Assembly: GCA_947177615.1 (NCBI GenBank)
Contig: CAMWUY010000002.1
Location: 1 to 60,645 of the forward strand
DNA: 60,645 nt
Reading direction: 5' to 3'
Source of the DNA: an uncultured Porphyromonadaceae bacterium
GTDB lineage: Bacteria; Bacteroidota; Bacteroidia; Bacteroidales; Muribaculaceae
Shown here: positions 1 through 60,645 of the stretch, one piece after another
How the letters are laid out: each line of letters opens with the position of its first letter
Position numbering within the stretch: position 1 is the stretch's first letter
Notes under the pieces: generated by a model
The model's database searches: none
What the model was told of the DNA's origin: nothing
Seen by the model: the letters and a program-made list of their open reading frames with translations, nothing else
Made by a program: the position numbers and the translations under genes

Positions 1-38
1 TTTCCACCCTAGGAAATAGACTTCATAAGTGAACGGGT

Positions 39-488
39 ATGCTCCGGAATATGTACAATACGATATTATTGGTTTTTTCGTCCAAATATTCTATTCAGAG
101 GTTTTATAAAGAAATAGAGCAATATGCCCCTAATCTGATAATTTTTATCAATCATGCTAAGGGATTTCCTCTTAAAAATGTCGTGAATGTTGCAAAATTC
201 ACTGATAGTTCGGTTATAAAATTATGTATGCCCGAAATTCTTTATGCAGATAGTGAAATTATCGATAATGATCGGGACTATGAAGATTCGATTTCACAAC
301 TGTTTTCATGTGAATCTGTTACTAACATGATGCAAAATGAATTCAGACTGTATTCAAGCAGATCAATTGAGAAAATTAAAAGTATAATAAAGGTTTGCAG
401 TCCGGCTATATTAGAAGTTATCAAATTTATAAACAATTTGTTAGAGGCATGGAATAGGGGCTGTAAAATTTTGCATCCAGACCTATAA
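39..488 (+). CDS. Hypothetical protein, AT-rich orphan ORF
   Basis: A 149-residue protein with no domain that I recognise. It is rich in Ile, Asn and Ser, and its codons are far more AT-rich than the housekeeping genes that follow. An in-frame stop at 30-32 precedes it, so translation starts at 39 or at the Met codon at 51. The first 30 residues alternate hydrophobic and polar like a beta-alpha unit, so it could be the surviving tail of a larger enzyme such as a glycosyltransferase whose front lies outside the window. That is a guess. The base composition suggests acquired or decaying DNA. Confidence 0.4.
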   Translation: MLRNMYNTILLVFSSKYSIQRFYKEIEQYAPNLIIFINHAKGFPLKNVVNVAKFTDSSVIKLCMPEILYADSEIIDNDRDYEDSISQLFSCESVTNMMQNEFRLYSSRSIEKIKSIIKVCSPAILEVIKFINNLLEAWNRGCKILHPDL

Positions 489-670
489 AGTGGAGATCTT
501 TATATGTAATACTCCAGTCATACCATTCAAGCTTAGATAGCCTACCTTCAACTATGGTCCTTTCATTTATAAATTGAATAAATTTTAATAAACAGGAATT
601 TTAATTAGTGATCAGGCTTTACAAGACTTTTAAAATCTTATAAAAGGGTGGTGTTATCGGAAATTATGAT

Positions 671-678
671 TATCTTTG
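671..678 (+). promoter_or_regulatory. Bacteroidetes -7 box (TATCTTTG)
   Basis: TATCTTTG fits the Bacteroidetes -7 consensus TAnnTTTG and lies 48 nt before the lipoprotein start at 727. No clear -33 TTTG is seen at the usual distance, so the assignment rests on the -7 box alone. Confidence 0.5.
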
Positions 679-726
679 CGTCTGTTTTAGAAATTTTAAC
701 ATTTAGGGTTTTTAGACATTTATAAG

Positions 727-1290
727 ATGGTATCATTGCTGATCAGAATCGTTGCTGTAATAGCAATATGCTGCGGCCTAACGATGATTACCTCCTGTAG
801 CGGTGGTGAGAAGCATACCAATGACACTGACAGTGTTGCTGTGGACAGTTTCCATGCTGACAACGATATCGTCATGACGATACGCTCCATAATAGATGCG
901 GTCAGGGTCAATGAGCCTCTTGACTCGGCGTATTATAATTATGAGGGTGTGCTGACTGACGGTGTGGGACGTCCGTTATATACGGATCTGCAAGGGACTC
1001 CCGGTGAATGGGATATTGATGTGTTGTCTCCGGATGAGGTAGTGATACGCAATGTCTATTTAGGTGACCTGTTTCCGGATGATCTGGAGAATTATATTAT
1101 AGAGCAGACGGATGTCCGTCCGACTGACCAGATAGCATCCGATGAGTATGACGATGATGATGAGGCGGATCTGTCTGTATATGATTTCGGCACGGGTTAT
1201 CTCCGCTTCGAGACACGCTTAGGCAAGACCACTAACGGTCTCGAAGGCCCGCTCATGTCCATCCGCATAGTCTCCAAGCGCAAAGCCTGA
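727..1290 (+). CDS. Putative lipoprotein, unknown function
   Basis: This 187-residue protein begins with a hydrophobic signal (residues 4-21) and a lipobox-like TSC ending at Cys24, followed by SGGEK, so it is probably lipidated and exported. The mature part is strongly acidic, with a run of Asp near residues 145-152. It has no family signature that I know. It stands alone between an AT-rich orphan ORF and a toxin-antitoxin pair, with its own -7 box at 671. Being an envelope lipoprotein is well supported; its job is unknown. Confidence 0.6.
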   Translation: MVSLLIRIVAVIAICCGLTMITSCSGGEKHTNDTDSVAVDSFHADNDIVMTIRSIIDAVRVNEPLDSAYYNYEGVLTDGVGRPLYTDLQGTPGEWDIDVLSPDEVVIRNVYLGDLFPDDLENYIIEQTDVRPTDQIASDEYDDDDEADLSVYDFGTGYLRFETRLGKTTNGLEGPLMSIRIVSKRKA

Positions 1291-1367
1291 ATAAATACGA
1301 GTCTGTTTGCTTAAAAGTAAAACATTTTCTCATTTTTAGCGTTTAATCATAAAGAATCAGAGTAACC

Positions 1368-1838
1368 ATGAGTGAAGCAGAACTTGTGCAATTAAATAAA
1401 GACCGGAACTGTACTCTTTATACCATTCAGTTTCTTACCGAAGATAGTGGAGAGTATATTCGTTTCTATCATCGTTTCAAAGATGATGCGACATATAATG
1501 CAGATTTGGCTCATATCGCGAAATTTGTTGAAACGATAGCCGATTTGGGAGCGCTTGAACGGTTCTTCAGACCAGAGGGGAAAATGAATGACAGGGTCTG
1601 TGCATTACCAATTATCAAATCAAAGTTGCGCTTGTATTGTCTTCGCCTTTCGGACAGCATATTGATTCTTGGAAATGGAGGTGTCAAGAATACCAGAACT
1701 TACAATGAGGACGATGAACTACGTGGGTATGTTGTTAATCTCCAGAGATTTGATAAGCTCATTAAAGAAGGAGTGAAAGACGGAACCATATCCATACTGG
1801 AAAATGAGATTGATACAGACAAAACCTTTGATATATGA
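1368..1838 (+). CDS. Type II toxin, RelE/HigB-like (putative)
   Basis: A 156-residue protein with the features of the HigB/RelE-type toxins found next to Xre antitoxins: a central segment reading KSKLRLYCLRLSDSILIL, then GNGG and a Lys/Arg-rich helix. Toxins of this superfamily cleave mRNA, often on the ribosome. The gene overlaps the downstream helix-turn-helix gene by 4 nt (ATGA at 1835-1838), the usual coupling of a toxin-first module. The family is called from the overall pattern and the partner, because catalytic residues vary in this group. It could act as a stress or anti-phage module. Confidence 0.65.
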   Translation: MSEAELVQLNKDRNCTLYTIQFLTEDSGEYIRFYHRFKDDATYNADLAHIAKFVETIADLGALERFFRPEGKMNDRVCALPIIKSKLRLYCLRLSDSILILGNGGVKNTRTYNEDDELRGYVVNLQRFDKLIKEGVKDGTISILENEIDTDKTFDI

Positions 1839-2101
1839 AAACTGCATTTGAAGAATATAACAGGATTGTTGCGTCCATACCGGATTCCATTCATCGTGAA
1901 GTTGACATGGAGGTGGCAGTTTCCAACAGAATCTATAAGTTGATGCGAGAGAAGGGGTTGTCAAAGGCTGAGTTCGCACGGTCTGTCGGAAAACGTCCAT
2001 GTGAAGTGACCAAATGGCTGAGTGGGCAACACAATTTTACACTCTCAACTCTTACTATGCTCTCATCTTTTTTCGGCAAACCTATTATAACGGTGGAATA
2101 G
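1835..2101 (+). CDS. Xre-family antitoxin
   Basis: An 88-residue protein with a C-terminal helix-turn-helix of the Cro/C1 type at about residues 30-85: GLSKAEFARSVG is the first helix pair and EVTKWLSGQHNFTLSTL holds the recognition helix. It would neutralise the preceding toxin and bind the operon promoter as repressor. Start and upstream stop share ATGA, so translation is coupled. The gene ends 9 nt before the stop of the convergent MBL hydrolase gene, leaving almost no room for a terminator. Confidence 0.75.
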   Translation: MKTAFEEYNRIVASIPDSIHREVDMEVAVSNRIYKLMREKGLSKAEFARSVGKRPCEVTKWLSGQHNFTLSTLTMLSSFFGKPIITVE

Positions 2102-2109
2102 CATATTCG

Positions 2110-3090
2110 TCAGGGGCGGAAGATGAAGCGACGTGTCGGGTCGAAACGTGGGAGTGCCATCAGCTGTACATCGGCCTCCCGGTCCCTGATGGTTTCTTGG
2201 GCGGTGCCTACCTTCAGTCCTTTGCTTTCGAGGGCACTTCTTACGGTGCGGAGAGCCAGTTCCGGTGTATTGTTGTCTTTGCTGAGGTGACAGAGGAAGA
2301 TATATTTGAGGGCCGGATTGATAATCTCGGCCAGAAAACGTGCCGTGTCCACGTTGTTCATGTGGCCGTGCTCTGTCTGTATGCGTCGTTTGAGATATTC
2401 CGGATAGCTGCCGTTCAGCAACATCTGCAGATCATAATTGGCCTCGATGACGAGATAATTAGCCCGGCTCATATAGTAGTAAGCGCGTTCTGTGACGGCT
2501 CCGAGGTCCGTGGCCAGGACAAAGTGACGGTTATCATAGACGATGGAGAACCCCATATTGTCCGTTCCATCATGTGGCACGTCAAAGGCGGTGATGTCGA
2601 GACTCCCGATCTTGAACGGGATCTCCTTGAATATCGGGATATGATAATCCTTGACACGCTTGGAGATATTATGTCGGCGCAGCATGCCGTTGAGGACTCG
2701 ATTGGTGCAATAGAGCCGCAGATGCTTGTTGGCGCGAAGGAGTGTATATGCAAACTTGACGTGATCCGAGTGGTCATGCGTCAGCAGAACACCCTTGACC
2801 TTGGTCATGGGTATACCGTTGGCTGCAAGTTCGCGTGTGATATCCTCGGCTCTGACCCCCACATCGACTATGATACCCTCGTCTTTGTTGCCGATATAGC
2901 AGCTGTTGCCCGAGGATCCCGAGCCGAATGATATGTAGTTGAAATGTCTGTTGGCCGGATTGTCGGCAGTGGTGCCGGAGGTGCTGATATTACTATGAGA
3001 TGGTGTGCGCTGAATGATCGGTGGAAGTTCCAACTCTTCGAATTGGATTGTATATTGTCCTTCAAATAATATCGAGTTTTTCTTATTCAT
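2110..3090 (-). CDS. MBL-fold metallo-hydrolase (YycJ/VicX-like)
   Basis: A 326-residue protein. After a low-complexity N-terminal stretch of about 50 residues it shows a metallo-beta-lactamase fold: FGSGSSGNSCYIG near residue 55, DVG near 76, and the metal-binding motif THDHSDH at 104-110, with later His and Asp positions (FDVPHDGTDN, LATDLG). The opening GSGSSGNS pattern is typical of the YycJ/WalJ branch of single-domain phosphodiesterase or exonuclease-like enzymes. The physiological substrate is unknown. The long N-terminal extension may be a start-site artefact, with the true start nearer residue 45. Confidence 0.8.
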   Translation of the reverse strand: MNKKNSILFEGQYTIQFEELELPPIIQRTPSHSNISTSGTTADNPANRHFNYISFGSGSSGNSCYIGNKDEGIIVDVGVRAEDITRELAANGIPMTKVKGVLLTHDHSDHVKFAYTLLRANKHLRLYCTNRVLNGMLRRHNISKRVKDYHIPIFKEIPFKIGSLDITAFDVPHDGTDNMGFSIVYDNRHFVLATDLGAVTERAYYYMSRANYLVIEANYDLQMLLNGSYPEYLKRRIQTEHGHMNNVDTARFLAEIINPALKYIFLCHLSKDNNTPELALRTVRSALESKGLKVGTAQETIRDREADVQLMALPRFDPTRRFIFRP

Positions 3091-3130
3091 AATTTCTTAT
3101 ATTGTAAGATGAGTGTTCAATATTATTTTA

Positions 3131-3949
3131 TCATCTGCGTTTCCGAGTGTTGGTGTTGCGATATCCGTTTTTTCTTCCCGCCGGTGTTCGGGGATTATAA
3201 ATCTCGGCGGCGTATATCAGGAAGATAGCCGGCCGTTTATCATAATTGACCTTGTCGATCATTTCACTCCATTGCGATGCGGTCCGCGTTATGACCGACT
3301 CAGTCATCGGATCTGTGAGGTCGGCGGCGACGCAGATTCTTGTATTACCGTGAAGTGTATTGGTCAATGTCCTGAGCAGACGGTTGTTGCGATAAGGTGT
3401 CTCGATAAATATGTGTGTCATATCGCGATGACGCGAGGAGTCCTCAAGCTTGCGCAACATATCAGCTCTCTGCGCCTCATCAATAGGAAGGTAACCGTGG
3501 AAACAGAAACCCTGTCCGTTAAATCCGGAGGCCATGAGTCCCAGGAGTATGGATGATGGTCCGACGAGCGGGACAACCTTAAGAGATTCCCGTTGCGCGA
3601 TCTCGACCATTACGGCTCCCGGATCGGCAATAGCCGGACAACCGGCATCACTGAGCAGTCCGACGGGTTCGCCATTTCGCAAGGGATCAAGCCACTGAGA
3701 GATAATAGAAAGGTCAGTGTGACGGTTGAGCTCAACGAAATGCAGTGATGTAATGTCGGCATGGGGGAGTGCCCGGCGGATGAAACGCCGTGCCTCTCTG
3801 ACATTCTCGACAATAAAATATCTGATAGCGGCCAGAATCTGCAGGTTGCGGGGAGGAATGACGAAATCTACCGGAGCCGCGCTCATGTCGGAGGGGATAA
3901 GGTATAGAGCCGGCTGTAAATCGGGTTGCGGTTGTTGATACTGTTCCAT
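3131..3949 (-). CDS. RsmI-like SAM-dependent methyltransferase (tetrapyrrole methylase fold)
   Basis: A 272-residue protein of the tetrapyrrole-methylase superfamily. GLLSDAGCPAIADPG (about 97-111) corresponds to the SAM-loop motif of RsmI (AGTPLISDPG), followed by VPLVGPSSILLGLMASGF and, later, FIETPYRNNRLL. RsmI 2'-O-methylates C1402 of 16S rRNA. This shorter, divergent protein resembles the second RsmI-type paralogue of Bacteroidetes, so the exact target is uncertain. The C-terminus is a basic tail rich in Arg, Asn and Thr. The start codon lies only a few nt from the expected transcription start, and the gene is divergent from the RNA methyltransferase at 4033. Confidence 0.75.
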   Translation of the reverse strand: MEQYQQPQPDLQPALYLIPSDMSAAPVDFVIPPRNLQILAAIRYFIVENVREARRFIRRALPHADITSLHFVELNRHTDLSIISQWLDPLRNGEPVGLLSDAGCPAIADPGAVMVEIAQRESLKVVPLVGPSSILLGLMASGFNGQGFCFHGYLPIDEAQRADMLRKLEDSSRHRDMTHIFIETPYRNNRLLRTLTNTLHGNTRICVAADLTDPMTESVITRTASQWSEMIDKVNYDKRPAIFLIYAAEIYNPRTPAGRKNGYRNTNTRKRR

Positions 3950-3956
3950 TAGTATA

Positions 3957-3984
3957 CAAATTTAGCAAGAAATCATTAACTTTG
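3957..3984. promoter_or_regulatory. Overlapping divergent promoters
   Basis: On the minus strand, TAAATTTG at 3957-3964 is a -7 box with TTTG exactly 20 nt upstream, reading toward the methylase gene that starts at 3949. The predicted transcript would begin about at the start codon. On the plus strand, TAACTTTG at 3977-3984 is a -7 box for the gene starting at 4033. The plus-strand -33 element would lie within the minus-strand -7 box, so the two promoters occupy the same DNA and may exclude each other. Confidence 0.65.
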
Positions 3985-4032
3985 CAAATAGTGTTAGCGT
4001 GTACAATATGCGTGTATATTAAATCGAAAGTA

Positions 4033-5433
4033 ATGGAGACTCCTATACCTTCCGGTTACCGTGAAATGATACAATCCGTATTTGGTACGGATAGTGAGTC
4101 GTTGTTGTCATCACTCGATACGGCTCCGGGAGTGTCGATACGTTATAATAATCGCAAGTGCTCTGCGGAGGAGGTAGACGGAATATATCCGGATATGCGC
4201 GTGGTGGAGTGGTGTCGGGAGGGTCGGCGTCTGAATGAGCGGCCGGTCTTTACGCTAAATCCGTTGTTGCATGCCGGCGTCTTCTATGTACAGGATGCCT
4301 CCTCAATGATATACAGTGAGATAGTAGAACTACTGGTATCACGGCTGCATGCCGGTGAGCAGGGTATGACGGGACGTCCGTTGCGGGTGTTGGACTTTTG
4401 TGCCGCCCCTGGTGGTAAGACGACGTCTATGATCAATGCATTGCCGGATGGTACGGAGGTTGTCGCCAACGAATATGAGCCACGACGTGGCAAGATATTG
4501 CGTGAAAATCTGGAGAAGTGGGGTTATCCGAATATAATCGTTACAGGGGATGCCGCTGAGTCTTACCGTTGTCTGGCAGGGGTGTTTGATATAGTGGCTG
4601 TAGATGCTCCATGTTCGGGAGAGGGTATGATGCGCAAGGAGGAGACGGCCCGACGACAATGGTCGGAGCGGCTTGTTGAGAGCTGTGCCGCGCTGCAACG
4701 CGAGATATTGGAGAGCATCGCCGGATGCGTGCGTCCCGGCGGGTATCTGATATATTCGACCTGTACATTTAACACCGTGGAGAATGAAGAGAATTCGCGC
4801 TATATCCGTGATATGCTTGGCTTTGAGCCTGTATCGCTTCGCCCGGACGGAACAGAATGTGCAGGCAAGGCATTGTATGACGATGTTGAGGCGATGCGGT
4901 TTATGCCTTATCTGACTGAGGGTGAGGGGCTCTATGTATCAGTATTCCGTCGTCCGGAGAGTGACGTCGTGGAGAGGGTATCAGCGGGCAAGTCAAAGCG
5001 CGCCAAGACAAAGGGGCGAGAGTCAAAATTGCCTGAGATAGAATGGATAATCCGTGATGCGGTGCCGGTCGAGGGGGAGGGAGTGATATCAGCTGTTCCC
5101 CGGTCAATGATGCCGCTGCTGGAGCTCGTCAAAGGTTCGGGTGTGAATGTTACGGCAGCCGGACTGCCGGTGGCTACTCTTAAGGATAAGAATGTATTGC
5201 CGGATTCAAGGGTGGTGTTGTCATCTTTGGTAAACCCGACGGCATTTCCTGTTGTTGAGTTATCAGAGGATGAGGCTCTGCGTTATCTGCGTCGGGAAGC
5301 GTTGGTATTGCCCGAGGGAACTCCGCGAGGCTATGTGACGGTATGCCGGCAAGGCCATCCGTTAGGACTGGTCAAGAATATCGGCAATCGGGCCAACAAT
5401 CTGTATCCCGCTCACTGGAAGATTCGGATGTGA
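4033..5433 (+). CDS. rRNA cytosine-C5 methyltransferase (RsmB/RsmF family)
   Basis: A 466-residue enzyme from the ATG at 4033; an upstream in-frame start at 3982 lies before the likely transcription start. It has the NOL1/NOP2/Sun fold: SAM-binding VLDFCAAPGGKTTSM (about 120-133), VDAPCSGEGMMRK with Cys193, and YSTCTFNTVENE with Cys243, the two cysteines used for C5 methylation. About 150 C-terminal residues form the extra RsmF-type region ending NLYPAHWKIRM. The product is expected to make m5C in 16S rRNA. It is transcribed divergently from the RsmI-like gene. Confidence 0.85.
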   Translation: METPIPSGYREMIQSVFGTDSESLLSSLDTAPGVSIRYNNRKCSAEEVDGIYPDMRVVEWCREGRRLNERPVFTLNPLLHAGVFYVQDASSMIYSEIVELLVSRLHAGEQGMTGRPLRVLDFCAAPGGKTTSMINALPDGTEVVANEYEPRRGKILRENLEKWGYPNIIVTGDAAESYRCLAGVFDIVAVDAPCSGEGMMRKEETARRQWSERLVESCAALQREILESIAGCVRPGGYLIYSTCTFNTVENEENSRYIRDMLGFEPVSLRPDGTECAGKALYDDVEAMRFMPYLTEGEGLYVSVFRRPESDVVERVSAGKSKRAKTKGRESKLPEIEWIIRDAVPVEGEGVISAVPRSMMPLLELVKGSGVNVTAAGLPVATLKDKNVLPDSRVVLSSLVNPTAFPVVELSEDEALRYLRREALVLPEGTPRGYVTVCRQGHPLGLVKNIGNRANNLYPAHWKIRM

Positions 5434-5500
5434 GTGTGGAGAGGTATAGGGCTTTTGGGCAATGTAATTGATTAATAAATAACTTAAAAAGATAGATATT

Positions 5501-5716
5501 ATGCAATTTAAGACAAATGCGAAGTGCGCTCATTGTGAGGCGACAATTCTTGAAGGTATGCGTTCACGCTTTCCAAACGGTCAGTGGTCCATGGATCTGA
5601 ACAGTGCCGATAAGGTCCTTGAGGTGCATGGCATTCCTGAGGATGCCGAGCATGCAGCCAAGGTGGAGGCAGCGATAGCGGAAACCGGTTTCAAAGGGGC
5701 TTGGATACAGAGATAA
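5501..5716 (+). CDS. Heavy-metal-associated (HMA) domain protein
   Basis: A 71-residue ferredoxin-like domain with a CAHC metal site (CXXC, residues 9-12) near the N-terminus and an amphipathic second helix. It resembles copper or zinc chaperones of the CopZ/Atx1 type. No P-type ATPase or metal regulator is nearby, so the metal and partner cannot be read from context. The gene sits 67 nt behind the methyltransferase gene and 56 nt before tcdA and may be cotranscribed with them. Confidence 0.7.
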   Translation: MQFKTNAKCAHCEATILEGMRSRFPNGQWSMDLNSADKVLEVHGIPEDAEHAAKVEAAIAETGFKGAWIQR

Positions 5717-5772
5717 CAGGAATAAAAGATTAATATTTAAGGGAGTTTGTCCGCCTTTTGTGTTGGAAACTG

Positions 5773-6504
5773 ATGGAAGGTTTAATTGAGCGGTGGGATG
5801 ACCGCACGGAACGGTTGATCGGCTGCGAGGGTGTGCGGATACTTGCACGCTCGCGTGTGCTGGTCGTAGGTGTCGGTGGTGTCGGTGGCTATGCTGCCGA
5901 GATGCTGGCACGCTGCGGCGTGGGTCATCTGACTCTTGTGGATGCCGATGATGTCAGTGAGACCAACCTGAACCGTCAGCTCATCGCACTGCGCAGTACA
6001 ATAGGTAGGAGTAAGACCGGATTGTTTGCAGAACGTTTCAGAGATATCAATCCGGATATATCGGTAGATCCACGCGATGAGTTTCTGAGTGAGGAGAATG
6101 TCGGTGATATCCTGAGTGCGGGCTATGATTATGTCGTGGACTGCATCGATACTGTCGCCCCCAAGGTCGCTCTGATTCTGGAGTGTCAGGACCGCAGGAT
6201 ACCGGTAATCTCCTCGATGGGTGCCGGTGGTCGTGTTGATCCGACCAAGGTGAGATATTGCAGTCTGTGGGATACAAGGGAGGATGGTCTGGCGAGAGCA
6301 GTGCGTCAGCGTCTCAAGAAGATGGGTCGTCATCCGTCGCTACGGGTTGTATCGAGTGTGGAGAGTCCGTTGTCATCATCGTTGGTGGATGTAGAGAGCC
6401 GAAATAAGCGGAGCAGTTACGGTACGTTGGCTACGATCCCGTCACTCTTTGGGATAATGCTTGCCAATCATGTCATATTAAAATTGTTATCACGGGGAGA
6501 ATGA
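5773..6504 (+). CDS. tcdA: tRNA threonylcarbamoyladenosine dehydratase
   Basis: An E1-like enzyme that uses ATP to cyclise t6A37 of tRNA to ct6A. It opens with the ThiF/MoeB Rossmann motif VLVVGVGGVGGYAAEMLAR (about 25-43), then LVDADDVSETNLNRQ, the conserved adenylation strip, and DYVVDCIDTVAPK. About 240 residues is normal for YgdL/TcdA. I chose the ATG at 5773; an in-frame TTG at 5758 would add five residues. The stop overlaps the next ATG by 4 nt (ATGA at 6501), so TcdA and the ABC ATPase are translationally coupled although their roles are unrelated. Confidence 0.88.
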   Translation: MEGLIERWDDRTERLIGCEGVRILARSRVLVVGVGGVGGYAAEMLARCGVGHLTLVDADDVSETNLNRQLIALRSTIGRSKTGLFAERFRDINPDISVDPRDEFLSEENVGDILSAGYDYVVDCIDTVAPKVALILECQDRRIPVISSMGAGGRVDPTKVRYCSLWDTREDGLARAVRQRLKKMGRHPSLRVVSSVESPLSSSLVDVESRNKRSSYGTLATIPSLFGIMLANHVILKLLSRGE

Positions 6505-7157
6505 TAGAGATAGAGAGAATCAATAAGTATTACGGGCAACTGCATGTATTGAATGATGTCAGCCTGACGATAGGAGATGGTGAGATCGTGAGCATACTGG
6601 GTCCGAGTGGTGCGGGTAAATCCACACTGCTGCAGATATGCGGCACACTTGATCGTCCGGACTCCGGGCGGGTGTTGTATGATGGTGTCGAGGTTTCAGC
6701 GCTGAAGGACAGGAAGTTGTCAGAGTTTCGCAACCGTCATATCGGTTTTATCTTTCAGTTTCATGAGTTGTTGCCGGAGTTTAGTGCCGAGGAGAATGTG
6801 GCGATACCGGCGATGATAGGCGGTGAGTCCCGTAAGGTTTCTCTCTCTAAGGCTCGTGCATTGCTGGGGCGCCTGGGGTTGTCCGAACGGTTAAATCATC
6901 GCCCGTCGGAGTTGTCGGGTGGTGAGAAACAGAGGGTTGCCATAGCCCGTTCGCTGATTAACGATCCTCGAATTGTGTTGGCCGATGAGCCTACAGGCAG
7001 CCTTGATTCGCGCAACCGTGATGAGATACAACGTATTATAGCAGAACTAAATGAGGAACGCCGTCAGACGTTCCTCATTGTGACACACGATGCGACGCTT
7101 GCAGAGATTTCCCACCGGATAATCCGTATGTCAGACGGCAGCATCGTCACCTTATAA
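6501..7157 (+). CDS. lolD: ABC transporter ATPase, LolD-like
   Basis: A 218-residue ATPase with Walker A GPSGAGKST (34-42), a Q-loop near FIFQFHELLPEF, signature LSGGEKQRV (138-146), Walker B IVLADEP (158-164), a D-loop SLDS and switch His in VTHD. The FQFHELLPEFSAEENV segment is typical of LolD/MacB-type ATPases, which power release of lipoproteins from the inner membrane. No LolC/E-type permease is encoded in the window, so the partner must lie elsewhere. Assignment to LolD rather than another MacB-type ATPase is probable but not certain. It ends 11 nt before the stop of the convergent cysS. Confidence 0.75.
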   Translation: MIEIERINKYYGQLHVLNDVSLTIGDGEIVSILGPSGAGKSTLLQICGTLDRPDSGRVLYDGVEVSALKDRKLSEFRNRHIGFIFQFHELLPEFSAEENVAIPAMIGGESRKVSLSKARALLGRLGLSERLNHRPSELSGGEKQRVAIARSLINDPRIVLADEPTGSLDSRNRDEIQRIIAELNEERRQTFLIVTHDATLAEISHRIIRMSDGSIVTL

Positions 7158-7168
7158 TTTTGCCGTTC

Positions 7169-8647
7169 TTACCGTAGCGTCCATTCGACGCCATTCTTGG
7201 TGTCCTTGACATCAAAACCGAGTTGTGCCAGACGGTCGCGTATCAGGTCGGATGTCGTCCAGTCCTTATTAGCCTTGGCATTGGCACGCATCTCCATAAG
7301 CAGGTCGACAGCTCCGTGATAGGCCTTGACCCCATTGTCGGAGTCAGCGTTGTTGTCGACTCTGATACCCATAATGTCAATGAGATATTTGTCGAACAGG
7401 TGTTTGAGTTTGTCGATATCTTCGGCAGATAGCTGTGCATTGCCATCGGTTGCTGAGTTAATGATTTTGCCGGCCTCGAAGAGCACGGCGATGACCTGCG
7501 GTGTGTTGAGGTCATCATCCATAGCTTCGGCAGCCTTGGCGTCAAAGTCCGGCAGTTGGACTGATGACTTATCTGCGGGAGTAAGCGTCTGCAATCTCTG
7601 ATAGATGTCAAGCATCTTCTGCAGAGCCTTTTCAGCTGCCTGGAGTGCTTCGTTGGAGAAGTCGACAGTGGAGCGATAGTGTGCCTGCAGAATGAAGAAT
7701 CGTATCACCATCGGTGAGTATGCCTGCTGCAACAGCGGGTGAGAGCCGTCAAAGAATTCCTGAAGTTTGATAAAGTTGTTGTATGACTTACCCATCTTCT
7801 TTCCGTTGATGGTTATCATATTATTATGCATCCAGTATTTGACAGCGTCATGACCTTGAGCGGCCACCGATTGCGCAATCTCACACTCATGGTGTGGGAA
7901 CATCAGATCCATGCCTCCTCCATGAATATCGAAGGTATCTCCGAGATATTTGGTGCCCATAGTTGAGCACTCGAGGTGCCATCCCGGAAAGCCTTCGCTC
8001 CAAGGTGACGGCCAGTGCATGATATGTTCGGGGGCGGCCTTTTTCCAGAGCGCGAAGTCGAGAGGATTGCGTTTCTCGTCCTGTCCGTCGAGTGCACGGG
8101 TCTGTGATATGAGATCCTCTATGTTACGTCCGGAGAGCTTGCCGTAGTTATGGTCACGGTTGTATTTCTCGACATCGAAATATACAGAGCCTTTGCTCTC
8201 GTATGCGTATCCGGCGTCAATAATCTTCTTGATATATTCAATCTGCTCGATGATATGTCCGGAGGCGTGTGGCTCGATGCTTGGCGGCAGGACGTTGAGT
8301 GCGTCCATATCATGATGATATGTATTGAGATAGTGCTGTACCACCTCCATAGGTTCAAGCTCTTCGAGCCGTGCCTTTTTAGCGATCTTGTCTTCTCCGG
8401 AGTCGGCGTCATGTTCGAGGTGTCCGACATCGGTAATGTTACGGACATATCTCACCTTGTATCCGAGACTGCGCAGATATCTGAACAGAATGTCGAACGT
8501 GATTGCCGGCCGGGCGTGTCCGAGGTGAGCGTCACCATATACCGTAGGTCCACAGACATACATGCCTACGTGGCCCTCATGTATGGGTTTGAAAGGCTGT
8601 TTGGTACGCGACAGTGTATTATAGATGCAGAGATTGTGTGTGGACAT
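7169..8647 (-). CDS. cysS: Cysteine--tRNA ligase
   Basis: A 492-residue class I synthetase that charges tRNA-Cys. Visible hallmarks are [15 protein letters not shown] with the HIGH box as HLGH (41-44), zinc ligands at Cys32, Cys227 and the PHHE segment near 251-254, and the KMSKS loop as KMGKS (284-288). The C-terminal part (about 340-490) carries the DALR-type helical domain and a basic tail. Length and domain order are those of bacterial CysRS. It lies 33 nt downstream of the DUF3467 gene on the same strand and may be cotranscribed. Confidence 0.95.
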
Positions 8648-8680
8648 ATTGGTGTTAATGAGAATTGAAATGATAAAAGA

Positions 8681-8977
8681 TTAGTTGTTGCCGAGTGCTC
8701 CGTTCTTGGCGTTGCGTTGTTTGATCTCGCCGAACTGAGCTTCATACTTCTTGATATTGTCGGTAAGTGCGAACATCAGTTGCTTGGCGTTCTCGGGACT
8801 CATGATGACGCGGCTTACAACGGGAGCCTGGGGCATACCGGGAGCAGCGAAGATGAAGTCGATAAGGAACTCGTTGGGGCCATGTCCGATCATAGCGAGG
8901 TTAGAGAATTTGCCATCTGCTATTTCGGGGCGGAGTTGAATCTGAAGCTGGTTTTTGTTTTCGTTCTGATTAGACAT
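8681..8977 (-). CDS. DUF3467 family protein
   Basis: A 98-residue protein matching the DUF3467 pattern: LQIQLRPEIADGKFSNLAMI, then EFLIDFIFAAPG, VVSRVIMSPENAKQLMFAL and an amphipathic C-terminal helix (NIKKYEAQFGEI). The family is small, cytoplasmic and common in Bacteroidetes; its function is unknown. The 130 bp between it and ispG are AT-rich and may hold its promoter. Confidence 0.8.
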   Translation of the reverse strand: MSNQNENKNQLQIQLRPEIADGKFSNLAMIGHGPNEFLIDFIFAAPGMPQAPVVSRVIMSPENAKQLMFALTDNIKKYEAQFGEIKQRNAKNGALGNN

Positions 8978-9106
8978 TTTTGTAAAGATTAGATCATATA
9001 ATGACAGATGTTTATATCACTATATGATGATTTATATATTATTAAGCTTTGCGAAGATAATCAAAATATTTGTGATATGCAATACGGTGATGGTGCTACT
9101 CCGAGA

Positions 9107-10750
9107 CTAATCTTCCCTATCGATCCAGTCACCGTTGATCTTTATAAGCTCGATGAGCGCGTCAAGAGCATCGTCGGCTGGTATGTTCTTGTTGATAAGC
9201 TCCTTGTTCTTATATAGGCTTACCTTGCCGGGTCCCGCTCCTACATATCCGTAGTCGGCATCGGCCATCTCGCCCGGTCCATTGACGATACATCCCATAA
9301 CTCCGATTTTAAGATTCTTGAGATGAGATGTAGCCTCACGGACCTTCTTCAGCGCAGTCGGTAAGTCAAATAGAGTCCTGCCACAACTTGGGCAGGCGAT
9401 ATATTCGGTCTTGCTGATGCGCAGACGACAGGCCTGGAGTATGGCGAGGCACAGGCGAGTGTTTTCCTCATCGGAGAGTGCCGGTGCGTTGAGTGAGATG
9501 GCGTTGCCGTAGCCGTTGAGCAAGATAGCGCCGAAGTCGGCGGAGGCCTTGATCCGGACATCGTCAGGATCGGTGTCATTATATGATAATCGTATTATGG
9601 CCTGAGCCTTGCCGCCGGAGTGGTAATAGCGTTCGAGCCATGAAGCAATCTCACCGACACTATTGGTGTTGGAGGAATATATCAGTATGGCTTTATCGTC
9701 CGGTATCTCAATGACAGGCGAGGATGCGTCGACGTGAACTGTCGGGACATCGTTGAGGTTAAAGTCAAGATGGTCAATGAGAGGATATTGTTCCTGCGGG
9801 AGAGGAGTTGATGTACGGGGGATGGCTCGCGTGGGAGTCGGGAGTATGGTGTCCGGCTCGGCGACCGGTGCATGTCCGGTACGTTTTGTTATATGTTCAC
9901 GCAGTGTCATAGCGACGGGTATCTCATTTTCAGGAGGTTCTGAGAGTGAGACACGTATGGTATCACCGATACCCTCAGCCAGGAGAGTGCCTATACCTAC
10001 GGCGCTCTTGATACGCCCATCCTCGCCATCTCCGGCCTCAGTGACTCCGAGGTGGAGGGGATAGTGCATATTCTCATTCTCCATCGTTCTGACCAACAGA
10101 CGCATAGTCTCAACCATAACCACTACGTTAGAGGCCTTGATCGAGATGACGATATCGTTGAAATCGAGTTCGCGGCATATTCTCAGAAACTCCATGACAG
10201 ACTCGACCATACCGGCCGGTGTGTCGCCGTACCGGCTCATAATTCTGTCGGAGAGGCTGCCGTGGTTGACGCCGAGCCGTACGGCTGTGCCGTGTGCGCG
10301 ACATGTCTCTATAAAGGGTGTAAGTGTGCGGCGTATCTTGTCAATCTCATCCTTATATTCCTCATCGGTATATGTGAGCTTGACAAATGTTCTTGCAGCG
10401 TCCACGAAGTTTCCCGGATTGATGCGGACCTTGTCGCATGTTGTGGCGGCCATATATGCCGCTTTAGGATTGAAGTGAACATCGGCGACGAGCGGTATAT
10501 GACAATCCACCTCATACAATGCGCTCTTGATATCGGCCATATTGGCGGCTTCGCGTACACCTTGTGTGGTGAGTCTCACCAGTTCGCCCCCCGCCTCTGC
10601 AATTCTGATAGCCTGTGCTACGGATGCTTCGGTGTCGTTGGTCGAGGTGTTGGTCATCGATTGGACACGTATGGGGTTGTCTCCACCGATAGCGGTGTCG
10701 CCAACCCGGGTTGTGGATGTGTGTCTGCGTGTATAATTGAAAAGTGACAT
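9107..10750 (-). CDS. ispG: 4-hydroxy-3-methylbut-2-enyl-diphosphate synthase
   Basis: IspG (GcpE) converts MEcPP to HMBPP in the MEP isoprenoid pathway using a [4Fe-4S] cluster. The N-terminal TIM barrel opens with VGDTAIGGDNPIRVQSMTNT and contains LVRLTTQG and DVHFNPKAA. The cluster domain near the C-terminus shows CPSCGRTLFDL (about 451-461) and MGCIVNGPGEMADADYG (about 482-498), giving the three cluster cysteines. At 547 residues it is the long form with an insert between barrel and cluster domain, as in plants, Chlamydia and Bacteroidetes. It is transcribed alone or after the PAP2 gene (80 nt gap). Confidence 0.95.
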   Translation of the reverse strand: MSLFNYTRRHTSTTRVGDTAIGGDNPIRVQSMTNTSTNDTEASVAQAIRIAEAGGELVRLTTQGVREAANMADIKSALYEVDCHIPLVADVHFNPKAAYMAATTCDKVRINPGNFVDAARTFVKLTYTDEEYKDEIDKIRRTLTPFIETCRAHGTAVRLGVNHGSLSDRIMSRYGDTPAGMVESVMEFLRICRELDFNDIVISIKASNVVVMVETMRLLVRTMENENMHYPLHLGVTEAGDGEDGRIKSAVGIGTLLAEGIGDTIRVSLSEPPENEIPVAMTLREHITKRTGHAPVAEPDTILPTPTRAIPRTSTPLPQEQYPLIDHLDFNLNDVPTVHVDASSPVIEIPDDKAILIYSSNTNSVGEIASWLERYYHSGGKAQAIIRLSYNDTDPDDVRIKASADFGAILLNGYGNAISLNAPALSDEENTRLCLAILQACRLRISKTEYIACPSCGRTLFDLPTALKKVREATSHLKNLKIGVMGCIVNGPGEMADADYGYVGAGPGKVSLYKNKELINKNIPADDALDALIELIKINGDWIDRED

Positions 10751-10830
10751 TGTCAGCGTGATTATAGTGAGGGGGATATATAATAAGGATTTATATAATA
10801 AGAAAGAGTGATATCAGCAATGTTTCGTAG

Positions 10831-11472
10831 TCAGAAGAGTTCGGTGAAAAATACACAGAGGAATCCGACAAGTGTGCCGGCGATGGTCTGCATAGGTGTG
10901 TGGCGTCCGAGCCATACACGTGAGGCGGCCAACACTCCACATAATATTATTGCTATGACGAGCCATATCCAGACATGAATGGTCGGTAATGCATAATTGG
11001 TGAGTATGGCGAATAACGCTGTGAGTCCACCAATACCTGCGCCATGGGCTGAGATCTTCCATTTGAAATTGATAATGAAGTTGATGACACATGCAGCCGC
11101 CGCTCCCCAGAAAAAGAGCGGTATCCATTCCGGTGACTTGAGAACGTGCATATAGAAACCGGCTGCGATCATGGCGGCAGTTATGATAATATAGGGATAC
11201 AGACGGTCTGAACGTCGGGTGAGGGCGAGGTCGGAGACATCACCAAACTTGGTGAGCAGCCACACTGTGAGCCCCGGCAATATTCCGGTAAGGGCGAATA
11301 TGACCGAGATGACAGTAGCAATCGATCCGGCCTGTGCGTATCGTAACGGTGTGAAGGCAAAGACCGCAATAATGCCGTATGTCGGAGTCAGCAAGGGTGA
11401 GAACACCCATGAGAAGAAATGGCTCAAGGTGTCGATGACCGGTGTGACGTTGGTATCTTTCGAAGTGTTCAT
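10831..11472 (-). CDS. PAP2-like integral membrane protein
   Basis: A 213-residue protein with about six hydrophobic segments. Its layout fits PAP2-type phosphatases, and remnants of the three motifs are seen: RRSDRLYPY, SAHGAGIGG in place of PSGH, and SRVWLGRHTPMQ in place of SRX5HX3D. The final Asp is Gln and the first motif lacks the usual Lys, so it may be a divergent or inactive member. Active relatives dephosphorylate lipid phosphates such as undecaprenyl diphosphate. It lies 14 nt downstream of the pseudouridine synthase gene in one transcription unit. Confidence 0.65.
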   Translation of the reverse strand: MNTSKDTNVTPVIDTLSHFFSWVFSPLLTPTYGIIAVFAFTPLRYAQAGSIATVISVIFALTGILPGLTVWLLTKFGDVSDLALTRRSDRLYPYIIITAAMIAAGFYMHVLKSPEWIPLFFWGAAAACVINFIINFKWKISAHGAGIGGLTALFAILTNYALPTIHVWIWLVIAIILCGVLAASRVWLGRHTPMQTIAGTLVGFLCVFFTELF

Positions 11473-11486
11473 ATTCTGATATTATA

Positions 11487-12422
11487 TTATCTGACGAGGG
11501 CGGAGAATTTTTGCGGGACAGGTGTCTCAAACTTCATATCCCTTCTGGTGATGGGATGAGCGAAACGTAGTGTGCGTGCGTGCAGAGCTATCCGATTGAT
11601 GGGGCTTGTCTTGGCACCATACTTTTTATCGCCCACGATGGGGTGTCCGAGTTCCTTGGCGGCATGTACGCGTATCTGATTTTTGCGTCCGGTATTGAGT
11701 GAAAATTCGGTCAGAGTGCGTCCCGAACCGCGTTTCAGGACTCTGTAATCCGTGATAGCCTGTCTACCATCGCTTTCGCGGTCAGATGAATAGACCTCAA
11801 ATTGTGATGTTTCGCCAAGATAGCTTTTGATCGTTCCCCGATCAGTATCGACAATGCCCTCGAGGACAGCGACGTATGTGCGCTCGAGCACCATATTGTT
11901 CCAGTTGTGCTGCATTGCGATCTGAGCTTCCGGAGATTTCGCAAACATCATTAATCCGCTGGTGCCACGATCGAGACGATGAATGACGAAGATCTTGTTG
12001 GCGGGATGTTTGGCCTTGACATACTCTTTGAGTATGCTGTATGCAGTCTCCTCCTTCCTGTTTTGTTGGCCTGTGGCCACCGACAGCAGTCCATATCCCT
12101 TGTTGACGACTATGATATCGTCATCCTCATACACTATCTGCATACGATGATGTCTGAAGACGACAAAGGGTCTCGTCACGTTGATCTCAACCCATTGACC
12201 CGGAGCGACCGGAGCATCAAACTGTGTCGTGACGACTCCGTTGATCATGATATGTCCATACTTAAGCCATCGTTTGATGTCATTGCGAGTGGCCTGTGCA
12301 AATACAGACTGGACAAATTGCATCAATGGGATGGCGTCGTCACCTGTATTCTGACGAGCTATGATCTTATCCTCTCTGACAGGACCTCTCCTTGTAGCTA
12401 TATTACCTTTCATACATATCAA
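11487..12422 (-). CDS. RluA-family pseudouridine synthase
   Basis: A 311-residue enzyme with an N-terminal S4 RNA-binding domain (about 20-95, including IKRWLKYGHIMING) and a RluA catalytic domain. The active-site motif HRLDRGTSGLMMFAK (about 147-161) carries the catalytic Asp; the later GRKNQIRVHAAKELGHPIVG is also typical. Family members isomerise uridines in 23S rRNA or tRNA; the target (RluA, C or D type) cannot be fixed from sequence alone. It lies 18 nt from the DUF2851 gene and 14 nt before the PAP2-like gene, all on one strand. Confidence 0.88.
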   Translation of the reverse strand: MICMKGNIATRRGPVREDKIIARQNTGDDAIPLMQFVQSVFAQATRNDIKRWLKYGHIMINGVVTTQFDAPVAPGQWVEINVTRPFVVFRHHRMQIVYEDDDIIVVNKGYGLLSVATGQQNRKEETAYSILKEYVKAKHPANKIFVIHRLDRGTSGLMMFAKSPEAQIAMQHNWNNMVLERTYVAVLEGIVDTDRGTIKSYLGETSQFEVYSSDRESDGRQAITDYRVLKRGSGRTLTEFSLNTGRKNQIRVHAAKELGHPIVGDKKYGAKTSPINRIALHARTLRFAHPITRRDMKFETPVPQKFSALVR

Positions 12423-12440
12423 GAACGTTAAAATATGGTC

Positions 12441-13784
12441 TTATGTTGTGGCACCGGCCAAAGTTGGTTTCGGTTTGGCATCGGGAGAGAGTGTTTTGTC
12501 AGCGATTGGCGATGCCTGTCGGCGCAGGATATGGTGTCCGAAACGGCATTCGAGGCATCGTTGTCGGTCGCAGTATTCACGTCTGAGGTGTATGAGCGCC
12601 TGGCTGCGCAATGCAGTGTCAGCGTGTAAGCCTGCGGCATTCCACTGAGTGATGATACTGTTGCGCTCCGGTGCGATGGAGGAGAGTAAGTCGATAGAGT
12701 ATTCCCCCATAATGTAGTCTCCGGTCATAGCCGCGTATGCATGGTAGAATGGAGCGGCCACGTTGATCATCAGCGACTCGATGCTGGCGCGTGACAAGGC
12801 CGTGGGGGATGAAGATGCATTGGTGCCGAATGTATTGTGTGTAGTCCAGTAATCGTTAAGTCCGATATTGAACATCGGCTCCAGATATTGGTATCGTCCC
12901 CGTGCATTAAGGAGCTCTGATGTCAGGCTGCGTCCGGCGTATAGAAACTGTGCGAGGAGCGCTATGCGCCGGTGTGGAAAATTGGCCGGCCGGCTGCGCG
13001 AATATTTCCAGAGATCACGGCTGATGGGTCTTAGCGAGTACTTGTGCATCAGAAATTCGTATTCTGTGCAGAGAGTCTGATAATACATGTCATCGGTATA
13101 GAGACATGGTGAGAGCATGCCGGCCTGTCCGAAGAGAAGTGCCTCGATCTGTGTAAGCGAGTCAGCGTGATGATATACATATTTGAGAGGGAGACTTTTG
13201 GCCAGCAGCTCGAAGGGGACACCGTTGAGTCCGAAGCCAAGTGCGCGCGCCAGTGTTATGAATACGGTCTGTTCCCAGTCTCCTGCGAATGCGTTGCAGT
13301 ATGTCAGTATGCGTTGTGCCTTCAGGTGAATTCGTTCCACCGCGAGCGTCTCGAGCCAGTCGTGCCTTCTGATATCGGGTATAAACGGGAGATTATGTTT
13401 ACACCTGATGTCGTTCATCTGTGCCTGTAATGTGGCAAATGTGTAGCAGAAATCAGCCGGGATTGTGACCTGCGCCTGTGGTATTTTATCCCCGTTGTGA
13501 CGATATATCTCCGTGTCATTGACCGAGACAACATGGAGTATTATGTTGTCGTAGGCCTTATCCTTGTCGTGTCCGTGTCGGAACCAGTCGGAGGCTTTGA
13601 TATGGATCTCGACGTTGCCACACCATTTCTGGTCTCCAATAGTGATCAAGGCTCCGGAGAAGTCCGGTCCGGCATCGTTATTGTGTATACCGGGCTTGAC
13701 GATACGGACCGTTTGTCCGTCATCGAGAGTCAGAGGCATACCCATCAGCCTGTTTTGCCAGATATAATGCAGCAGGAGTTCCAT
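12441..13784 (-). CDS. DUF2851 family protein
   Basis: A 447-residue cytoplasmic protein matching DUF2851: an early block LHYIWQNRLM, then VRIVKPGIHNNDAGPDF, WCGNVEIHIKASDW and AYDNIILHVV, a nuclease-like beta-rich core with conserved Asn, Asp, Glu and His. The C-terminal 200 residues are helical. Function is unknown; the NxDAGPDF...EIHIKxSDW arrangement recalls PD-(D/E)XK nucleases, which is an inference. It is probably the first gene of a unit running through the pseudouridine synthase to the PAP2-like gene. Confidence 0.8.
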   Translation of the reverse strand: MELLLHYIWQNRLMGMPLTLDDGQTVRIVKPGIHNNDAGPDFSGALITIGDQKWCGNVEIHIKASDWFRHGHDKDKAYDNIILHVVSVNDTEIYRHNGDKIPQAQVTIPADFCYTFATLQAQMNDIRCKHNLPFIPDIRRHDWLETLAVERIHLKAQRILTYCNAFAGDWEQTVFITLARALGFGLNGVPFELLAKSLPLKYVYHHADSLTQIEALLFGQAGMLSPCLYTDDMYYQTLCTEYEFLMHKYSLRPISRDLWKYSRSRPANFPHRRIALLAQFLYAGRSLTSELLNARGRYQYLEPMFNIGLNDYWTTHNTFGTNASSSPTALSRASIESLMINVAAPFYHAYAAMTGDYIMGEYSIDLLSSIAPERNSIITQWNAAGLHADTALRSQALIHLRREYCDRQRCLECRFGHHILRRQASPIADKTLSPDAKPKPTLAGATT

Positions 13785-13809
13785 ATAGGCTCTTAAATAT
13801 CATCCAAAG

Positions 13810-13817
13810 CAAAGGTA
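13810..13817 (-). promoter_or_regulatory. -7 box for the DUF2851 unit
   Basis: TACCTTTG on the minus strand, 26-33 nt before the start codon at 13784. The matching -33 region reads TTTC rather than TTTG, so this is a moderate match. Confidence 0.5.
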
Positions 13818-13928
13818 CTTAAAATTTGAAACTTATCCGCCCTCTTACCGCAAAAAAATATGTATTGATCACACAATTGAGGATAGGAAATGAAAGAGCC
13901 GTAATTGAGACCCTTTCCCATCGCAACT

Positions 13929-13987
13929 GTTGTGGACTATTATTGTGGCTATTATTGTGGGCAATTATTGTGGGATTATTGTGGGAA
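13929..13987. repeat. Short tandem repeat, unit about ATTATTGTGG
   Basis: Four to five imperfect copies of ATTATTGTGG(G), spaced 11-13 bp, lie between the DUF2851 promoter and the small RNA promoter at 14019. The spacing is irregular and no gene runs through it. Confidence 0.6.
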
Positions 13988-14018
13988 AGTCTAATACTAT
14001 AGATATGCCTCCGCATTA

Positions 14019-14050
14019 TTTGGAAAATGAGAAAATTATGATTATCTTCG
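14019..14050 (+). promoter_or_regulatory. Promoter of small RNA 1
   Basis: TTTG at 14019-14022, exactly 20 nt, then TATCTTCG at 14043-14050. This is the Bacteroidetes -33/-7 layout with one mismatch to TAnnTTTG. Start of transcription is expected at about 14055. Confidence 0.7.
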
Positions 14051-14055
14051 CGAAG

Positions 14056-14126
14056 TGTTTTTCATAGTATTAAATTAAGATTAAGGTTTGAGACCGGTCC
14101 TTTGTGAAAAGGATCGGTCTTATTTT
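14056..14126 (+). ncRNA. Small RNA 1 (about 70 nt), intergenic
   Basis: The predicted transcript begins with TGTTTTTCATAGTATTA and an AAGATTAAGG segment, then ends in a hairpin: a 13-nt stem (14091-14103 with 14108-14120, one G-U pair) closed by GTGA and followed by a T-rich tract. There is no ORF. A second RNA with the same core, promoter spacing and terminator type lies on the other strand at 14346-14413. Shared core with different terminator stems argues that the core is the functional, probably single-stranded, part. Role unknown; a trans-acting sRNA is likely. Confidence 0.65.
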
Positions 14127-14345
14127 ATGGACATATTTTATTTTATGGTCTTATTTTATTTGTGGCAGTAGGTTTTATATATTTCTTATATTACTGATTT
14201 TAAGGAACTCGCTCAAAACATCTGCTTACCTAATATATATGTCACTATGTGTAATAATATAGTGCCGGTAATAATATTTTCGTGTATGTATACGGGGGAA
14301 GACGATCACTGTCTGTTACTTGTGAAAGGGGATAAATAATGTATA

Positions 14346-14413
14346 AAAATAAAAAAGATTAATTGTCTCTCGACAACTAATCCTCTAACCTTAAATCTAA
14401 TACCATGAAAAAC
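14346..14413 (-). ncRNA. Small RNA 2 (about 65-70 nt), paralogue of small RNA 1
   Basis: Read on the minus strand the transcript begins near 14413, contains TGTTTTTCATGGTATTAGATT and TTAAGGTTAGAGG, and ends in a terminator with an 11-bp stem (14357-14367 with 14372-14382), a GAGA tetraloop and a T-rich run. Its promoter has the same 20-nt spacing as small RNA 1. The two genes converge on about 215 bp of AT-rich DNA (14127-14345) in which I see no gene. Confidence 0.7.
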
Positions 14414-14418
14414 ACGTG

Positions 14419-14450
14419 CAAAGGTAATAATTATAATTGAAGTGTGCAAG
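14419..14450 (-). promoter_or_regulatory. Promoter of small RNA 2
   Basis: On the minus strand CTTG (14447-14450), 20 nt, then TACCTTTG (14419-14426), a full match to TAnnTTTG. The nearby 11-codon ORF on the plus strand is an antisense artefact of this promoter and RNA. From 14451 to 14733 I see only AT-rich DNA. Confidence 0.75.
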
Positions 14451-14733
14451 TTTTAAATGTTAAAAAGTGCTTTAAATTAAGCAATTATAAAAATTTTGCA
14501 TATCAAAAATTTATGAGGATACTGTATATTTATAGGAAAGTATATGCGGAGAGTTTACATTTGTAAATTGTTTTATCCATAAGCTTTGTATATCACACTG
14601 TACTTACATTACAAATTGATAAAATACAAAAAATGGGGTATGCCCTCTTTATTCAGGCACACCCCCACACATCATCAAGAGTTATTCAAACTATCGGTTG
14701 TTTAGTTTCACCTTTTTTCTTACGTGGTCTCAT

Positions 14734-15393
14734 CTATTGGTTGGTGTTCAGTATTTTCTGTACGGACTTGCCGCTCTTTGCGATATATATCCCTTTCGAA
14801 GGGTTATCGACAGCCATACCGTTGAGGTTGTAATATTGTGTCGGTGTTTCATCGACAGCTACCTCATTTACATCAGTTGCCGAATTTTCCACCCGCTTAT
14901 AGACTACCCGGCACATATCATCGAGCCCTTTCAGAATAAGTTCCTCATCGGTAAGTGATTCGATTATCCAGATAGAAGTATATCCTCCCTCATACGTCAT
15001 TGGCAGCATATTACCATCTGTAATACAGAAATTCATAATGTTTAAATCACAACTAATATCATCAATGCCGGTTTTACGAGGAAAATAGAAACAACCGTTG
15101 CCTTTTCCATTATTGTTTGTTACCTCCTCGGTCTGTTGGGATGTCAGTCCATATAGTTTTGTAGGATAATTCGGCTCCTGTAACATTATACCAAGGTACA
15201 TATATTTGAAATTTGCCGGTGCGTTGTCCCAAGTACCCGGATAGCCATCAATATACATAGTAAACCCCGGGTATTCACCTGTCAGGGATACCAGTTCCCA
15301 CGTTCCGAACAGGTCGAGTGTGCGATACTGGGCATGTGTGGGTTGGATTAGTCCTAAGATGCTGAATAGGATTAGTAGTAGTCTGTGTTTCAT
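14734..15393 (-). CDS. Secreted protein with lipocalin-like opening and sorting-like tail
   Basis: A 219-residue protein with a signal peptide (residues 1-21, ending THAQ). The mature part opens with DLFGTWELVSLTGEYPG, like the first strand of lipocalin-like domains (GTWxL), and is rich in beta strands. The last 35 residues (YYNLNGMAVDNPSKGIYIAKSGKSVQKIL) resemble the sorting tail of type IX secretion substrates. Ligand and role are unknown. Expression is probably governed by the 350-nt structured leader directly upstream (copy A of the leader family). Confidence 0.6.
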   Translation of the reverse strand: MKHRLLLILFSILGLIQPTHAQYRTLDLFGTWELVSLTGEYPGFTMYIDGYPGTWDNAPANFKYMYLGIMLQEPNYPTKLYGLTSQQTEEVTNNNGKGNGCFYFPRKTGIDDISCDLNIMNFCITDGNMLPMTYEGGYTSIWIIESLTDEELILKGLDDMCRVVYKRVENSATDVNEVAVDETPTQYYNLNGMAVDNPSKGIYIAKSGKSVQKILNTNQ

Positions 15394-15745
15394 GAAAATG
15401 AGTCGTTTGTGCCGTCGGCTCTCTTCATGGCTGTTATTTATTTATAAAACGAAACGCGTGAGAGCCGTATCTGATGTCCGTCCCACGGTTAGAGGCTCTG
15501 GAATGCCCATCATAGTAGAACGGACAACGCAGAGGCCTCACGCGAGTTATGATGGTATATACATACCCACGTCAGGCGTCTATCGTTGTCTCAGTCCTGA
15601 CTATGATTGAAATTTTCCAGATTCCTAACCGTCAAGAAAGAGCGTCTGATATACGCATTTCAAAATGTAAGATGTTGATACACCGCAGTGCATCCGTACA
15701 TCCCTCCCGCTTTAGCCCGTGACCGAGCCTCTGCAGTCGGTCTGT
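15394..15745 (-). promoter_or_regulatory. Structured 5' leader RNA, family copy A
   Basis: Long untranslated leader of the 14734-15393 gene. Closing stem P1 pairs GCGTGAG (15537-15543) with CTCACGC (15456-15462). Inside it TGTCCGT pairs with ACGGACA (15520-15526 with 15475-15481). GGCTCTC (15460-15466) is complementary to GAGAGCC (15417-15423), held in the loop of a small hairpin (15411-15431) 18 nt before the start codon. Further 5' are the GATAGACGC box (15576-15584), a TATATACC box (15554-15561), a hairpin 15721-15742 and a long-range 7-bp pair 15676-15682 with 15743-15749, whose outer arm reaches just past the estimated start site. Confidence 0.8.
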
Positions 15746-15750
15746 ATCAG

Positions 15751-15758
15751 CAAAAGTA
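15751..15758 (-). promoter_or_regulatory. -7 box for leader copy A
   Basis: TACTTTTG on the minus strand fits TAnnTTTG. It places transcription start near 15745, giving a leader of about 350 nt. No convincing -33 TTTG is seen. Confidence 0.5.
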
Positions 15759-15795
15759 ATAAAATTCTGTAAACTATGTATTGTTTGATTTATAT

Positions 15796-16602
15796 TTATT
15801 TCAGCAATTTTTTATTTTTGTTATCGTCGCTTTCCAATATGCTCATTTGATGAATCGCGATTTGATTTAATTTAACGAGCCTTTGAATTTGCGGGATACC
15901 TTGTTCAATAAACAGGGCATTAAGATTTTCCATATTAGAGAGACAAATAAGTTCGTTAATTGTAGCGTAATCGCGAATATTACCTTTTAGCTTGGGATTT
16001 GAATCACGCCATTGCCGCGCTGTAAGGCCAAACATTGCAACATTAAGAACATCTGCTTCATCTGCGTATAGACGAGAAGATTGTTCATATTTAATTTCTT
16101 TGGGTAGCAAATGTCTTTTAATCGCATCTGTGTGGATTCGATAATTTATTTTCGATAGTTCGCGCTTTGCTGACCATCCAAGTTGTATCTGTTCCTCAGA
16201 TTTAAGACGTTGAAATTCCTTTACTATATAAATTTTGAATTCCGGGCTAATCCACATAGCGAATTCAAACGCTATATCTTTATGCGCGTAAGTCCCACCG
16301 TAACGACCGGCTTTGGCTTGAAGTGAAATTGCATTCGTGCGCGCAACAAACTCCTTGACGCTTATTTTGAAGCTGTTAAGACCGGATTGATTCCTAATTA
16401 TGGCGAATTCGCCATAATTAAAATCAGGATTATACACTTTCTCCCATATCCCAATATATTCAAGTGTATTTCGGTTACGAAGCCAATCGGTAATGAAGAA
16501 ATCTCCGTCTTTTGCTTGTAACATGTCCGTTAGACAGATATAATCCTCACCATTTACTTGTCGAATATTGACTTCTGTGTCCTTAACTTTTATTTTTGTC
16601 AT
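15796..16602 (-). CDS. KilA-N domain protein
   Basis: A 268-residue protein with a KilA-N DNA-binding domain over about residues 1-130: ITDWLRNRNTLEYIGIWEKVYNP, then RYGGTYAHKDIAFEFAMWISPEFK, the best conserved segment of the family. The C-terminal half is helical and charged (EELKS-type stretches, then MSILESDDNKNKK). KilA-N proteins are common in phages and as chromosomal orphans in Bacteroidetes. No integrase or phage structural gene is nearby, so this looks like a solitary accessory gene. Codons are AT-rich. Target unknown. Confidence 0.8.
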   Translation of the reverse strand: MTKIKVKDTEVNIRQVNGEDYICLTDMLQAKDGDFFITDWLRNRNTLEYIGIWEKVYNPDFNYGEFAIIRNQSGLNSFKISVKEFVARTNAISLQAKAGRYGGTYAHKDIAFEFAMWISPEFKIYIVKEFQRLKSEEQIQLGWSAKRELSKINYRIHTDAIKRHLLPKEIKYEQSSRLYADEADVLNVAMFGLTARQWRDSNPKLKGNIRDYATINELICLSNMENLNALFIEQGIPQIQRLVKLNQIAIHQMSILESDDNKNKKLLK

Positions 16603-16664
16603 TATGTTAAAATATTCAGATTAAAAATACCAATGTATCTTTATATCAATTGTTGATACGGGAT

Positions 16665-16680
16665 ATAGCGTAATCGCTAT
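16665..16680. other. Small hairpin ATAGCG-TAAT-CGCTAT
   Basis: A perfect 6-bp inverted repeat with a TAAT loop in the 123-bp gap between the KilA-N gene and the upstream 16726 gene. It may form part of a transcript end, but no clear T-run follows on either strand. Confidence 0.35.
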
Positions 16681-16725
16681 CATATCATTTCAAAATAGAC
16701 TATATCTAAGTATGATATCAGAGTC

Positions 16726-17469
16726 TCATTTTGAAGTATTGAGATATACGCTGGAACTACCGTCGGGATTGACTCCTATATACGGTGTGCCAACGGCCGG
16801 GCCGCTCAATATATTGCCATTGATGTCATAATACATTATCGGAGCGGGGGTATGTCTCTCACCGGATATGGATTTAGCACCGGAACTGACAGGTGTTCCG
16901 AGAGAAAAGATTTTTGTAGTATAAGTATAAGATGTCGTGGGTTCGGAATTTCTGTCGTAAGATATATTCTGGACGCAGATAGAAGGCTTACCATTGATGT
17001 TATAGACTGCATTAAATATCGTGATTGAGAATGTCGAGGTATCTATATCTTCTATAAATGAACCGTTGCGTGCATCATACATTTTTGCAATGCAATAGTT
17101 TTTGTCTCCCAATGATATTGTTTCAGATTTAAAAGTAACCATAAACATAGGAGTTCCATCCGTGAGTCTGAGCGACGGTGAAAATGCTATGGAAGATGGC
17201 TTGTAGCCTGCGGGGATGTCATAAGTGACATGATAATAATCTCTGAGGGTGTAGTCCTCATTGTATGATATGAGGGTTACGTTGTTACCGGTGACGTTAA
17301 TGGAGGGAGATGCGAAATATGGTTCTGTATCGGCGTCTTCATATACCGGGAAGTTATATGGGAAATAGTTACCGTCAAAGGTGTGTTCGAGAACGATTTG
17401 TGAAAATGCGCTAAAACCGAGAATGATGGAGCACATTAAAATTGAAGAAAGGGAGATGATACGTTTCAT
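16726..17469 (-). CDS. Secreted protein, unknown function
   Basis: A 247-residue protein with an N-terminal signal sequence (about 1-24, ending FSAFSQ). The mature part is beta-rich, with FDGNYFPYNFPVYEDADTE near the start. The end, MYYDINGNILSGPAVG followed by YIGVNPDGSSSVYLN, looks like a variant of the short C-terminal modules of Bacteroidales secreted proteins (consensus near YYDLxGxxV...). I do not recognise a catalytic motif. It has no long leader like its neighbours at 15393 and 18457, with only 175 bp to the next gene. Confidence 0.5.
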   Translation of the reverse strand: MKRIISLSSILMCSIILGFSAFSQIVLEHTFDGNYFPYNFPVYEDADTEPYFASPSINVTGNNVTLISYNEDYTLRDYYHVTYDIPAGYKPSSIAFSPSLRLTDGTPMFMVTFKSETISLGDKNYCIAKMYDARNGSFIEDIDTSTFSITIFNAVYNINGKPSICVQNISYDRNSEPTTSYTYTTKIFSLGTPVSSGAKSISGERHTPAPIMYYDINGNILSGPAVGTPYIGVNPDGSSSVYLNTSK

Positions 17470-17644
17470 AAGTTTTTATATTTATTTATGTATTTATAAG
17501 TAGGTAAGTAGATGATTAAACTTACTTTAAACATCTGCATAACCGATTAAATTTTAATTCTGATATTTTATTATCTCATATTTAATGAATTTTTATTAAA
17601 TAAATGTTAATTGGCAAGTCATAACGGCTTGCCAATTATTTTGT

Positions 17645-18457
17645 CTACCATACGAAGAACATATCTTCAATATCAGAACCTTCAGAGTCTATCCGTTCAA
17701 CTGTCAATTTAGTCGGTAATCCCTTATCATTTATAGTCCATGTATAATTCTCTACGATTGATTCTCCGTCAAAATATTCTTCATTCCTAATTGGTAGGGA
17801 GGAGGTGGCCTTTCCAAGCAAACCTGCATAATATGCATACTGCATATCCTCATCACCAATTCCAAACATTCCCAACATCATCACTCCACCGATATTTTTA
17901 ATTGGATTGCTACCGTATGATATCTTCATTGTGCCACCATCAGCTGGTGTCATCTTAGAGCTGACGATGTCTCCGTTTTCATACGAATAATCTACTGTTC
18001 CATTTCCCTCACATGTTTGTATCTTAATTTTCTTAAGTTGGCCGTCAGTATTGTATTCAAACCAATACTCATCTACATCATCATCTTCATAAACTCGTTT
18101 GCAATATTTGGAATAACCTGATTCATTTAGTGTAATGTACAATACACGGTCAAGGTCACTCTCATCAACACTTACATGCATGATAACATCTGCATCATTG
18201 GCTCGGCTGAGACATGGATATTCAAACGTAACCTTAACAGAGCCATCAGTCAGTGCCGACACAAGACCATCATTGTTGACAGTCAGGTTCATTCCTCCGA
18301 CTTTCTGAGGGATACCATTTGTGAACACTGTAGCAGGGTTGACAGTTCCGTTACCCCCACCGTTATCAGGTTCATCTTTTTCATTACTACATGATGTAAA
18401 ATTAATGCAACAGGTAATGCTTATTGTCAACACTACCAAAAACTTCAGGAATTTCAT
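17645..18457 (-). CDS. Putative lipoprotein (DUF4595-like)
   Basis: A 270-residue protein. Residues 1-22 are a hydrophobic signal and TSCSNEKDEPDNGGG supplies a lipobox Cys23 with the acidic, glycine-rich linker usual for Bacteroidales surface lipoproteins. The beta-rich body contains DEYWFEYNTDGQLKKIKI and DYSYENGDIVSSKM, the YD-like repeats of DUF4595-type proteins, and later NYTWTINDKGLPTKL. Function is unknown. It is preceded by leader copy B. Confidence 0.6.
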   Translation of the reverse strand: MKFLKFLVVLTISITCCINFTSCSNEKDEPDNGGGNGTVNPATVFTNGIPQKVGGMNLTVNNDGLVSALTDGSVKVTFEYPCLSRANDADVIMHVSVDESDLDRVLYITLNESGYSKYCKRVYEDDDVDEYWFEYNTDGQLKKIKIQTCEGNGTVDYSYENGDIVSSKMTPADGGTMKISYGSNPIKNIGGVMMLGMFGIGDEDMQYAYYAGLLGKATSSLPIRNEEYFDGESIVENYTWTINDKGLPTKLTVERIDSEGSDIEDMFFVW

Positions 18458-18740
18458 GTCTATAACATGTTTTTTAGTTGTCCACCAGTCTCAAAAGGAC
18501 AGTTATAAATACAAAGAGGCGTAAGACTGTTATCAAATTCCGTCAATGGGTTCTGGACTACCTCTGCACTGAAAAATGAAAACAACTCACGCCTTGGCCG
18601 TATATTGACACATCAGTGCATATATGCAGACCAAGGGAGCGGTCTATCATTATTCTTCAGTGCTGTTGAATTGTCCAGATTCATTGACAAAGAATAAGCT
18701 AAACGCCACCTTTTACTATGTAAATCCTATTCAAAAGGAT
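18458..18740 (-). promoter_or_regulatory. Structured 5' leader RNA, family copy B
   Basis: Leader of the 17645-18457 lipoprotein gene. P1 pairs GGCGTGAG (18586-18593) with CTTACGCC (18518-18525), including one G-U. CAGTCT (18524-18529) is complementary to AGACTG (18486-18491), which sits in the loop of hairpin TGTCC/GGACA (18479-18501), 22 nt before the start codon. The GATAGACCGC box lies at 18639-18648 and a stretch GAATCTGGACAATTCAA further 5' aligns with copy A. The pairing is the same as in the other copies although the bases differ. Confidence 0.8.
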
Positions 18741-18744
18741 AATG

Positions 18745-18752
18745 CAAAGGTA
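18745..18752 (-). promoter_or_regulatory. -7 box for leader copy B
   Basis: TACCTTTG on the minus strand, a full TAnnTTTG match, setting the start near 18740 and a leader of about 280 nt. Confidence 0.6.
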
Positions 18753-19341
18753 GTAAAAATTTTGATAAACCGGTATTCGCGAGTTGTTTTCTTTATTTTT
18801 CTATACAGATTTTAATTCTTGGTTTAAATTGTTGAACCAAGACGTTTATATGTCTTTATTATGTTGTATTACAACCAATTCGAAATAATAAATTGCTTCA
18901 ATTTTATATCTTATTTTGTATCGATATGTTCAGAAATAGGAAGCAAAATTTCACAGTTGAGATTTTTTAAAGGTTGATTACTTTTAGATTTATTTTCAGA
19001 AAGCAATTATATACAAGAAATCGTAAATCTTTCCACTCATTAAGATTATTTAACAAATACTTTCATGTTTAACTATCTGTCGTGCATTTGTCGCATTCAT
19101 TTTTGGGGTTATATAATATTTCAAAAAGAATCTGTGAAAAATCTTAAAGTTCTGTGTATAAAGCGATGAGTACTCGGGCGATTCTGTCAGCGTGTCAATC
19201 TATTATTTGGGGATGACGTGTTGAATATTTTTGGAAATTGGGTCTCTAACGGAAACGCTCAACCTGTCGGTTGTCGCTCATGGCACAGAACGGGATGGAA
19301 TTATCACAGAATTTGAAAGTCTGTCGTCACAAATCTGAAGA
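18753..19341. other. AT-rich intergenic stretch without a recognised gene
   Basis: Nearly 600 bp with no credible ORF or RNA. One inverted repeat, CTTGGTT with AACCAAG (18818-18841), is present but lacks a T-run. The final 130 bp before recO are less AT-rich and may be its 3' untranslated end. Confidence 0.5.
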
Positions 19342-20070
19342 TTATCGGTAGAGTTCGTGGAGGATGTCGAGGCTTTTGAGTTTGGTGGGGATGGAGAGGT
19401 GGATGGAGTAATAGCGCATCAGGTGGTTGAGGATGATACGACGTTGTTCACCGGAAAAGCGGAAACGGTGATGATTGTAGAACGTCATTCTCCCTAATAG
19501 CGGGATGACAGATGAGTATTGGCTGTCTAAGAGATCGTTATGTGTGCTCATGGTCGAGCGGATGAAACTGCCGTCGCGCATATCAAACAGGTATCCCGGT
19601 CTGTACGATTGATAATCAGGTTCTATACCCATAAAGTGCAGGAGACGTATCATAAAGCAGAGATGATAGTTGACCACACTGTATTGAGTATCGTCAAGTG
19701 ACATGATAGCTGAATGGAGAAAGTGGAAGAGACCGCGGTCCTCCGGTGCACGTCGTAATAATGTCGTCAGAAAATCGGAGAGAAAGAATGTCATGGAAAT
19801 TTTGTCGGGGTCAAAATATAAGTTTTTCCATGGACCGGGCACATGGACAGTGCCGAGAAATTGCAGATCACGTGTGGAATTGAAATTGACATCCGCCTCC
19901 ACTATGGCCAATGGAGAGAGAATAGCTTTGCGCATCTTGCCGACCTTGCCGGAGGATGCTGACGAGAGAAATGATACGCGACCATGACTTTCTGTATAGA
20001 GTGTCACGATGTTATGACGGTCATTGTGGCGAAGTGTCTGCAGGAGTATACCGCGAATTTTCTCTTTCAT
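19342..20070 (-). CDS. recO: DNA repair protein RecO
   Basis: A 242-residue RecO that loads RecA on SSB-coated DNA with RecR. The N-terminal OB fold is seen in GILLQTLRHNDRHNIVTLYTE, SHGRVSF and a polar loop, and the helical C-terminal domain follows (LSDFLTTLLRRAPEDRGLF, YSVVNYHLCFMIRLLHFMGIEP). The zinc cysteines of some RecO proteins are absent, as in many Bacteroidetes members. Its ATG overlaps the stop of the membrane protein gene at 20067 by 4 nt, so translation is coupled. Confidence 0.9.
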   Translation of the reverse strand: MKEKIRGILLQTLRHNDRHNIVTLYTESHGRVSFLSSASSGKVGKMRKAILSPLAIVEADVNFNSTRDLQFLGTVHVPGPWKNLYFDPDKISMTFFLSDFLTTLLRRAPEDRGLFHFLHSAIMSLDDTQYSVVNYHLCFMIRLLHFMGIEPDYQSYRPGYLFDMRDGSFIRSTMSTHNDLLDSQYSSVIPLLGRMTFYNHHRFRFSGEQRRIILNHLMRYYSIHLSIPTKLKSLDILHELYR

Positions 20071-21554
20071 CTCTCTTGCTGATATAGCTCGATATCCTCG
20101 GTGAGCGATGTCGCTTTAGAATGATATGTGCGGCTGAAAATCCAGCCTTCACGGTCGCCGGTGAAATTATCATGAGCGAATTCTGTCTTGAATATGCTGA
20201 CAAAGCCATGGCGGCGCCATTCATCAGGGGGAGTGCTGACGCTATTATAGATACATCGTGTGAAACCGAGAATGGGAGTGACTGCACTCAATACAATACA
20301 TATCGTAAAAGCCGACTTCCACAGTATGCTGCGTTTCTTGACTTCCTTTGTGTCGGCAACTGTTTGTGAGAGTTTTAGGAATAAGAAGAATAACAATGGC
20401 AGCACTGAGCGTGAAAGGAAATCGTGTGCCTCACCCATTTGTATAAACATGCATGGGATGTATGCTAAGAACAGGAGATAAAATAGTGAGTCGCGATATA
20501 GGTTCTTGAGAGTAAGCATTATCCACGGGATAATGCAGAATAATAGGAGTGAGAAGAAAAGTTTCCAGTAGAACATCTGCTCCGGGCCGGGAGCTAATAG
20601 AGTCATGTTCAGGTGTATATTGCCCGAAGCATGGTTGGACGTGATATATGATCCGATGACAACGAGCAGAAGTATTGCCAGGATATTGACAGAGGAGAAG
20701 ACAACCCTGAGGCGCTGAGATGCATTGCGCTGACTCGCTACGAGCACAATGAGTTGCCGGATGGCAATCACGGCAAGGAGCACCTCGGAGAATGGGGCTG
20801 TGAGCAGCAACATGGCCATGGTAAAGATTGTAATGCGGGCATCGTTGCATTTGAAGATGAGCATACAACCTAAGAATGAGGGTATAAACTGATTATAGAC
20901 CCAGAATATGAGAACGTCGGGCCATTCGATAAATCCTATGCCACCCCAATTCTCGATGACGGCATCAATAAAGGGTATGATACCCGATTGCATATCATCG
21001 ACATTTCGGATCAATGCGGGTATTATATCAATCGAGCCGACAAATATCAGCAGAATAATGACCGAGAATTTGATTTTGCCGATATAGTCGAAGATTAACC
21101 AGAGGGCAGTCATAATACCGAGCCACGCCCAGATGGATTGCAGTATCCATCCGAGGGTGAGTGACCCGCAAAGCTTGGCAAGTCCGGCGGCCGGCAGCCA
21201 GTATCCGAGGTAATAGATGAGCATCTCATTGCCCTGCGTGACGGGCCACGGGTACTTGACCAGATCGATAAAGAGAGCGTTGCGAAAATCGTGATCCCAG
21301 TTGTTTTGCCACAGAAAACCCCCGACACCGGCGAGTGTGATCCAGAGTGCGATGACGATACAGATGGAGAACACCACCAGTGGTGAGCCTATGGGTGTAT
21401 ATCCCTTGAAATTCTTACACAGCGATAATAAGACCCCGACTATGCCGAGTGCGAGAGGGATGCCGATGAAGAGGTTGGTCCAGGTCAGCAAAAATATAAC
21501 AGTCGGAAGCGCCAGGTAAAAAATAGCGAAGGAATACAGTAACTTACGGCTCAT
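20067..21554 (-). CDS. Multi-pass membrane protein, unknown function
   Basis: A 495-residue protein with roughly 10-12 hydrophobic segments. The topology, with WPVTQGNEMLIYYLGYWLPA and similar aromatic loops in the first third, recalls membrane proteins that handle polyprenyl-linked sugars (GT-C glycosyltransferases). I see no diagnostic DXD/EXD motif in the first loop, so this is only a suggestion. The C-terminal 60 residues are soluble. It is coupled to recO by a 4-nt overlap; the upstream gap holds the inverted-repeat element. Confidence 0.6.
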   Translation of the reverse strand: MSRKLLYSFAIFYLALPTVIFLLTWTNLFIGIPLALGIVGVLLSLCKNFKGYTPIGSPLVVFSICIVIALWITLAGVGGFLWQNNWDHDFRNALFIDLVKYPWPVTQGNEMLIYYLGYWLPAAGLAKLCGSLTLGWILQSIWAWLGIMTALWLIFDYIGKIKFSVIILLIFVGSIDIIPALIRNVDDMQSGIIPFIDAVIENWGGIGFIEWPDVLIFWVYNQFIPSFLGCMLIFKCNDARITIFTMAMLLLTAPFSEVLLAVIAIRQLIVLVASQRNASQRLRVVFSSVNILAILLLVVIGSYITSNHASGNIHLNMTLLAPGPEQMFYWKLFFSLLLFCIIPWIMLTLKNLYRDSLFYLLFLAYIPCMFIQMGEAHDFLSRSVLPLLFFLFLKLSQTVADTKEVKKRSILWKSAFTICIVLSAVTPILGFTRCIYNSVSTPPDEWRRHGFVSIFKTEFAHDNFTGDREGWIFSRTYHSKATSLTEDIELYQQER

Positions 21555-21562
21555 AATGTATT

Positions 21563-21936
21563 AGACCCCGTTTTATAAAAAAAGTTAATGTCCGGGCCGC
21601 AGATGTGCGTCAGATTTGGCCTTGCAGCGCTCAGGAGTTTAGCGGGCTAAACGACTGAGCCAAAAGGCCGAAGATGGCGTGCAGCTGCGAGACGCGGTAT
21701 TACGACAATTATTTGTCTGCAGTCAAGGGGTTCGCAAATTTACAAAATTCGGGTTTATTTTCAAAACTTTCATCATATCCGGTTTGAAATAAAATTACTC
21801 CCTCGGCCCGGCGTCTTTTAGGCCCCTTCCGCCAAGTCTCATCAGTCGCGATGCCCGCATCGCTCCTTCTTCAACTTGCGAAATGGCCTCTAAAATCCGC
21901 CGCCCGGACATTAATTTTTTTTATAAAACGGGGTCT
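21563..21936. mobile_element. 374-bp inverted-repeat element (BIME/MITE-like)
   Basis: Terminal 35-bp repeats (21563-21597 and 21902-21936, starting AGACCCCGTTTTAT) match in 34 of 35 positions. Inside each end lies a related hairpin unit: on the plus strand 7-bp stem GTTTAGC/GCTAAAC (21637-21652), on the minus strand GCGATGC/GCATCGC (21848-21863). Both have a GG loop, both are flanked by GA on each side, and both are nested in GGCC-ended outer stems. No transposase is encoded. It is probably a non-autonomous repeat that exists elsewhere in the genome; target duplications are not clear. Confidence 0.7.
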
Positions 21937-22025
21937 TATATAGAGTTAAAAGCCACTATCCCGGGAGCGATAGTGTTCTAAATCTACAAATATAAAAAAA
22001 ATCATAAGTGTCCCACCGTCAGCAT

Positions 22026-22078
22026 AAAAAAAGCAAAAAAAGTAGCATCCGCATATTACCAACGTATTATACGGATGC
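22026..22078 (-). terminator. Rho-independent terminator of the WG-repeat gene
   Basis: A 10-bp stem (22045-22054 with 22069-22078, GCATCCG core) is followed on the minus strand by two T-runs. It lies 56 nt after the stop codon of the WG-repeat lipoprotein gene. A second hairpin, CACTATC/GATAGTG, is further downstream near 21955-21976. Confidence 0.8.
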
Positions 22079-22133
22079 CACCGATCGTTTCAGAATATAT
22101 CTGAGATATCTTTTAATTAGTCACTGATTTAAA

Positions 22134-23888
22134 TTACCATGCCTCATCTGCAACGTAATCATAATCTTCGACAGCTACTGCAACTGTATCTGTATCAGGC
22201 GCGTCCGATTCAACAGCAATTTCACTTGAAGATTCACTACCTTCTTTAAATGCAGATTTAAGATTATTTACGATTTCTTTGATAGTCGCATCATCTGGCA
22301 ATTTGAATAATGCCATTTCAAGTTGTCTGCTTTTATTAGTTGAGCTGATTACAAGTAATGCCTTGGCGCTCTTCATGATCACGCCCCCATTACCACCATC
22401 AAAATTGGATTCTACAAACTTATATCCCTTTTTCTCAGCAGCAGCAGACACCGCCTTGACAACACTTCCCCCGAGCTCGGTTTGGGCTTCAACATTCCAG
22501 GATAGTGCGTTAAGTTTAGCTTCACTGTTCCAGCTGTATGTGGGGTCGTAGCTATATGAATAATAATTGTAATTAACATCGGTTATAAATGATGTGAATT
22601 CAGCCGTTACGCTATATTCATATCTGTATCCCTTATGAGTTAACGAATCGAGTTTCGCAGTCGATGAATATCTGTATTCTTTGGGATCTTTCAGCATTGA
22701 TGATGCAGGAGATCCAATCTTGTATCCTTCTATACCGTCAGCTGTAAGGAATTGCGTAAGATTGTCGGCTAAAGACTCTACATTAAAAAAGTCGCTCTCA
22801 ATAATGTCTGCCGACGAAAGAGCAAAGTTGATGTTGGCAAATTCGCATCCTTTGACAGGTATGCCTTTATCATCAAGTATAAGAAAATCTTTCTTGTCTT
22901 TTGCGATAATACCAAATTGGCCGAATGGTATGGCGCCCTCATATTTGTCAAGCTGTTTTTCAACTTCCCCCTTAGAGTTGCATATTTCATACTCTCCATT
23001 GTCCTCACAAAGGAAATTGCCATTATTCATAATAGAAATGCTTGAATATTTTGGACGTATGACAACTTCATGTTTTTTACGAGACATGAGACCGATACCA
23101 TCCCCATCGCTGAAGACATAATAGTCATCGTTATACTCAGTTATGTTTTTGACCTTAGAAGGACATTTAACTGTTTCCCCTTTTTTGTCCATAAAGAGAA
23201 TGTGATCATTATTGTCTCTGACAACTATTACGCCACCTTCAAATTGATTTGTCATCGGGACCCATCCCTTTTTCAGTTTAAATTGAGAATCCCCCTTTTT
23301 ATTAATGACAGAGATGACCTCATCAGAACTTACGAGTGCGAGTCCCTCTGAAAAATCGTATGCTGAGTCATATTTTGGATCAATTAAGACTTTGCCATCA
23401 GAATCAACATATCCGGCTTTACCATCTTCATTTAAGATAACCAACATACCATCGCTAAAGCTTGTGGAACAATGTGTGATTTCTTTCCCTTTCACAGGTT
23501 CGAGAATGAATTTATCCTTGCCTGAAGTCTCAATTATAGTAATACGAGATTTCTCACGAACAATAGGGATTAATCCATTGTTCACATAGCCAACGCATTT
23601 CAGATTTTCGCAATCTTTAACAAGTTCGGGTTTTTCTCCATTTTTATATAAGGAATAGCCATTCCCTTCTTTAATGCTAAAAAATCCGTTAATGACAGAT
23701 GATGGGATTTCCTTAAATTCATTGGGATACTTAATATTGCCATCCTGGTCAACAAAGCTCCATTTGCCATCCTCTTCGAGTTGCACAGCCAAGTATTCAA
23801 TTTGAATATCGTCAGACTGAATCAATGAGCAACCCCCCATAATCACCGACAAAACAGCCAATGTCATGAGATCAAAAAATCGTTTCAT
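22134..23888 (-). CDS. WG-repeat lipoprotein
   Basis: A 584-residue protein. Signal residues 1-19 end in the lipobox IMGGCS, so it is exported and lipidated. The body from about 35 to 350 is a series of WG-type repeats of about 40-50 residues, seen as GKWSFVDQDGNIKYP, GKAGYVDSDGKVLIDPKYDSAYDFSEGLALV and GIGLMSRKKHEVVIRPKYSSI, which build a propeller-like surface. The rest is a mixed domain with a Tyr/Ser-rich stretch and an acidic tail (ESDAPDTDTVAVAVEDYD). Probably a surface scaffold or binding protein. It is preceded by leader copy C and followed by its own terminator. Confidence 0.75.
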   Translation of the reverse strand: MKRFFDLMTLAVLSVIMGGCSLIQSDDIQIEYLAVQLEEDGKWSFVDQDGNIKYPNEFKEIPSSVINGFFSIKEGNGYSLYKNGEKPELVKDCENLKCVGYVNNGLIPIVREKSRITIIETSGKDKFILEPVKGKEITHCSTSFSDGMLVILNEDGKAGYVDSDGKVLIDPKYDSAYDFSEGLALVSSDEVISVINKKGDSQFKLKKGWVPMTNQFEGGVIVVRDNNDHILFMDKKGETVKCPSKVKNITEYNDDYYVFSDGDGIGLMSRKKHEVVIRPKYSSISIMNNGNFLCEDNGEYEICNSKGEVEKQLDKYEGAIPFGQFGIIAKDKKDFLILDDKGIPVKGCEFANINFALSSADIIESDFFNVESLADNLTQFLTADGIEGYKIGSPASSMLKDPKEYRYSSTAKLDSLTHKGYRYEYSVTAEFTSFITDVNYNYYSYSYDPTYSWNSEAKLNALSWNVEAQTELGGSVVKAVSAAAEKKGYKFVESNFDGGNGGVIMKSAKALLVISSTNKSRQLEMALFKLPDDATIKEIVNNLKSAFKEGSESSSEIAVESDAPDTDTVAVAVEDYDYVADEAW

Positions 23889-24192
23889 AATACATCTGTA
23901 AAAATGATTATGAAAGCGTCCTCTCTTTCATAAGATTGATTAATAAGGAAGCGTAGGACGATGTTCGGTTTATTTTACTTAGGTATCGCCTAACTTCTTA
24001 TCAACAATAAACAGTACACTCCCACGGCTTATCGAATATCTCTTCCCTGTCGGAGCATGGATATACGACAAACATGAGCGTTTTTATGACTGCAAATCCT
24101 GTTGATCTAAAAATTTGGCGATTTCAGAGTAAAGGAATAAGCACGAAACGCTTCAGTTATGTAAAAAAAGTATCAAGAGATTTCTCCCCTGA
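23889..24192 (-). promoter_or_regulatory. Structured 5' leader RNA, family copy C
   Basis: About 304-nt leader. P1 pairs CGTGGGA (24020-24026) with TCCTACG (23952-23958). Inside, GTTTATT pairs with AATAAAC (24006-24012 with 23968-23974). CGTCCT (23955-23960) is complementary to AGGACG (23917-23922) in the 8-nt loop of a perfect 9-bp hairpin (23908-23933) 20 nt before the start codon. The TATATCC box is at 24059-24065. The whole leader is nearly the same as copy D at 30254. Confidence 0.85.
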
Positions 24193-24197
24193 TACTA

Positions 24198-24227
24198 CAA
24201 AGTTAATAAAAAAGTTTTAACTACAAA
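24198..24227 (-). promoter_or_regulatory. Promoter of leader copy C
   Basis: On the minus strand TTTG (24224-24227), 18 nt, then TAACTTTG (24198-24205), a full -7 match. Start expected near 24192. The same promoter precedes copy D. Confidence 0.75.
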
Positions 24228-24287
24228 TCTATTCGTCAAATTTTCGAATTAATACAATCATCACGCCTGCTTTCAACCTACTTTCAA

Positions 24288-25793
24288 TCATTCGACCGGG
24301 ATGAGTATTGCATCCGAGTTGATCATATCAGGCGCTGTCTTGCCCGGAGGCGCATAGAAATATGTAGGATCACATACAATATACTTAATGCCATTATATA
24401 TTATGTAATCACCTTCGAGAGTGCCATCCGTTGTTGCAATGGCGGAATATAAATGTCCCGGATAATATACAACTGCGGTTTTAAGATTTAAAACTGCGTT
24501 GACCATTTTAACAAAATTGATGGCGTGATCCTCACAGTCGCTGAAGGGATAAAACCAGGATTCTTCCATCCAAAAAATTCGGTCATCACCCCAGATGTCA
24601 TTATCATATCCGTAAGGAAATGATTGAGCAACCTTAATTAGTAAAGAAAGGGCCTCGCGTTGTGATTTATCCTTGACCAAAGATCTAAGCTTACTGTATA
24701 CATTCTGTTCAATCTCTTTGCTTGCCGGAGTTCGTGCAACATTTGCCCAAATTGAATACTGAGAATTATCAACTGTAGCCACAGGATAATCGTTATAAAA
24801 ATTTATGAGGTTTTTATTGACAGCGACATTTAGCTTGACGTCCGGATAATTCTTGACACAAACCTCTCTTTCTTCAGCAGGCGAATACTTGAAGACAGGT
24901 GTTTTATTCAGAGCAACAGATAGAGATTGCTCACCCGGAAACTTAACCTGACTTATATATATGCCACCATTCCAATTATGTATATTGTATGGCCATAATT
25001 TAGCCCCATCGGTCATTACATATCCACGATCAAAAAAGATGCCGGGTGATTCGAAGTAGAGATTGAGAAAATTTCCTTCTCTTGCCAATCTGATCTTATA
25101 TCCACTCTGCGAAAGAATAAACGCCATTATCATAGTATGTTCAGGTGAGTTCTCTTTATACTGCTCACGTGCTACTTCATCAACTAATTTGAAATATCCC
25201 CAATCAGGAAGTGCCATACTATCTCTGAGCTGTAGCAGATCAGCAATGGTCGCGTCGCTATTTCTATCATTAAGCCATCCCCATGCCGTAGAAATTGAGG
25301 CCTCGTCAATATTACTTAATGTCAAACCCTTCCAATTATGGTCAGCAAATTTTACCGGAGTCCCGTAAAATGTAATTGAGGTTCTTACGGGATCAGGTGA
25401 GACTGTCGGAACGATAGGCTCAACAGGGGTAACAGGAGGCGCAGGAGGTGCCGGAGTTATGACATCCTTGATTATAATAGGAGAGGGTGACAGATTGTCA
25501 TCCGGTTCATCCTCATCCCATACTACAGGTTCCGGATCCGGTTCCACAGGACGTTCAATCCGAGGTTCAATATTTATCTTATGCCACGGATCTTTCAATG
25601 CTTCAGCGTATTCCTGATTGATTTTTTTTCTAAATGACTCATAATCATCTTTTGTTTCTTTTCTGAATGTCTCGAATTCAGCTTGTAAGTTCGCCTGCTC
25701 TTTTTTGAACTCTTCAGAAAAAGTCTGCGCAGCTATAGGATTCGCAAACAAGAAGCAAGTAAAGAGTAATATGTTTTGATTGATATTTAACAT
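24288..25793 (-). CDS. Secreted transglutaminase-like protein
   Basis: A 501-residue exported protein (signal residues 1-22, ending PIAAQ). Residues 25-70 form a charged coiled coil (KKEQANLQAEFETFRKET), then a Pro-rich linker with repeated PEP and APPAPPVTPVEP (about 85-135). The C-terminal domain shows the transglutaminase-type triad: Cys in YPFSDCEDHAINF, His in YYPGHLYSAI and Asp in IVCDPTYF. It may act as a protease or crosslinking enzyme in the periplasm or on the surface. It is the last gene of the four-gene operon led by leader D. Confidence 0.7.
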   Translation of the reverse strand: MLNINQNILLFTCFLFANPIAAQTFSEEFKKEQANLQAEFETFRKETKDDYESFRKKINQEYAEALKDPWHKINIEPRIERPVEPDPEPVVWDEDEPDDNLSPSPIIIKDVITPAPPAPPVTPVEPIVPTVSPDPVRTSITFYGTPVKFADHNWKGLTLSNIDEASISTAWGWLNDRNSDATIADLLQLRDSMALPDWGYFKLVDEVAREQYKENSPEHTMIMAFILSQSGYKIRLAREGNFLNLYFESPGIFFDRGYVMTDGAKLWPYNIHNWNGGIYISQVKFPGEQSLSVALNKTPVFKYSPAEEREVCVKNYPDVKLNVAVNKNLINFYNDYPVATVDNSQYSIWANVARTPASKEIEQNVYSKLRSLVKDKSQREALSLLIKVAQSFPYGYDNDIWGDDRIFWMEESWFYPFSDCEDHAINFVKMVNAVLNLKTAVVYYPGHLYSAIATTDGTLEGDYIIYNGIKYIVCDPTYFYAPPGKTAPDMINSDAILIPVE

Positions 25794-25829
25794 ATTGTAT
25801 ATGTTGATCGATGGGTCGAGTTCAATTGT

Positions 25830-27584
25830 TTAGAATAATAATGAAAGACCTACTTGCCATGACGAACTTTTCATTGTTCCCTCCGTGATGCCGTTGTATT
25901 CAAGTATTTGGTTCTGATTGATAAGACCGGAACTATATTTGGCCTCAATCTGTAGTGCTTTGAACTGTATGCCACCTCCGAATAGCAATGAGCAGTCGAA
26001 TCGTTTGGGGAATATCATATCATAGTCCTCATTATATCCGTATCCGAGTGAATAATCTCCGCCATCGCCGGAAAAATGTAATTTATTCTCCACTCCTAAG
26101 GACATACCTATACCGGCATTGGCAAAGATTGAGAAATTTTTATGCAGCGGTAGTCTGAATTGATATTGAATGGGCACGTAAATGGCATTTTCCATATACC
26201 AAGGATTGTCAGAAGAGTCGCTCAGTGCATCTCCCCAAAACATTTGCCAGTAGATTCCGGTATTAATTCCCTGCCCATATCCGTAATATCCCTGATATGT
26301 TACGCCCAATTGTACACCATTCTCACGACCGTCATTCAGATAGAAATTATAGTTGGAAGGACGCTCACCCTTTTGTTTGAATGTATATGTGCGATTTATA
26401 TAGTTGGCTGCAATACCCCACTCACGTCTCTTATAATAAATATCGAATAGATTATGGCGATATTGATGTCGATTGGGGAGTCTCAGGTTTACATATGAGT
26501 CGGAATTTCTGCTTACGTAAAATGTTTGAGATTTTGAATATCCGCTGAGAGTCATATCAACAGTGTGTTTGCCATAGTCGACCTTATAGTCTAACGGTGT
26601 AGTGCCGATATATAATCCATCAAGGTTTATATCTACATCATAGGCAGGCTGATTATTTTGTGTGGCCATAAAAGAAATCATTCTTGATGGTACAACTTTG
26701 ATGGTATACGGAGTAGGTGTATCATCATTGATGACAACGGGAGTTTCATTGTCATCAGAGCCAATAAAACCCTTGACAATATAAGTGCCATAGTCAAGTT
26801 TCAGATCCGAGATTTTTCCGACATTCTCACCTAATATCTGACCGTCTTTAGTGACTTGGAGTTTAGCGTTGGCAGGCTCTGCAATGAATGTGATTGCCTT
26901 TTTACGCATCAGGTCGAAGTCGAAAGTGGTATTGGTCAGTGTAACATCCAGCATCATGTCAGCACCCTGTGATATGGAGTAATTTTGTGGATCCAGTTTT
27001 ATATGATGTTTACCAAGAACTACTTCCGGAATAGTAATAGGCGTAACCCCGACTTCATGTTGGTCAAAAAAAACTTTTGTCCCTGCAGGTATTGATGTTA
27101 TAGCGACACTGACTGTACCATGAGCCCTGAGAGTGGCATGATATATTTTGTGTTTCTGCATTGTTACCCCCGGGATGCGAGTAGATCCATACTTGGGATG
27201 GGCAAAGTCTATATCAAATGCTTTGTTACTTTCCGGGATATAAAACCATCTGGTCATCACACCCTCTGTTTCTCTGATATCCTTATCAGCATAGCTGACA
27301 AGCTTATTATTACTAAGTTTAGTTATGCTGATATCTTTCATGTCATCGGGAGAGAAATTTTCAAAAGAGATAATAAGTATGGAGTTAACATCCTCACCAT
27401 CCGCATTGAATTTCCAATCATCAATGACTTTCTCAGTCATGTTGTATTTGCCAATATCAGAGCCTTCCGTGGCTTTATTACTATCGGCAAGAGACCTGAA
27501 CGACCCCTGGACATACTCAATTTGTGCACTTGCACACAATGTCGTAAATACTATAGAAAGTATAATTGAAAAAATTCTATTCAT
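25830..27584 (-). CDS. PEGA-domain protein with outer-membrane barrel-like end
   Basis: A 584-residue exported protein (signal 1-20, ending CASAQ). Residues about 155-375 contain PEGA-type units: SIPAGTKVFFDQHEVGVTPITIPEV...GKHHIKLD and DVDINLDGLYIGTTPLDYKVDYGKHTVDM. The last 200 residues alternate aromatic and polar strands (GVQLGVTYQGYYGYGQG, QFRLPLHKNFSIFANAGIGMSLG) and end in SWQVGLSLLF, a typical outer-membrane barrel end. It probably anchors a surface machine in the outer membrane. It is the third gene of the operon, 44 nt behind the LPP20-like gene. Confidence 0.7.
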   Translation of the reverse strand: MNRIFSIILSIVFTTLCASAQIEYVQGSFRSLADSNKATEGSDIGKYNMTEKVIDDWKFNADGEDVNSILIISFENFSPDDMKDISITKLSNNKLVSYADKDIRETEGVMTRWFYIPESNKAFDIDFAHPKYGSTRIPGVTMQKHKIYHATLRAHGTVSVAITSIPAGTKVFFDQHEVGVTPITIPEVVLGKHHIKLDPQNYSISQGADMMLDVTLTNTTFDFDLMRKKAITFIAEPANAKLQVTKDGQILGENVGKISDLKLDYGTYIVKGFIGSDDNETPVVINDDTPTPYTIKVVPSRMISFMATQNNQPAYDVDINLDGLYIGTTPLDYKVDYGKHTVDMTLSGYSKSQTFYVSRNSDSYVNLRLPNRHQYRHNLFDIYYKRREWGIAANYINRTYTFKQKGERPSNYNFYLNDGRENGVQLGVTYQGYYGYGQGINTGIYWQMFWGDALSDSSDNPWYMENAIYVPIQYQFRLPLHKNFSIFANAGIGMSLGVENKLHFSGDGGDYSLGYGYNEDYDMIFPKRFDCSLLFGGGIQFKALQIEAKYSSGLINQNQILEYNGITEGTMKSSSWQVGLSLLF

Positions 27585-27628
27585 ATAATTTATAGAGGAA
27601 ATAAGTTAAGTTGTTTCGGTAGTGCTGT

Positions 27629-29608
27629 TTATTGCTCGCCGATGCCGAAATGTTCTTTAAGAAAATCGATATCAATAAATTCCGGTGTCCAGGTTCTGAC
27701 ATGAATTTGCGAGCCTTTAGGCTTAAGGTCAATCTGTAGGGAGAGATATCCCTTGTCGCTGTATTTGTCAGAATTGTATTGTTGCTTTATCTCAATCCAC
27801 ATTACTTCGTTGTCTGTGTATCCATTGGCTGCAACCTTTGAAATCACCGCATCTTCAAAGGTAAGCTGAATATACTTCTTGTATGTTGATGACTTTTTAT
27901 CAAAGAAGTCGCTTTTCAACTGATCGATATATTGATCTTTATTGAATTTACGGTAAGTCACGTTTTTATCTCCGGTGTTGATCCCTACGCTTTTGATATC
28001 AAAAAATTTCTTGGTATTATTGTTGGCTTCAATTTTTCCGGTAATGATAACTGCATCATCAGAGAAGATTTTCTGAATATAGTCGAGTCGTTTTAATGCA
28101 AAAGCAGTCTGATAATCCTCCATGAAAGTCAGTAAGGAATATCTGGAGTCAATATTCCACATAGCCTGTCTGAAGATATCTTCTTCCGCTCTTTTCGTGA
28201 GTGCAAAGGCTATTGAGGAGATAAGTCCGGAACTTTTATCAAATCTGAAAACTAATGTTTCATTGGCCACGTGTCCGTATGTCTTGAAGGAGATAGGGAT
28301 ACCTTTGCCAATAGTAAAAAGATTAGAACTTTCAATTACAATATTGTCTGTTTTTCCGGTGACCTTTACATCCCCCCGAGAGGTTAGCAAGCTGAATATT
28401 TTCCACCCATCTTCAGTGAACAGGTTTTTAACACTCTCATACTTTCTATTTCTCAGAGCTGTTTCGACATTTTTTATTGCCAATACAGCCTGTTCGTTAT
28501 TTTCGATCGGACGTTCTATCTGTTTATATTTATTGTCTATGATAGGATTAGTCTGAGTATCATTTTCTTCAGCCTTGTTGCCGGTGTTATTGGATATTGC
28601 TTTGTTGTTTTGGTTTGATCGGTCATTCTTGGCAGTCTTACCTGTTTTAATATTATTGGCGTTGATTTTGATTGGAATACGGATATTATCGTGACCATCA
28701 AATTCCACCTTGCGGCCTGCCTCGTATATAGTTTTCAGTTCAGGTCCATAAAGCTTTGCATCTTCCGGATAATCAAATACTACCTTGATATTCAACTCTC
28801 TGAAATTCTTTATATCAGGGAACGACAAAGTGGCAATACCGTTCTTGCTATGTACGGGTTTGATTTCGCGTTCTCCATTGAAGTAACTCAAATCAAGTGC
28901 ACAAACAGGCTGTCCTGCATATTTGACATCTAAATTAATGCTATAATGGTCATAATCAAACTCATCATAATCGATGCTGTTGTCATTGATTGAAATGTCA
29001 ATATTGTCCAGTATCATCGGAATATGTTTGATAAGCCAAGGTTTAGCAGTGCGGTTCTTGCCTTCGATCTCCATAATCAGGTTATCACCGAATGAAGACA
29101 GCATATTGAGTGCCCAGGTATAGTATTTCAACGCTCCTGCGATATTGAGTCTTCCTTCTTGCTCGATCCCAAGCAATATAAGATCTTTAATATTATCACG
29201 TCGCATTGTTTCAGCAGCGGCTAAGTCAATATTCGAAATATATGACATTGCATGCCATCCGTTGTCATCCTGAAATGATATAGTCGAAAGGTTCTCAACC
29301 GTCATTATAGAAGATGCCTTGAGATCGGATTGGTTCTTATAGTCATACTCTGAACCGTTGACATTTTCAGATTCAGAGAAGTCCAGAGAGAAGGTGGTGC
29401 GCAGTTGCATCATCAGGTTTTCTAAAGATGCCTTTCGTGCATCACCCTCTGTAATCCCTGAGGCCTCTCCAATCTTATATCGTTCTGCATTACTTCTTAT
29501 ACGTTCCATTGCATCCTTAGGTGTCTGCGCATAGGAGAGCAGAGTGGATAACAGACACAAGGAGATAATAGATAATATTAGTCGTAAAGATACTCGATTT
29601 GCGATCAT
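27629..29608 (-). CDS. Exported LPP20-like protein, 659 residues
   Basis: I use the ATG at 29608 (an in-frame GTG at 29632 would add 8 residues). A signal peptide ends near SYAQTPKDAM. Residues about 25-150 resemble the LPP20/FlgP-like domain: GEASGITEGDARKASLENLMMQL, followed by a beta strand block and WALNMLSSFGD. A charged Asn/Lys-rich linker (KTAKNDRSNQNNKAISNN, about 325-360) leads to a tandem NTF2/SnoaL-like part (TEDGWKIFSLLTSRGDV and FSDDAVIITGKIEANN). It acts with the operon partners in the envelope; substrate unknown. Confidence 0.6.
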   Translation of the reverse strand: MIANRVSLRLILSIISLCLLSTLLSYAQTPKDAMERIRSNAERYKIGEASGITEGDARKASLENLMMQLRTTFSLDFSESENVNGSEYDYKNQSDLKASSIMTVENLSTISFQDDNGWHAMSYISNIDLAAAETMRRDNIKDLILLGIEQEGRLNIAGALKYYTWALNMLSSFGDNLIMEIEGKNRTAKPWLIKHIPMILDNIDISINDNSIDYDEFDYDHYSINLDVKYAGQPVCALDLSYFNGEREIKPVHSKNGIATLSFPDIKNFRELNIKVVFDYPEDAKLYGPELKTIYEAGRKVEFDGHDNIRIPIKINANNIKTGKTAKNDRSNQNNKAISNNTGNKAEENDTQTNPIIDNKYKQIERPIENNEQAVLAIKNVETALRNRKYESVKNLFTEDGWKIFSLLTSRGDVKVTGKTDNIVIESSNLFTIGKGIPISFKTYGHVANETLVFRFDKSSGLISSIAFALTKRAEEDIFRQAMWNIDSRYSLLTFMEDYQTAFALKRLDYIQKIFSDDAVIITGKIEANNNTKKFFDIKSVGINTGDKNVTYRKFNKDQYIDQLKSDFFDKKSSTYKKYIQLTFEDAVISKVAANGYTDNEVMWIEIKQQYNSDKYSDKGYLSLQIDLKPKGSQIHVRTWTPEFIDIDFLKEHFGIGEQ

Positions 29609-29653
29609 TATGTCATTAGCTAATATTAACACAGGTATTAAGAGAATAGAGTT

Positions 29654-30253
29654 TTATTCCACGGCACTTTTAATTTTCTTACTCAATTCGGCCTCATCCT
29701 CAAGTTCCCGTGCCATTTTGCGAATCTTGGCTTTAGTATTGTTGCTGTCAATTATAAAATACCCTCGCATGTTGTAAGTGCCATTATGATTCTTTTTATA
29801 GACAATAAATGAACGCTTTATGTCTCCGCTGAATTGCGCGAGAGCCTTTACAACATTGTCTTCAAGAGTTACATCCACTTGACCGGAGTGAGCGGTTTGT
29901 TCAAGTTTGAGGTAAGCCTCGTTTTCTTGTGCATAGCTTGACTGAGCCATGTTCAGGAGGCTTTTCTCTCCATTTCTGAGGTTTGGCGCATTGTTAATCT
30001 CGTATGAGCGAGCTTCGCATGTACCTCCGAAGTCTTCTGTATTAAGCAGGTATCGTTCGTATGCCTTGGCAAGAGTTCCTACGCCATTGTACTCCCATTT
30101 CTCCTTTTCAAGCTTTTTCGTGGCTTGTTTTGCCTCTTTCTCAGCGGCTTTGGTAAACGCGGACATCTCCTTTTTAGTGTACTCCTGAGCAGAAACTGAG
30201 ATGGAGAATGAGATAAGTGATAGTAAGGTGAATAATTTAAAGAATCGTTTCAT
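29654..30253 (-). CDS. Exported LPP20-like small protein, first gene of operon
   Basis: A 199-residue protein with signal peptide 1-22 (ending SVSAQ) and a Lys/Glu-rich helical start (AFTKAAEKEAKQATKKLEKEK). The body, EWEYNGVGTLAKAYERYLL and DVTLEDNVVKALAQF, resembles the LPP20-type domain of the next gene and may be a partner subunit. It opens a four-gene operon (29654-24288 on the minus strand; gaps 45, 44 and 36 nt) of exported proteins. Translation is preceded by leader copy D. Function unknown. Confidence 0.6.
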   Translation of the reverse strand: MKRFFKLFTLLSLISFSISVSAQEYTKKEMSAFTKAAEKEAKQATKKLEKEKWEYNGVGTLAKAYERYLLNTEDFGGTCEARSYEINNAPNLRNGEKSLLNMAQSSYAQENEAYLKLEQTAHSGQVDVTLEDNVVKALAQFSGDIKRSFIVYKKNHNGTYNMRGYFIIDSNNTKAKIRKMARELEDEAELSKKIKSAVE

Positions 30254-30558
30254 AATACATCGCGTAAAATGATTATGAAAGCGTCCTCTCTTTCATAAGG
30301 TTGATTAATAAGGAAGCGTAGGACGATGTTCGGTTTATTTTACTCTAGGCATCGCCAAACGCCTGATCAACAATAAACAGTCCACTCCCACGCCTTATCG
30401 AATATCTGTTCCCTGTCGGGGAGTGGATATACGACAAACATGAGCGTTTTAATGACTGCTTAATCCTGTTGACCTAAAAATTTGGCGATTTCAGAGTAAA
30501 GGAATAAGCACGAAACGCTTCAGTTATGTAAAAAAGTATCAAGAGATTGCTCCCCTGA
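30254..30558 (-). promoter_or_regulatory. Structured 5' leader RNA, family copy D
   Basis: Leader of the four-gene envelope operon, nearly the same as copy C. P1 pairs GCGTGGGA (30386-30393) with TCCTACGC (30316-30323), one G-U. GTTTATT/AATAAAC lies inside (30372-30378 with 30333-30339). CGTCCT (30320-30325) is complementary to AGGACG (30282-30287) in the loop of a perfect 9-bp hairpin (30273-30298), 20 nt before the start codon. An upper stem CCACTCCC/GGGAGTGG is perfect here but partly lost in copy C. Confidence 0.85.
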
Positions 30559-30563
30559 TGTTG

Positions 30564-30593
30564 CAAAGTTAATAAAAAAGTTTTAACTACAAA
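30564..30593 (-). promoter_or_regulatory. Promoter of leader copy D
   Basis: TTTG (30590-30593), 18 nt, TAACTTTG (30564-30571) on the minus strand, the same as for copy C. Confidence 0.75.
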
Positions 30594-30773
30594 TCTATTC
30601 GTCAAATTTTCATATTTCATATTATGGGCCTATTATGGGTATGTGGCATTTGATGAGTTTGTCACCGGGTAATTGTTACGGTTGTGAGAAAATTTGTGAT
30701 AATATATTGTTTATGCAGTTGTTCTGGCGTTGATGGTTCGTGTCCTGTGGGGAAAGGGGGCTAAGATTTAGTA

Positions 30774-30781
30774 TAATTTTG
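30774..30781 (+). promoter_or_regulatory. Probable -7 box for rubrerythrin
   Basis: TAATTTTG fits TAnnTTTG and lies 92 nt before the rubrerythrin start. No clear -33 TTTG at 18-20 nt. Confidence 0.45.
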
Positions 30782-30872
30782 TTGGTGGGTATCAAACCAA
30801 ATCTTTTTTGTGAATGTTGTAAATACAGATATTATTAAGAACCTATAATAAATTATAAAAACTGAAAATACT

Positions 30873-31463
30873 ATGGCAACAACAGCAAAGAGCATTCGCG
30901 GTACAAAAACCGAACAGAATTTAGCAAACTCATATATGGCTGAGTCAGCGGCCTATACCCGATACACATTCTTCTCTCAACAGGCTCAGAAGGAGGGTTA
31001 CTATCAGTACGCAAACATCTTTGCGGAGACGGCAGCCAACGAGCTTCATCACTCGAAGATATACTTCAAGTATCTGACTGAGGGTGCGGTAGTCACTGCT
31101 CCTCTGTCGGTAGATGCGGGTATTATCGGCACTACAGCCGAAAACCTTAAGGTTGCTGCCGCCGAGGAGCAGTCTGAGGGTGTTGACTCTTATATCAATG
31201 CTGCAAAAGTGGCCGAAGAAGAGGGATTTACAGAGATAGCAGCACGTTTCCGTGCGATCGCTTCTGTAGAGGCTCATCATGAGGCGCGTTTCAATAAGAT
31301 GCGTGAACGTATCGAGAACGGCACGGTATGGAAACGTGATACTCCGATCAAGTGGCAGTGTCTGGTATGCGGATATATCTACGAGGGGACGACACCTCCC
31401 GAAAAGTGTCCGGCATGTTACCACCCCTATCAGCACTTCATGCCTATGGAGGACAATATCTAA
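30873..31463 (+). CDS. Rubrerythrin
   Basis: A 196-residue non-haem di-iron protein that reduces hydrogen peroxide in anaerobes. The four-helix ferritin-like domain (residues 1-145) carries the iron ligands in ETAANELHHSKIY and EAHHEARF. The C-terminal rubredoxin domain has CLVCGYIY and KCPACYHP (two CXXC pairs, about 167-187). It fits an obligate anaerobe. It has its own terminator and is followed by tandem repeats, so it is a single-gene unit. Confidence 0.93.
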   Translation: MATTAKSIRGTKTEQNLANSYMAESAAYTRYTFFSQQAQKEGYYQYANIFAETAANELHHSKIYFKYLTEGAVVTAPLSVDAGIIGTTAENLKVAAAEEQSEGVDSYINAAKVAEEEGFTEIAARFRAIASVEAHHEARFNKMRERIENGTVWKRDTPIKWQCLVCGYIYEGTTPPEKCPACYHPYQHFMPMEDNI

Positions 31464-31490
31464 AAATTCAGCTCAGATAATATAGAGAGC

Positions 31491-31527
31491 GGCTGTATCA
31501 CATTATCTTGATACAGCCGTCTTTTTT
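31491..31527 (+). terminator. Rubrerythrin rho-independent terminator
   Basis: A perfect 10-bp stem GGCTGTATCA/TGATACAGCC (31491-31500 with 31509-31518) with an 8-nt loop is followed by a 6-nt T-run at 31522-31527. Confidence 0.9.
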
Positions 31528-31531
31528 CGGT

Positions 31532-31603
31532 TATAATAGCTATAATAGCTATAATAGCTATTTTAGCTATTTTAGCTAAATTAGCTATTTTCGCTATTTT
31601 AGC
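31532..31603. repeat. Eight 9-bp tandem units (TATAATAGC/TATTTTAGC)
   Basis: Three units of TATAATAGC, then TATTTTAGC twice and three near copies (TAAATTAGC, TATTTTCGC, TATTTTAGC), all in 9-bp register. A perfect 7-bp hairpin GTAGGCT/AGCCTAC with an AA loop follows at 31611-31626, beyond the queA stop at 31645. The array lies between two convergent genes and contains no ORF, so it is probably slippage-prone spacer DNA. Confidence 0.8.
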
Positions 31604-31644
31604 TTTTTGCGTAGGCTAAAGCCTACACTCCATAGGGGTTGCTC

Positions 31645-32700
31645 TTAGTTGCGGATGATGAGCATGGCATCTCCGTAGGCTCCGAAGCGGTATTTCTCCT
31701 TGACGGCGACTTTGTATGCCTCCATGACAAGGTCATAACCTCCGAAGGCGGCAACCATCATCAGCATTGTGCTGAGCGGGAGATGGAAGTTGGATATCAT
31801 CGCGTCACAGACCGTAAAGGTATATGGAGGGAAGATAAACTTGTTGGTCCATCCGGAGTAGGGCATGATATGTCCGTTCATACACACGGATGAGGCGATA
31901 GCACGCATTACCGATGTGCCGACAGCGCAGATTCTGTTGTTACGGTCTTTCGCATCATTGACCATGTCGACAAGTTCGCCGGAGACGTACATTTCCTCGG
32001 AGTCCATACGATGTTTGGTGAGATCTTCGACATCGATCTCCTTGAAGTTGCCACGTCCTGAATGAAGAGTGAGAAATCCACGTTCGATACCCTTGATCTC
32101 AAGTCGTTTCATTAGTTCGCGACTGAAGTGCATACCGGCGGCCGGCGCCATGACAGCGCCTTCAACTTCGGCAAATATACACTGATAAGCCTCCGCGTCC
32201 TTGTCATCCGCCATACGCTTGATGTAGTCCGGTATCGGAGTTTTGCCCATTGCGTACAATGCGGCTTTAAACTCATCGTGCGGTCCGTCGTACAGGAAGC
32301 GGAGAGTGCGTCCTCGTGAGGTGGTATTGTCAATGACCTCGGCCACCATGCTGTCATCCTCACCGAAATAGAGTTTGTTGCCGATACGTATCTTGCGGGC
32401 CGGCTCCACGAGTACATCCCAGAATTTATGGTCGGCGTTGAGCTCGCGCAGCAGAAATACCTCTATACAAGCTCCGGTTTTCTCCTTATTTCCATATAGC
32501 CGGGCCGGGAAGACCTTGGTGTTGTTGAATACCATAACATCTCCCTCGTCAAAATAATTGATGACATCCTTGAAGATGTGATGGGTTATAGATCCGTCAC
32601 GGGCGTCCACGACCATCAGACGGCACTCATCGCGATTTTCTATAGGGTATTGTGCGATGAGGTCATTGGGTAGGTTGAATTTAAACTGAGAGAGTTTCAT
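31645..32700 (-). CDS. queA: S-adenosylmethionine:tRNA ribosyltransferase-isomerase
   Basis: A 351-residue enzyme that transfers the ribosyl part of SAM to preQ1-tRNA, making epoxyqueuosine. Recognised by the opening [12 protein letters not shown], then [20 protein letters not shown] and [13 protein letters not shown]-like [22 protein letters not shown] and the [10 protein letters not shown] segment. The final part [14 protein letters not shown] and [15 protein letters not shown] is typical. It overlaps truB by 4 nt (ATGA), so the two tRNA modification genes are translationally coupled at the end of the ftsX operon. Confidence 0.95.
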
Positions 32701-33458
32701 ATAGAATTTTCGTCAGTGTCTCCATCTCGTGGAGAATCGTTATTATTATCTATTATTTGACAATTATTAATCATTTCGAGAGCGTCATCTAGCGAGAGAC
32801 ATCTGTCGGTGTCAAAGTCGCCGACACGTGTGCGTCTGAGCGCGGTGAGGTGAGCGCCGGAGCGGAGTGCCAGACCTATATCCCGGGCTAATGCGCGGAT
32901 ATAGGTGCCTTTACTGCACACGACGCGTACGGTAAGTATGTCATCATGGAAGTCGAGGAGCTCAATCTCGCTGATGTATAGCGGTTTTGGTGCGAGTTCA
33001 ATCTCTTTCCCCTTGCGTGCGAACTTATATGCCCTGCGTCCATCGATTTTGACAGCCGAGAATACCGGTGGCACCTGCATGATGTGACCCTGAAATTTTG
33101 GCAGTTCTGACTCTATGAGTTCGCGATTGATATGTTCTGTCGGGAAGGTGGCGTCTATCTCGGTCTCAAGGTCGAAGCTCGGTGTGGTCGCACCGAGGCG
33201 TATCTCGGCGATATACTCCTTCTCTCCGGCCTGCAACGACTCGATGGCACGTGTGGCCCGGCCTGTGCAGATGATGAGAACACCTGTGGCCAGAGGATCA
33301 AGCGTGCCGGCGTGTCCGACCTTAAACTTCTTGACATTCAGACGACGTTGGATGGCTCCGCGCAGACGTTTGACCGCGTCAAACGAGGTCCACCCCAGTG
33401 GCTTGTCAACAGCGAATATTTCTCCTCCGACGAGGTCCAGACTGCTCTTTATCTCCAT
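32697..33458 (-). CDS. truB: tRNA pseudouridine-55 synthase
   Basis: TruB makes pseudouridine-55 in the T-loop of tRNA. I take the ATG at 33458 (MEIKSSLDL), giving 253 residues; the upstream in-frame ATG at 33539 lies inside uppP and adds an unusual His-rich segment. The motif [15 protein letters not shown] carries the catalytic Asp, preceded by [15 protein letters not shown] and followed by [15 protein letters not shown] and [12 protein letters not shown]. The start overlaps the end of uppP by about 10 nt. Long stop-codon-proximal Asp/Asn-rich tail ([13 protein letters not shown]). Confidence 0.93.
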
Positions 33459-34267
33459 AGCAGACAGATGATGCCGATGATGACGCAATAAATGGCGAAC
33501 CATACGAGTTTGCCACGCTTGACGAGTGAGAGCATCCATTTACAGGCGAAGCATCCTGAAAGGAACGCCGTGACAAATCCGATGCAGAGGCAGAGCGGTG
33601 AGATGCTGTTTGAAGCCGGGGTTTCAAGCATATCCTTGACGTCGAGCAGGCATTCTCCGAGGATCGGTATGATGACCATCAGGAATGAGAATGTGGCGAC
33701 TTTGTCACGCTTGTCGCCGATCAGTATACCGGTGGCGATCGTTGTGCCCGAGCGGCTGAGGCCGGGGAGCACTGCCAGAGATTGTGCGCATCCGATGATT
33801 ATGGCGTCAAGCCATGTGATGTCACGTCCTGCCCGGGCCGGGAGGAGACGGCCGTATATGGTGTCGCTATAATGTGCGAATGTGAGCAGTGCCGCCGTGA
33901 TGAGCAGACAGATGCCGACGACCGTGAGCCCCGAACCGAAGAATGACTCGACGGTGTCCTTGAAGCAGACACCGACAATGCCGATCGGGATACAGCTGAC
34001 CAGAATCTTACAGACATAATAGAAATTATTGTCCATCCTGAAAGTGAAGAAACTTTTGCACAGGTCGGCGAACATAGACCATAATATGACTATTGTCGAG
34101 CATACGGTGGCCGCATGTACTATAATGTCAAAGACGAGAATGTCATCCTGCGGGATATCTATGCCGAGTATTTCTCTGAAAATCTCGAGATGACCGCTTG
34201 AGGAGACGGGGAGATATTCGGTGAGTCCCTGTACGAGACCAAGTATAAGGGCGTCAAGCCATTCCAT
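33449..34267 (-). CDS. uppP: Undecaprenyl-diphosphatase (BacA type)
   Basis: A 272-residue membrane enzyme that recycles undecaprenyl diphosphate to the monophosphate carrier for cell-wall and glycan synthesis. The hallmark motifs are GLTEYLPVSSSGHLEIF (about 14-30) and PGLSRSGTTIATGIL (about 165-180), within 7-8 predicted membrane helices. It overlaps the start of truB and follows the DUF3098 gene, the common Bacteroidetes order ftsX-DUF3098-uppP-truB-queA. Confidence 0.95.
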   Translation of the reverse strand: MEWLDALILGLVQGLTEYLPVSSSGHLEIFREILGIDIPQDDILVFDIIVHAATVCSTIVILWSMFADLCKSFFTFRMDNNFYYVCKILVSCIPIGIVGVCFKDTVESFFGSGLTVVGICLLITAALLTFAHYSDTIYGRLLPARAGRDITWLDAIIIGCAQSLAVLPGLSRSGTTIATGILIGDKRDKVATFSFLMVIIPILGECLLDVKDMLETPASNSISPLCLCIGFVTAFLSGCFACKWMLSLVKRGKLVWFAIYCVIIGIICLLWR

Positions 34268-34317
34268 ATTGTAACCTTTAAAAGAAACTCATGTATATGA
34301 GTAAAGATGAGCGATAT

Positions 34318-34596
34318 TCAGATATTATCCTTAGTGTCGTCAATGTCATCGCCGTTGCCGGTCTTCTTCTTGCGTGGATTGTATATTATAGCGAATGCCA
34401 TCAATAGAAATCCGAGAAATGCGAGGGTGGGTCCGACGATGATACGTCTTGTAGAGAATATGTCGGGATTGAAGCTGTCGATGGTGCTCGGCGATCCTGA
34501 CATCAGTATGAAGCCGAGTATGATGAGGCAGAGACAGCCGGCCATCATGTAGAGATTGACAGCTGAGAATATGGGGGTGTATTTCTTGTCACTCAT
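34318..34596 (-). CDS. DUF3098 membrane protein
   Basis: A 92-residue protein with two membrane helices (about 12-32 and 55-74) and a Lys/Asp-rich tail. DUF3098 proteins nearly always lie directly behind ftsX in Bacteroidetes, as here. The pattern YMMAGCLCLIILGFILMSG and VGPTLAFLGFLLMAFAI is typical. Role unknown; a link with cell division or envelope assembly is implied only by the neighbours. Confidence 0.85.
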   Translation of the reverse strand: MSDKKYTPIFSAVNLYMMAGCLCLIILGFILMSGSPSTIDSFNPDIFSTRRIIVGPTLAFLGFLLMAFAIIYNPRKKKTGNGDDIDDTKDNI

Positions 34597-34617
34597 TACT
34601 AAAAATGTATGATATGA

Positions 34618-35496
34618 TTATTTGAACAGCTTATCGTAATCTTTACGCAGATATTTGCCGGTAGAGATCAGGGCGGCGAGTGCGCAGAGGATGGCACCGA
34701 GCATGATGATGCCGGCAGCGATGAGAGCGTATGTAGGCCAGCCGACGGAGTTGGCGAGATCTTCAAGTCCTGCCCGTGTTGCTGAAGCCATGGCAACGGC
34801 AATTATACCGGCTGCGACAAGACCGGAAACGACTCCGGCCAGCATGTTCTGCATCACGATGGGCATACGTATGAAGGCGTTGGTCGCTCCGACAAGTTGC
34901 ATGGTGTGTATTGTAAATCTGCGCGCGTATATAGTGAGATGTACGGTATTGTTGATGAGAACGAATGAGATGATGAGCATCACTGCGGCGATGATGGCCA
35001 GAATGGTGGTAAGTCGAGATATGTTGGTGTTCATGGCAGTGAGCATACCCGAGTCGGGAGTCACAACCTCCTGAATGCCTTTGACAGCGGCGATCTGAGC
35101 GGCAATACGTGTGATGTTTTCCGGTGAAGTGTATTCAGCCTTGAGATGAAAGGTCACTTCGGGAGTCAGCGGGTTGACACCGAAGAGCTCCTCGAGATCC
35201 TCGCCTGTATCCTGTTTCCATTGTTCGAGCGCCTGTGCGGCAGTGATGAGCTGCGCGTCAAGACAATATGGTTGTTTGCGGATATCGTTGAGAAAGTGTT
35301 GCGCTGATGTGTCGGGTATACTGTCAGCGATAATGGCCGTGATTTCTATCTGTTGCCGTAGTCGTCTCGTCTCACGATCTGCTGAGATGGTGATCATAGC
35401 GATAATGCCGACGATCAGCAATACGAGAGTGACACTGACAATAGTCGTGGCATGAGCCGCCCAAAAGGATATTTTGAATTCTTTCTGATTTTTCAT
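34618..35496 (-). CDS. ftsX: Cell division protein FtsX
   Basis: A 292-residue permease-like protein from the ATG at 35496 (MKNQKEFKISFWAAHATTIVSVTL); an upstream in-frame start at 35568 adds 24 unlikely residues. It has one N-terminal helix (about 20-42), a large periplasmic part with KAEYTSPENITRIAAQI, and three more helices in an FtsX/MacB-type C-terminal domain (about 165-285). With FtsE it controls peptidoglycan hydrolases at division. No ftsE is adjacent, which is usual in this phylum. First gene of the unit running to queA. Confidence 0.9.
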   Translation of the reverse strand: MKNQKEFKISFWAAHATTIVSVTLVLLIVGIIAMITISADRETRRLRQQIEITAIIADSIPDTSAQHFLNDIRKQPYCLDAQLITAAQALEQWKQDTGEDLEELFGVNPLTPEVTFHLKAEYTSPENITRIAAQIAAVKGIQEVVTPDSGMLTAMNTNISRLTTILAIIAAVMLIISFVLINNTVHLTIYARRFTIHTMQLVGATNAFIRMPIVMQNMLAGVVSGLVAAGIIAVAMASATRAGLEDLANSVGWPTYALIAAGIIMLGAILCALAALISTGKYLRKDYDKLFK

Positions 35497-35589
35497 ATCT
35501 TTGTATTCCCCTCGTCCCTCGGTGACGTCATGCACATCTATAATATATAAAATGCGCACGAATGGCAAAGTTAATACTTAAAAATGTCG

Positions 35590-35624
35590 TTGTCAAGTGT
35601 TGAGGGCAATTTTTTGTATATTTG
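35590..35624 (+). promoter_or_regulatory. mtaB promoter
   Basis: TATATTTG at 35617-35624 matches the -7 consensus and a TTG at 35590-35592 could be the -33. The transcript would begin at about 35631, leaving only a 10-14 nt leader before the ATG at 35643 and ruling out the TTG codon at 35622 as start. Confidence 0.6.
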
Positions 35625-35642
35625 GACGCTATCTTACAATCC

Positions 35643-36965
35643 ATGACACCCGATTACGATGGCCGGAAGGTCGCATATTTTACATTAGGTTGCAAGTTGA
35701 ACTTTGCGGAGACGTCGACGATAGGCCGTATGCTGCGCGAACGCGGTTACCGTCGCGTAGAGCCGTTTGAGGTGCCTGATATGTGTGTGATCAATACATG
35801 CAGCGTGACTGAGACTGCTGACAAGAAGGGGCGTTCGTTGATACGCCGTCTGGTAAACAAATGGCCCGACGCGACTATTGTAGTCACCGGATGTTATGCC
35901 CAGCTGAAACCTGCCGAGGTCAGCGGTATTGAGGGGGTGGATATCGTGTTGGGTAGTAATGAGAAACTGCGTCTGACGGAGTATCTCGACCGTTGGGAGG
36001 CTGAGCATAGAGTGATAGTCGATACTACGCCATCGCTGGATATCCGGTCTTTTCGCCCTTCGTGTGAGCGTGGCGACCGTACACGCTGGTGGCTGAAGGT
36101 GCAGGATGGGTGTGATTATTTCTGTACATATTGCACCATCCCCTTTGCACGTGGCCGGTCGCGGTCGGGAGATATTGACTCGCTTGTGTCGCAGGCTCGT
36201 GATGCCGAGGCCGGTGGAGCCAGGGAGATTGTGCTCACGGGCGTCAATATAGGCGAGTTCGGCAGGGATAACGGTCAGGATTTCCTGACACTCCTGAAGC
36301 GACTTGACGAGGTGGAGGGGATAGCACGTTACAGAATATCCTCAATAGAGCCTAATCTGCTGACAGATGAGATATTGGAATGGATAGCGACAGAGTCGAG
36401 AGCCTTCAAACATCACTTTCACATACCGTTGCAGTCCGGATCAGACCATGTGTTGAGATTGATGAACCGCCGTTATGATACGGCCTTGTTCCGTCATAAG
36501 GTGGAACGTATCCGCCAATTGATGGCGGACGCCTTTATCGGTGTGGATGTCATAGCCGGAGCTCGTGGCGAGACTGCTGAAGAGTGGGAGAAGTCGCGGG
36601 AATTTATTCAATCGCTGGATGTCACAAGGTTGCATGTGTTTCCTTATTCAGAACGTCCCGGTACGAAGGCTCTTCTGCTCGGAGATATTGTCGAGAATGG
36701 TGAGCGCCATCGTCGCGTGAGCGTGCTGACGGCTGTCAGTGATGATAAGGTCAGAGACTTTATGCGCCGTAGCGTCGGGCAGGTGCGTGATGTGTTGTGG
36801 GAGCATCGGGTGAACGGCACGGATATGATGTCGGGTCTGACTGACAATTATCTGCGTGTCATAGCTCCATATCGTGAGGGGGCGGTAAATACCATATCTA
36901 CGGTTAGAATCGTGGATATGGACAGTGATAGGGCGGAGACAGTGTTAGGACAACATATAGATTGA
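35643..36965 (+). CDS. mtaB: tRNA t6A37 methylthiotransferase MtaB
   Basis: A 440-residue radical-SAM enzyme that makes ms2t6A at A37 of tRNA. The N-terminal UPF0004 domain carries three cluster cysteines (FTLGCKLNFAE, VINTCSVTETAD and TGCYAQLKP). The radical-SAM site is QDGCDYFCTYCTIPFARG (Cys157, 161 and 164), and a C-terminal TRAM-like domain follows after about 370. Start chosen at 35643 because of the promoter at 35617. The glycosyltransferase gene begins 4 nt after its stop and is probably cotranscribed. Confidence 0.92.
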   Translation: MTPDYDGRKVAYFTLGCKLNFAETSTIGRMLRERGYRRVEPFEVPDMCVINTCSVTETADKKGRSLIRRLVNKWPDATIVVTGCYAQLKPAEVSGIEGVDIVLGSNEKLRLTEYLDRWEAEHRVIVDTTPSLDIRSFRPSCERGDRTRWWLKVQDGCDYFCTYCTIPFARGRSRSGDIDSLVSQARDAEAGGAREIVLTGVNIGEFGRDNGQDFLTLLKRLDEVEGIARYRISSIEPNLLTDEILEWIATESRAFKHHFHIPLQSGSDHVLRLMNRRYDTALFRHKVERIRQLMADAFIGVDVIAGARGETAEEWEKSREFIQSLDVTRLHVFPYSERPGTKALLLGDIVENGERHRRVSVLTAVSDDKVRDFMRRSVGQVRDVLWEHRVNGTDMMSGLTDNYLRVIAPYREGAVNTISTVRIVDMDSDRAETVLGQHID

Positions 36966-36968
36966 ACA

Positions 36969-37961
36969 ATGAAGCAGTTAGCTGTAATAATATTAAATTG
37001 GAACGGTGTCGAATTGTTGCGGCGATTTATACCGTCGGCGGTGAAGTATACATCCGGAGAAGAGGTTGATCTGATAGTCGCTGATAATGGCTCTACCGAT
37101 GAGTCGGTATCATGGCTTAGAGAGAATTATCCGGAATTGAAGGTCATGGAGCTGGGTGAGAATTATGGTTTTGCCGCGGGTTATAACCATGTTATAGCTG
37201 ATACGAACTATCCCTATACGATATTGCTCAATTCCGATGTAGAGGTGACGGAGGGGTGGTGGCAACCCTTACTGCGCTTTATGAGGGAACATCCCGAGGC
37301 GGGAGCCATACAGCCGAAAATCCGCTCATATCATGCAAAGGATATGTTCGAGTATGCCGGAGCTGCCGGTGGGCTGCTTGACAAGTTGGGTTATCCTTAT
37401 TGCAGAGGTCGGATTTTCGATACCGTCCAGAGAGATGAGGGGCAATATGATGGTGAGGCTGTTGAGGTGGCATGGGCTTCGGGAGCGGCGATGATGGTCC
37501 GCACTGAGGTATATCTGCGATTGGGCGGTCTGGATGCTGACTTTTTCGCTCACATGGAGGAGATAGACCTCTGCTGCCGTATGCGCGGAGCCGGTTATAA
37601 GATTTATGTCGTCCCCGACTCGCATATCTTTCATGTCGGTGGTGCCTCGCTGCCCAAGGAAAATCCGCGCAAGACATATCTCAATTTCCGTAATAATCTG
37701 CTGCTGTTGCATAAAAATCTTCCTAAGTCCAAAGGTCGTCGCATACTCTTCATAAGACGTCTGGCGGATACGCTGGCCTTTTTAAAATTCCTGGTATCCG
37801 GAGATATAGCCAATAGTAAGGCGATATATAATGCTCATAAAGATTTCAAGAAGATGCGGCGTAAATATACCCAATATCCGGAGCATGATTATATGAAGGA
37901 AATCCCGGGTGGTGACAGAAGTATAGTGCTGGATTACTATCTTTTGGGAAAACGGTTATAA
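36969..37961 (+). CDS. Family 2 glycosyltransferase
   Basis: A 330-residue GT2 enzyme. GT-A features: LAVIILNWNGVELLRRF at the start, VDLIVADNGSTDESVSWL (about 35-52), LLNSDVEVTEGWW (about 85-97) with the metal-binding Asp, and MEEIDLCCRMRGAGYKIYVVPDS (about 196-218). The family resembles rhamnosyl- and galactofuranosyl-type transferases of surface polysaccharides; the donor is unknown. It follows mtaB by 4 nt. After its stop the DNA contains several GGTAATAG copies (37965-38020) before surE. Confidence 0.88.
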   Translation: MKQLAVIILNWNGVELLRRFIPSAVKYTSGEEVDLIVADNGSTDESVSWLRENYPELKVMELGENYGFAAGYNHVIADTNYPYTILLNSDVEVTEGWWQPLLRFMREHPEAGAIQPKIRSYHAKDMFEYAGAAGGLLDKLGYPYCRGRIFDTVQRDEGQYDGEAVEVAWASGAAMMVRTEVYLRLGGLDADFFAHMEEIDLCCRMRGAGYKIYVVPDSHIFHVGGASLPKENPRKTYLNFRNNLLLLHKNLPKSKGRRILFIRRLADTLAFLKFLVSGDIANSKAIYNAHKDFKKMRRKYTQYPEHDYMKEIPGGDRSIVLDYYLLGKRL

Positions 37962-38079
37962 TAGGTAATAGGGAATTGGGAAGAGGTAATAGGTAATAGT
38001 TATGAGTTATGAAGTAATAGGGTGTTGTTATTACCATTGACCGGTGACTAATACTGATGACTTGATTAATAGAGAAGAT

Positions 38080-38847
38080 ATGAGTAGGAAAAGTGAGGAT
38101 AATAGACCTTTGTTTCTGGTGAGTAATGATGACGGGTATCGTGCCCGCGGAGTGCATGAGCTGACCCGGATGCTCTCACGTATAGGTCATGTGGTGGCGG
38201 TGTGTCCGGAGGATGCGCAGTCCGGCATGTCGATGGCCATCACCGTCAAACGTCCTCTGCGGTTGCGTCCGATAAGTGATTACGCTGACAGCGAACCGGA
38301 TGTGGAGTGGTATGCGGTGGATGGTACACCGGTGGATTGTGTCAAGCTGGCTATGTATACCGTGGTCAGGGAGAGACGTCCGGATATGGTATGCAGCGGT
38401 ATAAATCACGGTAGTAATTCGGCGATCAATGTAGTTTATTCAGGCACTATGGGAGCGGCCTTTGAGGGGACGGCCTGCGGTATTCCCGCAGTCGGCTTTT
38501 CGTTGTGTGATCACTCGGCTGATGCTGATTTCGGTCCGATGATGCCCTTTGTTGAGGCGACTGTGATGAAGGTATTGTCCGAGGGTTTGCCCGAGGGTGT
38601 TTGTCTGAATCTGAATGCTCCGAAGGTGACAGATATCGTGGGTCTGCGTTATTGCCGTTCGGCTCGCGGACATTGGACTGATGAGTATGCCGAGATGCAA
38701 CCTCCGTATGGATTGCCCGTGTACTGGCTCACCGGCAGATTTATCAGTGAGGAACCCGACGCGGAGGATACCGACGAATGGGCTCTCTCCCACGGCTACA
38801 TAAGCATAGTTCCCGAACTCCTCGACCGCACCGCCCCCGACATTTAA
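38080..38847 (+). CDS. surE: 5'/3'-nucleotidase SurE
   Basis: A 255-residue phosphatase acting on nucleoside monophosphates, with a metal site NDDG (about 16-19) in LFLVSNDDGYRARGV, the conserved VCSGINHGSNSAINVVYSGTMGAA and CPEDAQSGMSMAI. The ATG at 38080 is preceded by an AGAAGA stretch; an in-frame GTG at 38044 would add 12 residues that do not match the family. It ends before a strong hairpin at 38869. Confidence 0.93.
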   Translation: MSRKSEDNRPLFLVSNDDGYRARGVHELTRMLSRIGHVVAVCPEDAQSGMSMAITVKRPLRLRPISDYADSEPDVEWYAVDGTPVDCVKLAMYTVVRERRPDMVCSGINHGSNSAINVVYSGTMGAAFEGTACGIPAVGFSLCDHSADADFGPMMPFVEATVMKVLSEGLPEGVCLNLNAPKVTDIVGLRYCRSARGHWTDEYAEMQPPYGLPVYWLTGRFISEEPDAEDTDEWALSHGYISIVPELLDRTAPDI

Positions 38848-38868
38848 AGGGCGCAATTACCATATAAT

Positions 38869-38914
38869 AAGTCACGCAAATCAGAGTGTTGAACTGATTT
38901 GCGTGACTTGTTTT
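38869..38914. terminator. Perfect 16-bp hairpin, probable bidirectional terminator
   Basis: A 16-nt arm beginning AAGTCACGCAAATCAG (38869-38884) pairs fully with 38894-38909 across a 9-nt loop and is followed by GTTTT. It lies 22 nt after the surE stop. The convergent surface-protein gene stops at 38955, so the hairpin can end transcripts from both sides. Confidence 0.85.
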
Positions 38915-38954
38915 ATATTCTTGCGATGCAAGAATACTCGGTATAGTCGGTATG

Positions 38955-41585
38955 TCAGGGGAGGACTATTTTAAACCGATTGTCGCCAATGCATAGAATA
39001 TATAGTCCGGAGAGCAGATTGTCAAATGAAATTGAGGTGCCGTCAGCAAAGGTTTCTGATATTACGACCCCGTTTATGTCGAACAATCGGATATGAGCCG
39101 AAGCCCCGTTGTCGCTTACTTTAATGCAGCGGTCGGTCACTACTATCCTCATCTCATCAACGGATGGAGTGGCGATACCGGATAAATTGTCTACTTTGAC
39201 AGACACAATATCAATAATATCTCCGATATATGCGATAATCTCGGTTGTACCTTTGGAGACTCCGGTGACAACACCTTCCTGATTGACGGTTGCGATAGAA
39301 TCATCATTACTGCGCCAGCGCAGTAATGAAGAAGCATATTCGGGAGTTACGTCGGCATTCAGAGTATATTCCTTTCCGATTTCAATCTCTAAATAATCAT
39401 CTGTGATATTAAGATGAACATATTGAGGTAAATCATCAATAATTTCGACAAAATTACCCCATATCGGAGCTTCCCGGTATAAGGGATATGTCCCCGCAGG
39501 TATATGAAGTACACACCGCTCATAGTCTACAAATCCGTTAAATGTTGTTTCATCGGCGGCAGGAGGCAAGCCGTGGAAACTTATTGAAGACAGATTGCCG
39601 TTGAGCGCATTGAAAACATAGTTTCCACTCAGTGTACGGACGGATGCCGGAATATCGATTGCATGAAGTGAACTGTTACCGAATGATTGGCCCCCCAGAG
39701 TTTCTATTCCATCTTCGATCATCACATCATTCAGGAATTTGCAGCTATAGAATGCCATATCATCTATTGAGACAACCTGAAGACCGTTTACAGTTGTCGG
39801 GATAATATAATCTCCTTCATACATGTTATACCCCCTGACCACTTTGAGTGTATTATGATTGTCGTCAGCATATCGGTAATACAATCCTTCTATCTCCATG
39901 AGTCCGTCATGTGAAGAGAGGACATTAAATCTTTTTTCCATCTCTTTTTCACCATCGGAGACTCTAAGTATGTATGCACCTTCGTAGTTGAAAGTCGCGG
40001 TCCACTCATCGCCATTCACATGCTCAATGTCAGCTATGCAGAAACCACCGTCAGGCGTGATACAGGAGTATTCCAACGGATAGCCTTCAGATGAATATGC
40101 TTCGAGTCTGACACTCTCTCCAATCATGTATCTGAAATTCTGATTCCAGATAAGTTCCGACACCACCGGCTTCGGGGTGACGGTGATCTGGCAATCTGCA
40201 AAAACATCCGGATATGCGAGAGAAAAGACTCTGATAACAGCTGTACCGCGATTGACGGCGGTCACTATACCCGAATTGTCCACGACAGCGACCGACTCAT
40301 CCAATGAGCACCACCCGAGTGATTTATCGTGTGCATTGACCGGCCAAACAGTCGCTAACAATTCAAATGTTTCATCGGCTTCAAGCTGTACCGATAAAGA
40401 GTTTAATATAATCTCCTGTACCGGAATACCTTTGACCGTAATATTGCATTCGGCTGATATATTACTTCCGTCAATGGCTGTCGCGGTGACAGTCACATCC
40501 CCCGGATATATTCCGGTCACAATTCCGGTCTGTGATACCCTGGCAATCTCAGGATTACTTGATGACCATTTTACAGACTTTGTTGTGGCATTCTCAGGCG
40601 ATACTATAGCTTCTACGTAGATTGTCTCATCAACCATCAAGGATGTTTCAGACGGAATAATAGTGATAGATGTTACATATATTCTATCTGTCGTAATACT
40701 CGTTGTCGAGTTTTCAAGTATATATTCGTGAGCTGAGGAAGTTGTGAATATCGGATTCTTCAGTTGTAGTTCTGCAGACTTCGGAATATCGTGATTCGCC
40801 GTGCAAACCATGTTGAGTATCGCACCGTCGATTCCGGTAATGGGGGTATTGTTGATTGAAAAACAGATTACCCTTACGTGTCCGTCATCAAATTTCTTGA
40901 CCGATAGAGAATGGTCAGTAGCACGGGATGTCAGTTTAAATGAATCGGTATTGAAATCGAGTCCTTTCGGAGGAATGATATCAACCTGAAATGCAGTAAA
41001 AACGGATTCATTGTTCAGATCAAGGGAAATCTCCATTGACTCACCTACAGGAATATTGAAATTCGGGATTAGAACTCTATCATTATGATGAGTGCCAATC
41101 AGTTTGCTGATTGACGGGAATGAGACTTCTTCATCATTTCTATTGACGAACAGTATGTCAGTCATCTTCAGCTCACCTCCCTCAAAATCGGGAGAAGATT
41201 TGACTTTAATGGAGAACAAAGAATCGCCTGTGCCGTTGATTGGCGTATGACCGGTTGAAAAAGTTCCGAATCGTAATGTATTCTCTGAAATCAGATTACT
41301 GACCACGGTAATGTTGTGATTGGGATCTGTCAATGATAGTTCAATATCCGGTTTGCCGTTGTTCAACACGAACTCCAATCCTGTAGGCAATAGCATATCT
41401 GCCTGGAAACCATAATATAAATTGTCGGATTCCAGTTTGAATATTAATGTCGCCGTTTCATCCGGTTCAATATTTATATCATCGATATAAAACCTTTCAG
41501 CCGCTGATGTCTTTTGGAATGCTCCTGTGAGCATTCCAAAAATCATCAGCAGTAAATGGATATATAATTTGGGTTTCATTATCAC
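38955..41585 (-). CDS. Surface protein with cohesin-like, Big2 and BspA-type repeats
   Basis: An 876-residue exported protein (signal residues 1-27). Two cohesin-like modules fill about residues 30-160 and 165-295 (LLPTGLEF and IIPPKGLDF with the matching beta strands). They are followed by Big2 Ig-like domains (about 300-390 and 390-475; SVKWSSSNPEIARVSQTGIVTG is diagnostic), a spacer, a short BspA-type leucine-rich part (570-700) and a third Big2 domain (720-800). The tail (RLFDINGVVIS... GLYILCIGDNRFKIVL) is a type IX-like sorting module. It sits 5 nt from the 2029-residue gene on the same strand, so they probably work together at the surface. Confidence 0.8.
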   Translation of the reverse strand: MIMKPKLYIHLLLMIFGMLTGAFQKTSAAERFYIDDINIEPDETATLIFKLESDNLYYGFQADMLLPTGLEFVLNNGKPDIELSLTDPNHNITVVSNLISENTLRFGTFSTGHTPINGTGDSLFSIKVKSSPDFEGGELKMTDILFVNRNDEEVSFPSISKLIGTHHNDRVLIPNFNIPVGESMEISLDLNNESVFTAFQVDIIPPKGLDFNTDSFKLTSRATDHSLSVKKFDDGHVRVICFSINNTPITGIDGAILNMVCTANHDIPKSAELQLKNPIFTTSSAHEYILENSTTSITTDRIYVTSITIIPSETSLMVDETIYVEAIVSPENATTKSVKWSSSNPEIARVSQTGIVTGIYPGDVTVTATAIDGSNISAECNITVKGIPVQEIILNSLSVQLEADETFELLATVWPVNAHDKSLGWCSLDESVAVVDNSGIVTAVNRGTAVIRVFSLAYPDVFADCQITVTPKPVVSELIWNQNFRYMIGESVRLEAYSSEGYPLEYSCITPDGGFCIADIEHVNGDEWTATFNYEGAYILRVSDGEKEMEKRFNVLSSHDGLMEIEGLYYRYADDNHNTLKVVRGYNMYEGDYIIPTTVNGLQVVSIDDMAFYSCKFLNDVMIEDGIETLGGQSFGNSSLHAIDIPASVRTLSGNYVFNALNGNLSSISFHGLPPAADETTFNGFVDYERCVLHIPAGTYPLYREAPIWGNFVEIIDDLPQYVHLNITDDYLEIEIGKEYTLNADVTPEYASSLLRWRSNDDSIATVNQEGVVTGVSKGTTEIIAYIGDIIDIVSVKVDNLSGIATPSVDEMRIVVTDRCIKVSDNGASAHIRLFDINGVVISETFADGTSISFDNLLSGLYILCIGDNRFKIVLP

Positions 41586-41590
41586 CTTGA

Positions 41591-44500
41591 TTATTTTATC
41601 ATTATTTCCTTAGAGTACCTGCCGGCACTTACGATGTATATGCCGGACATAAGTGAGATAGATTCATCGTCGGAAGCAGCGATATGATTGACTACAACAG
41701 CGCCATCCGAAGAGCAAATGATTATATTCTCACCCATAGCGTTATAAACATGGATAGTGTTATCCAACGCTGCAATCACGATTGAATCATCAACCGTTGT
41801 ACCAACAGCAGTAGTGATGTCGCTCCGTCCACCTTCGGATGTGAGTCGATATTCAATTGCATCAGCATCAGCAGCGTACGCATTGGATATCTTCAATTCA
41901 CCGGTAATCTCTCTGTCAGCGTAGACAGTAACAAGGATAATCGCATCATCAGTATCGGCAAAAGTCGAGTTGTTGATATCAAACAGTGCAAAGCGTACAC
42001 GGTCATTGCCCAAAGTATTTGTGGCCAGTACATGAGATGACACGCCACGCTCACCTGTCTTGATATCGACAATGCTCAAACCGGACGGGAGGATTATATC
42101 ACCCTGCAATGCGACATAATCTCTGCTGTCATTGAGATGAACAGCCACTGTTGCGTGCTGACCCGGAGCAATCATAAAGTCATCGATAATCAGAGCATCC
42201 GAATCGACATCACCGATTATTGAACGTGCGCGCACCGGACTTGCTTCATCCTCGGCAGGTTGGTTAAGAACTATAGATACCGTAGCAGTCGCGTCGGCCA
42301 GTGTGATACGGTTGTCGCCGTTTACATCCGCGGCTTCCTCACAGAAATCTTTTACCTCATTGCCGACAGCGTAGTTGGCGGTATTGACAGCGTCCGTAAT
42401 GGTTACCCGGTCGTCATCATTGGAGTCTCCGGCAGTCGGAGGAATGACAGTGACAGCGCAACGGTATGTGACGCCCGAACCGTCTGTTGCACTCGCTGTA
42501 ATATTGGCAGTACCCTTATATTGGGCATGCAGGGTGCCGTCTTCATCAATGGTTACAACAGATGTGTTGTCAGATTTCCATGTCAAAGTCCGGTATGTAG
42601 CGTTTTCGGGATAAACTGTAGTTGTTATCTGACCCTCTCTGCCTACTTTAATGATGTAGTCGGAATCTCCGTCGATTCTCTGTACCGGAGTAGGTGTGAC
42701 AGTGAGGTGACACTCTGCGTATACACCTGAGCCATCGGCAGTGTAGGCGGTGATTACAGCCTCACCGGGTGCTTTGCCGGTGATGAGTCCGTTGCCGTCT
42801 ACCGTAGCGACTTCCGTATCGTTTGAGCGGTAGAGTACGGTCGCGTCCGTAGCATCATTCGGAAGTGCGGATGCGGTCAGCTGCAGGGTCTCGCTGTCAC
42901 AGATTGTGGCTTGAGTCTTATCGAGTGTGATAGAGGATACGAGAGTCGTGTCAGTCAGGGGAAGTATTCTGAAGAATTCCCACCATGTATCAGAATCCTT
43001 ATAGTCATCGACAGACTCAGCGGGTACGAATACAGTGCCGTTATCAACCACATTTTGCGGGAAACCGGGAGAACCTACCGGGGGAACGGTATTGTAAACC
43101 TTGATATGATTGATTGCAGCGCAATCCTGGAAGCAATTGACACCTAAGGATGTTACATTTTTGCCAATCGAGACGGAAGCAGCGTTGGTACAACCCTTGA
43201 ATGCGCGTGCACCTACAGAACTGAGTGCTCCTTCCGGAATAGTTATATATGGCAAGCTCGCGCAACCCTGAAATGATTCGACACCGAGTCCATACACTTT
43301 GGCCGGTATATCGAGCGAAGCAAGCTTGGAGCAATTTTCAAATGCTCTGGGACCGATAATGCCGAGATTTGCATTGAGTCGAAGATTAATAAGATTGCTG
43401 CAATTGGAGAAACATCCGTCAGAAATGCTTGTCAATGTCGAGGGCATTATGACATTGTCGAGGGAGATGTTGCCGGCAAAAGCTCGTTCACCCAACGAGG
43501 TCAGTCCCTCACCCAACGAAAGTGTCTTCAGCGCCTCGCATTGGTAGAATGCCTCTTCGCCGATGGATTCGATACCGTCAGGAATTGCGACAGCCGGGAG
43601 TGTGGAACAATTGCTGAAGAGGTATTTGCCGATTGTTCCGGCCTTGGGACTGATGGTAAGTTTGGTCAGTCCCGTCTGATTACAGAACGGCGCAACAGTT
43701 TTTGTATTGATGTCGTATGAGAGCCAGCGGCCGAGATAGAGGTCTGTGACAGGACAATCTGCGAACAGGCTGTTTTCACCATCTTTTGAGGCCACTGTCA
43801 TTATCTCCGTGCCATCCTCCATGCGAAGATTGGACATGGAGGCGCATGCTGTAAATGCTCCGGTATTAATATATTTTACCGAGGCCGGGATTGAAAGGTT
43901 ATTCAGCAGGGTGCAATTATTGAACACATTCTCATCCAACGTCGGCAGTTGGTTTGAGAGAGTTACAGTCTCGAGCGCGATATCATTCATGAATACAGCT
44001 TTGCCGAGAGATGTCACACTGTTGGGGATGTCGCAATATTCGAGAGCGGACATATTGTAGAAAGCATAGTCACCGATATTCACGAGCGATGCAGGGAGTT
44101 TGAATGATTTTACCGAGTTACAACCTGCCAGCATATAATTGTTTATCGCGGTCACGTTGCCGGACTGTGAGAAACTTACATTTTCTAATGTAGTTATATC
44201 ATAGAAAGGTGAATATCCATAATTTTCAGCCGGAGTGTAGTTGATATTTCGTCCTATATAGAGTCCTTTGAGCGGTGAGTTGTGGAACATACCGGTGCTG
44301 TCGGAGTCATAGGATATATCCAAAGGCGTCGCGGCATCGTTGAGTCTTACCTCCGCAAGTGAGGTACACTGAGAGAATGCTCCGTACCCGACACTCTGCA
44401 CAGAAGCGGGGATATAGACTGACTGCAACGATGTGCAATCAGCGAGGAGATATTCAGAAATCCTTTCCAGTTTTTCGGAGAGATGAATATTCTGCAGGGC

Positions 44501-47500
44501 AGAGCAACGACGGAATGCTCCCTCTCCGGCTGATGTAACATCATCCGGCATCTGTACATTACCGAGAGTGATGTCCCCGGAGAATGCGTAGTCACCTATA
44601 TTAACCAGACTTTCCGGGAATGTGACGGCCGATAAGTTCTCCGCCTCATAGAGGAAGTAATAAGGGATAGAAGTGACATCGCCGGATGTAGAGAACTTCA
44701 GGTCAGTCAAAGCTAACTGACGGTAGAACGGTGCATGTTCGTAGGGTCTGTTGTAAGAGTCGAGATTGTAAACAATGTCACGTCCTACATACAGGGAACG
44801 TATCGGTGATTCATCGAACATGGAGTTGGCAGTGCCGAGAGTCAATGGCTCATCGCTATCATTGATAGTAATGTCGGCAAGGCTTTTACATCCGTTGAAT
44901 GCACCATCCTTTATTTCTGATAGTGAACCGGGAAGTATGATGAGAGGGAGCGAGGCGCAATTGCGGAACGCATAACTGTTGATGACTTCAAGGTTGTCTG
45001 GTAATGTTATTGAGCTTACATTTGTACATCCATCGAGCAGATAGTCATAAATGGTTGTAACATAGTTGCCGGTGAACATAACTCTGTTCAATGTAGTTCT
45101 GTCACGGAATGGCGAAATGCTGTTGGAAAATGTGTAAGTCAGATTTCTACCGATACGAAGTGTCTTCAGAGGTGAGTCGGTAAACATCGGAATCTCCAGT
45201 GCATTCTCACTGTTACTGAATGAGAGAGAGGATAGTGATGAGCAACCGTCAAAACTTCCGCCCCCAATTGATTTTACACTTCCGGGAATTGTCATTGACA
45301 GCAATTCGGCACACCCGTCGAAGCAGAAGCCTCCGATGGTCTCGATACCGGGGTTGAGTGTGGCAAGAGCCAATGTGTGACAGTTCTGGAATGCCTTATA
45401 GCCGATTGTCGCAGTAGTGCCCGGTATGGATATTTCAGTAAGTACTGAGCAGTTGCGGAATGCGGAGTTACCTATTGATTCGAGTTGTGAACCGAGGGAA
45501 ACGTAAGTCAGTTTAACGCAATCCTCGAACGCAGAATCACCAATACGAGTCAAGGTGTTTGGGAGAAGAGCAGCTGTAAGAGCCTTACAGTCGGAGAATG
45601 CGAATGCCCCAATCTCTTTCAGACCCTCCTTGAACTCAATCTGGGCAATACTTGCATCATTTTTGAATGCTCCGGTGCCGATAGTCTCTAATTCATTCGG
45701 GAGAGTGAGATTAATGAGTGAAGTACAATTACGGAATGCATCGTTGCCGATAATCTTTTGTCCTCCAAAAGTTACCGTATTAAGTTTCGGGCAATCCATA
45801 AACGCCTTTGCTCCTATTTCAGTCACACTCTGCGGTAAAGTAAGGGTTGTAAGGTTTTCAAAATTCTGAAATCCGCTTTCGGCAATCGCAACGACATTGA
45901 ATGTTCCTCCGTTATAATTGACCTGCGAGGGTATATTGAGTGATTCCGGTCGGTTATCGGGATGGGCAAGTGCCTCGACGTTATTGTCGTCAATAGGAAT
46001 ATATGAGCAGATGTCGTCATAAAACCACTCTCTGATTTCCGGGATTGAAGACCAATAGTTAGCAGTAGAATATTCGTTTTTTGTATTGTAAGGTACGTAG
46101 GCTATTGTTGTATCACAACCGGTATCGAATGTTTGGCTATTGGCTGTCGGTATCTTTTTTGCCAAACATACAATTTTACTAAGTTGATTACATTTCTGGA
46201 AAAGATAATTTCCGAGAGATGTTACCTTATCTCCTATTGTGACTTTTATTAGTTTAGTCCGATTATAAAACGGCGAATAACCATATTCGTAATTTGAAGC
46301 ATAAGATAAATTTCTTCCGATATATACCTCTTCCAGCGGACAGTAGTAAAACAGTCCCTTACCGGTGTAAGAATAGTAATAAGAGCCTAAACTCACAGAG
46401 GAATCACTGTCTTCAAAAACAACTTTCTTTAGTGACGTACAATAGTAAAATGGCAAATTTGAGTAGTCAGAATTACTGCTGCCAATACTTGTAACACTTG
46501 CCGGTATTGTGATACTTTCGAGCGATGTGCAGTTAGCGAAAGCTGCAAGGCCGATAGTCTTCACGGATTTACCGATATTGACAGTTTTCAGTTTAGAACA
46601 ACCTCTGAATGCGGCACCTGAGATAGCTGTTATATTATCTCCTATATTACATTCCGTAAGATTTTGGCAGTTCTCAAAAGCACAACTTGGAATACTTACA
46701 TTCATAGAAGATTGAATATCAACAATCCTTACATTTGAACCCGCAAATACAGCCATTCCTAAAGTTGTAATTGCTTCCGGCAGTTTAACTATCTCTAATC
46801 CGGAAGATGCAAAAGCATATTCACCTAATGTGGACAAACCATTAGGAAAATCCATATATTTAAGATTACTACACTCTCGGAATGCGTAATTATCAATTTT
46901 CTGTAATGTAGCCGGTAGTTTGGCTGTTGTGAGATTGGCGTTTTTCTCAAATGCGTATTGTCCTATTGAAGTTAGTCCTTCGGGAAACTCAATGGTGGAT
47001 AAATCACATTCTGAGAAGCAATAATTCTGAATAGATGTAATATTTTCCCCAAGTTTCAAGGATTTAAGGTTTGAACATTTATAGAAAAGAAAACTGTTTA
47101 GTGATGTTACCTTATCCCCGATAGTGACTTTTATTAGTTTAGTCCGATTATAAAACGGCGAATAACCATATTCGTAATTTGAAGCATAAGATAAATTTCT
47201 TCCGATATATACCTCTTCCAGCGGACAGTAGTAAAACAGTCCCTTACCGGTGTAAGAATAGTAATAAGAGCCTAAACTCACAGAGGAATCACTGTCTTCA
47301 AAAACAACTTTCTTTAGTGACGTACAATAGTAAAATGGCAAATTTGAGTAGTCAGAATTACTGCTGCCAATACTTGTAACACTTGCCGGTATTGAGATAC
47401 TTTCGAGGGAAGTGCAGTTGGCGAATGCAGAGGAATTTATTTTTGTCACAGTATAGGTGTCACCTGCATATTCTACTGTCGTAGGGATTACAAGGTCTCT

Positions 47501-47680
47501 CGGCGGATTTGAATATCCGGTGATAGTGGCCGTGTTTCCTGAGCTATAAGAGGAAAGGGAGTAGACTAATCCGTCTATTGTCGCTGAGCCTGAGTAGGCA
47601 GCGTGGGCGACGTTCAGTCCAATTAATAGCAATAGCAGTGATAGCCATCGCTTCAATGAAAATGATGTTAAGTAAGTCAT
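41591..47680 (-). CDS. Giant BspA-type leucine-rich surface protein (2029 residues)
   Basis: A 2029-residue exported protein (signal about 1-27). More than 1500 residues are LRR_5/BspA repeats of the type SLESISIPASVTSIGSSAF..., many with a C-x-N-L pattern. They are followed by two Big2 domains (about 1590-1670 and 1675-1745) and a dockerin-like pair (GDSNDDDRVTITDAV and AADVNGDNRITLADAT, about 1748-1815). A cohesin-like domain (1830-1955) and a short sorting-like tail (SGIYIVSAGRYSKEIMIK) complete it. It should be a surface adhesin. Two 271-bp blocks inside are identical by eye. Confidence 0.85.
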   Translation of the reverse strand: MTYLTSFSLKRWLSLLLLLIGLNVAHAAYSGSATIDGLVYSLSSYSSGNTATITGYSNPPRDLVIPTTVEYAGDTYTVTKINSSAFANCTSLESISIPASVTSIGSSNSDYSNLPFYYCTSLKKVVFEDSDSSVSLGSYYYSYTGKGLFYYCPLEEVYIGRNLSYASNYEYGYSPFYNRTKLIKVTIGDKVTSLNSFLFYKCSNLKSLKLGENITSIQNYCFSECDLSTIEFPEGLTSIGQYAFEKNANLTTAKLPATLQKIDNYAFRECSNLKYMDFPNGLSTLGEYAFASSGLEIVKLPEAITTLGMAVFAGSNVRIVDIQSSMNVSIPSCAFENCQNLTECNIGDNITAISGAAFRGCSKLKTVNIGKSVKTIGLAAFANCTSLESITIPASVTSIGSSNSDYSNLPFYYCTSLKKVVFEDSDSSVSLGSYYYSYTGKGLFYYCPLEEVYIGRNLSYASNYEYGYSPFYNRTKLIKVTIGDKVTSLGNYLFQKCNQLSKIVCLAKKIPTANSQTFDTGCDTTIAYVPYNTKNEYSTANYWSSIPEIREWFYDDICSYIPIDDNNVEALAHPDNRPESLNIPSQVNYNGGTFNVVAIAESGFQNFENLTTLTLPQSVTEIGAKAFMDCPKLNTVTFGGQKIIGNDAFRNCTSLINLTLPNELETIGTGAFKNDASIAQIEFKEGLKEIGAFAFSDCKALTAALLPNTLTRIGDSAFEDCVKLTYVSLGSQLESIGNSAFRNCSVLTEISIPGTTATIGYKAFQNCHTLALATLNPGIETIGGFCFDGCAELLSMTIPGSVKSIGGGSFDGCSSLSSLSFSNSENALEIPMFTDSPLKTLRIGRNLTYTFSNSISPFRDRTTLNRVMFTGNYVTTIYDYLLDGCTNVSSITLPDNLEVINSYAFRNCASLPLIILPGSLSEIKDGAFNGCKSLADITINDSDEPLTLGTANSMFDESPIRSLYVGRDIVYNLDSYNRPYEHAPFYRQLALTDLKFSTSGDVTSIPYYFLYEAENLSAVTFPESLVNIGDYAFSGDITLGNVQMPDDVTSAGEGAFRRCSALQNIHLSEKLERISEYLLADCTSLQSVYIPASVQSVGYGAFSQCTSLAEVRLNDAATPLDISYDSDSTGMFHNSPLKGLYIGRNINYTPAENYGYSPFYDITTLENVSFSQSGNVTAINNYMLAGCNSVKSFKLPASLVNIGDYAFYNMSALEYCDIPNSVTSLGKAVFMNDIALETVTLSNQLPTLDENVFNNCTLLNNLSIPASVKYINTGAFTACASMSNLRMEDGTEIMTVASKDGENSLFADCPVTDLYLGRWLSYDINTKTVAPFCNQTGLTKLTISPKAGTIGKYLFSNCSTLPAVAIPDGIESIGEEAFYQCEALKTLSLGEGLTSLGERAFAGNISLDNVIMPSTLTSISDGCFSNCSNLINLRLNANLGIIGPRAFENCSKLASLDIPAKVYGLGVESFQGCASLPYITIPEGALSSVGARAFKGCTNAASVSIGKNVTSLGVNCFQDCAAINHIKVYNTVPPVGSPGFPQNVVDNGTVFVPAESVDDYKDSDTWWEFFRILPLTDTTLVSSITLDKTQATICDSETLQLTASALPNDATDATVLYRSNDTEVATVDGNGLITGKAPGEAVITAYTADGSGVYAECHLTVTPTPVQRIDGDSDYIIKVGREGQITTTVYPENATYRTLTWKSDNTSVVTIDEDGTLHAQYKGTANITASATDGSGVTYRCAVTVIPPTAGDSNDDDRVTITDAVNTANYAVGNEVKDFCEEAADVNGDNRITLADATATVSIVLNQPAEDEASPVRARSIIGDVDSDALIIDDFMIAPGQHATVAVHLNDSRDYVALQGDIILPSGLSIVDIKTGERGVSSHVLATNTLGNDRVRFALFDINNSTFADTDDAIILVTVYADREITGELKISNAYAADADAIEYRLTSEGGRSDITTAVGTTVDDSIVIAALDNTIHVYNAMGENIIICSSDGAVVVNHIAASDDESISLMSGIYIVSAGRYSKEIMIK
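46239..46509. repeat. Internal gene repeat, copy 1 (271 bp)
   Basis: Identical by eye to 47124-47394, 885 bp away, within the 2029-residue protein gene. It encodes two to three leucine-rich repeats. Identity ends sharply at both edges, where the flanks diverge. Confidence 0.85.
47124..47394. repeat. Internal gene repeat, copy 2 (271 bp)
   Basis: Partner of 46239-46509. Both are in the same reading frame and orientation, so recombination between them would delete 295 codons in frame. Confidence 0.85.
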
Positions 47681-47783
47681 ATAATTTAGTTTTGGTTTGA
47701 TTTGTCAGTTATATGATAGGTTAGTTTAAGTACACAATATGCAACCGTGACTTATCTTTATGGGTGATATTGTCCTATTGCAG

Positions 47784-48425
47784 TTATTTTTCAGATTTCT
47801 CTTGCAGAAATTTATAAGCTATGATTATGTTTGAATATATTCTACTTTCGATGTAATACCTGCATGATATTGAGCAAATGAGGAGGATTATGGATATAAT
47901 CATGATACAGCACGGATGTATACAACATGAGCAACAGCAACATAAGCACCAACACTTTCGGATTATACATAATGAGAGGCTTATGATAGTGGAGATAATG
48001 CAGACTCCGCTCAGATTCATCAGGAATGCTGATAATGTCTCAAGCGCGGGTATATTCCCCAACAAGTTGCCTTGTTGTACAGTGTAGTAATATGTGTAAT
48101 AGGTATATAGAGGTTTCTTGGAGTCGTCTTTGATGTCGGGAAAGGGAATATCCCATTTTTTACAAATCTTTCTGATACTTGAAAGTTTGTTCTTATAGAA
48201 AACATAATGTAAAGGACACTTATTTAATCCTGCAAGTTTATCAATGAGTAATGAGAAGAAGAGACCTGTGATAAAGCACGCAACGACATATATACCAAGA
48301 GGTATAGGCCCGTCTATGCACGAGATGTTAAAACAGGGTATGGCAAAAAGCCATAGCGACAGGAGGAAACCGATGACCAGCCGGTTGAGCGAATCATAAA
48401 ATGAAGAGCCGAGCAGAGGAGTCAT
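47784..48425 (-). CDS. Small membrane protein, unknown function
   Basis: A 213-residue protein with four or five hydrophobic segments: about 15-30, 45-65, a soluble stretch 70-115 (Lys-rich, with a YTYYYTVQQGN turn), and 130-200. Many cysteines (RKCWCLCCCCSCCIHPCC) crowd a membrane-facing segment, which is unusual. I recognise no family. It is preceded by leader copy E, so it is regulated like the exported proteins at 14.7-30 kb. Its stop is 104 nt from the start of the giant surface-protein gene. Confidence 0.55.
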   Translation of the reverse strand: MTPLLGSSFYDSLNRLVIGFLLSLWLFAIPCFNISCIDGPIPLGIYVVACFITGLFFSLLIDKLAGLNKCPLHYVFYKNKLSSIRKICKKWDIPFPDIKDDSKKPLYTYYTYYYTVQQGNLLGNIPALETLSAFLMNLSGVCIISTIISLSLCIIRKCWCLCCCCSCCIHPCCIMIISIILLICSISCRYYIESRIYSNIIIAYKFLQEKSEK

Positions 48426-48795
48426 AATATAAAGTCATCCTTGGCTCTCAACATGGATATAATGCAGTAGTAAAAAAGTATAATGACAGAAAGCGTGAGA
48501 GCCTTATTTGTTGCCCGTCCCGCTGTCTGAGGCCTACCACAGCCTACCTATGCAGACGAGCAACGTAGACCTCACGCCGATATGAACAACCCGTCACCTC
48601 CTGATACCGGGAGGATAATGACGGTATATAATCATACCCATGAGCATCTATCGTCGCTCTGTTTTCGGCATAGGTCCTGGAATTGTGGTAGTTTCAGACA
48701 ACCAAAAACAGGCGCAAATAAACGCCTTCAATATGTTTGAAATTCCCTCACCTTTTGGGACATAGAGATATGTCACACCCGAACGGCGTGAGAAT
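48426..48795 (-). promoter_or_regulatory. Structured 5' leader RNA, family copy E
   Basis: About 370-nt leader, closest to copy A. P1 pairs GCGTGAG (48571-48577) with CTCACGC (48493-48499). Inside, GTTGCTCGTC (48555-48564) pairs with GACGGGCAAC (48510-48519), with one G-U. GGCTCTC (48497-48503) is complementary to GAGAGCC (48443-48449) in the loop of ATCC/GGAT hairpin (48437-48458), 12 nt before the start codon. GATAGATGC (48644-48652), TATATACC (48623-48630) and a GACAT/ATGTC hairpin further 5' match copy A. Confidence 0.8.
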
Positions 48796-48800
48796 TATCG

Positions 48801-48808
48801 CAAATATA
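48801..48808 (-). promoter_or_regulatory. -7 box for leader copy E
   Basis: TATATTTG on the minus strand, a full TAnnTTTG match, setting the start near 48795. Confidence 0.6.
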
Positions 48809-48902
48809 CAAAAAAAATTGTTTGAGCGTGTGATTTGTAGAATTTTATTGCCTAATTTTACATAATTTTACACTTTGAGATATAAGCTGCGAATTTAAAT
48901 TT

Positions 48903-49502
48903 ATGATGAATATGGCTATGAGATTTGAAGAGTTGCGTCGGTTGATGATTTCTGACAGAACCGTAAGACGATTTATTGAGAATAAGGAGATCTCGACCGA
49001 GACCCTCGGGCAACTCGTCGAGTTGACGAGATATTGTCCGTCAGGGCGTAATGCCCAGCCATTGAAGTACCGGCTCGTTACCTCTGAGGAGGAACGGACA
49101 CTGGTATATCCGTTGCTCAAGTGGGCCGGTTATTTTGAGGAGTGGGACGGCCCGGTGGAAGGTGAACGCCCGGCAGCCTACATGATACAGTGTCTCGATA
49201 CATATTATGGTCAGAACTGTCTGTGTGATGACGGCTTGCAGTTAGAGGCGATCACGCTCGGCATGCGCACACTCGGTCTTGGCGGGTGTATTATAAAGGC
49301 TTTCAATAGTGTCAGGTTGTCCGAGGTTCTGGGTCTTGATGACAGATATCAGCCCCGATATGTATTGGCGATCGGCTATCCCGCCGAGGAAGTTGTCCTC
49401 GAGGATATGTCCGGTGAGGAGGATGCCGACTTCAAATATTATCGCACCCCCGACGGTCGTCATCATGTCCCTAAACGCCAGCTGCCCGAACTTCTTCTTT
49501 GA
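48903..49502 (+). CDS. Nitroreductase-family protein
   Basis: A 199-residue flavoprotein of the nitroreductase fold: FEELRRLMISDRTVRRFIENKEIS, then ARYCPSGRNAQPLKYRLV-like TRYCPSGRNAQPLKYR (FMN contacts), the central GLQLEAITLGMRTLGLGGC and RYVLAIGYPAE near the end. It reduces nitro or quinone-like compounds with NAD(P)H; the substrate is unknown. Several Met codons (48903, 48906, 48915) are possible starts. It is divergent from leader copy E. Confidence 0.85.
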   Translation: MMNMAMRFEELRRLMISDRTVRRFIENKEISTETLGQLVELTRYCPSGRNAQPLKYRLVTSEEERTLVYPLLKWAGYFEEWDGPVEGERPAAYMIQCLDTYYGQNCLCDDGLQLEAITLGMRTLGLGGCIIKAFNSVRLSEVLGLDDRYQPRYVLAIGYPAEEVVLEDMSGEEDADFKYYRTPDGRHHVPKRQLPELLL

Positions 49503-49569
49503 CCCTCATTCAGTATTCAGTATTTAGCATCCATTTATGAGACGGAGTCCGGGTATTATTGATTGAAAA

Positions 49570-50112
49570 TCAGCGGGATTTGCGGTTGTTAATACGGGTA
49601 AGGCGGTCAAGGCGGTGGGTGATTTGCCGGTAGGCCGAGCGAAGACCGGGTGAGAGCGGTTGCGTTGCGAGCAGGTGTAGATGTTCCTGCAATTCGTTGA
49701 GGAGTTCCGGGTAATGACGACACATTTTGTATGCAGTATACAGGCTGAAACAACGCACGGCGTATGGCTCGCATTCAGCATTGATCCTGGATAGACAATA
49801 ATCCAACAGATCGGTCGGGATATCGTCAGCTGTATATTCCTGTTCACGGAGTATCTGAAGGATGAGCCGTCTCTTGGAGGGGTGGGACTCTGAGAGCAGC
49901 ATGTCAATAAGTGGTTGACGTATCGAGTATAGCCATTCGGCTTGGTCGGCCGGAAGATGAGTCATAATCCAAAGTGCATTGACAGCAATCCGGTCATTGT
50001 CCGAATGGAGAGCGATCCATAAATCGTTGCGGTCAGCGCGAGCGGAGATAATATCCGCGCATAACTCCTTTATCTCCCTTAATGATAATCTATTGTCGAG
50101 TCGTCGGTACAT
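49570..50112 (-). CDS. Helical-repeat protein (HEAT-like), unknown
   Basis: A 180-residue all-helical protein: repeated pairs such as SLREIKELCADIISARADRNDLW, VNALWIMTHLPADQAEWLYSI and RLILQILREQEYTADDIP suggest HEAT-type helical repeats. It has no signal or membrane segment. Similar small orphans sit near waaA in related genomes (recollection, not checked). It lies 54 nt behind waaA and may be cotranscribed. Function unknown. Confidence 0.6.
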   Translation of the reverse strand: MYRRLDNRLSLREIKELCADIISARADRNDLWIALHSDNDRIAVNALWIMTHLPADQAEWLYSIRQPLIDMLLSESHPSKRRLILQILREQEYTADDIPTDLLDYCLSRINAECEPYAVRCFSLYTAYKMCRHYPELLNELQEHLHLLATQPLSPGLRSAYRQITHRLDRLTRINNRKSR

Positions 50113-50166
50113 TTGTGGGATATCATATTGTTTCCGGACGCATGCTTATAAAGCGGTTTATGCGTA

Positions 50167-51423
50167 TCAGAGGGGGAGAGAGTTGTATATAAGTGTGGTG
50201 GCTCCGAGCTTGCTTTGGATGTATTCGGCAGCCCAACGGCCTCGCTGTTCGCGCTCCTTACGATCATATAGGAGACGGTCGGCATTGCGCTCGAAACCTT
50301 CGCGACTGTGGACCGCTATCCCTCCGCCAAGGGTTTTCATCTCTTCGGCTTCAATAAATTTGCTGTGGTTTGGTCCGAACAGTACGGGTACGCCATAGAC
50401 AGCGGCCTCATTGATGTTGTGCAGACCGGCACCAAATCCACCCCCGACATATACGAAGTCCGCATATCGGTATGCCGATGACAGGAGACCGAAACAGTCG
50501 ATGATCAGTATCCGTTTGCCTGTGATGTCAGAGTCTCCATTCCGTATCTCGCTGAGCAATACCGTTTCGTCCGGGCCGAAGATTCGTTTCATCTCCTCCA
50601 GACGCTGATGATCAAATTCGTGTGGGGCTATCACCCCCTTTACCTCCCTGTGTCGGCGCAACCAGTCAGCATATACATTCTCATCAGCGGGCCAGCTGCT
50701 GCCGGCCATAAAGATGGTGTGGTCACGTTCGGCAGAGCGTGTACCGCCGCAGAAACGCTCTAACTCCGGTATCGGGTGTACACGCCGCATAATGTCCGAG
50801 ACGCGGTCAAAGCGTGTATCTCCCGCCACAGCGACATTGTCGATACCGATGTCACCGAGCAGTCGGAGACTGCGGGCATCCTGCACATAGATGTGCGTGA
50901 AGTAGTGTAACAGTGAGCGATAAAGGCCACCATACGGCTTGAAAAAGAGCTGCTCGGGACGGAAGACCGCGCTGATCAGATAGGTGGGAATATTGCGTCT
51001 ATGCAACTGTTCGAGATAGTTGCCCCAGAATTCATACTTGACAAAGACGGCAAAAATCGGACGGACAATATCGAGAAACCGCGTCACATTGCGTGGTGTG
51101 TCAAAGGGTAGGTATACTATGATATCCGCGCCGTCATAATTCTTGCGTACTTCGTAGCCCGAGGGTGAAAAGAAGGTGAGCACAATTTTGAGTTCCGGGT
51201 GTTCGCGACGTATCATTTCGATAAGTGGTCGCCCCTGTTCAAACTCTCCGAGTGATGCGGCATGAATCCAGATATATCTGTGTCCGGGATTGATATTGTG
51301 TTCCAATATGGAGAATGTCCGGCCGAGACCGGCATCGAGAGCAGCGGCTTTTTTACTGCTCAAAGCCGCTGCTCTGACACCCTGTCTGTATAGCCATATC
51401 CCTGCTGAATATATGGGAGTCAT
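50167..51423 (-). CDS. waaA: 3-deoxy-D-manno-octulosonic acid (Kdo) transferase
   Basis: A 418-residue membrane-anchored enzyme that adds Kdo to lipid A precursors. Evidence: IWIHAASLGEFEQGRPLI near residue 50, the N-terminal Rossmann part ELKIVLTFFSPSGYEV, FVKYEFWGNYL, AGDTRFDRV, MAGSSWPADENVY, VIAPHEFD and, near the C-terminus, GGGFGAGLHNINEAAVYGVPVLFGPNH (nucleotide-binding region). It is 49 nt downstream of gltX. The first 20 residues are a hydrophobic anchor. Confidence 0.93.
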   Translation of the reverse strand: MTPIYSAGIWLYRQGVRAAALSSKKAAALDAGLGRTFSILEHNINPGHRYIWIHAASLGEFEQGRPLIEMIRREHPELKIVLTFFSPSGYEVRKNYDGADIIVYLPFDTPRNVTRFLDIVRPIFAVFVKYEFWGNYLEQLHRRNIPTYLISAVFRPEQLFFKPYGGLYRSLLHYFTHIYVQDARSLRLLGDIGIDNVAVAGDTRFDRVSDIMRRVHPIPELERFCGGTRSAERDHTIFMAGSSWPADENVYADWLRRHREVKGVIAPHEFDHQRLEEMKRIFGPDETVLLSEIRNGDSDITGKRILIIDCFGLLSSAYRYADFVYVGGGFGAGLHNINEAAVYGVPVLFGPNHSKFIEAEEMKTLGGGIAVHSREGFERNADRLLYDRKEREQRGRWAAEYIQSKLGATTLIYNSLPL

Positions 51424-51472
51424 GCTTTTAGTCTTAGTGATGTGTTATGAGGTGAGAGTGAAATGGTAGTGG

Positions 51473-53002
51473 TTATTCGGGGAGTCGGATATTATCGATG
51501 GCGCGGCGGATGCGGCTGATGACTTCCTCCCGTGGCATCAGCTCCGTGATGTCAAACATGTGCGGGCCACGACATGCGCCTACCACAGCCAGACGGAATG
51601 CATTCATGACATTGCCGAGGTGATAGCCCTTGTCAGCGATCCAGTCGAGCACTATCTTCTCGGCATTGGCCGAGGTCATATCATCGATACCTTCGAGCAC
51701 ACCGATGAGTTCCTCCATGATGGCCGGGGTTTCGGCACTCCAGCGTTTCTTGATATCCTTGGGCGCATATTCTGTCGGAGCGACAAAGAAGAAGTCCGCC
51801 TGATTCCATAGATCCTGCACGAAATCGGCACGACCCTTGACCATGCCGAGAGCGCGGGCTATATATTCATCCGAGAATTTGCCGTCGAGTCCCTTTCCGA
51901 CAAGTATAGGCTTGAAGAGTACAGCAAGTTGGTCGTCAGGCATCTTCATCAGATATTCATGGTTGAACCAGATACCCTTCTTGTAGTCAAACTTGGCGCC
52001 GGACTTGGAGCAGTGGTCAAATGAGAACTTGTCAATCAGTTCCTGCATCGACATGACCTCGGAGTCATCGCCCGGGTTCCAGCCGAGCAATGCAAGGAAA
52101 TTGACCACAGCTTCGGGGAGATATCCCTTCTCTCGATAACCGGAAGAAATTTCTCCCGATTTGGGGTCATGCCATTCGAGCGGGAACACGGGGAATCCGA
52201 GTTTGTCACCGTCACGCTTCGAGAGTTTGCCGTTGCCGACAGGCTTGAGCAGAAGCGGGAGATGCACAAACTGAGGCATCGTATCCTCCCATCCGAAGGC
52301 GCGATAGAGTAATACATGCAGAGGTGCGGATGGCAGCCATTCCTCACCACGGATGACGTGTGACACCTCCATCAGATGATCATCCACTATATTGGCGAGA
52401 TGATAGGTCGGGAGATCGTCTGCCGATTTATACAGTACCTTGTCATCCAGGATATTACTGTTGATAGTGACTTGCCCGCGGATAAGGTCGTTGACGGTGA
52501 CATCCTCGTCAGGCTCGATCTTGAAGCGGACTACATATTGATGTCCCTCTGCAATAAGTCTGTCTACCTCTTCCTTAGGCATAGTCAGAGAGTTGCGCAT
52601 GGACATACGTGTCGAGGCATCATACTGGAAGTTGGGTGTGGCCTCACGTGCGGCCTCGAGTTCTTCTGGAGTGTCGAAAGCTATGTATGCTTTGCCGGCA
52701 TCCAGAAGCATCTTGACATGTTCGCGATAGATGTCGCGACGCTCAGACTGCTTGTAGGGTCCGTAGTCGCCACCCTCGCGCACACCCTCGTCAATGCCGA
52801 TACCGAGCCAGTTGAGACTCTCGTTGATATACTCCTCGGCTCCCGGGACGAAACGACGGCTGTCAGTATCCTCTATACGGAGTATCATATCACCCCCATG
52901 CTGGCGTGCAAAGAGGTAATTGAACAGGGCGGTACGTACACCACCGATATGCAGTGGCCCGGTAGGGGAGGGGGCAAATCTCACTCTGACTTTTCTATCC
53001 AT
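51473..53002 (-). CDS. gltX: Glutamate--tRNA ligase
   Basis: A 509-residue class I synthetase. The HIGH motif is [20 protein letters not shown] (about 8-27) and KMSKS is [14 protein letters not shown] (about 262-275). The catalytic core is followed by the helical anticodon-binding domain up to residue 509. It probably charges both tRNA-Glu and, where GatCAB is used, tRNA-Gln, which cannot be decided here. It begins the unit gltX-waaA-HEAT-like gene on the minus strand, 91 nt beyond the stop of the DUF3256 gene. Confidence 0.95.
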
Positions 53003-53093
53003 TGTATATATGTATATATTGTTCTGTTGGAGTTATAGAGTTATTGGTGTTATTGTCAAATATTATTGCAGATGATTTATCTGTACGTGGTGA

Positions 53094-53777
53094 TTATTGT
53101 TTCTCAAATCGCTTGCCATCCCACTGCCAGATCATCTCCTTGAGCATCATCGGTGCGACCTTGGCTTTCATCTCCTCCGAAAGATAGCTGATCGAGGATA
53201 TCCGCCCTATCAGAAGATCACTCTCCGGAGAGGCTGAATACTCGATAGCATAGAAGGGTACAGCCTTCTCGAGCTCCTTACGTTCCTCCTTGTCGATCTT
53301 GTCAGCCGGAGTTTTCCAGAATGACTTAGGATCAGGGAGACGGAAGTATCGGCGGGTCTCCAGTTCCTTGACATTACCGTCAAAGAATAATATCTGACTG
53401 TCGGCCACGACATCTTCGGCAGAGATTGTATAAATCGCCATAAATATTTTTTGACCCTTACTGTCAGTCAATTGCTTGATCTGCAATGTGGAGGCATTGG
53501 TGATATGGACCTTGAGATATGTCGGATTGTGTTCCATGATCCATGACTCGCCCCGGTAAGCGTTGCGTACATGTACCAGGCTGTCCGCCTTGAGGTAGTC
53601 GATCATATCGAGCCGTGCATTGGGAGGGAGGATGGCCAGATATGAGTTGGGGAAGTGAGCCAGGACGTCACAGACCGTAGTATTCTGATCAGAGGTGTCG
53701 CCGTGTGACCGATGGGCATCGATAGTGCCGATCGTCATTATCAACGTGATTAACAGCAATCCGAGTTTATATTTCAT
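53094..53777 (-). CDS. DUF3256 secreted protein
   Basis: A 227-residue exported protein (signal about 1-21, ending TIDA). It matches DUF3256: VLAHFPNSYLAILPPNARLDMIDYL near the start, LKVHITNASTLQIKQLTDSKGQK, QILFFDGNVKEL and RRYFRLPDPKSFWK in the middle, and the strand VAPMMLKEMIWQWDGKRFE at the end. The family is restricted to Bacteroidales. Its function is unknown. Its start overlaps the stop of the helicase gene by 4 nt, so it is coupled with it although the functions are unrelated. Confidence 0.8.
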   Translation of the reverse strand: MKYKLGLLLITLIMTIGTIDAHRSHGDTSDQNTTVCDVLAHFPNSYLAILPPNARLDMIDYLKADSLVHVRNAYRGESWIMEHNPTYLKVHITNASTLQIKQLTDSKGQKIFMAIYTISAEDVVADSQILFFDGNVKELETRRYFRLPDPKSFWKTPADKIDKEERKELEKAVPFYAIEYSASPESDLLIGRISSISYLSEEMKAKVAPMMLKEMIWQWDGKRFEKQ

Positions 53778-55621
53778 TTCTTACGCTTTTTATTGATAAA
53801 GATGTCGAAATTTCCGTTATATTCCGGTTTGGCCTTCTCAGCCATTACTTCTCTTTTTTTCTTATCTTTTCCGGATGACTTTCCACCCTTGGCTCCGGCG
53901 CGTGCCGCACTTGCCTCCTTAGCCTTACGCTGAGCCTTCTCGCGTCTGTTTTTAGCTTCGAGCGAATAGTTGCGGTCCGTAGCTATCTCAGCGCGTATCC
54001 TTTGCCCGAAGAAGTCAGCGTTTTTGAGTGCGTTGATAATCCGGTGAGCATCATCCTTGCGCACATCAAAGAGGGTATAGTCCGGGAGCAGGTCGATACG
54101 TCCTATTTCGGGCTTTTCCCCTACGACCGAGCGGTTGATCAGCTCCATCAGATTGCCCGGGAAGAAACCCTGTGCCTTGCCGATATTGACCATAAGCCGC
54201 TCCATACCGGCATCAGCGGTCCTGCGGTCCTTATCTTTCTTATCCCGTCGGCCTCCCTTGTCACTCTTATCCCGTCGACCCCCCTTATCGCTCTCATTGA
54301 GGTCGATATCCGGCATATTGTTGTAATATTGCAGCAGACGGTTGAATTCGAGTGAGAGCACACGCTTCAGAAGGTCCTCCTCCGATAGCCATTCCAGTTT
54401 CTTGCGCACGCCCGGGAGATATTTGTCTATCTCCTGCTCATTGACCTCGACACGTTCCAGACGGTCAGCAAGATTATAGAGCTGTTTCTCAATAATATGT
54501 TCCGGTGTGGGGACCTTGCGGTATTCAAACTGTTTGCCAATGATTTTCTCGATCTCGCGCAGCCTTGATTTCTCACGCGAGTGTATTATGGCGACGCTGA
54601 CGCCTGTCTTGTTGGCGCGTCCCGTACGTCCCGAGCGGTGAGTATAGACGGCGACATCATCGGGGAGACCGTAATTGATGACGTGTGTCAGGTCGTCGAC
54701 ATCGAGTCCGCGAGCGGCTACATCGGTCGCTACGAGTAGCTGTGTGACATGATCGCGGAATTTTTTCATAGCCAGGTCGCGCTGCTGTTGCGACAGGTCA
54801 CCGTGCAGGCAGTCGGCATTATAACCGTCAGAGATCAGCTTGTCCGCTATCTCCTGTGTCTCCTTGCGTGTCCGGCAGAAGATAATGCCGTATATATCGG
54901 GATTATTGTCAGCGATACGTTTGAGGGCAAGATACTTGTCATGTGCCTTGACCATATAATATATATGCTTGACATTCTTGGAGCCCTCGTTCTTGTTGCC
55001 GGCGACAAACTCCACCGGCTCGTGCATGAATCTCTTGGCGATGCCCGCGATCTCCTTGGGCATTGTCGCCGAGAACATCAGCATCTTTCGCTCCTCGGGT
55101 ACGTGTGACAGTATCTCGTTGATATCGTCGAGAAATCCCATGTTGAGCATCTCGTCTGCCTCATCGAGTATGACCGTGTGCACATCATTGAGCCGGACCT
55201 CGCCACGTTTGATAAGGTCAATGAGTCGTCCGGGTGTGGCTACTATGACCTGCACACCCTTGCGCAAGGCCCGTATCTGTGAGTCGATCGAGGAGCCGCC
55301 ATATACCGGCAATATACGGATATTTTCCTGATATTTAGAGAAATCAGCCAGATCTCCGGCTATCTGCAGACAGAGCTCACGGGTCGGCGCTATAATAAGC
55401 GCCTGTGCTGTATCTTTGTCCGCATCAATACGTTGCAGCACCGGCAGTCCGAAGGCGGCTGTCTTGCCGGTACCTGTCTGTGCAAGCCCCACAACGTCAC
55501 CATCCTGTGTCAGCAGATGAGGTATCACCATCTCCTGAATAGGCATCGGTGATTCAAAACCTAACTCTTCTATAGCTTTCAATAATTCGGGCGCTACGCC
55601 CAACTCTTCAAATGTCTTCAT
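53774..55621 (-). CDS. DEAD-box ATP-dependent RNA helicase (DeaD/CsdA type)
   Basis: A 615-residue helicase. Two RecA-like domains carry the Q-motif ESPMPIQEMVIP, Walker A AQTGTGKT (about 45-52), LDEADEMLNMGF, SATMP, ATDVAARGLDVDDLTHVINYGLP and HRSGRTGRA. After residue 430 come a DbpA-type RNA-binding domain (about 490-560) and a basic tail. A short repeat GGRRDKSDKGGRRDKKDKD lies at about 445-470. It is expected to unwind RNA in ribosome assembly and cold shock. Confidence 0.93.
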   Translation of the reverse strand: MKTFEELGVAPELLKAIEELGFESPMPIQEMVIPHLLTQDGDVVGLAQTGTGKTAAFGLPVLQRIDADKDTAQALIIAPTRELCLQIAGDLADFSKYQENIRILPVYGGSSIDSQIRALRKGVQVIVATPGRLIDLIKRGEVRLNDVHTVILDEADEMLNMGFLDDINEILSHVPEERKMLMFSATMPKEIAGIAKRFMHEPVEFVAGNKNEGSKNVKHIYYMVKAHDKYLALKRIADNNPDIYGIIFCRTRKETQEIADKLISDGYNADCLHGDLSQQQRDLAMKKFRDHVTQLLVATDVAARGLDVDDLTHVINYGLPDDVAVYTHRSGRTGRANKTGVSVAIIHSREKSRLREIEKIIGKQFEYRKVPTPEHIIEKQLYNLADRLERVEVNEQEIDKYLPGVRKKLEWLSEEDLLKRVLSLEFNRLLQYYNNMPDIDLNESDKGGRRDKSDKGGRRDKKDKDRRTADAGMERLMVNIGKAQGFFPGNLMELINRSVVGEKPEIGRIDLLPDYTLFDVRKDDAHRIINALKNADFFGQRIRAEIATDRNYSLEAKNRREKAQRKAKEASAARAGAKGGKSSGKDKKKREVMAEKAKPEYNGNFDIFINKKRKK

Positions 55622-55771
55622 CCGGGATTATATTTTTTACGATACCGGTGAGTCGCAACCGGAGTTGCTCCTCATGTCATCGTATCATTATCTTAATATT
55701 ATAACAAATAATATCTCAATAATCCTTTTGAACGTTATTTTTCTTTATCATGAGTCATGTCTTGAGCGGTA

Positions 55772-57484
55772 TCAGTGTGTGCGCGACATGGTCTGCAGTT
55801 CGGCCAGATGGTTGGCCACGATTACAGCCTTGCTTATATGATCGCATATACAGTCGCGGGGTATCATGTTGTCGATGTGAGACTTGTGCAACGCATCGCG
55901 GACTCTCTCGTTTACGCCTGAGAGCACTATGCGTATCCCCTCGTCGTGTGATGACTGTATAAGTATCTGCAGGTTATGCAGACCCGTCGAGTCAATGAAC
56001 GGAACCTTGCGCATGCGGATGATACGCACCAGCGGGGGTTCGGAATTGGTGTGACGCACGACCTCGTCAAACTTGGTTGCTGCGCCGAAGAAGAACGGGC
56101 CGTCTATCTCATAGACCGAGACGCCGCGATGCAGGTCGAGGACCTCGTGGTGTGACATATCCGTGCCCTCGGCGGCATCGAGCTGCCGGCCGTATACCTT
56201 GACAGTGGTATTCTCCGACACACGGCGCAGGAAGAGCACCACGGCCAACAGCAGTCCTATCTCGATAGCGATCGTAAGGTCGAATATGACTGTGAGCAGA
56301 AAGGTGGTGATGAGTACTGAGACATCTCCCTTCGGATCGTGAACCATTCCCTTGATGGTACGCCATCCGCACATGTTGTAGCTGACCATTATCAGGACGG
56401 CAGCAAGACAGGCCATCGGGACAAGGTTGATCAGCGGCATGGCGAAGAGGAATATGACAAGCAGCACGATCGAGTGTATTATACCGGCAACGGGGGTCTT
56501 GCCTCCGTTGGTGATATTGGTCATCGTACGGGCGATAGCTCCGGTGACGGGTATACCGCCGAAGACAGGTACGACCATATTGGCGACACCCTGACCGATC
56601 AATTCTGTATTGCAGTTGGTGCGGTCACCCGTGCGTCCGTCAGCGACAGTAGCGCTCAGCAGACTTTCGATGGCACCGAGCATGGCGATGGTGAAGGCTG
56701 AGGGGAGCAACAGGTTGATCGACTCCATATTAAGTCCGATATGTGCGGCGCGGGGCATCGAGGGTCGGAGGTCTCCGAAACGGTCTCCAATGGTCTGGAT
56801 ACCCTCGACGTGACCATATTCGCGCAACACCCACACGATGAGGGTCACAACGATAATGGCGGTGAGAGCCCCGGGAAGCCGTTTGCTGATCTTGGGAGTG
56901 AAGATTATGATGAGCAGGGAGCCGATGCCGACGGCCAGTGTCGTGAGATTGACGGATGAGAAGTATTTAAAATATACACCCCACTTGCTGATGAAGTCAC
57001 CCGGAATTTTTTCGGGTATACTGAGGCCGAAAAAGTCGGGCATCTGCGTCGAGAAGATGGTCAATGCGATACCGGCTGTAAATCCCACTACGATGGGATA
57101 GGGTATAAACTTGATGATTGTACCGAGTCGGAATAGACCTAACAATACCAGAATGAGTCCGGCCATAAAGGTCGCGATAGCGAGTCCGCTAAGCCCGTAC
57201 AGCTGTATGATATTGTAAATAATTACTATAAAGGCACCTGTCGGACCACCGATCTGTACCGAGTTGCCACCGAGTGCGGAGACTATGAAACCACCGATGA
57301 CGGCAGTGATAAGACCCACTGTAGGTGAGACACCGCTGGCGATGGCGAAGGCGATGGCCAACGGCAGGGCGACAATACCCACGACTATACCGGCTACAAG
57401 GTCGCTGCGGAAGCGTGCCATGTCATATCCCTTGCAAGCATCGATGATTGCCGGATGAAAGTCCGGATTTTTTAGTAATCTCAT
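55772..57484 (-). CDS. SulP-family anion transporter with STAS domain
   Basis: A 570-residue transporter with about 10-12 membrane helices (from VAGIVVGIVALPLAIAFAIASGVSP near residue 30 to 410) and a C-terminal STAS domain (about 430-560), seen as GVSVYEIDGPFFFGAATKFDEV and KVPFIDSTGLHNLQILI. SulP proteins move sulfate, bicarbonate or dicarboxylates; the substrate is unknown. The ASGVSPTVGLITAVIGGFIVSALGGNSVQIGGPTGAF region is a family signature. The 150-bp gap before the helicase gene contains no gene. Confidence 0.9.
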   Translation of the reverse strand: MRLLKNPDFHPAIIDACKGYDMARFRSDLVAGIVVGIVALPLAIAFAIASGVSPTVGLITAVIGGFIVSALGGNSVQIGGPTGAFIVIIYNIIQLYGLSGLAIATFMAGLILVLLGLFRLGTIIKFIPYPIVVGFTAGIALTIFSTQMPDFFGLSIPEKIPGDFISKWGVYFKYFSSVNLTTLAVGIGSLLIIIFTPKISKRLPGALTAIIVVTLIVWVLREYGHVEGIQTIGDRFGDLRPSMPRAAHIGLNMESINLLLPSAFTIAMLGAIESLLSATVADGRTGDRTNCNTELIGQGVANMVVPVFGGIPVTGAIARTMTNITNGGKTPVAGIIHSIVLLVIFLFAMPLINLVPMACLAAVLIMVSYNMCGWRTIKGMVHDPKGDVSVLITTFLLTVIFDLTIAIEIGLLLAVVLFLRRVSENTTVKVYGRQLDAAEGTDMSHHEVLDLHRGVSVYEIDGPFFFGAATKFDEVVRHTNSEPPLVRIIRMRKVPFIDSTGLHNLQILIQSSHDEGIRIVLSGVNERVRDALHKSHIDNMIPRDCICDHISKAVIVANHLAELQTMSRTH

Positions 57485-57515
57485 ATCTTATGTTGATAAA
57501 ATAGTGGAAGTTCGA

Positions 57516-58004
57516 TCATGCTCTCTTCACGAGGTGACTTGCGACAAAGGCCTCCATTTGCGCACCGTTGTTGCATCCGATCAGGTATTTGCGACCGTCT
57601 GTCAGCGTGATCAGGAAACAGTCAGATGACTTGCCGTAATATGCGAAATATTTGCCTGTATCCCCCTCGCTGAACCATCCCCAGTAGCCGAAATAGCCAT
57701 CACTGGCGCAAGCCCGGATGGCGCCCATGGTCGGCGGGCTCATGCGCACGGATTGCATCGAGGAATATGGTATGAATTTCGCCCTTAGCAGTCGATGGAC
57801 GGTAATGCCGTCGTCATCGGCGCTGACTCTGACCGGTGAGTAAAAGAGAGCCGGGATGATCAATCCCAAAAGGGTGCAGCCTACGACTATAGTTCCGACC
57901 CATTGTGAGCGCCAGGCGAGGTATGCCGTAGCCACGACAGCTACGGTCGTTATGACTACGGTGACGATGCGAGAATAGATACTTAATACGACCTTTTCAT
58001 TCAT
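57516..58004 (-). CDS. Membrane protein with PH-like domain
   Basis: A 162-residue protein with two N-terminal membrane helices (about 12-30 and 36-55), then a bacterial PH-like beta-rich domain: VSADDDGITVHRLLRAKFIPYSSMQSVRM and FLITLTDGRKYLIGCNNGAQM. A helix (EAFVASHLV) ends it. Membrane-anchored PH-like proteins of this length are common and uncharacterised. It is upstream of the SulP gene (31 nt) on the same strand and divergent from the porin gene at 58105. Confidence 0.7.
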   Translation of the reverse strand: MNEKVVLSIYSRIVTVVITTVAVVATAYLAWRSQWVGTIVVGCTLLGLIIPALFYSPVRVSADDDGITVHRLLRAKFIPYSSMQSVRMSPPTMGAIRACASDGYFGYWGWFSEGDTGKYFAYYGKSSDCFLITLTDGRKYLIGCNNGAQMEAFVASHLVKRA

Positions 58005-58091
58005 TCTGCAAATTTAGCAATAATTTTCCGAAAAGAGCATATTCGCGATTTATCAGTGTCTTCGTCATATATGTATTTCGTATATTTTGAT

Positions 58092-58099
58092 TATCTTTG
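58092..58099 (+). promoter_or_regulatory. -7 box at the porin start (possible leaderless mRNA)
   Basis: TATCTTTG at 58092-58099 ends 5 nt before the ATG at 58105. Transcription would start at or next to the start codon, so the mRNA would be leaderless. An in-frame TTG at 58087 cannot then be the start. Confidence 0.5.
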
Positions 58100-58104
58100 T
58101 CATC

Positions 58105-59442
58105 ATGAATATCCGCTATATTACTATGAGTGCTGCGGTGTTGCTGTCAGCCTCTTTCGCTTTTGGAGATGATCTTGCAAATGCCAATTCTTTGGTTGAT
58201 CGTCATATACAGAATATTGCCAATTCCAATAAGGTGATTTTCATAGATGGAAAGCCGGACGACGCGGTTGAGCGTCAGCATCAGATTGATTCGGTGCGCT
58301 CTGTTGTCAGTGAGTTCTATTATGAGCAGTTCCGTCATTTTCAGGATCCTGACGCTCCCTACTTCCTGTTCATGAGTAAGGATGCCGGTCTGGCCATGGG
58401 TATCGGCGGCGCTGTCAGAATGAGAGGTTATTATGACTGGGGAGGCGCAATCCCGGCGACCGGATTTGCTCCATATCTTATACCGATGACTACCGATCCG
58501 ACCAATATGCACGCCTTCGGCACTACTCCTGCCGGAACATGCCTCTTCTTCCGCATCATCGGACGAAATAAAAGGTTGGGTAACTATCAGCTCTATATCG
58601 AGGCTAACTTTAACGGATACGGCAGCCGTGACTTCCATCTCAAGAAGGCTTACGCCATCGTCAATGACTGGACAATAGGTTACGCCTCCTCCACATTCTC
58701 CGATCCGGCCGCTGTGCCTCCAACGGTCGATGCGCAAGGTCCCAATAATAAGCTGAGCAATACCTCCGTACTGGTGCGATGGATGCCGACTGTAAGGAAC
58801 AGATGGGTGTTTGCCGTGTCGGCCGAGACACCCTCTACAGCGATAGATGTCGATGGCACCCACACTAAAAAAGTGACCAACTGGTTGCCTGACTGGTCTG
58901 CCTTCGTGCAATATCAATGGGCCAAGGGTCAGCATGTACGTCTGGCAGGTATCGTCCGTACGTTGTCTTATCGTGATATGTCTCTTGAAAAGAACTATAA
59001 TCCTACCGGGTGGGGACTGCAGCTGAGCAGTGTGGCTCATCCCTGGGCTCCGGTCACTACATACGCTACTTTAAACTATGGCAGGGGTATGGAGAGCCTC
59101 GGCGGGGATCTGCAGATCGGCAATTACGATCTGATACCCGATCCGGTACAGCAAGGACGCATGTACGCTCCCGCTGCATTGGGATGGTGTGCCGGTGTGC
59201 AATACAACTTCAATCCCAACCTCTTCATGAGTCTGAGTGCGAGCAGTACCTATCTTATGCCTAAACATGAGATGTCCGCAAGCGAATATAAGAACGGTTT
59301 GTTCTGTGACATAAACGTCTTCTGGAATCTGACCCCGCGCATCCAACTCGGTGCTGAGTATGATCTGGGTCGTCGTCAGAATAGATCGGGTGAAGCACGG
59401 TGGGCACAACGTGTCGGCGCGATGGCTCAGTTTTCATTCTAA
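58105..59442 (+). CDS. Outer-membrane porin-like protein (DcaP type)
   Basis: A 445-residue exported protein (signal about 1-21, ending FAFG). Residues 60-100 form a helical start, and from about 110 onward the chain alternates aromatic and small residues in many beta strands (GAVRMRGYYDWGG, NYQLYIEANFNG, WTIGYASSTFSD, RWVFAVSAETPS and the last strand RVGAMAQFSF). The pattern and length match DcaP-like trimeric outer-membrane porins. Substrate unknown; ends with a C-terminal Phe. The gene is divergent from the PH-like gene and 23 nt upstream of the phosphoribosyltransferase gene. Confidence 0.75.
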   Translation: MNIRYITMSAAVLLSASFAFGDDLANANSLVDRHIQNIANSNKVIFIDGKPDDAVERQHQIDSVRSVVSEFYYEQFRHFQDPDAPYFLFMSKDAGLAMGIGGAVRMRGYYDWGGAIPATGFAPYLIPMTTDPTNMHAFGTTPAGTCLFFRIIGRNKRLGNYQLYIEANFNGYGSRDFHLKKAYAIVNDWTIGYASSTFSDPAAVPPTVDAQGPNNKLSNTSVLVRWMPTVRNRWVFAVSAETPSTAIDVDGTHTKKVTNWLPDWSAFVQYQWAKGQHVRLAGIVRTLSYRDMSLEKNYNPTGWGLQLSSVAHPWAPVTTYATLNYGRGMESLGGDLQIGNYDLIPDPVQQGRMYAPAALGWCAGVQYNFNPNLFMSLSASSTYLMPKHEMSASEYKNGLFCDINVFWNLTPRIQLGAEYDLGRRQNRSGEARWAQRVGAMAQFSF

Positions 59443-59465
59443 ACGTAGAGGAGACAGGATCTTAG

Positions 59466-60047
59466 ATGGGTTATAAGGTATTGACATTGCTCAACGGTGA
59501 TTTTGTCGAGGCGTGCTCCCGATTGGAGCAACGGGTTGCCGGGTCCGGCTTTATTCCCGACTGTATAGTAGGGATAGAGACCGGCGGACGGTCAGTCGCA
59601 GAGCGGATGTTTCACTCCCGGCCTCACTGTTATACCCGTCTGCAACGTCCGTCATCGGTTGCCAGAAGTGCCCGACTCGGCAGGTTAATCCGCCTGTTGC
59701 CTCGCAGAGTATGTGATTGGCTCAGGATATTGGAGGCACGCAAGTTGTCCGCGGATTTCGCGCGCAGATGCAGCAATGACGAGGTGAAACACTCAGTCGT
59801 TGCCGGTGCGCGCCTTGTAAGTGTGCCCGATATAGGAGAATGCCGGCATCTCCTCGTGGTTGACGACGCAATAGACAGCGGTGTGACAATGGCTGCTGTA
59901 GTTAAGGCTATCAGCGATAGATATCCTGATGTCGAGATAATGACCGCCGTCATTACCGAGACCGATCCCGATGCCGTAATCAAGGCTGATTTCAGCCTAT
60001 ATGACAATAAAACATTAATACGATTTCCATGGTCGATGGACAGCTGA
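59466..60047 (+). CDS. Phosphoribosyltransferase-type protein
   Basis: A 193-residue PRTase-fold protein. The PRPP loop is HLLVVDDAIDSGVTMAAVV (about 137-155), and GIETGGRSVAERM forms the early pyrophosphate site. Between them is an Arg-rich insert (RSARLGRLIRLLPRRVC). The fold is used by nucleotide salvage and ComF-like enzymes, but the middle insert fits none I can name. Its end overlaps the HAD gene start by 19 nt, so the two are probably coupled and work together. Confidence 0.65.
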   Translation: MGYKVLTLLNGDFVEACSRLEQRVAGSGFIPDCIVGIETGGRSVAERMFHSRPHCYTRLQRPSSVARSARLGRLIRLLPRRVCDWLRILEARKLSADFARRCSNDEVKHSVVAGARLVSVPDIGECRHLLVVDDAIDSGVTMAAVVKAISDRYPDVEIMTAVITETDPDAVIKADFSLYDNKTLIRFPWSMDS

Positions 60048-60645
60048 GAGATAGTCGTCGGGGGGGCGTGGTTACTGACCTCGACGGCACGTTGTTAAGA
60101 GGTAATTCGCTCAAATGGATTTTAAAAGCGGGTCTGAGTCGTATGTTGCGTCGCGGACGCATTCCGTCGGTCCTGGCCGTTCTGGCGCTGGGTGGATTGG
60201 CTTACTGCAGGTTGGTCAGCCATGAGACGATGAAGTATGGCGCCCTACGTCTGTTTGGCGATGATCCCGGATTGATGGAGGAGATGCACCGGCTGGGGAT
60301 AGAGCGTCGCAATGAGGATGTGGTCAGGATACTTGCAGAGGCAGAGAGTCGCGGTGACAGAATATTATTGGCGTCGGCCGCCTCGGAGAGTTACATACGT
60401 GAGTTGTGGGATGGAGAGTATATAGCCTCACCATTTGGTGGGCCGGATCTGAGGGGCGAACAAAAATTGCAGGCTGTCAAGAAATGGCTGGCTGAGAATG
60501 ATCTCCGTTTCGAAGCCTTCCTGACTGATCATTACCACGACCTGCCGTTGGCCGAATACGCATATCACTCCGGAGCCATCGTTTACCTGGTCAATCCTAC
60601 TGACGAGAGCCGGCGGAGATTTGACGCTGCCGGCATACGCTATAC
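60029..60645 (+). CDS. HAD-family hydrolase, partial (runs off the window)
   Basis: No stop codon before the window end, so it is a 205-codon N-terminal part. Starting at the ATG at 60029 it shows the HAD nucleophile motif VVTDLDGTLLRGNSL at about 14-28 and, later, DRILLASAASESYIREL (motif II), QKLQAVKKWL (motif III-like Lys) and FLTDHYHDLPLAEYA (motif IV-like Asp). The cap region is helical. Tandem PRTase-HAD genes occur beside UbiA-type prenyltransferases in polyprenyl-phosphoribose pathways; that would need the next gene, which is outside. Start choice: it is the only in-frame ATG before the motif. Confidence 0.75.
   Translation, partial: MVDGQLRDSRRGGVVTDLDGTLLRGNSLKWILKAGLSRMLRRGRIPSVLAVLALGGLAYCRLVSHETMKYGALRLFGDDPGLMEEMHRLGIERRNEDVVRILAEAESRGDRILLASAASESYIRELWDGEYIASPFGGPDLRGEQKLQAVKKWLAENDLRFEAFLTDHYHDLPLAEYAYHSGAIVYLVNPTDESRRRFDAAGIRY

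Follow-up and report, generated by a model that had tools for sequence, protein, structure and literature searches.

Within 33 kb of the window (the whole analysed stretch of 60,645 nucleotides from contig CAMWUY010000002.1 of an uncultured Porphyromonadaceae bacterium), five genes starting at 15393, 18457, 23888, 30253 and 48425 are each preceded by a long leader, named a to e in that order, which raises the question of whether these leaders are copies of one RNA and what such an RNA would do for the gene behind it. The initial annotation had described a common TAnnTTTG promoter box, a stem-closed domain of 76-88 nt and an extra hairpin in the last 60-67 nt, and this architecture was borne out. 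The boxes, all on the minus strand, lie at 15751-15758, 18745-18752, 24198-24205, 30564-30571 and 48801-48808; the closed domains of leaders a-e measure 88, 76, 78, 78 and 85 nt with a closing stem of the GCGTGAG/CTCACGC type, and end 62, 60, 62, 62 and 67 nt from the ATG. The extra hairpin, P9, was found in all five (GGCTCTC/GAGAGCC, CAGTCTT/GAGACTG, CGTCC/GGACG). The proposed alignment of boxes further upstream holds only loosely: exact GATAGAYGC occurs in two of the five (before 15393 and 48425), while the other three differ (GATAGACCG before 18457, AAAACGC in the 23888/30253 pair). Leaders c and d are 91.8% identical, though they precede different genes. P8 and P9 had been noticed in the first reading, but a long-range duplex of ~22 bp (HA, HB and HC) that competes with P7/P8 had been overlooked; it is present in each window leader, with partner segments 80-115 nt apart, and in all five leaders none of 500 shuffles gave a duplex energy as low (Table 1).

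Table 1. Positions of leaders a to e and their helices in the window; duplex energies in kcal/mol, followed by the lowest value in 500 shuffles
Feature	Position	Strand	Remarks
Leader a with promoter box	15394..15758	-	before gene 14734-15393; R1 190 bits at 15456-15637
Leader a, 5' strands	15600..15632	-	HA 15625-15632, HB 15615-15621, HC 15600-15607
Leader a, 3' strands	15485..15516	-	HC 15509-15516, HB 15497-15503, HA 15485-15492
Leader a, cis duplex			-30.0; -21.1
Leader a, P8 (GCGTGAG/CTCACGC)	15456..15543	-	P7 inside, 15518-15528/15473-15484; support at family level and in the leader itself; terminator-like arm, then GTTTCGTTTT
Leader a, P9 (GGCTCTC/GAGAGCC)	15417..15466	-	overlaps P8 3' arm; support partly at family level
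Leader b with promoter	18458..18752	-	before lipoprotein-like gene (DUF4595) 17645-18457; R1 34.7 bits, E 1.5e-6; R2 E 1.2e-6
Leader b, HA, HB, HC	18542..18688	-	HA 18682-18688/18542-18548, HB 18673-18679/18552-18558, HC 18656-18663/18566-18573
Leader b, cis duplex			-29.7; -17.8
Leader b, P8 (GGCGTGAG/CTTACGCC)	18518..18593	-	
Leader c with promoter	23889..24205	-	before WG-repeat, lipoprotein-like gene 22134-23888; no R1 match (E 0.01), no R2 match (filters off, E 1); assigned by architecture and 91.8% identity to leader d
Leader c, HA, HB, HC	within 23951..24133	-	HA 24126-24133/23974-23980, HB 24117-24122/23985-23990, HC 24100-24106/24000-24006
Leader c, P8	24020-24028/23951-23958	-	
Leader c, cis duplex			-25.2; -17.2
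Leader d with promoter	30254..30571	-	before exported-protein gene 29654-30253; no R1 match (E 0.01); weak R2 match 30342-30497, E 0.15
Leader d, HA, HB, HC	within 30316..30500	-	HA 30493-30500/30339-30346, HB 30484-30489/30351-30356, HC 30467-30473/30366-30372
Leader d, P8	30386-30393/30316-30323	-	
Leader d, cis duplex			-33.0; -20.4
Leader e with promoter	48426..48808	-	before membrane-protein-like gene 47784-48425; upstream of BspA-type LRR genes, same strand; R1 153.8 bits at 48493-48707; R2 none at E 1 (filters off)
Leader e, HA, HB, HC	within 48493..48702	-	HA 48695-48702/48522-48529, HB 48684-48691/48534-48541, HC 48668-48674/48547-48553
Leader e, P8 and P7	P8 48571-48577/48493-48499; P7 48556-48564/48510-48518	-	
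Leader e, cis duplex			-38.3; -28.5

Copies, relatives and neighbouring genes

With leader a as the only query, BLAST found further copies in the genome, on 10 other contigs (best E 2.7e-24), so the likeness of the leaders is not due to chance. Covariance model R1 identified 16 copies in this MAG, two of them in the window (weakest E 1.3e-9), and adding the leaders before 18457, 23888 and 30253, the last two counted by architecture and not by model match, brings the total in the 82%-complete MAG to 19, that is, 14 outside the window and the five within it. The five copies in 33 kb are thus present as annotated, but the family is far larger and phylum-wide: with R1 it was found in 337 of 397 genomes of the GTDB family and 74 of 393 of the order, and with R2 in 93 of 395 genomes of the class and 29 of 247 of the phylum. 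Copy number is patchy (1-16 per genome within one genus), and because only the best 5-12 candidates per genome were scored in surveys of more than 40 genomes, the counts there are floors.

No family of Rfam 15 (4227 models) fell over any leader when the whole window was scanned at gathering thresholds, the sole match being FopS at 14349-14415. At E<=1, positions 15300-30700, which hold leaders a-d, gave no match on the element's strand (leader e was scanned at gathering thresholds only), nor did E-value scans of 38 loci. In one locus (L223), snoU82P matched below its gathering threshold (24.3 of 42 bits, E 0.016) on the strand opposite to the short form, with which the match overlaps; this looks like chance. 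The searches made of the literature found no description of the leaders, which are apparently members of one undescribed Bacteroidota RNA family. The checks proposed with the initial annotation, a covariance-model search of Bacteroidales genomes and a comparison with Rfam, support its orphan cis-regulatory RNA class well: homologues are many and lie close upstream of genes, their stems covary, and the Rfam scans that were made gave no match on the strand of the element.

Two known RNAs resemble the leaders in part. Flavo-1 (RF01705), which according to PMC9723704 coincides with some structured 5' regions in Flavobacterium, is likewise an orphan RNA repeated in Bacteroidota genomes, but its model is one of 76 nt; identity of the two was rejected, as the only Flavo-1 match in 20 class loci (L255:1046-1121) lies apart from the element at 1501-1661. 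Bacteroidales-1 (RF01693), listed in a table of PMC2864571, is an orphan structured RNA of Bacteroidales, as the leaders are; it too was rejected, with no match at E<=1 in leaders a-d or at E<=0.1 in 12 loci, taking RF01693 to be among the 4227 models.

The promoter box was present upstream of 124 of 130 elements versus 16.4 in mononucleotide shuffles (the shuffles for box, folding energy, window duplex and small ORFs kept single-base composition only), and in 108 of the 124 it lies 76-136 nt before the core. An ORF of at least 60 aa follows within 420 nt in 125 of 128 (median distance 62 nt), a rate given without a control. The annotation had described the products of all five genes as exported, lipidated or membrane proteins; over the family, the downstream genes code mostly, but not exclusively, for exported proteins: by a crude signal-peptide rule a majority of the long-form set is signal-like (87/125) but fewer in the short-form set (37/81), and a comparison of 64/78 with 199/513 six-frame control ORFs, made with a home-made rule, is only indicative. 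An ORF of at least 80 aa follows 118 of 136 long-form elements, and 19 of these 118 proteins are of the BspA-type LRR kind; 11 of the 92 short-form matches lack an ORF by the rule used, and 80 of the remaining 81 entered the protein alignment, L315 being omitted. Among the first 25 families listed per set are LRR proteins, DUF4595, methylases and response regulators. The short-form proteins (n = 80) include, by Pfam, at least four N6_N4 methylases, at least two N6 methylases and at least one HsdR N-terminus, with possible overlap of members, and by PADLOC up to five methylases per model among the matches listed; the matches listed for the long form (n = 118) hold one type III methylase and one HKD+Snf2 protein. 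By plain counts among the families listed, defence genes are not the main theme. Neither plasmids nor phages gave a match to long-form L031, and plasmids gave none to short-form L228; the long-form sequence pattern was found in none of the viral_contigs. The short-form pattern occurred in four IMG/VR contigs, confirmed with R2, so viruses or proviruses may carry the element.

Helices of two competing folds

Comparison of the copies points to two mutually incompatible folds, each conserved and supported by tree-aware tests. Fold A would be one giant irregular hairpin (P1, HA, HB, HC, HD, HE, HF), in which HE would hold the segment GCGTGAG upstream and P1 would pair AAAnGCGU with ACGCnUUUU and so hide both the terminator arm and the T tract. 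Fold T would consist of the local helices PA, P2, P3, a GGGC/GCCU mini-hairpin, P7 and P8, with P8 followed by a T-rich tract and a 5' hairpin loop pairing next to P8.

An alignment of 12 of the 15 copies available at that stage, with leaders b, c and d omitted as too diverged and the ten rows from outside the window found through BLAST alone, has HB paired in 12/12 at all seven positions, HA in 12/12 at seven of eight (11/12 at the remaining one) and HC in 12/12 at six of eight (at its ends 5/12 and 2/12); two-sided changes are many. When placed according to row C42, P8 forms pairs in no more than 2/12 at five of seven positions, a result of the one-position offset of rows C38 and C42 in this alignment.

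For the larger tests, 165 model matches were reduced to 157 (eight weak ones dropped by hand), then to 136 by removing near-duplicates (similarity ratio >0.93) and cores <150 nt, and then to 126 by removing elements without an upstream TAnnTTTG box, a step that selects the covariation set for this box. Columns with letters in fewer than half of the rows were left out, which kept 422 of 937 for the long form and 225 for the short form. R1 was built with HA-HD, so the sampling of homologues leans towards these helices; P1, PA, P2, P7, P8, P9 and 5H are absent from it. In a sequence-only alignment of the 126, 14 pairs pass the tree-based null, all within HA, HB and HC. Helix by helix, the covariation statistic G was reached in 0/400 simulations for P1, HA, HB, HC, HD, PA, P2, P3, P7, P8, 5H and 5S, the support for P1 and P8 depending on few changing pairs, in 2/400 for HF and in 10/400 for HE; for the fraction paired, the null reached HD and HE in 11/400 each, P8 in 13/400 and P3 in 131/400. 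The two-fold pattern was largely repeated by the counterparts in 92 short-form sequences (HA, HB and P8 0/300; P2 1/300; PA and P7 2/300; HE 3/300), with P3 marginal (19/300) and HC, HD, P1 and P9 not recovered. Over all helices, G-U exceeds A-C on the sense strand by 1658 to 197 cells (~8:1), with little or no excess in P3 (19:19), 5S (30:23) and HC (35:25). By plain count, the GGGC/GCCU stem pairs in 499 of 504 cells.

The minimum-energy fold is A-like in 123 and T-like in two of the 126, and enforcing P7 and P8 gives energies 12.5 ± 7.3 kcal/mol above those with HA-HC enforced; when the named helices are summed alone, the folds are equal (-38.6 vs -39.4; A lower in 57/126). The cis duplex averages -33.0 (n = 126) versus -12.7 ± 4.9 for 2000 random partners. 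Among 17 copies of the home genome (c and d left out), the cis partner is the best one for 15 of the 5' strands and 16 of the 3' strands; HA and HC vary among copies yet stay complementary within each, so most copies pair best with themselves.

A putative switch and its alternatives

Two properties to be expected of an attenuator were found. Across the 126 sequences, hairpin P7/P8 and a T-rich tract lie before the gene (T at 7.7 of 10 nt versus 1.8 of 10 in a downstream stretch); in the window copies, other letters break up the tract (GTTTCGTTTT, TCTTTGTATT, TTCCTTATTA, TTTCTGTCAT), which makes strong intrinsic termination there doubtful. A conserved alternative fold excludes the terminator, P8 through nucleotides shared with HE and P1, and P7 by a geometric argument, in which linkers of ~1 nt would keep HA-HC from forming beside it. 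HB by itself could coexist with fold T.

Given two exclusive folds, of which one ends in a terminator-like hairpin, each leader is probably a built-in on/off switch for its gene, and, judging from sequence, we lean towards reading the leaders as cis-acting bistable transcription attenuators of an unlisted structured-RNA family of Bacteroidota. The RNA would start just below the TAnnTTTG box; fold T would stop transcription and fold A would allow passage, with a trigger (ligand, protein or folding speed) deciding between them. The P2 and P7 loops are complements of each other along almost all of their length, so that a 7-nt loop-loop kiss could be the first step in forming HB and could then spread to HA and HC and open P7. 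A broader and more tentative proposal is that these are phylum-wide self-insulated switches, in which one body before many accessory genes (up to 19 per genome) would answer one common signal, and a copy-specific ~22-bp intramolecular duplex, starting as a cis loop-loop kiss and strand-displacing the terminator, would limit cross-talk among paralogues.

Terminator-type riboswitches and protein-dependent attenuators also have, in a 5' leader, an antiterminator and a terminator fold that exclude each other; here, in contrast, the antiterminator would be a ~22-bp duplex whose sequence varies by copy, and no single pathway was seen downstream. In antisense control of the pT181/ColE1 type a loop-loop kiss can extend to a long duplex, and in pT181 leader pairing pre-empts a terminator. 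The passage from kiss to duplex would be alike in the leaders, but with both loops in the same RNA an antisense gene would be needless.

An orphan riboswitch is a somewhat unlikely alternative, in which compact fold T would be a one-metabolite aptamer and binding would stabilise the terminator or, in the opposite arrangement, the giant hairpin. That some segments outside the variable duplex are nearly invariant suits an aptamer (mean entropy 0.18 bits for GCGTGAGGC, 0.06 for GCCT, 0.29 for GCGTTTACT and 0.37 for GGGCAa), and the fold with P7 and P8 enforced, ~12 kcal/mol above fold A, needs help; however, a metabolite sensor usually sits before that metabolite's genes, and the downstream families listed share no common pathway. 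A site for processive antitermination or for loading, at which the leader would be bound by a protein or by RNA polymerase together with an antitermination factor, is unlikely; the LoaP/EAR and UpxY systems, which rely on a dedicated NusG-like partner and antiterminate over whole operons, work in that way. The size and conservation of the leader, its own promoter box, its frequent place before surface-protein genes such as those of the BspA-type LRR kind and its patchy copy number are in keeping with such a site, which does not, however, require two competing folds.

We judge a post-transcriptional role equally improbable, with the giant hairpin serving as a substrate for RNase III or as a stability element, or with P9 controlling translation. 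The giant irregular hairpin is the most stable fold, the T tracts are interrupted in the window copies, and P9, directly before the ATG, is supported (cis -9.6 vs trans -7.6, n = 123; 0/200 shuffles), but conserved P7/P8 with the T tract in the long form, and the P7/P8 counterparts in the short form, would be left unexplained. The 3' strand of P9 and part of P1 are transcribed after the T tract and so cannot take part in a termination decision; for them, control of translation or stability fits equally well. Ribosome-mediated attenuation through a leader peptide is very improbable: a terminator-like hairpin with alternative hairpins would suit it, as would the ATG that 104/126 sequences have at alignment column 155, but early ATG small ORFs of at least 8 codons are not in excess (86/126 vs 93.8 ± 5.0 shuffled), leader a has ACG at the column-155 site, compatible with pairing, and no biosynthetic operons were seen among the downstream genes. 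A repeat that acts at the DNA level, or a mobile element with palindromic ends, would account for many copies per genome and for the near-identity of leaders c and d before different genes, but is hardly credible because of the G-U asymmetry on the sense strand, and box and start codon keep a similar spacing.

The leaders thus belong to a large structured RNA family that is carried by most of the genomes sampled from one GTDB family and by many others of the phylum, without an Rfam match. If the attenuator reading holds, this would be an unusual case of one RNA with covariation behind two competing folds, and surface adhesin-like proteins, lipoproteins and some restriction genes would come under one signal. 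It would also suggest how a cell with many paralogous switches may keep them from mispairing.

The window leaders and their long-range duplex

The metagenome-assembled genome (MAG) to which the window belongs, as contig 2, comprises 2.2 Mb on 213 contigs and is 82% complete. All five leaders (a to e) lie on the minus strand, before the genes starting at 15393, 18457, 23888, 30253 and 48425, respectively. The initial annotation described for them a promoter box, a domain of 76–88 nt, a spacer of 60–67 nt and a last hairpin before the start codon (P9), and inspection and measurement of the five sequences agreed with it on these points. Identity between leaders c (23889–24205, −) and d (30254–30571, −) is 91.8%, and still 75% over the 60 nt upstream of them, but it falls to 29% farther upstream and, in the coding sequence, to 41% over the first 60 nt and then 27%; from these comparisons, the promoter–leader module itself seems to have been copied between the two loci. 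After leader e's gene, on the same strand, lie a 2029-aa BspA-type LRR gene and a Big_2/LRR gene (38955–47680, −).

A BLAST search with leader a identified copies on ten other contigs of its own genome. An alignment of 12 sequences, made up of these ten copies and leaders a and e but not b, c or d, revealed three helices that the first reading had not seen: HA (for example ACGGTCTG/CAGACCGT), HB (TCTGGTA/TACCAGA) and HC (ATGGAGT/ACTCCAT). Each of the seven HB positions was paired in 12/12 sequences. Of the eight HA positions, seven were paired in 12/12 and one in 11/12; of the eight HC positions, six were paired in 12/12 and the ends in 5/12 and 2/12. Most positions showed compensatory changes. 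Because the search that found the ten outside copies used sequence similarity alone, this evidence is nearly free of structural selection. The same duplex is present in leaders b, c and d. With borders set by hand, its energies within leaders a–e were −30.0, −29.7, −25.2, −33.0 and −38.3 kcal/mol, and the best of 500 shuffles gave −21.1, −17.8, −17.2, −20.4 and −28.5 kcal/mol.

Sequence variability is among the highest in HA and HC (1.2–1.6 bits, with neighbouring blocks as low as 0.06–0.4 bits). Across 17 copies of the genome, 15 of the 5' strands and 16 of the 3' strands paired best with their partner in cis (from the same copy); the mean duplex energy was −30.0 in cis versus −11.7 in trans (between copies). 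Two 5' strands were exceptions, those of L046 and of leader b; the alignment truncates leader b, which with hand-set borders gives −29.7 in cis. The 5' strand of leader c scored −33.6 with leader d versus −25.2 with itself, so insulation is imperfect for recent duplicates.

Two competing folds

A total of 126 sequences were aligned without structure. Under a tree-keeping null there were 14 significant pairs, all within HA, HB and HC, and a stem scan and helix-level tests supported two helix sets sharing nucleotides: fold A, a giant hairpin of nested helices (column 164 is shared by HE and HF), and fold T, a compact structure ending in P7/P8 and a T-rich tract.

Helices of the two folds, in columns of the 422-column alignment
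Fold	Helix	Columns	Remark
A	P1	74–81/313–320	
A	HA	102–110/279–287	
A	HB	113–119/269–275	
A	HC	127–134/255–262	
A	HD	144–150/242–248	
A	HE	157–164/229–236	
A	HF	164–170/220–226	
T	PA	78–86/150–158	
T	P2	96–103/133–140	
T	P3	109–112/122–125	
T	P7	243–253/289–299	
T	P8	228–235/309–316	
T	GGGC/GCCU stem	263–266/276–279	candidate, outside null-tested helices
T	5H	26–34/234–242	

Columns 313–316 (P1, P8), 229–235 (HE, P8) and 243–248 (HD, P7) are claimed twice. Given that P7 encloses the 3' strands of HA–HC with a linker of about one nucleotide each side, we infer from the geometry that the full duplex and P7 cannot coexist. By statistic G, every helix lay above all 400 simulations except HF (reached by 2) and HE (reached by 10); by fraction paired, HD, HE and P8 were weaker and P3 was weakest, reached by 131 of 400. 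In 92 sequences of a shorter form, aligned separately, counterparts of HA, HB, HE, P8, PA, P2 and P7, assigned by position and sequence, exceeded the null, and HC, HD, P1 and P9 were not recovered. The short-form choice is HE GCTCACGC-AAT-GCGTGGGC versus P8 GCGTGGG...CCCACGC-AGATTTTTT.

The paired columns held 1658 G-U versus 197 A-C cells in total, with little excess in P3, 5S and HC individually; selection thus acts on the sense RNA. The best fold averaged −125.1 kcal/mol with HA–HC enforced versus −112.6 with P7 and P8 enforced, and the free minimum was A-like in 123/126 sequences and T-like in 2/126; a cruder sum over the named helices showed no difference (−38.6 for fold A versus −39.4 for fold T). 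If these energies, which exclude pseudoknots, hold, fold T would depend on folding kinetics or on an external factor. It is built from local elements, among them the most conserved segments.

We read the family as a putative cis-acting bistable transcription attenuator. At the level of sequence, the promoter box, the two conserved exclusive folds, the T tract (7.7 of 10 in the family) and the position before genes are supported. Fold T would terminate transcription; a kiss of the P3 loop with the GGGC/GCCU loop through HB would spread into HA and HC, open P7 and favour read-through, and P1 and P9 would afterwards lock the open state. The T tracts of the window leaders are interrupted, which counts against termination in those leaders themselves.

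Distribution, downstream genes and described RNAs

The long-form covariance model (R1) lists 16 copies in the window's genome; adding the leaders at 18457, 23888 and 30253, which that list lacks, brings the total to 19. The 16 genomes of the genus hold 1–16 R1 copies each (16 in the window's genome versus 1–9 in its 15 relatives), perhaps reflecting recent expansion. R1 matched 74/393 genomes of the order, six of these within the leaders' own family, and 337/397 genomes and 28/30 genera of the GTDB family. In the class it matched 8/295 genomes (four outside the order), through which the shorter form, of ~158 nt, was reached. A model of five short-form sequences (R2) matched 93/395 genomes in the class (83 outside the order) and 29/247 in the phylum (eight outside the class). 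Because R1 recovers short-form members and R2 recovers leaders b (E 1.2e-6) and a (E 4.8e-6), the two forms look like one family; in the R2 window search leader d matched weakly (E 0.15) and leaders c and e did not match. A long-form pattern scan returned at least 115 stretches, and the titles among the 80 listed were nearly all Muribaculaceae or other Bacteroidales MAGs, with Lachnospiraceae or Clostridium titles for three (L119, L137, L146). Short-form members also occur on four IMG/VR viral contigs (L325–L328; R2 E 6.1e-16 to 1.6e-18), one preceding a response-regulator-like ORF; the carrier may be virus, provirus or host flank.

Among the first 25 families of each table, the 118 proteins behind long-form leaders included BspA-type LRR_5 (19), DUF4595 (4), BACON (3), OMP barrels (2–3), LytTR (2) and methylase (1), and the 80 behind short-form leaders N6_N4 methylase (4), response regulators (4), beta-propeller (4), RibD_C (3), sigma factors (2) and HsdR (1). 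Taken together, these genes resemble an accessory set in which surface proteins predominate without being the only products. At seven loci (L233, L235, L236, L239, L242, L243, L283), short-form leaders lie directly upstream of putative restriction-modification genes, which resemble type III or other methylases or HsdR as judged from N-termini, the family scans giving counts rather than loci.

Rfam searches matched no family on the element's strand where scanned, namely by E-value in positions 15300–30700 of the window and in 12 + 6 + 20 family loci. The single gathering match in the window, RF04319 FopS (14349–14415, −), lies outside the leaders; this sRNA, of a family of paralogous sRNAs, is downstream of leader a's gene. 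At L223, snoU82P matched below threshold (24.3 of 42 bits) in a stretch that overlaps the short form but on the opposite strand. Flavo-1 occurred once in the scanned loci (L255:1046–1121), with a short-form leader 380 nt downstream of it. No description of the leader RNA was found in literature searches or in the sections consulted of PMC2864571, PMC8040213, PMC7366714 and PMC9723704, and term searches of PMC11109978 and PMC8632094 gave no matches to Bacteroidota names. Fragments of the family may be among the 3161 candidates reported in PMC8040213. In B. thetaiotaomicron, 13.5% of mRNAs are reported to have a 5' UTR >100 nt (PMC7366714), and these long 5' UTRs are a place to look for family members.
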